Source of the DNA: Sphaerosporella brunnea
Lineage: Eukaryota > Ascomycota > Pezizomycetes > Pezizales > Pyronemataceae
DNA: 45,284 bases
Direction: 5' to 3'
Assembly: GCA_008704415.1 (NCBI GenBank)
Contig: VXIS01000359.1
Coordinates: 1-45,284, forward strand
Part shown: in pieces, positions 1 to 45,284 of the stretch
Layout: each line of letters begins with the position of its first letter
How positions within the stretch are numbered: position 1 is the first letter of the stretch
Made by a program: the position numbers and the translations under genes
The notes under the pieces: generated by a model
Seen by the model: the letters and a program-made list of their open reading frames with translations, nothing else
Databases searched by the model: none
What the model was told of the DNA's origin: nothing

Positions 1-3000
1 ACTGCATAGGAGAGATCAACCCCTGTTTCGCCCGTCCAAGGGATAGGACCCAAGGGCAGTCTACATGTGCTCTTTATGTCATGGCCGCAAGCGGCCGAAT
101 ACATTATGATTAAAAAAAAAAAAACCAGACAAGCTTTTTCGGAGTTCCAAATGCGGTGCGACGATATATTACCCCGCATTGACATGCGCGGCCCTGCATG
201 AATCAACCACTCGGGAAGGTCTTATCAGTTGCCGGTGGGCTGTTTTTTTTATCATAATAGCGTAAGGCTTACTTGAATTCAGAGGCAATGAAGTCAACAT
301 GTTGCCTGCAATGGCCATGGCTGTTGGGTGATCCCACTAGAGTTGCGCTTCTGCTCTACTAGTGTTCGGACAAAACTGACCTCGTTTTTGGTTATTCGGT
401 CCCATAATTCGGTCTTGTCTGTAAATTTTTCATTTCTACACGATCGTGCAAAAGGGGGGTTTACAATGATCAGGGGTAAAATTTACAACGACTAGGAACC
501 GGGGGGGCATCAACTATAGATTTGCGATGATCATCAAGGTCAATGGTCAGTGTAAACCGTTATTCCAACGGTTTCCCTCAACGTGAACAGAGCAGACACG
601 GAGGCGGAGCAGGAGCGGAGACAGAGGTCTACTAGGCTAGACCCAAGAGCAACCAAGAAACCAGAGTCGAATAGGATACAAGAGGTTGCGTGAGGAAGAA
701 GGAACGAAACACTGTGGGAAGGATGAATGTAGCGATCCATGCAACAGTCCTTGAAAAACTGACCCGTTCATAAAGTGGTACCCATCAAGTGTGATGCCAT
801 GAGTGTCATCCCTCACTACCTCTATCTCAAGAAACCAGATTCACACCTTGAAAAATAGCAACATCCAACCCTTCACATCTATACTTAAACCTTGAGATCC
901 ATCCTCGAGTAATATCCACGTAAGGTTTCTTTGGCCGATGGTTTCAAGTTTGCCAATGGCTGCCAATCGCATTCTATGTATCCAACCTATTCCAGATACT
1001 GACGTCTCCACTGATGAGATTGCGTTGTTCTCTTCTTGCCGTGTACAGTCAAATCAATAGACTACTGCAAAAGAGACATCAACCCCTCAAGTGTCACCCC
1101 CTCCTTCAGTGACCCCGTCGATGACTGACCCCTTCACCCGACACGACATGTCATTTGCTAGCCTGCGCCCATCCATGGGATAGAAGGCTGGAGACATGTT
1201 GGCAGGACTACGATATGCATACACCCTGGCAATAGAGTACAGTCCTTCAGCCCCGCGCAGAGAACATTCTAGGCTGCCTTTTTTTTGGTCGTGAAACCCT
1301 GCGCGTGCGCAGATCAGGCAGCCGAAACAATCTGCCTTCCTGTGTTATGCAGGACGTAACCCCGCCGGAATTTTGTCTTGCATCCCCGCCAAAAATTCAA
1401 ACATACCGGCATAGTGAAGCGTATCGATATCGTGCTGATATCATGGTCGAGTGCGGCGCAGCCTTGCAGCCGATAAGCCAGCAGGTACAACGTCGCCTTG
1501 ATAGCCGGGGTGGTCATTGTTTGCTACAGGATAGCTGGAATAGTTCGACCAAACAAAACCGCGCAACCCGTAGGATTCCATCTGTGAGGGGGCCAATTTC
1601 CTTTCCTTGAATGGATGCTTGCAATTGAGTTTTGATTGCTCCAAGAAATTAGGGGTAACTGCGACCCCAATAAGGATCGGAGAAGAATGAGCTGCTTTTT
1701 TTAATTCCCATGTTACTCTGTAACTGATGTGATTGAGTTCAGCAAGGCATCTATTCAATCGCCGATTGGCAGTATCATGATCGTGAGCTGCCTTGACCCC
1801 GCTCCATCGGCTGGCAGGGGGGCCATCAAGAAGGCCGAGCCCGCAAAGCCACTATGGCGTCAATGAGCATACGGGCTTGCCTGATATGTGGGTAGAACGG
1901 AGGGATAGCTGTTCAATTGATGCAGCTGGTGAATAAAAGCAGTCTTACCGTTCTGTTCTCGAGGCCGTAGAACATGGCAGCCACAGGCAGGGTATCAGTG
2001 ATCAGCCTGGAGCCGCACCGTTGAGAGCCTAGCGCACGGACAAAAAGGTGAGGAAACATGTTTCAGCCTAGGCAACAAATGCGGACCCCAGTTTGCTGGC
2101 TGAGGCGGCTGAACAAACGCATGGTCATGATCAACTCAGGCACAACCATGGGATTAGTTTCCGTGACTGAAAAGTGCGCCGGAGCAAGTGTCACAGCTGC
2201 CCAGCCTCAATGCCCAATGGACACACAGTCTGTAGAAGGTCTTCATTTCCGCACTCGAACTTCGCTATCCGGGTAAATCCAAGCACTGATCGCTGCGGGC
2301 AAAGTTCCCAGAGCATCCAATCAAGTGGAATTATGCCTTGCCATGGCCCGTGGGTCAGATGATTCCGTATCATTTCTCCGTGAATGTGGTGAATGTGATT
2401 GGAAGAGTCAGCGATCAGATATGCACGGGTGCATATCGAGCACTGCCACCTTCTGGTACGACCGCTCCGTTCGAACATCTCCGCACACTAGCTGAGCCAC
2501 AGCCGGGGCGCGGGGACCATAGCAGGAACCTGAATAGTGCGAATTAAAGACCGAGAAGAAGCTGAATGATATGAGTTGAGTGCGCGGCAGCGCTTAATTT
2601 AACGCGGCTTGCAAACCATGGTCGCCTCGGCTACGCCAGAGTGCATCTCGTATGACTCTCCGCCGAACACATTCACGTCATGTCGAACGATCCGAATTTC
2701 TGCCACGGCGCGGCGAATTGGCCACATGTCGTCAAGAATGGCCGCAGCACAACTGGTGATCAGCGGATAGTGGCATGCCGCATGCGCGGCGACGGCAACG
2801 CCTTCCCGCCCAGTCCGGCACGGATTCTTAGCCAAATACACAAGCATGCGAGCCGGTTTGCAGCGGCCAGGCACTGCAGTGGAGCGAAAGTCTCGCAATC
2901 GTTCCCTTTTAGTATGACATATCCGTGTGAGGCGATCAGGCACCAGACGAGATGATCTTTGGCAGTCGTTGGATCTTCTAGATCTACGGTAAAGCATTTT

Positions 3001-3480
3001 CAGCTGCCACGGCTTCCAGTGAAATGCATCGAAGCACGTAGCAGGGACGTCATTCCGGCGTTGCGATATCGAGCCGGGCCGCTGGGCTGGCGGTTTACAG
3101 GCCTCAATATGTTCGTGTGAGGCGCTTATTGGGCGCCCTAACAGTGCGGGCTCAGCCTTGATGTTTGCGGAGTTGCCGAGTGGGGCCCGGCGCGGCGTTT
3201 GTGAACTCCGAGACAGCGTACGTACGCCCCCGGCACCCCTGGCCGGCATTTGTCAGCAAAATGCGAGGGGTGGAAGCTTACTCGATGAAGAAATTACTGA
3301 GGTGTGCAAATCACCAGAGTGAGAAAGTCTCGCCCTCCGCATTTTATTTGTTCCAACAATTATCCTCTCGGGGACCATGCACAATAAGAGAGGGGATGAG
3401 GGTACATATTTCCCAGATCCGCCTGTCATGTCAGCCTTGCTCTAGGTCGAATTCGAATAACTTCGAGTTGGTGGTACGTG
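1..3480. other. Region without a recognisable gene
   Basis: No family I recognise is encoded here on either strand. Several short open frames exist; the longest is 216 codons on the minus strand (2599-3249), with no motif, no hydrophobic segment and an Arg/Pro/Ser-rich composition. A frame at 1441-1758 (-) contains a short stretch that looks more protein-like but ends without any domain. The region may be degraded intergenic DNA. An A-run of 15 bases lies at 109-123. Confidence 0.5.
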
Positions 3481-3487
3481 ATGGCGG

Positions 3488-3494
3488 TTATAAA
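3488..3494 (+). promoter_or_regulatory. TATA-like box before VWA gene
   Basis: TTATAAAG lies about 110 bases before the ATG at 3601. It is followed by a C/A-rich leader (CACAACGACAACAACC) typical of fungal 5' untranslated regions. This favours 3601 or 3607 as the true start over the upstream in-frame ATG at 3481. Confidence 0.3.
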
Positions 3495-3600
3495 GAAGGA
3501 TAAAACCCCTCGCCCTTCCAGCTGCCCCCAACCTCCAACACCACAACGACAACAACCACCCGCTACCAACCCTCACAAAAGACACGGTAGTATAAAACTC

Positions 3601-4506
3601 ATGATCATGGCGCTCAAATCACTCATCGGTACCATCACCGGTAGAAACAACTCCCGGAAGGAGAAATCACCCACATCACCCACTTCGAAAAAAACCATCT
3701 TCCGTCGTCGTATGAACGAGCGCCAAATGGATCCTCCCCCGCCCCCCTACGATCATCCAGGCAACTCTCGACAGCCCAACACACAGCCAAACCCCTTTGC
3801 AGACCAGGACCTCTCCCTACAGCGCGCATCCACCTTCCGCGATGTGCCAACTCAAGACCCTTACGCAGCGCTCAGCCGTTTTGATACCGTTTTCCTTATC
3901 GACGATAGCGGAAGTATGAGCGGCAGCAACTGGAGCCAGACCTCGGCTGCGCTAGCCGCAATCGTGCCGGTGTGCACGGCATACGATTCCGACGGCGTCG
4001 ATATCCACTTCCTCAACAACTCACGGCCGCACTACGGGGTGCGGTCGGCGGGTGATGTCATGCAGATCTTTTCATCCGTTTCGCCGTTTGGAACAACGCC
4101 AACTGGTGCCCGCTTGGGGGACTTGTTACAAAAGTATTTGTCTGCGTACAAGAAGAATCGCGCTATTAAGCCATTAAACATCATATGCATCACGGATGGT
4201 GAACCGACGGATCCTGCGAAGCTAGAGAAAGCAATTGTTAAGGCGGCGAAGGAATTGGATGTTCTAGATGCACGAGATCGGCAGGTGGGGATTCAGTTCT
4301 TCCAGGTGGGAAGCGATGAGAGTGCTACGGAGGCGCTCGAGGAACTGGATAACAGCTTGGTGGAGGAACATGGGGTCCGGGATATGGTTGATACGGTTAG
4401 CTGGAAGCAGATGAATGGAGGACGTGGGTTGACGGGTGATGGAGTGCTCAAGGCCGTCATGGGCGCCATCGATGGAAAGCTCGATCGGAAGAGAAAGCTT
4501 TACTGA
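3601..4506 (+). CDS. VWA-domain protein, probable cytosolic metal-dependent binding protein
   Basis: About 301 residues from the ATG at 3601; a second ATG follows at 3607, and the open frame also reaches an ATG at 3481, giving a longer low-complexity N-terminus. The first 90 residues are basic and Pro/Ser-rich with a poly-Pro run and look disordered. A von Willebrand factor A fold follows. The metal-ion-dependent adhesion site is complete: DxSxS in FLIDDSGSMSG (about residues 101-105), the threonine in PFGTTPTGARL (about 166-168) and the aspartate in ICITDGEPTD (about 199). There is no signal peptide or membrane segment, so an intracellular protein-binding role is likely. Similar single-VWA proteins are common and mostly uncharacterised in ascomycetes. 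No intron is needed. The nearest neighbours are a gene-poor region and a MITE, so context adds nothing about function. Confidence 0.85.
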   Translation: MIMALKSLIGTITGRNNSRKEKSPTSPTSKKTIFRRRMNERQMDPPPPPYDHPGNSRQPNTQPNPFADQDLSLQRASTFRDVPTQDPYAALSRFDTVFLIDDSGSMSGSNWSQTSAALAAIVPVCTAYDSDGVDIHFLNNSRPHYGVRSAGDVMQIFSSVSPFGTTPTGARLGDLLQKYLSAYKKNRAIKPLNIICITDGEPTDPAKLEKAIVKAAKELDVLDARDRQVGIQFFQVGSDESATEALEELDNSLVEEHGVRDMVDTVSWKQMNGGRGLTGDGVLKAVMGAIDGKLDRKRKLY

Positions 4507-5795
4507 GCACGCAATGTTTTGCATAGCAGATTAGACCGGTGCCACCGTTCAGTGGCACTTACGGCAGACCTTGATGTTTCTTGTACACGCTTTTGTTTTC
4601 GCGGCCCCATTACAGGCGTTCTGAGGCGTTTGAGGGAGATGGACTCTGCCATTTTTTCCTAGGGTTATTATGGGCTTCAACAGCGGTGCGCGCTGCGCAG
4701 TTTCCTTTTTTGTCTGCGGTCTATGTATGTACATGGGCAGGTTATGATTCATCGACATAGCGAACAATGGATCTGGTTATATGACTCAGCTCTCACTGAC
4801 CTCTTCAATTTTAAGTTCAGCTCGCCCTACGCTTGCAGCTTTATTTTCTAATTTCGGTTTTCAAATTGGTTGTGATTTTAACCTTCGCCACCCAGCCTTA
4901 TGGAATACGCGCAAAAACTCACAACCAGCGAACTTTTCCCGCAGGAGCGTTGGCCAAGCCTTATGCAAGGCTCGGGTGTCAGAGTGTCCTTGAAGGGGAT
5001 ATCGGTTGTCCACAGGGCAAGGCTGAAACCATGAAACGCTGGTCACGATCGCCTAGTTTCAAGGGCAGTGCATCACCGTGCATGCGAGGCGAAGGTATTG
5101 AGGCGCTCGAGCCTCATTGCTTTTGATCCTCCTAGGCAGGCGCCTCATCCTTTGAGACAAGGCAATTTGGTAACTGTTCTACAACCCAACAAACATCAAC
5201 CCGCGCGCCAACTCTGCGGCGAAGGGATTCGAAGGTCACATCGGTGGCTATGCGCATAGTTATATGCAGGCCTTGTGCGGGGTACCGGCTCGTTCTGATA
5301 CTTTGGACAAGTATCGACGAACCCCTCACTTGATCATGAGTCAATATATATGCAGTTGATCGATCACATTTTTCTGCTTTGGAGAGCCGTAGGCCAGCCT
5401 GACTGCTCCGCACTTATCACTGGGCCAAATGGAAGCTTATGACCTACAGCTATTGTTCATATGTGCTTCTAGAGTAAGGAAGGTCCTTTTTTTTTTTTTT
5501 TCTGCCTCGTCGCCTCGCACGTGGGAAATCGTGTGAAATGTCTTTGCCATCTGCTTTCTGCCGTTGCAGTTGGCGCCGCGCCGTGGTGACGGTTGCCAAC
5601 GCGAATGGCTTTCAACCACCACTCATCAGATCTCACATCATCGCATTGACACGTGGTTTAAAAAAAACCCCCAGATCCAGATGTTTCGCCCAACACATGA
5701 TTGAGGCTTCGGATCCTAGATTGTTGAAAACTGCAGCCCGGTTCCCCTGCAGCTACTACCTACACTGGTAGCGTGAGGCTTGGCCGTCTTGTGCT
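4507..5795. other. Intergenic region, nothing recognised
   Basis: There are only short open frames with no recognisable motif. A T-run of 17 bases lies at 5487-5503 on the plus strand. No RNA gene was seen. Confidence 0.5.
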
Positions 5796-6355
5796 TAGAG
5801 TGCCGGACACTTAGTAGGGGTAGTGTGACAGGGGGTCAACGCCCGCAATAACCCCCCCACGCCGACCTTTATAACACCCCACAACGAAAAAAAGAATTTA
5901 ATTAAGTCCCGAGGAACGATAGAGTAGGATGCAAAGAGCAATACTTCGGGACTAAAATTCGATTTGATGGCGTGGTGGTGGAGCTATAACGGCTAGAAAG
6001 TCATGTGTTTTTTGGTGGCGGAGGTTTTATATGAAAGCGGCTCTGCGCGGCTCTGCGCGGCTCAATTACCCTCGCTATACCCAATTAGGGAAAGTGATTG
6101 TCGAGTGACTTTAGATGATCTCGCATAAATGTGTACCGAATGCATCATCATCGATTTTGACCCTAAAAGTAACAAAGAACGAACTTTTGACTGAGAGAAA
6201 ATGTGTTATCAGTTGAAAATAGTGTGAGTTATTCATGTTTGGGCGGGGACTTTACACACATGAGCCATCACTCGCTGCTTAATAATCAAGGACAGCAATT
6301 TGAAATTGCCAAGACTTTGCCAAGGCGCTAGCCCTACTAAGTGTCCGGCACTCTA
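5796..6355. mobile_element. MITE 1, TA target duplication, 22-bp terminal inverted repeats
   Basis: GAGTGCCGGACACTTAGTAG-GG begins at 5798 and its exact reverse complement ends at 6353, giving a 556-bp element. Both ends are flanked by TA (5796-5797 and 6354-6355), the target duplication of Tc1/mariner/pogo (Fot1)-type transposons. The inside holds no transposase frame; it contains C-runs, an AT-rich core and a 10-bp direct repeat (GCGGCTCTGC, 2.7 copies near 6037-6063). It is therefore a non-autonomous miniature element. It ends only 57 bases before the ATG of the next gene, so it probably supplies part of that gene's promoter or leader. Confidence 0.8.
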
Positions 6356-6412
6356 GAAGGAGCAAGCTCATTCAACCATTCGATAGACGGAGCCTGAGAC
6401 AGCACGACAATC

Positions 6413-7399
6413 ATGCCTCCCAAGTCAGCAACAACGAAGGATCGCAGCAAGAAGAACACAAAGGTCAACAAGGGGAACCGGAGTTTGCCTCCACCGGCGG
6501 AAGATGATGATAGCACGAAATGCGATGCAATACTGGTTACCCGATCGGAACTCGGAGAGGAGGAAGAAATGAAGCAGGACGCCAAAGATGCGCTCGGACA
6601 GGCACTGCAAGAGGAGGAAGAAATGAAGCAGGACGCCAAAGATGCGCTCGGACAGGCACTGCAAGAGGAGGAACTCCACGTTGAGGACGTGAGGGGAGAT
6701 CTTTTCGTCGGTAATCGCCGCGGTCTTAGCTTCGCCAATTACAAGGTGGATCAAGCAGATCTTCGGGCTCGCGTTGATGCACAGGACAAGAAGATCGCTT
6801 CGCAGGATATCAAGATCGCTTCGCAGGATATCAAGATCGCTTCTCTGGAGGACCGCGTGAGCAGTCTGACGCGTTCGCTCGACGCTTACAAACTCCTGAG
6901 GAGCCGTTTCATCAGCACTTTCAAGCGTGATAAGCTTGCCAACGCAACCGAGGCAGACAAGAGAATTATCGGAACGGGCAACGCGTGGGCGCACGGAGGG
7001 GATGCGGTTGTCGATGCCTTGCTGTATACAGGCACAGGTGGAAGAAGAGATTTCAAAGCTTTCGAGAAGCTGTACGGGTTTCTGCCTGAGACAGTGCAAA
7101 GGATTAGTGAGTTCTTTGCTATTTTCAAAATTGCAAGGCTAACACGCTCAGGTCATCAGCCAACAATCGACGTCATGAACACTCACGCCGCGGTGATCGC
7201 CTCGAATTACAAAACCGGCAGCGACAAGTTTTACAAGCTGTTTGCAGAGTTTGTCAATCTCTTCAAGGAGTCGGGCGAGGGTTATGAGCAGGGTTATTTG
7301 GATGGGAACCCGACGGACGTGACTCACGCATACTGGGCGTTTGTGAACTGTATCAACCATGAGGTTACGAGGGTCGAGGCCGCGGAGGCCAGTGATTAG
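6413..7399 (+). CDS. Coiled-coil hypothetical protein with tandem repeats, one intron
   Basis: I do not recognise the family. The N-terminus is lysine-rich (nuclear-signal-like) and is followed by 2.2 copies of an 18-residue acidic repeat containing EEMKQDAKDALGQALQ, encoded by exact 54-bp tandem DNA copies at 6557-6610 and 6611-6664. Next come heptads KIASQDI repeated every 21 bases (6791, 6812, 6833) that run into LEDRVSSL, a clear coiled coil. The C-terminal 170 residues look globular. A 45-base intron is likely at 7107-7151: GTGAGT donor, GCTAAC branch site and CTCAG acceptor. It is in frame, so the product is about 313 residues spliced or 328 unspliced. MITE 1 sits 57 bases upstream. A structural or scaffolding role is possible but unproven. 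Confidence 0.6.
   Translation: MPPKSATTKDRSKKNTKVNKGNRSLPPPAEDDDSTKCDAILVTRSELGEEEEMKQDAKDALGQALQEEEEMKQDAKDALGQALQEEELHVEDVRGDLFVGNRRGLSFANYKVDQADLRARVDAQDKKIASQDIKIASQDIKIASLEDRVSSLTRSLDAYKLLRSRFISTFKRDKLANATEADKRIIGTGNAWAHGGDAVVDALLYTGTGGRRDFKAFEKLYGFLPETVQRISEFFAIFKIARLTRSGHQPTIDVMNTHAAVIASNYKTGSDKFYKLFAEFVNLFKESGEGYEQGYLDGNPTDVTHAYWAFVNCINHEVTRVEAAEASD
7107..7151 (+). other. Predicted 45-base intron
   Basis: GTGAGT donor, GCTAAC branch site 10 bases before a CTCAG acceptor. Its length is a multiple of three and it holds no stop, so reading through it would also keep the frame. Confidence 0.6.
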
Positions 7400-8007
7400 A
7401 CGAAGTCTTTTTTCCTTTGGTGTTTCGGTGAATAGATGGCAATGGAGTTTCGGTTGTATGGCGATTCGGCTGGGCGAATTATGTAATTTGTTATTGATGT
7501 ATTATACTATGAATTTGGGGGACCCCTTGAGCGAAGCGAAAGAGGGGGGGGGGGGGCTTCCTCTGCTTCTTCTTCTTCTTTTTGCGCCCGCGACGGCACA
7601 AGAAAAAAAAATACGTATTTACCATTTACCATGGCAGTCAAGATCCAAACCGGGCTTACATTCCGGCATGCAAAGCCACTTGTGCGGCCAGCAGAACCCC
7701 AGGAAGGCACCAGCCCGGGCCAGAGCTCCAACTCTTGCTTTGCGAGCGCCACTGGGTCATTCTCACCGGTTGGACAAGCTGTAAAGAACTTTTGGAATGT
7801 TTCTACAAACATTCAAACGGATATCTGACGTGCGTTTTTTTTTTTTTACCTGGCGGGTGGGATAGCCATTCTGGGGAGGCAGGATCCGAAATAGAATACC
7901 ATTGGCGGTGCCCCAAAGGCAGAAGATATCTTGATATCTAATTAGAGTTCTATCGATCTATCTAGGTAGATCTAGATCGATCCCGCTTCTTCCACCACTC
8001 ATATCCC
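7400..8007. other. Intergenic region between convergent genes
   Basis: It contains a G13 run (7544-7556), CTT repeats, a T-run near 7836-7848 and a self-complementary block near 7950-7980 (ATCGATCTA / TAGATCGAT around a 12-base loop) that could fold in the 3' region of the phosphatase transcript. No gene seen. Confidence 0.45.
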
Positions 8008-8715
8008 TTACTTCTCTGCAGCCTCAACAAGCTCCCAAACGCCTCCCAGCACCAGGGCGGGCTCCTCCACGCGCTCGTGCGCATACCCAAGCACACCAAT
8101 ACCGCCGGGATCCAACGTCATGACCAAATTCATCTCCAGCGGGAAGCCCAACCAGCGTTTTGCGAACGCCCTCAAAAAGTGGCCATGGCTAACAATCAAG
8201 ACATCCTGCGGTTCATTGCATCCATGCAGCTCGCCGCCCTTCAAAAACCTTCCCTGCAGGCCCTTGATCATCGCGATAACCTCGTCGATCCTCCCCGTCA
8301 GCGCCTCGGGGCTCTCGCCCCCCGCGCCCTCCGTTCCGTCCCGCCAGATATCCCACGCCCGCTCGCAGTCGTACCCGCGCCCCTTGCGCAACGCGCGGAT
8401 CTGCGCCGGCGTGAGCCCCTCGTAATCCCCATACCCCCACTCCCGCACGCGGTCCTCCGTCTGCACCACCGCCCGCGCCGGCGTCTCCGGCAGCAGGTGC
8501 GCCAGGGTCTGCTGCGCGCGTAGACGTGGGGAAACGAAGATGTGCGAGAGCCGCGCGGGGTCGATGACGCGGTTGGGGCCGACCGCGGTTCGCGCGGTTG
8601 CGTCGATTGTGAGCGCGCCGCGTGCCGTCAGCGGAAGGTCCGTAATCGACGTGTGCGCGCCGGTGAGCGTCCACGGTGTCTCGCCGTGGCGGCAGAGGAT
8701 TAGGCGAGGCGGCAT
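8008..8715 (-). CDS. Histidine-phosphatase (phosphoglycerate-mutase-like), SHB17-type sedoheptulose bisphosphatase
   Basis: 235 residues in one exon from the ATG at 8715. The catalytic RHGE motif is at residues 9-12 (phospho-acceptor His10), with conserved SPR (62-64), the acid/base glutamate in REWGYGDYEG (91-100) and the second catalytic histidine in IVSHGHF (His177). The segment TGAHTSITDLPLT matches the family of yeast Shb17, the sedoheptulose-1,7-bisphosphatase that feeds riboneogenesis in the non-oxidative pentose phosphate pathway. That substrate is inferred from the family; a broader sugar-phosphate phosphatase is possible. It is cytosolic, with no signal peptide. The gene is unusually GC-rich compared with its flanks, as expected of a conserved, well-expressed fungal gene. 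Confidence 0.85.
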   Translation of the reverse strand: MPPRLILCRHGETPWTLTGAHTSITDLPLTARGALTIDATARTAVGPNRVIDPARLSHIFVSPRLRAQQTLAHLLPETPARAVVQTEDRVREWGYGDYEGLTPAQIRALRKGRGYDCERAWDIWRDGTEGAGGESPEALTGRIDEVIAMIKGLQGRFLKGGELHGCNEPQDVLIVSHGHFLRAFAKRWLGFPLEMNLVMTLDPGGIGVLGYAHERVEEPALVLGGVWELVEAAEK

Positions 8716-10971
8716 TGCGATGGCGTGAGGCGGTGCTTGTGGAAGCTCCGAGAAAAAGCGGAAAGTGGGGTAGAAGAGGGGGTTTTAATTGGTGAATCAC
8801 GTGGTGGTGACTTGCTATGCCGGTCGAAGAACAAAAACCTACTCTACAATTTGATCATGAAGGCAAAGAATTAAGGACCGCTTACGATCAGGCATCAAGC
8901 GTATCTGAGAGCAGCGCTCGCGCTAGAGCCGGGTGGGCTGTTGGACGCTCGAATGATCTCCAGGCACGTCGCTGTCTATGAGCAGCGTACATACTCGACG
9001 TCGTGACTTGAGTTGAGCCCAAACGGCCAACCCGCAGCCGAAACAGCCAATCCAGCCAGCCAGCTATTGAGACCACTGGTCTTTAGTCTTAAAAACAACA
9101 GTTATTGTCCAAAGACGTATACATTGCGATCGTCGGTCAAAATCCTCGAAGGCAACAGCCGAGTGATATCACATGATGCTTGCACCTGAGCAGAAACCGT
9201 AAGTGCCATTCAGGCTGCTCATTGACCATTGTCTTGAAGCGAGCAGAAACTTCCATTTGTTCGAAATCCAAAACGGTGTTCATATCGGGGGGCTGAGTCC
9301 CTCAAATTCACGGGCTCCAGTGAGGTCTCGCCCAGTTCACCGACACTTGCTGATGTTAGAAAATTTTCAGGACAGCTGTTGAACAAGCCCGCAGAAGCTT
9401 TGCCTGCGCTCTCGACGCAGCCTACGCACCCTAGGAGAGCGTGTTAAGTTTCTTGAAACGTTCCCTGGTAAACTGCTACCTCCATTTTCTTGTGGCGGTC
9501 GCCATTCTTTGGATGGCCATGGTGAGTCTGGCAACCCCCCCCCCCCCCCGGCCAAAGGGGAAGGGGTACGGACTGAAAGGCCCTTTGCATTATCAGCCAT
9601 TTTCCAACCGGATAGCATCCCCTTTGGCGCTTGTCTATATTCCTTCCAATAGCCTCAGTCTCAGTTGTAAAGAAGGGACTGGAAGTGCAGCTAGACCCCG
9701 ACCCAATGCGTCCATCCCCCATGACTTCCCAGAGACGCTCTTCTACACGCACCACTACAGGCCACCTGCCCCCGCCGCAGACGTCCCCGCTCCACTTATT
9801 ATCCCCACAACACCATCTCAGCGGTCCTCTCCTTCCGCCCACCACAATCCTCGCACTCCGACCATTACCAACACCCCACGTCCAAGGCCAGTAAGGTGGC
9901 GAAGACGGCGTCTGCCCCGTCCCGTCCTGCTGTCCATACGATGCGGTCCCAGCCGACCTACGGAAAGTGGGACATCGAGATCAGCATCGATGTGCCAGAG
10001 GGCCTTGAGTATATCCAGTGGGCCCTGCGCCGTCAATGTTTCAGTGCCGGCGAAGAGGAGAGTGAGGAGGCGATGGGGATGACGATGAGGAGGGACGATG
10101 GAGAAGGAAAAGGAACAAGATGGATTTTTTTTTGGATTTTTTGGATTTTTCCATAGATTCTCTTCATACAAAATACCAGCAAGCCATTGCGCAAACGACG
10201 CTCAGGTTGGGCAATCTCCGTAGAGGTAGAACTTCTCCACTCTATTGAAACGTCCCGATACAAGCATAGCACGAGGGGTGATTGTACATACTTGATATAG
10301 GGAATTTGGCTGCTTACCCGCTTAATCATTCTTGTCAATATCATGTGGACTCCAAACAGCACTGGACATTTTTGGAGAGACACTATTAACACAAGCGCAA
10401 ACTTGCCTGCGTCGTCTACAAAAGCCGCCCAGTCTCAAGATTGAATTTTTTTTTACCTTAGTGTGTTTTTTTCCCACAACTCCCATGGTGAAGTGATTTT
10501 TCGTGTCCGAGAATTCCGGGACATGACGCTGGCAATAACAGAGTATTGTACTATGTGGGGTTGCCGCACGCAGACACGTTGCGGCCATTTCCAGCAGGTC
10601 AATCAGCTTAACATCCAGTGCGGCCCTGGTGATTATATATACCTTATATTTCTAAGAGGAACTTTTCAGAGAGGGGCAGACAATTGGATCGCAGACTGGG
10701 GCTGCGAGGTGATGAGGATTGTTTTGGGACTTTTCCCTGCCCGAGGAAGTGGCATCGACACAGTACCTCCACGCGTAAACAACGTGTTTTACAAAGACTT
10801 GCACTATCAATTTTATACAAACAGAGCTATCTTAAGGACTATCCGCTGACCGTGGCAACGTCGCCTCGTTGCGCGCGCCGCCACTCATGATCTCCTCCAA
10901 TAACGCGGTCTCCGACTGTGCTTGCGACCGGCATCTGACAGCATCGACAGATCTCGCGACAACTCCCTTCA
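8716..10971. other. 2.2-kb region without a convincing gene
   Basis: Small overlapping frames exist on both strands. A plus-strand segment near 9690-9890 followed by 9896-10110 (containing YGKWDIEISIDVPEGLEYIQ) has some protein-like composition and could be a small spliced gene, but I cannot define exons. A frame at 10463-10849 (+) has no recognisable motif. The region also holds a C15 run (9535-9549) and T-rich runs near 10125-10150. Confidence 0.4.
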
Positions 10972-13468
10972 CTAATCAGTCTCCAGCTCGAATGATGCTT
11001 GGCGAGCTAAGGTACATACCTTCATTTGAACAACGGAGGCCAACAGCAACAGTAACTGCTTCAACTGTGGAACCTTGGATGGAACCTCCAGAAGCCTTTC
11101 ATTTTTCAATACACATATATAGCCTTTCGGATGGCACAACCGCAACATCATGAGCGCGCGGCCCGCGGTGATAAACCCCACGACCTGCAATTTCTTGACA
11201 AGAGTAGGTTCATGCTCCACGATCTGATGCAGCCGGTCAAGCATATCTCGCAAAGCTCTGACGAGTTTCTGGGTATCACGCAACCACTTTGTTGACGATG
11301 TACCGCCATCAAGTGTGCGCGCAACCTCCATACCACCGTACTCATGAGAATCGTCTTCCACGCTGCGTATAATTCCATCAAGGCGCGGGCCGGACTTCAT
11401 CCGCATCCTTGTGTCGGTACGCTCACGGTTTTTGCGTATAGCAGTGGCGCGGCATGTGGCTTCTACTCTGAAGCAATGAAAGTCAGCAAAGTAGGTGGAA
11501 CAGCGGAGTTAAAAACAGATATTACCGTTGGATGGATATGTCGTCAAAGGACAGAAAGCAATCGTCGAGAAGGGACCAAACATGTATCGAATACCAGCCT
11601 TCAAGATGGTCCTTGCGCAAGAGTTGTCCAGACTCGAAGAGTACTAGACTGTTGCAGTCAACATCAAGGGCCGTGGCCGGGATACACAGGGGCTACATAC
11701 AACGCGCGTAATACATTATCGGCCCATTCCGAGTCAAAATGCAGAGCTCGGTCATAAGGAGTGCCCACGGGCCGGTAAGGTACGGTTTCCAAGACGCGTC
11801 GCAGGTCTGCAGTGGTTTGAACCTTGTCATGGTCAACATCTAGGCAACTGCTGGTTTAAATAGGATGGGTACATTATGAAAGCGGGCCAACGATCTCGCA
11901 AATTCGGCGTTCGGTTCTGGCAACGGAGGAACGCTGGAACAGATCTCCTCCCATTCCTTGTCGGTGAACCACTTCTTCATCATATCGTTTCCGAGGTCGA
12001 TAGTCCAATCGCGAACCAAACTGTCGGGAAAAGAATCATCACACTCGCCGCAGTTGGCTTCGTAGGCTGCATAGAGAACATCTTCAACCGCACGCTCGGA
12101 GCATGTGAGAATCCATTTCTTGCCACGGTTAAAGCCGGCGAATGAACTTTGAAAGGCAGCCTCCAAAGTTAAGGTTTCGTCAGGTTCCGTGTCGGATGGA
12201 GGTTCAACCGCATCTTCTGTTCCGGTGCCTTGAATTTCGCTTCGTTGATATGCGTCGCCAGTGATAGTAGAATTTATGACCATATGTCCGACATGGCCGA
12301 CATGGACATTTCCGACATTTTCGACATTTTCGACATTGAGGTGATCGCTGGGCGGCTGTGATTTGTTCGCACGGGCTCTATCCGAGGCACGAGTACGTTT
12401 CTGTCGACACAACCCAATAAAACAGTGAGAACGGGACCACGCTGGACGATAGGGTAGGGCTTGTGCCGAGCACAATATAAACGAGCATAGAAGGTCGTTT
12501 GTGGAGCATAGAAGGTCCTGCCCAATACCCACACGGCCAGTACAAAGCGAGCATAGGAGATCGCTTAAGGGAGCATAGAAGGTCCCCGAGGTCACCATCA
12601 TCACTGCTGAACGAGGGGGCAGGCTGGGCACGAGCATAGAAGGTCCCGCCCAATGGATGCCTGCCCTCGGCCAAAGCGAGCATAGAAGATCGCTTAAGGG
12701 AGCATAGAAGGTCCCTGAGCAGAGGGAGGGCAATGTAAACGAGCATAGAAGGTCGTTTATGGAGCATAGAAGGTCCTGCCGTGCCCTCAAAGCCAGGTCA
12801 AAGCAAGCATAGAAGGTCGCTTAAGGGAGCATAGAAGGTCCCCGGGCAGGCTGGGCATTATGCTGAGCACAGGAGCATAGAAGGTCCTGCCCAATAAATG
12901 CCGTACCCTCTTGACTAGGCCAAAGCGAGCATAGGAGATCGCTCAGGGGAGCATAGAAGGTCCCTAGTGGACAAGGACAGGCTGGGCATTGTGCTGTGCA
13001 CAAATAAACGAGCGTAGAAGATCGTTTATGGAGCATAGAAGGTCCTGCCCAATAGATGCCGTGTCCTCACGACCGAGGCAAGCGAGCATAGGAGGTCGCT
13101 TATGGGGGCATAGAAGCAGAGGGCAGGCAATATAAACGAGCATAGAAGGTCGTTCATATGGAGCATAGAAGGTCCTGCCGTGCCCTCATGACCATGCCAA
13201 AGCGAGCATAGAAGATCGCTTAGGGGGAGGCCGATTGCAACACCAACACGGCGGAACGCACCTTGTTGTAGTATGAAGTGAGAAGAGTGTCAGCGCGGTC
13301 GCGACACTGTTCGTCGCAGCAATTCTGTTTGCAAGAGGCGATTTTTCGGAGTGTAGCCACCCACGAGCCGGATATGTCGCGTTGCTTTCGGGCTCGATAG
13401 AATCGCATGTAGCTTTCGAGATTCCAGTCGCTGGGGGACAGTTCGAAGAATGCCGTTCTGTGTGCCAT
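10972..13468 (-). CDS. Five-exon uncharacterised fungal protein; intron 1 holds the hairpin array
   Basis: Predicted exons, in transcript order: 13468-13262, 12400-11873, 11822-11701, 11648-11526 and 11467-10972, giving about 491 residues with phase kept at every junction. Introns 2-4 (50, 52, 58 bases) have good signals, e.g. GTATGT...TTGACTGCAACAG and GTAATA...GCTGAC...TTCAG. Intron 1 (13261-12401, GTGCGT...GACAG) is 861 bases long. The protein starts MAHRTAFFELSPSDWN, has a short 9-bp-encoded repeat (VENVENVGNVHVGHVGH), an acidic stretch, then a conserved-looking C-terminal half (RLDGIIR...YGGMEVAR...KLVRALRDMLDRL...LQVVGFITAGR...PKGYICVLK...LEVP). This resembles a widespread family of uncharacterised fungal proteins I recall; a degenerate PD-(D/E)XK nuclease fold is only a guess. 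A GTATGT donor near 11017 suggests an alternative last exon. Confidence 0.65.
12401..13261 (-). other. 861-base intron 1, host of the hairpin array
   Basis: In the minus-strand sense it runs from AAG|GTGCGTTCC at 13262/13261 to GTCGACAG|AAACG at 12401/12400. Joining at these sites keeps phase 0 and links exon 1 to the downstream frame. An alternative is that a stop at about 13220 ends a short separate gene. It is roughly fifteen times longer than the other introns of this gene, almost wholly because of the repeat array. Confidence 0.6.
12479..13221. repeat. Array of 21 covarying hairpin repeats with conserved loop GCATAGAAGG
   Basis: Each unit is a 10-base loop, GCATAGAAGG (variants GCATAGAAGA, GCATAGGAGA, GCGTAGAAGA), inside a perfect or near-perfect stem. 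Units: 12479-12500, 12503-12518, 12545-12566, 12569-12586, 12631-12646 (weak), 12674-12695, 12697-12716, 12736-12759, 12761-12776, 12801-12822 (one mismatch), 12825-12842, 12870-12889, 12923-12943, 12947-12964, 13004-13029, 13030-13045, 13080-13101, 13104-13117 (truncated), 13135-13154, 13160-13175, 13200-13221. Stems are AAACGA/TCGTTT (up to 8 bp with flanks), AAGCGA/TCGCTT, GGGA/TCCC, CAGGA/TCCTG or GGA/TCC. Both stem sides change together while the loop stays fixed. In the transcript of the host gene the loop reads CCTTCTATGC. Confidence 0.9.
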
Positions 13469-14156
13469 GACTAGAGGGCTCGTTGTCGGGTAGCCCCCCT
13501 AAGAAACCGCGGAAAAGACAGCGAAAGAGCGATGGTGACAAAAACGTCCGAAAGGAGCGAACGAGGTGGTAAGGTAGAGATGACGCGACAGAAACATCGT
13601 GAAAGGTGACAAGAAGGGGCGAGGGATTATAGGTGAAGTTCGAACGGGAGCGAAAAAGAGGGCTGGGGAGACAGATAATGAAGGGGCTGGGGGGTGGGGA
13701 GACACCTAATGAGGGGGCTGGGGGAACCGGTTGGCAGAGTTTTCTTGGCGCCTTGGCGGGCGGGGTTCCCTCCGCCGACTTTTACTCGATTGGGTTCCAA
13801 TACAAGCCATCACTCGCTTTTTCCTTTTGTGGTTAAAACTTGGCACTCCAAAATCCGGTTTCCGTGATGCCAAGAAATAGGAATTACTTAGTTAGCCTAA
13901 AGAACTGCCGAGTGACATCACATGAATTTCAACACAGAATGACTTCTATGTGAACAGTGAGAAATGGCATACCGGAGCTACTTAGTATTCCCAGAAAGTG
14001 GCGAAGTGCTACGATTTTCTCTCACTAAAAATAAACTCTCGACAAAACGCTTCTCCCTCGGCACCACAGAGTAAGTAGAGTACCCAAAATCCCACAAAAA
14101 CATCAAGACATTTTCCTCTTCCCCTAGCGTACCGTTTCCAACTCTCCATCCACAGC
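13469..14156. other. Promoter side of five-exon gene; G-rich block
   Basis: There is no gene here. At 13660-13730 a GGGGCTGGGG-type motif repeats about three times with G-runs of 4-6 on the plus strand, a possible G-quadruplex about 200 bases upstream of the minus-strand start at 13468. Confidence 0.45.
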
Positions 14157-14645
14157 CTAAATCTTGCTCTGCTCCGTTTGCTCGATCGGGGGAACAGAAT
14201 AGCCCTCCAGCACGACCTCGTTCTTCTCCGCCCAAACGCGCCTGAGACGTTCCTCCTCCTCAGTAGCCCCAAACGGCGGGCGAAGGCCGTCGACGACCCA
14301 CAGCTCGCTGGGCAAGTTATCGACGTTAACCTCCCAGTGCATGCCCTTGCCCTTTGTGTACGGCTCGATGACATCGTTGTACTTCTGCATGAACCCGCGC
14401 ATCTTCGCGACCTCGTCCGGCTTGTAGTTGCGCGCGATGTGCTGGACCACGATGCGCACAAAGTTGCTTTGCGGCCCGCGCCCGCCGACGAAGAAGTCTG
14501 AGGCTGCGACGGGACGGAAGATCACCACCACCCAGAACGCGGGGAGGCTGGCGGCCGTGTAGATCCCGGTGATGTCGTCGACTAGTGCTTGCTTTTCTGA
14601 GGCGCTGTAGAGGCCCGGCGGGTGGTAGATCAAGTGGAGAGGCAT
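14157..14645 (-). CDS. Tautomerase superfamily protein (Tautomerase_3, cis-CaaD-like)
   Basis: 162 residues in one exon from the ATG at 14645. The protein begins MPLHLIYHPPGLYSASEKQALVDDIT: the proline right after the start methionine is the catalytic base of this superfamily once Met is removed. The pattern and size (about 140-160 residues, two fused beta-alpha-beta units) fit the fungal Tautomerase_3 family, related to cis-3-chloroacrylic acid dehalogenase and 4-oxalocrotonate tautomerases. The segment FFVGGRGPQSNFVRIVVQHIAR carries likely substrate-binding arginines. The actual substrate cannot be read from sequence. It is cytosolic. It diverges from the oxidoreductase gene with about 440 bases between starts, which suggests a shared promoter and a joint catabolic role. 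Confidence 0.85.
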   Translation of the reverse strand: MPLHLIYHPPGLYSASEKQALVDDITGIYTAASLPAFWVVVIFRPVAASDFFVGGRGPQSNFVRIVVQHIARNYKPDEVAKMRGFMQKYNDVIEPYTKGKGMHWEVNVDNLPSELWVVDGLRPPFGATEEEERLRRVWAEKNEVVLEGYSVPPIEQTEQSKI

Positions 14646-15086
14646 TTCGATGGTGTTTTAAACAAAAATGGAAATGCTTGAATCGTGTTGGTGGTGATGC
14701 TCGGGTGGTCGGTTTGTGTTTTAGAGATGCCAGACTGCATTTTTATACCCTTTTAATGGCGTGCGATCTTGTCCGCGGTCCGTGATGGCCGGCGGTGATC
14801 AGGCAATACAATCGGCGCATTTCCAACATTTGGAGTTCTTTGGGTTCGTCGATTACTGATTCCCGAGAACTCGGCCCGTTTAGTGATCCAAGAAGCCTCG
14901 GTCCGTTTAGTGATCCGAGAGGCCTGCCGCGGCTAACCAGAGTACCAGCTGGGGTCGATCCTTGCGGGAACTAACCGAACATGGACGCGGGGCGGCGGCA
15001 ACGTACCTGGCCGCCAACCCCACTCCGTGACCCGTGCCGCCTCGCAACTTGATCGCACAACATCGTCTCCAACCCACAGCATCCCA
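14646..15086. promoter_or_regulatory. Shared divergent promoter region
   Basis: These 441 bases separate the tautomerase (minus) and oxidoreductase (plus) start codons. A near-direct repeat, CGGNCCGTTTAGTGATCC(A/G)AGA, occurs twice at about 14873-14892 and 14900-14921 and could be a regulator site. A TATAAAA-like sequence (read on the minus strand, near 14741-14746) lies about 95 bases before the tautomerase start. Confidence 0.4.
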
Positions 15087-16220
15087 ATGGCGCAAAGGAA
15101 GCTCCGCGTCGGCCTCATCGGAGCCGGCGAAGTAGCGCAAGTCGTGCATCTTCCGGCTCTAGGCCTGCTGTCGCATCTCTACGAGGCCTATGCCATCACC
15201 GACATTTCCGCCGCCGCAGTCCAGCACTGCGCGCAGAAATTCCGGATCCCGCGCACTTACCCCACAGCCGATGCACTGATCGCCGATCCCGACGTCGACG
15301 TGGTCTTCATCCTCACTTCTGACGAGTTCCACGCCGAGTACACCATCGCCGCATTGGCGGCGAATAAGCATGTCATGCTCGAGAAGCCCATCACGCTGTC
15401 TCTGCCCTCAGCGCAGCGCATGCTCGCAGCCGAGGAAAAGTCACAGGGGAGGGTATTCGTAGGCTACATGCGACGGTACGCGCCGTCGTTCACCTCCACC
15501 TTCCTTTCGGAGGTGGCCACGATGCCAAAAATCAAGCATGCCTTTGTGCGGGACATCGTAGGGCCGAATGCGCATTTCGTCAGCCAGTCCGGGACCTCGC
15601 CGGAGAAGTTCACAGATTTCCCCGCCACCGCTGGCGCGGAACGCGACACCCGTCTGGCAGCATTGTTCCAAGAGGCGTTCCCCCACAACCAAGAAATCAC
15701 GGACGAAAAGAAGCTGTTCTGTCGATTTCTGGGTTCTTTGGGATCTCATGATCTTTCGCTGATGCGGGAGGCGATCGGATTCCCGGATTCCGTGGCTGGC
15801 GTCTCCTGCAATGAACCCTTTTACTCCGCCATCTTCAACTACACCCACCCCGCCTCCGGCCAGAAGTTCTCGGTCACCTATGAGACCGGGATCGATAACG
15901 TCCCGCGCTTTGATGCGCAGATGTCTGTGTTTGGCGAGGACAAGGCCGTGACCATCAAGTACGACACGCCGTATGTTAAGGCGCTACCGATCGAGGTCAC
16001 GGTGGTGGAGAAGGATCCAGAGACGGGGGGTAGGATTGAAAAGAAGGTGCTGGCGAGCTATGAGGATGCCTACACGTCTGAGCTGAGGCATCTTTATCGC
16101 GCGGTTGTGGAAGGCGCAGAAATCAAAACTAACCTTCAGGATGCTGTCTATGACTTGAAGATATTTGACATGCTCTACCGCGCTGCGTGGCCTGCGGAGA
16201 ATTGGGATGGAACGGATTGA
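15087..16220 (+). CDS. GFO/IDH/MocA-family NAD(P)-dependent oxidoreductase
   Basis: 377 residues from the ATG at 15087 (ATCCCAATGG context; the frame upstream has no ATG). The N-terminal Rossmann fold shows RVGLIGAGEVAQ (residues 7-18) for NAD(P) binding and the family hallmark EKP (99-101, in MLEKPITLSLPSAQRML). The C-terminal part, with GSLGSHDLSLMREAIGFP, fits the GFO/IDH/MocA alpha/beta domain: the histidine after GS lies where this family has its catalytic histidine. Members oxidise or reduce sugars, inositols and related polyols; the substrate here is unknown. It is cytosolic and needs no intron. The divergent tautomerase neighbour hints at a small catabolic module. Confidence 0.87.
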   Translation: MAQRKLRVGLIGAGEVAQVVHLPALGLLSHLYEAYAITDISAAAVQHCAQKFRIPRTYPTADALIADPDVDVVFILTSDEFHAEYTIAALAANKHVMLEKPITLSLPSAQRMLAAEEKSQGRVFVGYMRRYAPSFTSTFLSEVATMPKIKHAFVRDIVGPNAHFVSQSGTSPEKFTDFPATAGAERDTRLAALFQEAFPHNQEITDEKKLFCRFLGSLGSHDLSLMREAIGFPDSVAGVSCNEPFYSAIFNYTHPASGQKFSVTYETGIDNVPRFDAQMSVFGEDKAVTIKYDTPYVKALPIEVTVVEKDPETGGRIEKKVLASYEDAYTSELRHLYRAVVEGAEIKTNLQDAVYDLKIFDMLYRAAWPAENWDGTD

Positions 16221-16469
16221 AGGAAATAGATTTAGATAGCGTTTCAGAATATACACACGGGGATACTACTGGTATATTTCTTTGCTTTCGTGAGCCTAGG
16301 GTTCGATTCCGCTGAGTCTCCTCTTTGGTCCAAACAACTAAGGTGGGTCACTTCTGCTTAGATAGTTTAGAATGGTGGGTGTACATAACAAGGTTAGGCT
16401 TGGCCACGGTCGCGTAGGGGTTTCCCCTCTCTGACGGAACAACGAGCGACAACACCCCACAATCACAAA

Positions 16470-17201
16470 ATGGTCGACAATCCGAATCGAAAAAAGCGTT
16501 CGTATTCCAACATGACCAAGACGGACGCAGAGGCTCGGCTCGGCTTCAGAATAGGAGAACTCATCGAACACGCCGTTCCCGCTGCGAAGATGTTGTCTAA
16601 GATTGCAGATGAGAACGCCGTCAAGGAAACGAAGGAGAAAGTTTATCGAAACATTGTGGATTACATTGAAGTGGAAGGTTATCCTTCAGAGTCGAGATCG
16701 GACTTTAAGGAAGCGAACATCAGTGATTTGGTGTACGCCACGATGATCCCAATCATCTCTGACTTCAAACGCCAGACGAGATGCGCGCTGCGGTTCCAGA
16801 GGGAGGATAAAGAAATTGTGTCTGTGGACTCTGAGACAGGCGATACGGAGGCATTTGTCTTGATGGATTTCGTCTCGGTGGCGAAGGATAAATTTGTTTT
16901 TGTCGTCGAGGCAAAGAGGTCCTCTGTTGGAGAAGCGATGAAACAACTGCTACTGGCCATGAAAGATGCAAGGGATATCAACAATGGAGGCACAGTCTAC
17001 GGATTCACTACGACCGGCGACATCTGGCAAATGGTATCTTACAATGGAGAAGCGTTCGAGGTGACGGAACAGTTTTTTGCACTTTTTCCGCGCATGCACG
17101 AAGAGAAGGAACGATGGCTGAAGGATTTTTCTATTCTTGTTGATTGTATGTACGTTGCCCTTGAGCAAAGGCGGGATTGTGGAGGAATGATTGAAGGTTG
17201 A
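16470..17201 (+). CDS. Uncharacterised fungal protein with PD-(D/E)XK nuclease-like core
   Basis: 243 residues from the ATG at 16470 in one exon. The centre reads LMDFVSVAKDKFVFVVEAKRS: Asp133, then Glu147-Ala-Lys149 on a hydrophobic strand, the D-x13-ExK spacing of a restriction-endonuclease-like fold. It is followed by a helix (VGEAMKQLLLAMKDARD) and a strand-turn YGFTTTGDIWQMVSY. The N-terminus is basic (NRKKR). I recall similar proteins as uncharacterised multi-copy families in fungi; no function is established. They could be mobile-element or conflict-related nucleases, but nothing here proves nuclease activity. The gene faces a fragmentary minus-strand gene. Confidence 0.65.
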   Translation: MVDNPNRKKRSYSNMTKTDAEARLGFRIGELIEHAVPAAKMLSKIADENAVKETKEKVYRNIVDYIEVEGYPSESRSDFKEANISDLVYATMIPIISDFKRQTRCALRFQREDKEIVSVDSETGDTEAFVLMDFVSVAKDKFVFVVEAKRSSVGEAMKQLLLAMKDARDINNGGTVYGFTTTGDIWQMVSYNGEAFEVTEQFFALFPRMHEEKERWLKDFSILVDCMYVALEQRRDCGGMIEG

Positions 17202-17295
17202 GTTGCCTGGTGGAGTTTTCCCCAAGGGTCCGGGTCCCAGACGAAACATCTAAAGCGAAAGCATCCTGAATTTCGTGACAAAATGGCAGCGGACA
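17202..17295. other. Short gap between convergent frames
   Basis: Nothing seen. Confidence 0.4.
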
Positions 17296-17644
17296 CTAGA
17301 GGAAGAGGAGCAGGAGAGCACGGAGTGGAAGAGGGGAAGACCTGGTGACCCCTTCAATCAGGAGGTTCCGGAAGCTATCATATAATTCATCCTCCGCCTC
17401 TCTTTCCTCCACTTCGCGAGCATCAGCCGGTACGCCTTTATCCTTTAGCAGCTGCAAAATGCGTGGCCAGTTGTCTTCCTGAACAAGTCCATCACCGGAC
17501 CGTCGCTTTTTGCCCGCAGGTCCGGGTTCGAGGTTACAATTTAATCCTCCCTCCACATAATCGTCGTAGTCCCCAAGATCTTCTGCAAGCCCATCAAGAC
17601 CTCGTACTCGCAGCTTGTAAAATTTAGTTTTGCGTCTCTCTGCT
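17296..17644 (-). pseudogene. Gene fragment, coding up to the edge of MITE 2
   Basis: On the minus strand an open frame runs from about 17644 through QAERRKTKFYKLRVRGL, an acidic stretch (DLGDYDDYVEGG) and an amphipathic C-terminal segment (LQLLKDKGVPADAREVEE) to the stop at 17296. The composition is clearly protein-like. No ATG starts it upstream: a stop codon at about 17663 and then MITE 2 (17676-17944) block it. Across the MITE, minus-strand sequence at about 17945-18005 is again protein-like (MQRLVSREYLVVRKRNNGH) but in a different relative frame. It may be a gene broken by the element, or exons around an intron that holds it. I do not recognise the family. Confidence 0.45.
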
Positions 17645-17673
17645 TGGAAACTGGGGGGACCTCAAACTCACAC

Positions 17674-17946
17674 TACCGGATCTACTCGCTAATAAGGGGA
17701 TGTCGGCAATCTGGAAATCTCGCCGGGAGGGAGCGAGAACCCTGGGACTGGCAAACGTCCCGAAAATTTTTGGGTGGGCAATTCCATCGCATCCACTCCC
17801 AAACGATAGTTTGTAGCTTGCAAGCTTCCAGTTGATTCGCCATAAAAAATACTTTTATATTTGCCGCCTGGCTCGTCCCGCTCCCGCTCCCTCCCGGCGA
17901 GATTTCCAGATTGCCGGCACCTCCTTATTAGTGAGTAGATCCGGTA
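17674..17946. mobile_element. MITE 2, 269 bp, about 60-bp terminal inverted repeats
   Basis: CCGGATCTACTCGCTAATAA at 17676 is mirrored at 17944 as CCGGATCTACTCACTAATAA read from the other strand. The match continues for about 60 bases (through CGGCAATCTGGAAATCTCGC and CGGGAGGGAGCG) with about four differences. TA flanks both ends (17674-17675 and 17945-17946). There is no coding capacity and the interior is AT-rich. It is a non-autonomous element of Tc1/mariner-like type, unrelated in sequence to MITE 1. Confidence 0.8.
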
Positions 17947-18772
17947 TGGCCATTATTTCTTTTCCGCACTACTAAGTACTCCCGTGAGACGAGCCTCTGC
18001 ATCTTGTACTTGGTCTCTGGTCTAGCGCGATTGTTTATTACCTATTCCCCTTTGTTTGCAACTTCCGGCGTTGGAGGTTGATACGTATCGCTTTTGCTCG
18101 CCAGGGCCCAAGGCTAGAAACCAAAAAACAAATACAAATCGCAACCCGAGTAAGTTTCACAGAAACTCACTCGACCGGTTGGTATGTAGACTTTCTCGGC
18201 CGTGGGCCAAGCATCTGGCACCGAAGCCCGAATCTCAGAGGTCGACTAGGTAGCCAACCTGAGCTCTCCAGATCTGGGGCACCAATCCACAGGTAGGCCA
18301 GCCCACTCGATTCGCGCCACGTGCGCATTCCACAGACTCCCAGACACGTCTTTTTCTTCAGCCTCTCCCCCTCAGGGTCCGATCAACTTGCCCCCTAGGC
18401 CTCCCCTCTTCTCTGAGATAAACCCCTACTCCCAGCCCGGCCGTACTCAGATCTATATCGCGATGCCACAGAAACGTAACAGGGACGTAGACAGCGATGT
18501 AGAGGCGAGCTGTGAGTTTCCGTGCCGCCCTTGCTGGTGGTGCTGGTGGTTTTCTTGTTTTCGCGCACTGTGGATGGTGGATCGCGGCGGGGGATGCGGG
18601 TTTTGTGGGTTGTTTAGGGTGAGGGGGTGAGGGGGTGAGAGGTGATATATGTGAATGTTTGGACTGGATTTTGCGTTTTTGGAGAGTGAGATGAGTGAGC
18701 GAAGGGCCCCATATCAAGAAGCGGCAGCATAGAATCCTTTTTTCACTCCCCCACTTACCTTCACAGGAAAAT
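17947..18772. other. Upstream region of GTPase gene
   Basis: There is no complete gene. A short frame from the ATG at 18463 (MPQKRNRDVDSDVEAS) runs into a good donor (GTGAGT at 18512); the matching acceptor TTCACAG ends at 18766, just before the GTPase ATG. Joined in frame it meets a stop at once, so this is more likely a 5'-leader intron with a short upstream frame than an N-terminal exon. Confidence 0.4.
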
Positions 18773-19441
18773 ATGTCTTTCCACCTCTTCCGCAACCTCC
18801 TGGGACCACGCCCACCAGAAGCCACCACCACCACCACCACCACCATGGCGCGCACCAAACCACAGCCAAAGCCACAATCAAAACCCCTCTCGATAATCTT
18901 CCTCGGCTCCGCCAAAACCGGCAAGACCAACATCCTAACCTCCCACCTCTTCAACGTCTACACCAGCTTCTACGCGCCGACCTTCGACCAGGTCTTCCTG
19001 GGCCCCGGTCCTCCTTCTCGCCCCGACATCTCGCGGATCACCTACTTAGACGTCGGCACCAGCAGCGACGTGGTAGAGCGATACTACGAGCCTCGGCTTT
19101 CGATCAGCGATGTCGTGGTGCTCGTGTTTTCGCTAGTAGACCGAGGGTCGCTGAAAGAGGTTTTGGAGCGGTGGTGGCCGATGGCGAAGCCGTATCGCAA
19201 GCCTGTGATCCTGGTGGGCACCAAGAAGGATTTGAGAAGCGAGAATGTGCCGATCGGAACGGCGGAGGAGGTGCTGGAGCTGGAGGGGACCAGAGTTGCG
19301 CAAGAGATCGGTGCGGTTTGGTATGGGGAGTGTTCTGCCGTCACGGAGGAGGGTTTGAGCGATGTTGTGGAGAACGCTGTAAGGGCGGGGCTGGGAGAGC
19401 GACCGGTGGTGAGGAAGAGGGTTGGGATCGCACTCGTATGA
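18773..19441 (+). CDS. Atypical Ras/Rho-like small GTPase
   Basis: 222 residues from the ATG at 18773; a better-context ATG (CACCATGG) at 18845 would remove 24 residues. G-box motifs in order: P-loop GSAKTGKT, a degenerate switch II YLDVGTSSDVVERYYEP in place of DTAGQE, TKxD as VGTKKDL, and a G5-like ECSA. The helix spacing (VVVLVFSLVDRGSLKEVLERWWP) follows Rho proteins. The glutamine that normally drives hydrolysis after DxxG is missing, and the C-terminus (RKRVGIALV) has no prenylation box, so the protein may be a slow or non-cycling GTPase that is not membrane-anchored. A (CAC)n microsatellite at 18822-18845 encodes a Thr run near the N-terminus. Function unknown. Confidence 0.75.
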   Translation: MSFHLFRNLLGPRPPEATTTTTTTMARTKPQPKPQSKPLSIIFLGSAKTGKTNILTSHLFNVYTSFYAPTFDQVFLGPGPPSRPDISRITYLDVGTSSDVVERYYEPRLSISDVVVLVFSLVDRGSLKEVLERWWPMAKPYRKPVILVGTKKDLRSENVPIGTAEEVLELEGTRVAQEIGAVWYGECSAVTEEGLSDVVENAVRAGLGERPVVRKRVGIALV

Positions 19442-20321
19442 CGTTGAATCACGTGATGGCACTCTGAGTGAAGCCTGTAAGGTCGTGCTTGGGATCTTCC
19501 AGTTTTAGGCTTTTAGCTGAACATCCGCAGAAGCTTGCAGCTCCACGCAAAACCAGATCCAATTGCAATCGTTACGTAGTTCCACGTGCGTGATGTTGAT
19601 CCGCTCGTCGAACGTCTGGAGTTGAGGTGTGCTAGTGCTTCAGTCTGGACGACCGATTCGCACGGCGAACGTGGAGAGAAGAGCGAGAATAGAAGCCAAA
19701 CGATGATGATGCTCCAATGCGGTGAGGGGTGGTACATAACTGGTTGACGAACGCCACCCGCAGATCCCGGGCTGAAGCGCTGACGCGGTCATCCAGTCTA
19801 AAATTGGCCTCCATGCAGCTGAAGATTTTCAGCTTCAGGTCTTTCCGTCTCGGCGGTGTCGTGATGCTTATGTTCTCCTGGCCGGCTCTTGAACGAGCCT
19901 TTCAATCCTCTCCGCGCCGTTTCCTTTCCCACCTCCCCGCCCTGTTTCGAGAGCTGTTCCTGCCCGTCTGCCCGTCGTTGCCATTGCATCCGTCGTTGCC
20001 GCCAAGCCGCTCCCACGTTGTTGTCCGAGCGCACTGAGCTCGAAACGGACATCGGCGCCAGATAAACTTTTGAGCTGCCTCCCTCGATCTCGCTCGTATT
20101 GCTGTGGTGTTCTTTCCCCGTTATCTTCGCCCGGGGCCGCTGTCGCTTTCCGTCCGCTGTCTCTTTCCGTCTGCTGTCTCTTTCCGTCCGCTTTTCTTCT
20201 TCTGACGCAAGAAGGATTGCATTTCCTCTCTTGTTCCTCGTAATCTTTAATTGTCGTACCTTTTAATCGTCAATCACCCTCGCTTCTTCTTCTTCTGTCG
20301 TTCGTTGAGGAAAGTTTCAAC
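19442..20321. other. Upstream region of the apyrase gene
   Basis: There is no convincing gene. It contains pyrimidine-rich leader sequence and three 17-bp tandem repeats (see next entry). Confidence 0.4.
20140..20190 (+). repeat. Three 17-bp tandem repeats in apyrase 5' region
   Basis: CTGTCGCTTTCCGTCCG, CTGTCTCTTTCCGTCTG and CTGTCTCTTTCCGTCCG follow each other without gaps, about 130 bases before the ATG at 20322. They could be a promoter motif or simple slippage in a CT-rich leader. Confidence 0.75.
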
Positions 20322-22475
20322 ATGGGCAATCACAAGTGTTAGTAGCTGCCCCCCCCCCCCCCCGGCCTGCCTCCACTTTCGACAAGCAGGTGCAAGTGCT
20401 GACTCGTGCGGTGTCCAAAGACGGTGTGGTCCTGGATGCAGGTTCAAGCGGGACCCGAGTCTACGTCTACCGCTGGGACGACCCCTCTCACGCGCGAAAA
20501 TACGCCTCCGCTTCAGAGTTACGCAGCATTCCCGAGATCAGGACGAAAAGGAAGTGGACCAAGAAGGTGAAGCCAGGTCAGTAGTGGTGCTCCCGTCGTT
20601 CGAATCGCATCGTTGACGCCTTCAGGGGTCTCGACGTTCCATGACAAGCCCGACGCCGTGGGCAACGACCACCTCGCGCCGCTGTTCGAGCATGCACTGC
20701 AACACATCCCGAAGAAGGAACGGCCGAGCACGCCGCTGTTCCTGCTGGCGACAGCGGGAATGCGGTTGGTGAAGGAGAACGAGCGCAAGCGGCTGCTGGG
20801 GGAGATCTGCTCGTACGCACGGCGGCACACCGAGTTCTTACTTCCCGATTGCGCCACCCACATCCAAGTGATTCCCGGGGAGACGGAAGGTCTCTACGGT
20901 TGGATTGCGGCAAACTATCTTCTCGGCGGCTTCGACGATCCAAAGGCGCATGAGACTCATGAGCATGCCAAAAAGGGTCACCATACCTATGGCTTCCTGG
21001 ATATGGGCGGTGCGTCGGCGCAGATTGCGTTCGCCCCGAATGCGACGGAGTCGGCAAAACATGCGGACGACTTGAAGCTGCTGCGGCTAAGGCGCTTGGA
21101 TGGGCAGAATATGGACTATAGGGTGTTTGTTACCACCTGGCTGGGCTTCGGTGTTAATGAGGCGAGGCGGAGGTATGTTGAGCGCTTGAAGGAGGCGAGT
21201 GCAGCGGATGGCGTTTTGGAGCTACCAGATCCTTGCCTACCGAAGGGGTTGCTGAGGTCGTTGGATGGAAAGGAGATCGAGGATCCTAAGGAGGCAAAGA
21301 AGTCTGTGCATCTGCTGGGAACTGGAAAGTTTGCGGAATGCGAACGAACCACCTATCCTCTGCTTGACAAAGATAAGCCGTGTACGAATGCCCCCTGCCT
21401 TCTCAATGGCCAGCATGTTCCGGCCATTGACTTCGATGTCAACCACTTCGTTGGCGTGTCTGAATACTGGCACACCACGCACGAGATATTCGAGGACAAG
21501 CACTCGACAAAGGCCTATGATTTTGCTACGTACCAAAAGCGAGTCAAGGAGTTCTGCGAGCAGGACTGGAACAGCATCGAAAAAGATGTAAACGCCCAGA
21601 AGTACGGCAAATCCGTGGATGAAGACGCGGCTATGGACGTCTGCTTCAAAGCATCCTGGATCATCAACGTCCTCCACGACGGAATCGGCATTCCGCGCGT
21701 CGGCATCGAGCCTACCGGAAAGAGCTCGCACAACGGAACCGAAGAAGTCATCGAGGCAGTGAAAGAGAAGGGATTCATGGATACCTTCCGTCCGGTCGAC
21801 AAGATCGAGGACGTCGAAGTTTCTTGGACCTTGGGACGAATGGTCCTCTACGTCGCCTCACAAGTTCCTCCCGCCGAAACAAAAGGCGTCCTGGCGCTTC
21901 CCGTTGGCTTCGGCAACAACGTCGCAACCGCAAACGGAGTCCCTCCCGGGTTCATGTACGGCGGCAGCGGCCCGCCAGTGCACCAGCCCACGCTTCCTGC
22001 CGGCAACAACTACTCCACGCCTGCAGACCCGCACTGGCACGACGCTCTCTGGCGCGAAGGCGACACTGCGCCCCGCCGCATCCCGGGCTTGCTCCTCTTC
22101 CTCCTCATTGCAGGCCTTGCCGGCCTCCTACTCATCGGCCGCGAAAGACGCCGCAAACTGCTGAATATCTGCACGTCTTCGGTTAAGGGCAAAAGACGCA
22201 GAATCCTGGGCAGCGCCGGAACCATCACGTATGAACGTGTCGCGCAAACTGGTGATGGAAGCCCGACGTTTGAGCTGGGAAGCTTTGATGAGGAGGAGGG
22301 TTGGAGGGTCCCGAAGATGCATGGCGGTCTGTATGATGGTCCCGGTCTGGGCCCGTATGCGGGGCTCGGCTCGGCGTATGGCGTGGAGACGAGGGATCGC
22401 CTGGCTACGAGGAGTAGGGAAGTTAGTCCTAGTAGGAGCACGGCGAGAGCTAGGAGTCCGCTTCCGCCAAGGTGA
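20322..22475 (+). CDS. ynd1: Golgi apyrase, GDA1/CD39 family nucleoside-diphosphatase
   Basis: Three exons: 20322-20337, 20421-20576 and 20626-22475, giving about 673 residues. Intron 1 (GTTAGT...TGCTGACT...CCAAAG) joins MGNHK to YGVVLDAGSSGT; intron 2 is GTCAGT...TTCAG. Apyrase conserved regions are all visible: DAGSSGT (residues 11-17), ATAGMR (99-104), ETEGLYGW (143-150) and the DMGGASAQIAF segment (about 183-193). A single membrane helix (IPGLLLFLLIAGLAGLLLIG, about 543-562) is followed by a 110-residue basic, Ser-rich cytosolic tail. This layout (short N-terminus, C-terminal anchor) matches yeast Ynd1, which hydrolyses GDP and UDP in the Golgi lumen so that sugar-nucleotide import for glycosylation can continue. 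Intron 1 contains a C15 run. Confidence 0.9.
20338..20420 (+). other. Apyrase intron 1 (83 bases) with C15 run
   Basis: GTTAGT donor, CTGAC branch site at 20399-20404 and AAAG acceptor; removing it gives the family-perfect N-terminus MGNHKYGVVLDAGSSGT. An alternative acceptor (GCAG at 20399) gives a poorer fit. Confidence 0.75.
20577..20625 (+). other. Apyrase intron 2 (49 bases)
   Basis: GTCAGT donor, GTTGAC branch site and TTCAG acceptor; it restores KKVKPGVSTFHDKPD across the junction. Confidence 0.85.
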
Positions 22476-22507
22476 TAGTGGGTGTTGAGTATAGAAATTG
22501 GAATGTT

Positions 22508-22550
22508 GTCTTTTTCTTTTCTTTTCTTTTCTTTTCTTTTCTTTTCTTTT
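22508..22550 (+). repeat. (CTTTT)n microsatellite after apyrase
   Basis: Eight or so uninterrupted pentamers lie in the 3' flank. The mirror copy at about 22935-22972 has one unit broken by a missing base. Confidence 0.85.
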
Positions 22551-22615
22551 GTGCTTTGCTGCGTTGCAGTTTGTGACTTTTTGGGAGTTCTGAAGAAGTT
22601 TTTATGGTGGTCGAG

Positions 22616-22865
22616 TCTCTCTTTGTCCTCCCCTCTTTTCCTTTTTTCTGTTTCTCCTCTTCTCTTCTTTTTGTTTTTTCATTTTTTTCTCCTTCTTTTT
22701 TCTCCCCTTCCTTCACTGTTCTTCTGCTGTGTTTTCTTTCTTTTTCTTCTTTTCCCCTTCTTTTTTCTGTTCTTCTTTTTTCCTTCCTTTTCTTTTTTTC
22801 TTTCTTCTCTTTTTCTCTCTCCCTTTCCTCTTTTTCTTTTTTTCCGTTGTTGTTGTTGGAGAGAT
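22616..22865. other. Unremoved PacBio SMRTbell adapter, stretched, at the palindrome centre
   Basis: This is the only part of the window with no mirror partner. It opens with TCTCTCTTTGTCCTCC and closes with CCGTTGTTGTTGTTG-GAGAGAT at 22844-22865. From memory, the SMRTbell hairpin adapter has the same order: a TCTCTCTC block, TTTTCCTCCTCCTCC, then GTTGTTGTTGTTG and GAGAGAT. The match at the 3' side is nearly exact (one extra G for A). Roughly 200 bases of C/T-only sequence lie between the two ends, where the adapter is CT-rich, as expected of polymerase stutter or poor calling. The genomic insert ends with GGTCGAG (22609-22615) and restarts in reverse with CTCGACAACC (22866). Long open frames crossing it (Phe/Leu/Ser-rich) are meaningless. 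Confidence 0.92.
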
Positions 22866-23004
22866 CTCGACAACCATAAAAACTTCTTCAGAACTCCCAA
22901 AAAGTCAAAACTGAAACCGCAGCACAAAGCACAAAAGAAAAGAAAAGAAAAGAAAGAAAAGAAAAGAAAAAGACAACATTCCAATTTCTTCTCAACACCC
23001 ACTA

Positions 23005-25135
23005 TCACCTTGGCGGAAGCGGACTCTAGCTCTCGCCGTGCTCCTACTAGGACTAACTTCCCTACTCTCGTAGCAGGCGATCCTCGTCTCCACGCCATAC
23101 GCCGAGCCGAGCCCCGCATACGGGCCCAGACCGGGACCATATACAGACCGCCATGCATCTTCGGACCCTCAACCTCCTCCTCATCAAAGCTTCCAGCTCA
23201 AACGTCGGGCTTCCATCACCAGTTTGCGCGACACGTTCATACGTGATGTTTCCGGCGTGCCCAGGATTCTGCGTCTTTTGCCCTTAACCGAAGACGTGCA
23301 GATATTCAGCAGTTTGCGGCGTCTTTCGCGGCGATGAGTAGGAGGCCGGCAAGGCCTGCAATGAGGAGGAAGAGGAGCAAGCCCGGGATGCGGCGGGGCG
23401 CAGTGTCGCCTTCGCGCCAGAGAGCGTCGTGCCAGTGCGGGTCTGCAGGCGGGAGTAGTTGTTGCCGGCAGGAAGCGTGGGCTGGTGCACTGGCGGGCCG
23501 CTGCCGCCGTACATGAACCCGGGAGGGACTCGTTTGGGTTGCGACGTTGTTGCCGAAGCCAACGGGAAGCGCCAGGACGCCTTTTGTTTCGGCGGGAGGA
23601 ACTTGTGAGGGACGTAGAGGACCATTCGTCCCAAGGTCCAAGAAACTGACGTCCTCGATCTTGTCGACCGGACGGAAGGTATCATGAATCCCTCTCTTTC
23701 ACTGCCCGATGACTTTTCGGTTCCTTGTGCGAGCTCTTTCGGTAGGCTCGATGCCGACGCGCGGAATGCCGATTCCGTCGTGGAGGACGTTGATGATCCA
23801 GGATGCTTTGAAGCAGACGTCCATAGCCGCGTCTTCATCCACGGATTTGCCGTACTTCTCGGGCGTTACATCTTTTTCGATGCTGTCCAGTCCTGCTCGC
23901 AGAAACTCCTTGACTCGCTTTTGGTACGTAGCAAAATCATAGGCCTTTGTCGAGTGCTTGCCTCGAATATCTCGTGCGTGGGTGCCAGTATTCAGACACG
24001 CCAACGAAGTGGTGACACGAAGTCAATGGCCGGAACATGCTGGCATTGGAAGGCAGGGGGCATTCGTACACGGCTTATCTTGTCAAGCAGAGGATAGGTG
24101 GTTCGTTCGCATTCCGCAAACTTTCCAGTTCCCAGCAGATGCACAGACTTCTTTGCCTCTTAGGATCCTCGATCTCCTTTCCATCCAACGACTCAGCAAC
24201 CCCTTCGGTAGGCAAGGATCTGGTAGCTCCAAAACTGCGCATCGCTGCACTCGCCTCCTTCAAGCGCTCAACATACTCCGCCTCGAGCTCATTAAACACC
24301 GGAAGCCAGCCATGGTGGTAACAAACACCCTATAGTCCATATTCTGCCATTCCAAGCGCCTTAGCCGCAGCAGCAGCTTCAAGTCGTTCTCCGCATGTTT
24401 TGCCGACTCCGTCGCATTCGGGACGGGCGAACGCACTCTGCGCCGACGCAACGCCCATATCAGGAGCATAGGTATGGTGACCTTCTTGTTTGGCATGCTC
24501 ATGCGTCTCATGCGCCTTTGGATCGTCGAAGCCGCCGAGAAGATAGTTTGCCGCAATCCAACGTAGAGACCTTCCGTCTCCCCGGGTAATCACTGGATGT
24601 GGGGTGCGCAGAATCGGGAGTAAGAACTACGCGTGTGCCGCCAGGTGCGATACGAGCAGGATACTCCCCAGCAGCCGCTTGCGCTCGTTCTCCTTCACCA
24701 ACGCATTCCCGCTGTCGCCAGACAGGAACAGCGTGCGTGCTCGGCCGGTCCTTCTTCGGGATGTGTGTGCAGTGCATCGCGCGAACAGAAGCGGCGCGAG
24801 GTGGTCGTTGACCCACTGCGTCGGCTTGTCATGGAACGTCTCGAGACCTGAGGCGTTACAACGATAGCGATCGAACGACGGGAGCACCACTACTGACCTG
24901 GCTTCACCTTCTTGGTCCACTTCCTTTTCGTCCTGATCTCGGGAATGCTGCGTAACTCTGAAGCGGAGGCGTATTTCGCGCGTGAGAGGGGTCGTCCCAG
25001 CGGTAGACGTAGACTCGGGTCCCGCTGAACCTGCATCCAGGACCACACCGTCTTGGACACCGCACGAGTCAGCACTTGCACCTGCTTGTCGAAAGTGGAG
25101 GCAGGCGGCAGCTACTAACACTTGTGATTGCCCAT
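23005..25135 (-). pseudogene. Frameshifted mirror copy of apyrase gene
   Basis: This is the same gene as 20322-22475. One-base indels break the frame many times (for example a lost C in GCGGCC near 23331 and a lost T near 23452), and the intron C15 run is reduced to two. No biological decay needs to be invoked. Confidence 0.9.
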
Positions 25136-26018
25136 GTTGAAACTTTCCTCAACGAACGACAGAAGAAGAAGAAGCGAGGGTGATTGACGATTAAAAGGTA
25201 CGACAATTAAAGATTACGAGGAACAAGAGAGGAAATGCAATCCTTCTTGCGTCAGAAGAAGAAAAGCGGACGGAAAGAGACAGCAGACGGAAAGAGACAG
25301 CGGACGGAAAGCGACAGCGGCCCCGGGCGAAGATAACGGGGAAAGAACACCACAGCAATACGAGCGAGATCGAGGGAGGCAGCTCAAAAGTTATCTGGCG
25401 CCGATGTCCGTTTCGAGCTCAGTGCGCTCGGACAACAACGTGGGAGCGGCTTGGCGGCAACGACGGATGCAATGGCAACGACGGGCAGACGGCAGAACAG
25501 CTCTCGAAACAGGGCGGGGAGGTGGGAAAGGAAACGGCGCGGAGAGGATTGAAAGGCTCGTTCAAGAGCCGGCCAGGAGAACATAAGCATCACGACACCG
25601 CCGAGACGGAAAGACCTGAAGCTGAAAATCTTCAGCTGCATGGAGGCCAATTTTAGACTGGGATGACCGCGTCAGCGCTTCAGCCCGGGATCTGCGGGTG
25701 GCGTTCGTCAACCAGTTATGTACCACCTCACCGCATTGGAGACATCATCATCGTTTGGCTTCTATTCTCGCTCTTGTCTCTCACGTTCGCCGTGCGAATC
25801 GGTCGTCCAGACTGAAGCACTAGACACACCTCAACTCCAGACGTTCGACGAGCGGATACAACATCACGCACGTGGAACTACGTAACGATTGCAATTGGAT
25901 CTGGTTTTGCGTGGAGCTGCAAGCTTCTGCGGAGTTCAGCTAAAAGCCTAAAACTGGAATGATCACCAATGGCACGACTCTACAGGCGTCACTCAGAGTG
26001 CCATCACGGGATTCAACG
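25136..26018. other. Mirror of 19442-20321
   Basis: Same intergenic content with scattered indels, including the 17-bp tandem repeats at about 25266-25316. Confidence 0.7.
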
Positions 26019-26686
26019 TCATACGAGTGCGATCCCACCTCTTCTCACCACCGAGGCGCTCTCCCAGCCCGAACCCTTACAGCGTTCTCAGTCAACATCG
26101 CTCAAACCCTCTCCGTGACGGCAGAACACTCCCCATACCAAACGCAACGATCTCTTAGCGCGCAACTCTGTGGATCCCCTCCAGCTCCAGCACCTCCTCC
26201 GCCGTTCGATCGGCACATTCTCGCTTCTCAAATCCTCTTGGTGCCCACCAGGATCACAGGCTTGCGATACGGCTTACGCCATCGGCCACCACCGCTCCAA
26301 AACCTCTTTCAGCGACCCTCGGTCTACTAGCGAAAACACGAGCACCACGACATCGCTGATCGAAAGCCGAGGCTCGTAGTATCGCTCTACCACGTCGCTG
26401 CTGGTGCCGACGTCTAAGTAGGTGATCCGCGAGATGTCGGGGCGAGAAGGAGGACCGGGGCCCAGGAAGACCTGGTCGAAGGTCGGCGCGTAGAAGCTGG
26501 TGTAGACGTTGAAGAGGTGGGAGGTTAGGATGTTGGTCTTGCGGGTTTTGGCGGAGCCGAGGAAGATTATCGAGAGGGTTTTGATTGTGGCTTGGCTGTG
26601 GTTTGGTGCGCGCCATGGTGGTGTGGTGTGGTGGTGGCTCTGGTGGGCGTCGGTCCCAGGAGGTTGCGGAAGAGGTGGAAAGACAT
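26019..26686 (-). pseudogene. Frameshifted mirror copy of GTPase gene
   Basis: Mirror of 18773-19441 with several one-base indels and a shortened (CAC)n tract. Confidence 0.9.
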
Positions 26687-27494
26687 ATTTCTGTGAAGGT
26701 AAGTGAGTGAAAAAAGGATTCTATGCTGCCGCCTCTTGATATGGGCCCTTCGCTCACTCATCTCACTCTCCAAAAACGCAAAATCCAGTCCAAACATTCA
26801 CATATATCACCTCTCACCCCCTCACCCCTCACCTAAACAACCCACAAAACCCGCATCCCCCGCGATCCACCATATCCACAGTGCGCGAAAACAAGAAAAC
26901 ACCAGCACCACAGCAAGGGCGGCACGATAAACTCACAGCTCGCCTCTACATCGCTGTCTACGTCCTGTACGTTCTGTGGCATCGCGATATAGATCTGAGT
27001 ACGGCCGGGCTGGGTGAGTAGGGGTTTATCTCAGAGAAGAGGGGAGGCCTAGGGGGCAAGTTGATCGGACCCTGAGGGGGAGAGGCTTGAAGAAAAAGGA
27101 CGTGTCTGGGAGTCTGTGGAATGCGCACGTGGCGCGAATCGAGTGGGCTGGCCTACCTGTGGATTGGTGCCCAGATCTGGAGAGCTCAGGTTGGCTACTA
27201 GTCGACCTCTGAGATTCGGGCTCGGTGCCAGATGCTTGGCCCACGGCCGAGAAAGTCTACATACAACGGTCGAGTGAGTTTCTGTGAAACTACTCGGGTT
27301 GCGATTTGTATTTGTTTTTTGGTTTCTAGCCTTGGCCTGGCGAGCAAAAGCGATACGTATCAACCTCCAACGCCGGAAGTTGCAAACAAAGGGGAATAGG
27401 TAATAAACAATCGCGCCTAGACCAGAGACAAGTACAAGATGCAGAGGCTCGTCTACGGGAGTATTAGTAGTGCGGAAAAGAAATAATGGCCATA
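26687..27494. other. Mirror of 17947-18772
   Basis: Same non-coding content with indels. Confidence 0.65.
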
Positions 27495-27761
27495 CCGGAC
27501 TATCACTAATAAGGAGGTGCCGGCAATCTGGAAATCTCGCCGGGAGGAGAGCGGGAGCGGACGAGCCAGGCGCAAATATAAAAGTATTTTTATGGCGAAT
27601 CAACTGGAAGCTTGCAAGCTACAAACTATCGTTTGGGAGTGGATGCGATGGAATTGCCCACCCAAAAATTTTCGGGACGTTTGCCAGTCCCAGGGTTCTC
27701 GCTCCCTCCCGGCGAGATTTCCAGATTGCCGACCATCCCTTATTAGCGAGTAGATCCGGTA
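27493..27761. mobile_element. Mirror copy of MITE 2
   Basis: TA flanks at 27493-27494 and 27760-27761; element 27495-27759, four bases shorter than the left copy because of indels. Confidence 0.8.
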
Positions 27762-28130
27762 GTGTGAGTTGAGGTCCCCCCAGTTTCCAAGCAGAGAGAC
27801 GCAAAACTAAATTTTACAAGCTGCGAGTACGAGGTCTGATGGGCTTGCAGAAGATCTTGGGGACTACGACGATTATGTGGAGGGAGGATTAAATTGTAAC
27901 CTCGAACCGGACCTGCGGGCAAAAAGCGACGTCGGTGATGACTGTTAAGGAGACAAACTGGCCACGCATTTTGCAGCTGCTAAAGGATAAAGGCGTACCG
28001 GCTGATGCTCGCGAAGTGGAGGAAAGAGAGGCGGAGGATGAATTATATGATAGCTTCCGGAACCTCCTGATTGAAGGGGTCACAGGTCTTCCCCTCTTCC
28101 ACTCCGTGTCTCCTGCTCCTCTTCTCTAGT
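27762..28130 (+). pseudogene. Mirror of the gene fragment next to MITE 2
   Basis: Corresponds to 17296-17644 (-). The stretch from NWPRILQLLKDKG onward is readable; earlier parts are frameshifted. Confidence 0.55.
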
Positions 28131-28222
28131 GTCCGCTGCCATTTGTCACGAAATTCAGGATGCTTTCGCTTTAGATGTTTCGTCTGGGACCGGACCCTTG
28201 GGGGAAAAACTCACCAGGCAAC

Positions 28223-28942
28223 TCAACCTTCAATCATTCCTCACAATCCCGCCTTTGCTCAAGGGCAACGTCACATACAATCAACAAGAATAGAAAAATC
28301 CTTCAGCCATCGGTCCTTCTCTCGTGCATGCGCGGAAAAAAGTGCAAAAAACTGTTCGTCACCTCGAAACGCTTCTCCATTGTAAGATACATTGCCAGAT
28401 GCGCCGGTCGTAGTGAATCCGTAGCTGTGCCTCCCATTGTTGATATCCCTTGCATTTCATGGCCAGTAGCAGTGTTTCATCGCTTCTCAACAGAGGACTC
28501 TTTGCCTCGACGACAAAAAACAATTTATCCTTCGCCACGAGACGAAATCCATCAAGACAAATGCCTCCGTATCGCCTGTTCAGAGTCCACAGACACAATT
28601 TCTTTATCCTCCCTCTGGAACCGCAGCGCGCATCTCGTCTGGCGTTTGAAGTCAGAGATGATTGGGATCATCGTGGCGTACACCAAAATCACTGATGTTC
28701 GCTCCTTAAAGTCCGATCTCGACTCTGAAGGATAACCTTCCACTTCAATGTAATCCACAATGTTTCGATAAACTTCTCCTTCGTTTCCTTGACGGCGTTC
28801 TCATCTGCAATCTAGACAACATCTTCGCAGCGGGAACGGCGTGTTCGATGAGTTCTCCTATTCTGAAGCCGAGCCGAGCCTCTGCGTCCGTCTTGGTCAT
28901 GTTGGAATACGAACGCTTTTTTCGATTCGGATTGTCGACCAT
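28223..28942 (-). pseudogene. Frameshifted mirror copy of PD-(D/E)XK-like gene
   Basis: Mirror of 16470-17201. The frame is broken by several deletions, including within the VEAK core. Confidence 0.9.
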
Positions 28943-29192
28943 TTTGTGATTGTGGGGGTGTTGTCGCTCGTTGTTCCGTCAGAGAGGGGAAACCCCTACG
29001 CGACCGTGGCCAAGCCTAACCTTGTTATGTACACCCACCATTCTAAACTATCTAAGCAGAAGTGACCCACCTTAGTTGTTTGGACCAAAGAGGAGACTCA
29101 GCGGAATCGAACCCTAGGCTCACGAAAGCAAAGAAATATACCAGTAGTATCCCCGTGTGTATATTCTGAAACGCTATCTAAATCTATTTCCT

Positions 29193-30326
29193 TCAATCCG
29201 TTCCATCCCAATTCTCCGCAGGCCACGCAGCGCGGTAGAGCATGTCAAATATCTTCAAGTCATAGACAGCATCCTGAAGGTTAGTTTTGATTTCTGCGCC
29301 TTCCACAACCGCGCGATAAAGATGCCTCAGCTCAGACGTGTAGGCATCCTCATAGCTCGCCAGCACCTTCTTTTCAATCCTACCCCCCGTCTCTGGATCC
29401 TTCTCCACCACCGTGACCTCGATCGGTAGCGCCTTAACATACGGCGTGTCGTACTTGATGGTCACGGCCTTGTCCTCGCCAAACACAGACATCTGCGCAT
29501 CAAAGCGCGGGACGTTATCGATCCCGGTCTCATAGGTGACCGAGAACTTCTGGCCGGAGGCGGGGTGGGTGTAGTTGAAGATGGCGGAGTAAAAGGGTTC
29601 ATTGCAGGAGACGCCAGCCACGGAATCCGGGAATCCGATCGCCTCCCGCATCAGCGAAAGATCATGAGATCCCAAAGAACCCAGAAATCGACAGAACAGC
29701 TTCTTTTCGTCCGTGATTTCTTGGTTGTGGGGGAACGCCTCTTGGAACAATGCTGCCAGACGGGTGTCGCGTTCCGCGCCAGCGGTGGCGGGGAAATCTG
29801 TGAACTTCTCCGGCGAGGTCCCGGACTGGCTGACGAAATGCGCATTCGGCCCTACGATGTCCCGCACAAAGGCATGCTTGATTTTTGGCATCGTGGCCAC
29901 CTCCGAAAGGAAGGTGGAGGTGAACGACGGCGCGTACCGTCGCATGTAGCCTACGAATACCCTCCCCTGTGACTTTTCCTCGGCTGCGAGCATGCGCTGC
30001 GCTGAGGGCAGAGACAGCGTGATGGGCTTCTCGAGCATGACATGCTTATTCGCCGCCAATGCGGCGATGGTGTACTCGGCGTGGAACTCGTCAGAAGTGA
30101 GGATGAAGACCACGTCGACGTCGGGATCGGCGATCAGTGCATCGGCTGTGGGGTAAGTGCGCGGGATCCGGAATTTCTGCGCGCAGTGCTGGACTGCGGC
30201 GGCGGAAATGTCGGTGATGGCATAGGCCTCGTAGAGATGCGACAGCAGGCCTAGAGCCGGAAGATGCACGACTTGCGCTACTTCGCCGGCTCCGATGAGG
30301 CCGACGCGGAGCTTCCTTTGCGCCAT
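29193..30326 (-). CDS. GFO/IDH/MocA oxidoreductase, identical mirror copy
   Basis: The protein is identical residue for residue to that of 15087-16220. Such identity next to badly damaged stretches fits patchy polishing of one read rather than a true second gene. Confidence 0.9.
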   Translation of the reverse strand: MAQRKLRVGLIGAGEVAQVVHLPALGLLSHLYEAYAITDISAAAVQHCAQKFRIPRTYPTADALIADPDVDVVFILTSDEFHAEYTIAALAANKHVMLEKPITLSLPSAQRMLAAEEKSQGRVFVGYMRRYAPSFTSTFLSEVATMPKIKHAFVRDIVGPNAHFVSQSGTSPEKFTDFPATAGAERDTRLAALFQEAFPHNQEITDEKKLFCRFLGSLGSHDLSLMREAIGFPDSVAGVSCNEPFYSAIFNYTHPASGQKFSVTYETGIDNVPRFDAQMSVFGEDKAVTIKYDTPYVKALPIEVTVVEKDPETGGRIEKKVLASYEDAYTSELRHLYRAVVEGAEIKTNLQDAVYDLKIFDMLYRAAWPAENWDGTD

Positions 30327-30767
30327 TGGGATGCTGTGGGTTGGAGACGATGTTGTGCGATCAAGTTGCGAGGCGGCACGGGTCACGGAGTGGGGTTGGC
30401 GGCCAGGTACGTTGCCGCCGCCCCGCGTCCATGTTCGGTTAGTTCCCGCAAGGATCGACCCCAGCTGGTACTCTGGTTAGCCGCGGCAGGCCTCTCGGAT
30501 CACTAAACGGACCGAGGCTTCTTGGATCACTAAACGGGCCGAGTTCTCGGGAATCAGTAATCGACGAACCCAAAGAACTCCAAATGTTGGAAATGCGCCG
30601 ATTGTATTGCCTGATCACCGCCGGCCATCACGGACCGCGGACAAGATCGCACGCCATTAAAAGGGTATAAAAATGCAGTCTGGCATCTCTAAAACACAAA
30701 CCGACCACCCGAGCATCACCACCAACACGATTCAAGCATTTCCATTTTTGTTTAAAACACCATCGAA
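30327..30767. promoter_or_regulatory. Mirror of the divergent promoter
   Basis: Same content as 14646-15086. Confidence 0.5.
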
Positions 30768-31256
30768 ATGCCTCTCCACTTGATCTACCACCCGCCGGGC
30801 CTCTACAGCGCCTCAGAAAAGCAAGCACTAGTCGACGACATCACCGGGATCTACACGGCCGCCAGCCTCCCCGCGTTCTGGGTGGTGGTGATCTTCCGTC
30901 CCGTCGCAGCCTCAGACTTCTTCGTCGGCGGGCGCGGGCCGCAAAGCAACTTTGTGCGCATCGTGGTCCAGCACATCGCGCGCAACTACAAGCCGGACGA
31001 GGTCGCGAAGATGCGCGGGTTCATGCAGAAGTACAACGATGTCATCGAGCCGTACACAAAGGGCAAGGGCATGCACTGGGAGGTTAACGTCGATAACTTG
31101 CCCAGCGAGCTGTGGGTCGTCGACGGCCTTCGCCCGCCGTTTGGGGCTACTGAGGAGGAGGAACGTCTCAGGCGCGTTTGGGCGGAGAAGAACGAGGTCG
31201 TGCTGGAGGGCTATTCTGTTCCCCCGATCGAGCAAACGGAGCAGAGCAAGATTTAG
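30768..31256 (+). CDS. Tautomerase superfamily protein, identical mirror copy
   Basis: Identical to 14157-14645; duplicate created by the palindrome. Confidence 0.9.
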   Translation: MPLHLIYHPPGLYSASEKQALVDDITGIYTAASLPAFWVVVIFRPVAASDFFVGGRGPQSNFVRIVVQHIARNYKPDEVAKMRGFMQKYNDVIEPYTKGKGMHWEVNVDNLPSELWVVDGLRPPFGATEEEERLRRVWAEKNEVVLEGYSVPPIEQTEQSKI

Positions 31257-31944
31257 GCTGTGGATGGAGAGTTGGAAACGGTACGCTAGGGGAAGAGGAA
31301 AATGTCTTGATGTTTTTGTGGGATTTTGGGTACTCTACTTACTCTGTGGTGCCGAGGGAGAAGCGTTTTGTCGAGAGTTTATTTTTAGTGAGAGAAAATC
31401 GTAGCACTTCGCCACTTTCTGGGAATACTAAGTAGCTCCGGTATGCCATTTCTCACTGTTCACATAGAAGTCATTCTGTGTTGAAATTCATGTGATGTCA
31501 CTCGGCAGTTCTTTAGGCTAACTAAGTAATTCCTATTTCTTGGCATCACGGAAACCGGATTTTGGAGTGCCAAGTTTTAACCACAAAAGGAAAAAGCGAG
31601 TGATGGCTTGTATTGGAACCCAATCGAGTAAAAGTCGGCGGAGGGAACCCCGCCCGCCAAGGCGCCAAGAAAACTCTGCCAACCGGTTCCCCCAGCCCCC
31701 TCATTAGGTGTCTCCCCACCCCCCAGCCCCTTCATTATCTGTCTCCCCAGCCCTCTTTTTCGCTCCCGTTCGAACTTCACCTATAATCCCTCGCCCCTTC
31801 TTGTCACCTTTCACGATGTTTCTGTCGCGTCATCTCTACCTTACCACCTCGTTCGCTCCTTTCGGACGTTTTTGTCACCATCGCTCTTTCGCTGTCTTTT
31901 CCGCGGTTTCTTAGGGGGGCTACCCGACAACGAGCCCTCTAGTC
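31257..31944. other. Mirror of 13469-14156
   Basis: Non-coding; carries the C-rich (G-quadruplex complement) block at about 31683-31753. Confidence 0.6.
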
Positions 31945-34439
31945 ATGGCACACAGAACGGCATTCTTCGAACTGTCCCCCAGCGACTGGAATCTCGAAAG
32001 CTACATGCGATTCTATCGAGCCCGAAAGCAACGCGACATATCCGGCTCGTGGGTGGCTACACTCCGAAAAATCGCCTCTTGCAAACAGAATTGCTGCGAC
32101 GAACAGTGTCGCGACCGCGCTGACACTCTTCTCACTTCATACTACAACAAGGTGCGTTCCGCCGTGTTGGTGTTGCAATCGGCCTCCCCCTAAGCGATCT
32201 TCTATGCTCGCTTTGGCATGGTCATGAGGGCACGGCAGGACCTTCTATGCTCCATATGAACGACCTTCTATGCTCGTTTATATTGCCTGCCCTCTGCTTC
32301 TATGCCCCCATAAGCGACCTCCTATGCTCGCTTGCCTCGGTCGTGAGGACACGGCATCTATTGGGCAGGACCTTCTATGCTCCATAAACGATCTTCTACG
32401 CTCGTTTATTTGTGCACAGCACAATGCCCAGCCTGTCCTTGTCCACTAGGGACCTTCTATGCTCCCCTGAGCGATCTCCTATGCTCGCTTTGGCCTAGTC
32501 AAGAGGGTACGGCATTTATTGGGCAGGACCTTCTATGCTCCTGTGCTCAGCATAATGCCCAGCCTGCCCGGGGACCTTCTATGCTCCCTTAAGCGACCTT
32601 CTATGCTTGCTTTGACCTGGCTTTGAGGGCACGGCAGGACCTTCTATGCTCCATAAACGACCTTCTATGCTCGTTTACATTGCCCTCCCTCTGCTCAGGG
32701 ACCTTCTATGCTCCCTTAAGCGATCTTCTATGCTCGCTTTGGCCGAGGGCAGGCATCCATTGGGCGGGACCTTCTATGCTCGTGCCCAGCCTGCCCCCTC
32801 GTTCAGCAGTGATGATGGTGACCTCGGGGACCTTCTATGCTCCCTTAAGCGATCTCCTATGCTCGCTTTGTACTGGCCGTGTGGGTATTGGGCAGGACCT
32901 TCTATGCTCCACAAACGACCTTCTATGCTCGTTTATATTGTGCTCGGCACAAGCCCTACCCTATCGTCCAGCGTGGTCCCGTTCTCACTGTTTTATTGGG
33001 TTGTGTCGACAGAAACGTACTCGTGCCTCGGATAGAGCCCGTGCGAACAAATCACAGCCGCCCAGCGATCACCTCAATGTCGAAAATGTCGAAAATGTCG
33101 GAAATGTCCATGTCGGCCATGTCGGACATATGGTCATAAATTCTACTATCACTGGCGACGCATATCAACGAAGCGAAATTCAAGGCACCGGAACAGAAGA
33201 TGCGGTTGAACCTCCATCCGACACGGAACCTGACGAAACCTTAACTTTGGAGGCTGCCTTTCAAAGTTCATTCGCCGGCTTTAACCGTGGCAAGAATGGA
33301 TTCTCACATGCTCCGAGCGTGCGGTTGAAGATGTTCTCTATGCAGCCTACGAAGCCAACTGCGGCGAGTGTGATGATTCTTTTCCCGACAGTTTGGTTCG
33401 CGATTGGACTATCGACCTCGGAAACGATATGATGAAGAAGTGGTTCACCGACAAGGAATGGGAGGAGATCTGTTCCAGCGTTCCTCCGTTGCCAGAACCG
33501 AACGCCGAATTTGCGAGATCGTTGGCCCGCTTTCATAATGTACCCATCCTATTTAAACCAGCAGTTGCCTAGATGTTGACCATGACAAGGTTCAAACCAC
33601 TGCAGACCTGCGACGCGTCTTGGAAACCGTACCTTACCGGCCCGTGGGCACTCCTTATGACCGAGCTCTGCATTTTGACTCGGAATGGGCCGATAATGTA
33701 TTACGCGCGTTGTATGTAGCCCCTGTGTATCCCGGCCACGGCCCTTGATGTTGACTGCAACAGTCTAGTACTCTTCGAGTCTGGACAACTCTTGCGCAAG
33801 GACCATCTTGAAGGCTGGTATTCGATACATGTTTGGTCCCTTCTCGACGATTGCTTTCTGTCCTTTGACGACATATCCATCCAACGGTAATATCTGTTTT
33901 AACTCCGCTGTTCCACCTACTTTGCTGACTTTCATTGCTTCAGAGTAGAAGCCACATGCCGCGCCACTGCTATACGCAAAAACCGTGAGCGTACCGACAC
34001 AAGGATGCGGATGAAGTCCGGCCCGCGCCTTGATGGAATTATACGCAGCGTGGAAGACGATTCTCATGAGTACGGTGGTATGGAGGTTGCGCGCACACTT
34101 GATGGCGGTACATCGTCAACAAAGTGGTTGCGTGATACCCAGAAACTCGTCAGAGCTTTGCGAGATATGCTTGACCGGCTGCATCAGATCGTGGAGCATG
34201 AACCTACTCTTGTCAAGAAATTGCAGGTCGTGGGGTTTATCACCGCGGGCCGCGCGCTCATGATGTTGCGGTTGTGCCATCCGAAAGGCTATATATGTGT
34301 ATTGAAAAATGAAAGGCTTCTGGAGGTTCCATCCAAGGTTCCACAGTTGAAGCAGTTACTGTTGCTGTTGGCCTCCGTTGTTCAAATGAAGGTATGTACC
34401 TTAGCTCGCCAAGCATCATTCGAGCTGGAGACTGATTAG
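31945..34439 (+). pseudogene. Mirror copy of five-exon gene, single-base frameshift
   Basis: Exon 1 is 31945-32151, intron 1 is 32152-33012 and exon 2 starts at 33013. One A is missing in an A-run near 33297, which shifts the frame in exon 2; another base is lost in an intron near 33897. Otherwise it matches 10972-13468. Confidence 0.85.
32192..32934. repeat. Mirror copy of the hairpin array
   Basis: Same 21 units as 12479-13221, read with loop CCTTCTATGC on the plus strand, apparently without changes. Confidence 0.9.
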
Positions 34440-36622
34440 TGAAGGGAGTTGTCGCGAGATCTGTCGATGCTGTCAGATGCCGGTCGCAAGCACAGTCGGA
34501 GACCGCGTTATTGGAGGAGATCATGAGTGGCGGCGCGCGCAACGAGGCGACGTTGCCACGGTCAGCGGATAGTCCTTAAGATAGCTCTGTTTGTATAAAA
34601 TTGATAGTGCAAGTCTTTGTAAAACACGTTGTTTACGCGTGGAGGTACTGTGTCGATGCCACTTCCTCGGGCAGGGAAAAGTCCCAAAACAATCCTCATC
34701 ACCTCGCAGCCCCAGTCTGCGATCCAATTGTCTGCCCCTCTCTGAAAAGTTCCTCTTAGAAATATAAGGTATATATAATCACCAGGGCCGCACTGGATGT
34801 TAAGCTGATTGACCTGCTGGAAATGGCCGCAACGTGTCTGCGTGCGGCAACCCCACATAGTACAATACTCTGTTATTGCCAGCGTCATGTCCCGGAATTC
34901 TCGGACACGAAAAATCACTTCACCATGGGAGTTGTGGGAAAAAAACACACTAAGGTAAAAAAAATTCAATCTTGAGACTGGCGGCTTTTGTAGACGACGC
35001 AGGCAAGTTTGCGCTTGTGTAATAGTGGTCTCTCAAAAATGTCCAGTGCTGTTTGGATCCACATGATATTGACAAGAATGATTAAGCGGGTAAGCAGCCA
35101 AATTCCCTATATCAAGTATGTACAATCACCCTCGTGCTATGCTTGTATCGGGACGTTTCAATAGAGTGGAGAAGTGCTACCTCTACGGAGATTGCCCACC
35201 TGAGCGTCGTTTGCGCAATGCTTGCATGGTATTTTGTATGAAGAGAATCTATGAAAACCAAAAAATCAGTCCATCTTGTTCCTTGTCCTCTCCATCGTCC
35301 TCTCATCGTCATCCCATCGCCTCCTCACTTCTCCTCTTCGCCGCACTGAACATTGACGCGCAGGGCCACTGGATATACTCAAGGCCCTCTGGCACATCGA
35401 TGCTTGATCTCGATGTCCGCACTTTCGTAGAGTCGGCTGGGACCGCATCGTATGGACAGTCAGGTACGGGACGGGGCAGACGCCGTCTTCGCCACCTTAG
35501 CTGGCCTGGACGTGGGGTGTGGTTATGGTCGGAGTGCGAGGATTGTGGTGGGGCGGAAGGAGAGGACCGCTGCGATGGTGTTGTGGGGATAATAGTGGAG
35601 CGGACGTCTGCGGCGCAGTGGCCTGTAGTGTGCGTGTAGAAGAGCGTCTCTGGGAAGTCATGGGGGATGGGCGCATTGGGTCGGGGCTTAGCTGCATTCC
35701 AGTCCTTCTTTACAACTGAGACTGAGGCTATGAAGGAATATGACAAGCGCCAAGGGGATGCTATCCGGTGGAAGAATGGCTGATATGCAAAGGGCTTTCA
35801 GTCCGTACCCCTTCCCTTTGGCGGGCGTTGCCGGGACTCCATGGCCATCCAAAGAATGGCGACGCCACAAGACAATGCGGTAGCAGTTTACCAGGGAACG
35901 TTCAGAAAGACTTAACACGCTCTCCTAGGGTGCGTAGGCTGCGTCGAGAGCGCAGCAAAGCTTCTGCGGGCTTGTTCAACAGCTGTCTGGAAAATTTTCT
36001 ACATCAGCAAGTGTCGTGACTGGGCGAGACTCCACTGGAGCCGTGACATTGAGGGACTCAGCTTATGAACACCGTTGTGGATTTCGAACAAATGGAAGTT
36101 TCTGCTCGCTTCAAGACATGGTCCATGAGCAGCTGAATCGGCACTTACGGTTCTGCTCAGGTGCAAGCAATCATGTGATATCACATCTGGCTGTGCCTCG
36201 AGGATTTTGACGACGATCGCATGTATTCGTCTTTGCGACAATAACTGTTGGTTTTTTAAGACTAAAGACCAGTGTCTCAATAGCTGGCTGGCTGGATTGG
36301 CTGTTTCGGCTGCGGGTTGGCGTTGGGGCTCAACTCAAGTCACGACGTCGAGTATGTACGCTGCTCATAGACAGCGACGTGCCTGAGATCATTCGAGCGT
36401 CCAACAGCCCACCCGGCTCTAAGCGCGAGCGCTGCTCTCCGATACGCTGATGCCTGATCGTAAGCGGTCACTTAATTCTTTGCTTCATGATCAAATTGTA
36501 GAGTGGTTTTTGTCTTCGACCGGCCTATGCAGTCACCACCACGTGATTCACCAATTAAAACGCTTCTACCCACTTTCCGCTTTTTCTCGGAGCTTCCACA
36601 AAGCCCGCCTCACGCCATCGCA
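34440..36622. other. Mirror of 8716-10971
   Basis: No gene. It becomes error-rich from about 35000; the C15 run is collapsed near 35820-35835. Confidence 0.6.
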
Positions 36623-37311
36623 ATGCCGCCTCGCTATCCTCTGCCGCCACGGCGAGACACCGTGGACGTCTCACCGGCGCGCACACGTCGATACGGACCT
36701 CCGCTGACGACGCGGCGCGCTCCCAAGATCGACGCAACCGCGCGAACCGCGGTGCGGCCCCAACCGCGTCATCGACCCCGCGCGCTCTATCGCCACATCT
36801 TCGTTTCCCACGTCTACGCGCGCAGCAGACCCTGGCGCACCTGCTGCGGAGACGCGGCGCGGGCGGTGGTGCAGACGGAGGACCGCGTGCGGGAGTGGGG
36901 GTATGGGGATTACGAGGGGCTCACGCCGGCGCAGATCTGCGCGTTGCGCAAAGGGCGCGGGTACGACTGCGAGCGGGCGTGGCTATCTGGCGGGACGGAA
37001 CGGAGGGCGCCGCGCTGAGCCCGCGAGGCGCTGACGTGAGGATCGACGAGGTTATCGCGATGCTCAGGGCCTGCAGGAAGGTTTGTGAAGGCGGCGAGCT
37101 GCATGGATGCATGAACCGCAGGATGTCTTGATGTGTAGCCATGCCACTTTTTGAGGGCGTTCGCCAAACGCTGTTGCTTCCCGCTGGAGATGAATGTGGT
37201 CCTGACGTTGGATCCCGGCGGTATGGTGTGGCTTGGGTATGCGCACGAGCGCGTGAGGAGCCCGCCTGGTGCTGGAGGCGTTTGGGAGCTTGTTGAGGCT
37301 GCAGAGAATAA
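36623..37311 (+). pseudogene. Frameshifted mirror copy of SHB17-like phosphatase gene
   Basis: Mirror of 8008-8715. The catalytic RHGET segment is readable only out of frame with the start, and the frame breaks repeatedly. Confidence 0.9.
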
Positions 37312-37887
37312 GGGATATGATGGTGAAGAAGCGGGATCGATCTAGATCTACCTAGATAGATCGATAGACTCTAATTAGATATCAAGATATCTTCTGCCTT
37401 TGGGGCACCGCCAATGGTATTCTATTTCGGATCCCTGCCTCCCCAGAATGGCTATCCCACCCCCAGTACGCACGTCAGATATCCGTTGAATGTTTGTAGA
37501 AACATTCCAAAGTTCTTTACAGCTTGTTCCAACCGGTGAGAATGACCCAGTGCGCTCGCAAAGCAGAGTTGGAGCTCTGGCCCGGGCTGGTGCCTTCCTG
37601 GGGTTCTGCTGGCCGCACAAGTGGCTTTGCATGCCGGAATGTAAGCCCGGTTTGGATCTTGACTGCCATGGTAAATGGTAAATACGTATTTTTTTTTCTT
37701 GTGCCGTCGCGGGCGCAAAAAGAAGAAGAAGAAGCAGAGGAAGCTCTTTCGCTTCGCTCAAGGGGTCCCCCAAATTCATAGTATAATACATCAATAACAA
37801 ATTACATAATTCGCCAGCCGAATCGCCATACAACCGAAACTCCATTGCCATCTATTCACCGAAACACCAAAGGAAAAAAGACTTCGT
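37312..37887. other. Mirror of 7400-8007
   Basis: Non-coding; the G13 run is absent at about 37745. Confidence 0.65.
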
Positions 37888-38876
37888 CTAATCACTGGCC
37901 TCCGCGGCCTCGACCCTCGTAACCTCATGGTTGATACAGTTCACAAACGCCCAGTATGCGTGAGTCACGTCCGTCGGGTTCCCATCCAAATAACCCTGCT
38001 CATAACCCTCGCCCGACTCCTTGAAGAGATTGACAAACTCTGCAAACAGCTTGTAAAACTTGTCGCTGCCGGTTTTGTAATTCGAGGCGATCACCGCGGC
38101 GTGAGTGTTCATGACGTCGATTGTTGGCTGATGACCTGAGCGTGTTAGCCTTGCAATTTTGAAAATAGCAAAGAACTCACTAATCCTTTGCACTGTCTCA
38201 GGCAGAAACCCGTACAGCTTCTCGAAAGCTTTGAAATCTCTTCTTCCACCTGTGCCTGTATACAGCAAGGCATCGACAACCGCATCCCCTCCGTGCGCCC
38301 ACGCGTTGCCCGTTCCGATAATTCTCTTGTCTGCCTCGGTTGCGTTGGCAAGCTTATCACGCTTGAAAGTGCTGATGAAACGGCTCCTCAGGAGTTTGTA
38401 AGCGGCGAGGCGACGCGTCAGACTGCTCACGCGGTCCTCCAGAGAAGCGATCTTGATATCCTGCGAAGCGAATCTTGATATCCTGCGAAGCGATCTTCTT
38501 GTCCTGTGCATCAACGCGAGCCCGAAGATCTGCTTGATCCACCTTGTAATTGGCGAAGCTAAGACCGCGGCGATTACCGACGAAAAGATCTCCCCTCACG
38601 TCCTCAACGTGGAGTTCCTCCTCTTGCAGTGCCTGTCCGAGCGCATCTTTGGCGTCCTGCTTCATTTCTTCCTCCTCTTGCAGTGCCTGTCCGAGCGCAT
38701 CTTTGGCGTCCTGCTTCAATTTCTTCCTCCTCTCCGAGTTCCGATCGGGTAACCAGTATTGCATCGCATTTCGTGCTATCATCATCTTCCGCCGGTGGAG
38801 GCAAACTCCGGTTCCCCTTGTTGACCTTTGTGTTCTTCTTGCTGCGATCCTTCGTTGTTGCTGACTTGGGAGGCAT
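37888..38876 (-). pseudogene. Frameshifted mirror copy of coiled-coil gene
   Basis: Mirror of 6413-7399. Small indels in the tandem-repeat part (about 38357-38740) break the frame; the C-terminal 170 codons are intact. Confidence 0.88.
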
Positions 38877-38933
38877 GATTGTCGTGCTGTCTCAGGCTCC
38901 GTCTATCGAATGGTTGAATGAGCTTGCTCCTTC

Positions 38934-39493
38934 TAGAGTGCCGGACACTTAGTAGGGCTAGCGCCTTGGCAAAGTCTTGGCAATTTCAAATTGCTGTCCT
39001 TGATTATTAAGCAGCGAGTGATGGCTCATGTGTGTAAAGTCCCCGCCCAAACATGAATAACTCACACTATTTTCAACTGATAACACATTTTCTCTCAGTC
39101 AAAAGTTCGTTCTTTGTTACTTTTAGGGTCAAAATCGATGATGATGCATTCGGTACACATTTATGCGAGATCATCTAAAGTCACTCGACAATCACTTTCC
39201 CTAATTGGGTATAGCGAGGGTAATTGAGCCGCGCAGAGCCGCGCAGAGCCGCTTTCATATAAAACCTCCGCCACCAAAAAACACATGACTTTCTAGCCGT
39301 TATAGCTCCACCACCACGCCATCAAATCGAATTTTAGTCCCGAAGTATTGCTCTTTGCATCCTACTCTATCGTTCCTCGGGACTTAATTAAATTCTTTTT
39401 TTCGTTGTGGGGTGTTATAAAGGTCGGCGTGGGGGGGTTATTGCGGGCGTTGACCCCCTGTCACACTACCCCTACTAAGTGTCCGGCACTCTA
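38934..39493. mobile_element. Mirror copy of MITE 1
   Basis: Same TA flanks and 22-bp inverted ends as 5796-6355. Confidence 0.8.
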
Positions 39494-40782
39494 AGCACAA
39501 GACGGCCAAGCCTCACGCTACCAGTGTAGGTAGTAGCTGCAGGGGAACCGGGCTGCAGTTTTCAACAATCTAGGATCCGAAGCCTCAATCATGTGTTGGG
39601 CGAAACATCTGGATCTGGGGGTTTTTTTTAAACCACGTGTCAATGCGATGATGTGAGATCTGATGAGTGGTGGTTGAAAGCCATTCGCGTTGGCAACCGT
39701 CACCACGGCGCGGCGCCAACTGCAACGGCAGAAAGCAGATGGCAAAGACATTTCACACGATTTCCCACGTGCGAGGCGACGAGGCAGAAAAAAAAAAAAA
39801 AAGGACCTTCCTTACTCTAGAAGCACATATGAACAATAGCTGTAGGTCATAAGCTTCCATTTGGCCCAGTGATAAGTGCGGAGCAGTCAGGCTGGCCTAC
39901 GGCTCTCCAAAGCAGAAAAATGTGATCGATCAACTGCATATATATTGACTCATGATCAAGTGAGGGGTTCGTCGATACTTGTCCAAAGTATCAGAACGAG
40001 CCGGTACCCCGCACAAGGCCTGCATATAACTATGCGCATAGCCACCGATGTGACCTTCGAATCCCTTCGCCGCAGAGTTGGCGCGCGGGTTGATGTTTGT
40101 TGGGTTGTAGAACAGTTACCAAATTGCCTTGTCTCAAAGGATGAGGCGCCTGCCTAGGAGGATCAAAAGCAATGAGGCTCGAGCGCCTCAATACCTTCGC
40201 CTCGCATGCACGGTGATGCACTGCCCTTGAAACTAGGCGATCGTGACCAGCGTTTCATGGTTTCAGCCTTGCCCTGTGGACAACCGATATCCCCTTCAAG
40301 GACACTCTGACACCCGAGCCTTGCATAAGGCTTGGCCAACGCTCCTGCGGGAAAAGTTCGCTGGTTGTGAGTTTTTGCGCGTATTCCATAAGGCTGGGTG
40401 GCGAAGGTTAAAATCACAACCAATTTGAAAACCGAAATTAGAAAATAAAGCTGCAAGCGTAGGGCGAGCTGAACTTAAAATTGAAGAGGTCAGTGAGAGC
40501 TGAGTCATATAACCAGATCCATTGTTCGCTATGTCGATGAATCATAACCTGCCCATGTACATACATAGACCGCAGACAAAAAAGGAAACTGCGCAGCGCG
40601 CACCGCTGTTGAAGCCCATAATAACCCTAGGAAAAAATGGCAGAGTCCATCTCCCTCAAACGCCTCAGAACGCCTGTAATGGGGCCGCGAAAACAAAAGC
40701 GTGTACAAGAAACATCAAGGTCTGCCGTAAGTGCCACTGAACGGTGGCACCGGTCTAATCTGCTATGCAAAACATTGCGTGC
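39494..40782. other. Mirror of 4507-5795
   Basis: Nothing recognised. Confidence 0.6.
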
Positions 40783-41688
40783 TCAGTAAAGCTTTCTCTT
40801 CCGATCGAGCTTTCCATCGATGGCGCCCATGACGGCCTTGAGCACTCCATCACCCGTCAACCCACGTCCTCCATTCATCTGCTTCCAGCTAACCGTATCA
40901 ACCATATCCCGGACCCCATGTTCCTCCACCAAGCTGTTATCCAGTTCCTCGAGCGCCTCCGTAGCACTCTCATCGCTTCCCACCTGGAAGAACTGAATCC
41001 CCACCTGCCGATCTCGTGCATCTAGAACATCCAATTCCTTCGCCGCCTTAACAATTGCTTTCTCTAGCTTCGCAGGATCCGTCGGTTCACCATCCGTGAT
41101 GCATATGATGTTTAATGGCTTAATAGCGCGATTCTTCTTGTACGCAGACAAATACTTTTGTAACAAGTCCCCCAAGCGGGCACCAGTTGGCGTTGTTCCA
41201 AACGGCGAAACGGATGAAAAGATCTGCATGACATCACCCGCCGACCGCACCCCGTAGTGCGGCCGTGAGTTGTTGAGGAAGTGGATATCGACGCCGTCGG
41301 AATCGTATGCCGTGCACACCGGCACGATTGCGGCTAGCGCAGCCGAGGTCTGGCTCCAGTTGCTGCCGCTCATACTTCCGCTATCGTCGATAAGGAAAAC
41401 GGTATCAAAACGGCTGAGCGCTGCGTAAGGGTCTTGAGTTGGCACATCGCGGAAGGTGGATGCGCGCTGTAGGGAGAGGTCCTGGTCTGCAAAGGGGTTT
41501 GGCTGTGTGTTGGGCTGTCGAGAGTTGCCTGGATGATCGTAGGGGGGCGGGGGAGGATCCATTTGGCGCTCGTTCATACGACGACGGAAGATGGTTTTTT
41601 TCGAAGTGGGTGATGTGGGTGATTTCTCCTTCCGGGAGTTGTTTCTACCGGTGATGGTACCGATGAGTGATTTGAGCGCCATGATCAT
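40783..41688 (-). CDS. VWA-domain protein, identical mirror copy
   Basis: Identical protein to 3601-4506; duplicate created by the palindrome. Confidence 0.88.
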   Translation of the reverse strand: MIMALKSLIGTITGRNNSRKEKSPTSPTSKKTIFRRRMNERQMDPPPPPYDHPGNSRQPNTQPNPFADQDLSLQRASTFRDVPTQDPYAALSRFDTVFLIDDSGSMSGSNWSQTSAALAAIVPVCTAYDSDGVDIHFLNNSRPHYGVRSAGDVMQIFSSVSPFGTTPTGARLGDLLQKYLSAYKKNRAIKPLNIICITDGEPTDPAKLEKAIVKAAKELDVLDARDRQVGIQFFQVGSDESATEALEELDNSLVEEHGVRDMVDTVSWKQMNGGRGLTGDGVLKAVMGAIDGKLDRKRKLY

Positions 41689-44600
41689 GAGTTTTATACT
41701 ACCGTGTCTTTTGTGAGGGTTGGTAGCGGGTGGTTGTTGTCGTTGTGGTGTTGGAGGTTGGGGGCAGCTGGAAGGGCGAGGGGTTTTATCCTTCTTTATA
41801 ACCGCCATCACGTACCACCAACTCGAAGTTATTCGAATTCGACCTAGAGCAAGGCTGACATGACAGGCGGATCTGGGAAATATGTACCCTCATCCCCTCT
41901 CTTATTGTGCATGGTCCCCGAGAGGATAATTGTTGGAACAAATAAAATGCGGAGGGCGAGACTTTCTCACTCTGGTGATTTGCACACCTCAGTAATTTCT
42001 TCATCGAGTAAGCTTCCACCCCTCGCATTTTGCTGACAAATGCCGGCCAGGGGTGCCGGGGGCGTACGTACGCTGTCTCGGAGTTCACAAACGCCGCGCC
42101 GGGCCCCACTCGGCAACTCCGCAAACATCAAGGCTGAGCCCGCACTGTTAGGGCGCCCAATAAGCGCCTCACACGAACATATTGAGGCCTGTAAACCGCC
42201 AGCCCAGCGGCCCGGCTCGATATCGCAACGCCGGAATGACGTCCCTGCTACGTGCTTCGATGCATTTCACTGGAAGCCGTGGCAGCTGAAAATGCTTTAC
42301 CGTAGATCTAGAAGATCCAACGACTGCCAAAGATCATCTCGTCTGGTGCCTGATCGCCTCACACGGATATGTCATACTAAAAGGGAACGATTGCGAGACT
42401 TTCGCTCCACTGCAGTGCCTGGCCGCTGCAAACCGGCTCGCATGCTTGTGTATTTGGCTAAGAATCCGTGCCGGACTGGGCGGGAAGGCGTTGCCGTCGC
42501 CGCGCATGCGGCATGCCACTATCCGCTGATCACCAGTTGTGCTGCGGCCATTCTTGACGACATGTGGCCAATTCGCCGCGCCGTGGCAGAAATTCGGATC
42601 GTTCGACATGACGTGAATGTGTTCGGCGGAGAGTCATACGAGATGCACTCTGGCGTAGCCGAGGCGACCATGGTTTGCAAGCCGCGTTAAATTAAGCGCT
42701 GCCGCGCACTCAACTCATATCATTCAGCTTCTTCTCGGTCTTTAATTCGCACTATTCAGGTTCCTGCTATGGTCCCCGCGCCCCGGCTGTGGCTCAGCTA
42801 GTGTGCGGAGATGTTCGAACGGAGCGGTCGTACCAGAAGGTGGCAGTGCTCGATATGCACCCGTGCATATCTGATCGCTGACTCTTCCAATCACATTCAC
42901 CACATTCACGGAGAAATGATACGGAATCATCTGACCCACGGGCCATGGCAAGGCATAATTCCACTTGATTGGATGCTCTGGGAACTTTGCCCGCAGCGAT
43001 CAGTGCTTGGATTTACCCGGATAGCGAAGTTCGAGTGCGGAAATGAAGACCTTCTACAGACTGTGTGTCCATTGGGCATTGAGGCTGGGCAGCTGTGACA
43101 CTTGCTCCGGCGCACTTTTCAGTCACGGAAACTAATCCCATGGTTGTGCCTGAGTTGATCATGACCATGCGTTTGTTCAGCCGCCTCAGCCAGCAAACTG
43201 GGGTCCGCATTTGTTGCCTAGGCTGAAACATGTTTCCTCACCTTTTTGTCCGTGCGCTAGGCTCTCAACGGTGCGGCTCCAGGCTGATCACTGATACCCT
43301 GCCTGTGGCTGCCATGTTCTACGGCCTCGAGAACAGAACGGTAAGACTGCTTTTATTCACCAGCTGCATCAATTGAACAGCTATCCCTCCGTTCTACCCA
43401 CATATCAGGCAAGCCCGTATGCTCATTGACGCCATAGTGGCTTTGCGGGCTCGGCCTTCTTGATGGCCCCCCTGCCAGCCGATGGAGCGGGGTCAAGGCA
43501 GCTCACGATCATGATACTGCCAATCGGCGATTGAATAGATGCCTTGCTGAACTCAATCACATCAGTTACAGAGTAACATGGGAATTAAAAAAAGCAGCTC
43601 ATTCTTCTCCGATCCTTATTGGGGTCGCAGTTACCCCTAATTTCTTGGAGCAATCAAAACTCAATTGCAAGCATCCATTCAAGGAAAGGAAATTGGCCCC
43701 CTCACAGATGGAATCCTACGGGTTGCGCGGTTTTGTTTGGTCGAACTATTCCAGCTATCCTGTAGCAAACAATGACCACCCCGGCTATCAAGGCGACGTT
43801 GTACCTGCTGGCTTATCGGCTGCAAGGCTGCGCCGCACTCGACCATGATATCAGCACGATATCGATACGCTTCACTATGCCGGTATGTTTGAATTTTTGG
43901 CGGGGATGCAAGACAAAATTCCGGCGGGGTACGTCCTGCATAACACAGGAAGGCAGATTGTTCGGCTGCCTGATCTGCGCACGCGCAGGGTTTCACGACC
44001 AAAAAAAAGGCAGCCTAGAAATGTTCTCTGCGCGGGGCTGAAGGACTGTACTCTATTGCCAGGGTGTATGCATATCGTAGTCCTGCCAACATGTCTCCAG
44101 CCTTCTATCCCATGGATGGGCGCAGGCTAGCAATGACATGTCGTGTCGGGTGAAGGGGTCAGTCATCGACGGGGTCACTGAAGGAGGGGTGACACTTGAG
44201 GGGTTGATGTCTCTTTTGCAGTAGTCTATTGATTTGACTGTACACGGCAAGAAGAGAACAACGCAATCTCATCAGTGGAGACGTCAGTATCTGGAATAGG
44301 TTGGATACATAGAATGCGATTGGCAGCCATTGGCAAACTTGAAACCATCGGCCAAAGAAACCTTACGTGGATATTACTCGAGGATGGATCTCAAGGTTTA
44401 AGTATAGATGTGAAGGGTTGGATGTTGCTATTTTTTCAAGGTGTGAATCTGGTTTTCTTGAGATAGAGGTAGTGAGGGATGACACTCATGGCATCACACT
44501 TGATGGGTACCACTTTATGAACGGGTCAGTTTTTCAAGGACTGTTGCATGGATCGCTACATTCATCCTTCCCACAGTGTTTCGTTCCTTCTTTCCTCACG

Positions 44601-45284
44601 CAACCTCTTGTATCCTATTCGACTCTGTTTCTTGGTTGCTCTTGGGTCTAGCCTAGTAGACCTCTGTCTCCGCTCCTGCTCCGCCTCCGTGTCTGCTCTG
44701 TTCACGTTGAGGGAAACCGTTGGAATAACGGTTTACACTGACCATTGACCTTGATGATCATCGCAAATCTATAGTTGATGCCCCCCGGTTCCTAGTCGTT
44801 GTAAATTTTACCCCTGATCATTGTAAACCCCCCTTTTGCACGATCGTGTAGAAATGAAAAATTTACAGACAAGACCGAATTATGGGACCGAATAACCAAA
44901 AACGAGGTCAGTTTTGTCCGAACACTAGTAGAGCAGAAGCGCAACTCTAGTGGGATCACCCAACAGCCATGGCCATTGCAGCAACATGTTGACTTCATTG
45001 CCTCTGAATTCAAGTAAGCCTTACGCTATTATGATAAAAAAACAGCCCACCGGCAACTGATAAGACCTTCCCGAGTGGTTGATTCATGCAGGGCCGCGCA
45101 TGTCAATGCGGGGTAATATATCGTCGCACCGCATTTGGAACTCCGAAAAAGCTTGTCTGGTTTTTTTTTTTTAATCATAATGTATTCGGCCGCTTGCGGC
45201 CATGACATAAAGAGCACATGTAGACTGCCCTTGGGTCCTATCCCTTGGACGGGCGAAACAGGGGTTGATCTCTCCTATGCAGTA
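41689..45284. other. Mirror of 1-3600
   Basis: No recognisable gene; close to the left-arm sequence with a few indels, ending one base beyond the mirror of base 1. Confidence 0.6.

Follow-up and report, generated by a model that had tools for sequence, protein, structure and literature searches.

The contig studied here, C289 of the Sphaerosporella brunnea assembly, is most likely an artefact and not a real biological feature: we put the probability that its mirror arrangement originates from a missed SMRTbell adapter, however the outer parts of its arms were built, at about 95%. All coordinates without another contig name are those of C289, and the window (the stretch of DNA analysed, 45,284 nucleotides) spans the whole of it, so both window ends are ends of the contig. 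Self-comparison revealed a sole dominating inverted match, 1–22,621 against 45,283–22,859, with 97.67% identity over 22,749 columns, and the column alignment carries the mirror symmetry to the contig ends with an offset of one base. At the axis, alignment leaves 250 nt at 22,616–22,865 that belong to neither arm (Table 1). The arms are therefore reverse-complementary, join at one axis and terminate together. This bears out the sequence-only reading, which had described a palindrome with arms of 22.4–22.6 kb, symmetric to within one base of the ends, and had placed the junction exactly where the axis alignment finds it. The same reading took the symmetric ends as the sign of an artefact; the symmetry is real but not decisive alone, and it is the adapter that decides.

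Both arms run to ...GGTxGTCGAG and then into the hairpin stem. The 250-nt centre starts with TCTCTCTTTGTCCTCCCCTC and finishes with CCGTTGTTGTTGTTGGAGAGAT, matching the two halves of the SMRTbell adapter (sequence as given in the available part of PMC12745853). The right part is strong: its score of 41 compares with a maximum of 31 in 60 shuffles against the whole window and is reached by none of 1,000 shuffles against the 600-bp centre (maximum 28), and the gapped right-part pattern has a single exact match in the whole 50.6 Mb assembly, at this axis. The left part is weak alone: in this pyrimidine-rich stretch its score of 32 is attained by 5 of 1,000 shuffles, and it no more than equals the best of 60 shuffles against the whole window. 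The adapter is also not intact, as its halves lie 208 nt apart and the centre measures 250 nt against the 45 nt expected. The intervening run consists of 141 T, 58 C, 7 G and 2 A; such a pyrimidine content (199/208) compares with at most 146/200 in arm A, scanned in 200-bp windows with 50-bp steps, and the run is likely to represent spurious bases from a stalled polymerase. What lies at the junction is thus a library adapter, with a strong right part and a weak left part, and not the native sequence that a biological duplication would have there.

Table 1. Features of the mirrored contig, in contig coordinates
Feature	Position	Strand	Evidence
Arm A, genomic insert, one pass, better of the two sequences	1–22,615	+	self-match, alignment, ORFs open
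Block in which the arms are ~9% different, mostly bases absent from arm B	7,474–10,454 (mirror 34,957–37,814)	+	alignment
Axis-adjoining block in which the arms are ~5% different	16,458–22,615 (mirror 22,866–28,954)	+	alignment
SMRTbell adapter, left part: stem, then TTT and CCTCC letters	22,616–22,635	+	score 32
Pyrimidine run of 208 nt within the adapter loop	22,636–22,843	+	composition
SMRTbell adapter, right part, CCGTTGTTGTTGTTG-GAGAGAT, one base short of published	22,844–22,865	+	score 41
Arm B, opposite pass of that insert, with more errors and several broken frames	22,866–45,284	-	alignment, ORF and homologue comparison

The provenance of the data agrees with the presence of such an adapter. 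According to the available text of the S. brunnea genome paper (PMC6908789), the data come from PacBio SMRTbell libraries, prepared as low-input 10-kb libraries and assembled with Falcon 0.3.0, finisherSC and Arrow at 907.91x coverage into 872 contigs and 51.6 Mb, with the raw reads under SRP214822 and SRP215074. The assembly searched here has 640 contigs and 50,565,648 bases, so it may be another version.

The adapter at the axis is not confined to this contig. Searched for with at most 3 mismatches, the final 21 bases of the adapter gave 14 sites in the assembly against 3 for the reversed-pattern control, and among the 12 sites examined three are flanked by inverted arms (C178, C451 and C504), while nine are without arms. 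Adapter scores are 36–39 at the three palindromic loci, compared with 27, 29 and 31 at three plus-strand loci that lack arms; for six minus-strand loci only the arms, and no score, were considered. At 14 control loci none of the inverted matches listed exceeds 119 bp. In C451 the arms, 1–5,294 and 5,591–10,448, are 91% alike and start at the first base of the contig; those of C178, 65,755–67,284 and 68,217–69,910, are 84% alike and reach the contig end; those of C504, 7,796–10,752 and 11,116–15,401, match in three pieces at 68–79%. The left adapter half is weak in C451 and C178 as well (scores 25 and 28, not compared with shuffles). Segments of all three contigs (C451 4,000–5,400, C504 7,800–10,000 and C178 68,219–69,910), when searched against the assembly, gave matches in their own contig only.

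C504 goes one step further. Its return pass stops at 15,401, where a noisy 60-nt adapter-like stretch follows (15,399–15,458); the full adapter scores 35 there and its right half 29, above the shuffle maxima of 32 (500 shuffles) and 24, whereas the left half, at 18, is no better than the shuffle mean of 19. A third pass then runs in the direct orientation, 7,849–9,495 matching 15,614–17,649 at 76%. The order forward, adapter, back, adapter, forward is that expected from a polymerase on a circular SMRTbell, and C504 7,796–18,550 is therefore likely a multi-pass read that was left unsplit and entered the assembly as genome, with three passes and two noisy adapters.

Other search patterns were less productive. 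The first right-part pattern that we used, again with at most 3 mismatches, hit three sites, in C178, C97 and C504, and C97 was set aside, its site being without inverted arms; a gapped pattern with the adapter halves 1–30 nt apart found no match in the assembly. The left adapter half is a poor search key: at most 3 mismatches gave 11 sites (2 for the reversed-pattern control), and of the 8 examined only one, in C388, lies in a long inverted repeat. That repeat, 1–3,839 with 4,777–8,620, is 99.8% identical and begins at the contig's first base, and its centre contains 22 exact bases of the adapter left half on the minus strand; the centre is, however, 937 nt long and asymmetric, which misfits a simple missed-adapter model, and we did not count C388 as a sister contig. 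At least 4 of the 640 contigs thus bear the adapter-at-axis mark, as found by a search that is not exhaustive.

The differences between the arms of C289 have the character of sequencing errors in raw or part-corrected reads. There are 78 substitutions; arm B has 248 deletion events and arm A 106, so that indels make up 354 of the 432 events (82%). Single bases account for 226 of the 248 deletions in arm B and 90 of the 106 in arm A, and 190 of the 226 single-base deletions of arm B lie within homopolymer runs at least two bases long. The events cluster strongly (variance/mean 27.2 in 1-kb bins), 412 of the 432 being confined to the two blocks of Table 1; arm identity is ~91% at 7.5–10.25 kb and ~95% at 16.5–22.6 kb. 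Elsewhere the arms agree base for base over 5,211 bp starting at about 1,359 and over 4,340 bp starting at about 12,118. A degenerate array is present at 12,457–13,226 (mirror 32,187–32,956); its related units are mostly 75–85% alike, and it overlaps the start of an ORF.

The same asymmetry is seen in the genes. Nine ORFs were compared, picked for being open in arm A, where the conserved ORFs are open, so the bias toward arm A is partly one of choice. Six of the nine are frameshifted in arm B, four of them by 18–63 frameshifting indels and the two others by 1 and 4, while three (VWA, tautomerase and GFO/IDH/MocA oxidoreductase) are identical in both arms. Arm A encodes a GDA1/CD39 protein with 100% identity to part of a 673-aa S. 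brunnea protein. The homologue of this GDA1/CD39 protein in Wilcoxina mikolae provides an independent check: in tblastn its residues 28–683 align to arm A in one frame at 73.7%, and residues 8–59 match immediately upstream in a different frame, which probably marks another exon, whereas arm B returns only pieces, in two frames and at 36–40%. A biological duplication would leave both copies open or in ordinary decay; in arm B the frame-breaking indels are instead concentrated in blocks. Rfam (gathering threshold) and tRNA scans gave no match.

How could such a contig arise? Most likely one read went along the insert, round the hairpin and back, stayed unsplit and was assembled as linear sequence. 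For the insert, a length of about 22.4 kb is likely and a minimum of 15 kb probable. The 208-nt spurious run, sitting in the loop at the sequencing-primer site, may have caused the splitter to miss the adapter, and the run itself would probably come from the polymerase stalling at that site. Falcon's seeding with the longest reads could then have favoured double-length reads, and the correction of arm B would have been only partial.

The extra bases may also hint at why adapters are missed in such data. All four contigs have an extra run in the same place, between the CCTCC and GTTG loop halves and inside the published primer site, although in C178 and C451 the weak left half makes it uncertain where the run begins; the runs measure 208, 106, 43 and 29 nt and are pyrimidine-rich (199/208, 71/106, 34/43 and 26/29). 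The sequencing primer ends in AACGGAGGAGGAGGA, as published in the accessible part of PMC7955037, and this end is complementary to TCCTCCTCCTCCGTT, so the 208-nt run falls within the primer site. One protocol, in the portion of PMC3504050 available to us, has the primer binding the hairpin adapter loops at a two-fold molar excess, and the available text of PMC7759464 mentions missed adapters without giving a cause. We tentatively suggest a mechanical cause, namely a stall at a second primer (or primer plus polymerase) on the far loop, followed by a burst of loop-templated bases and escape from the splitter, although we would not yet rate this as the probable one.

The sequence-only reading had called the contig almost certainly a single chimeric PacBio read. 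The turn round a hairpin is supported by the axis adapter and by three sister contigs, one of them three-pass; the contig itself is a corrected or polished consensus and not a raw read, as the long identical runs between the arms indicate. That one read underlies all 45 kb is likely. Independent errors show the arm sequences to be separate at about 7,474–37,814, which speaks for one molecule, read in both directions, over at least these ~30 kb, and single-base differences reaching as far out as position 124 favour a single read over the full length. The same artefact could, however, have been built differently: a shorter unsplit read would turn at the centre and Falcon would extend both arms via the same corrected reads, without any 45-kb read. 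When the overlap graph is strand-symmetric, a palindromic read is extended in the same way at both of its ends, and the identical runs of 5,211 and 4,340 bp agree with such a build. So do the 10-kb library reported in the available text of PMC6908789, which counts against the insert of about 22.4 kb that a whole-window read needs, and the sister palindromes, whose aligned arms are only 1.5–5.3 kb; these two points are what favour shared corrected reads over a single 45-kb read. Such a build predicts near-identical arms beyond the turn, yet the arms differ by ~9% at 7,474–10,454, and the single-base differences out to position 124 also speak against it. We consider it possible but rather unlikely. 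The near-identical outer arms in themselves fit either a well-corrected 45-kb read or shared corrected reads used twice, and the origin from a missed adapter is common to both.

Explanations that dispense with the SMRTbell hairpin fare much worse. A real inverted duplication or a palindromic linear element (a hairpin chromosome end or a foldback amplicon) would account for two long near-identical arms and for unique arm sequence that is found nowhere else in the assembly, but not for an adapter at the axis of C289 and of three sister contigs, for the third pass and second adapter of C504, or for indel-dominated differences that break frames on one arm; we regard it as highly improbable. A whole-genome amplification chimera or a sequencing foldback is just as improbable. 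Amplified DNA commonly contains chimeras, and foldbacks have been described on both of the long-read platforms (according to the accessible parts of PMC6218980 and PMC12870357, respectively), and a low-input protocol was used here (PMC6908789, available text), but neither process puts SMRTbell adapter letters at the axis or yields a three-pass read punctuated by adapters. We therefore rejected the real palindrome, the amplification chimera and the foldback on the adapter evidence.

With the missed adapter as the preferred origin, the biological locus is probably a single copy of about 22.4–22.6 kb with ordinary fungal genes. The assembly was searched with the arm pieces 1–8,000, 8,001–16,000, 16,001–22,621 and 1,000–3,000, scoring the best candidates only and skipping very common words. 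This piecewise search revealed no other copy of the arm locus in the assembly. What it did return were dispersed repeats and paralogues that are partial and mostly distant, the nearest long matches elsewhere being a 94% copy of about 16,352–17,229 on C468 and a 560-bp element. As the arm is found once apart from these, the paired genes are most simply one locus counted twice. The claim that all duplicated genes are single-copy accordingly agrees with the whole-assembly arm searches, with the exception of the gene at 6,413–7,399, which belongs to a dispersed family.

Several repeats within the locus can be described from these searches. The element at 5,796–6,355 (mirror about 38,930–39,490), 560 bp long with terminal inverted repeats beginning TAGAGTGCCGGACACTTAGTAGGG, has a 100% identical copy at C65:83,720–84,279 and many whole or partial copies at 74–92%, and looks like a MITE-type DNA transposon. 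Another element, of 273 bp at 17,674–17,946 (mirror about 27,493–27,761), belongs to a second MITE-like family, with terminal inverted repeats of ~65 bp; its partial relatives in the assembly number in the dozens. The dispersed gene family lies at 6,360–7,473; its ORF, 6,413–7,399, is without a Pfam match. A 54-bp tandem repeat lies within this stretch, and at least 8 whole or partial relatives, 78–87% identical, occur on other contigs. The segment 16,352–17,229 contains an ORF of 243 aa (16,470–17,201), also without a Pfam match; its 94% identical copy is at C468:19,037–19,913, and weaker copies are found elsewhere.

For users of the data, the result is a warning: a public fungal assembly contains mirrored contigs in which a pair of genes is likely one gene entered twice, and C289 has frame-broken second copies. 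Checking the axes of inverted repeats for adapter halves detects such contigs from the assembly alone, even when there is no intact 45-nt adapter. Our literature search on palindromic contigs with a PacBio adapter found no paper. Missed adapters themselves are a named read artefact in the available texts of PMC6304105 and PMC7759464; the accessible portion of PMC3504050 gives adapters as retained in about 1% of reads, and that of PMC6218980 attributes palindromic reads to missed SMRTbell adapters. The fault is therefore already known and our finding is ordinary in kind, while its persistence in several contigs of a public assembly, together with look-alike stretched adapters, is slightly unusual.

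The closest known systems are the missed-adapter PacBio reads, whose reverse-complement concatemers are termed 'siamaeras' in the available text of PMC6557899 and which are split by PBJelly, patched by MARVEL and targeted by Pacasus. As far as these sources describe them, they share with C289 the joining at the adapter of opposite-strand subreads of one insert; in C289, in contrast, the artefact was carried through assembly into a contig, with an adapter stretched to 250 nt instead of 45 nt. The long-read foldback artefacts addressed by Breakinator (PMC12870357, in the part available) are similar in that they too are fold-backs of long reads, but the axis of C289 carries adapter letters, which makes the SMRTbell hairpin itself the likely fold.
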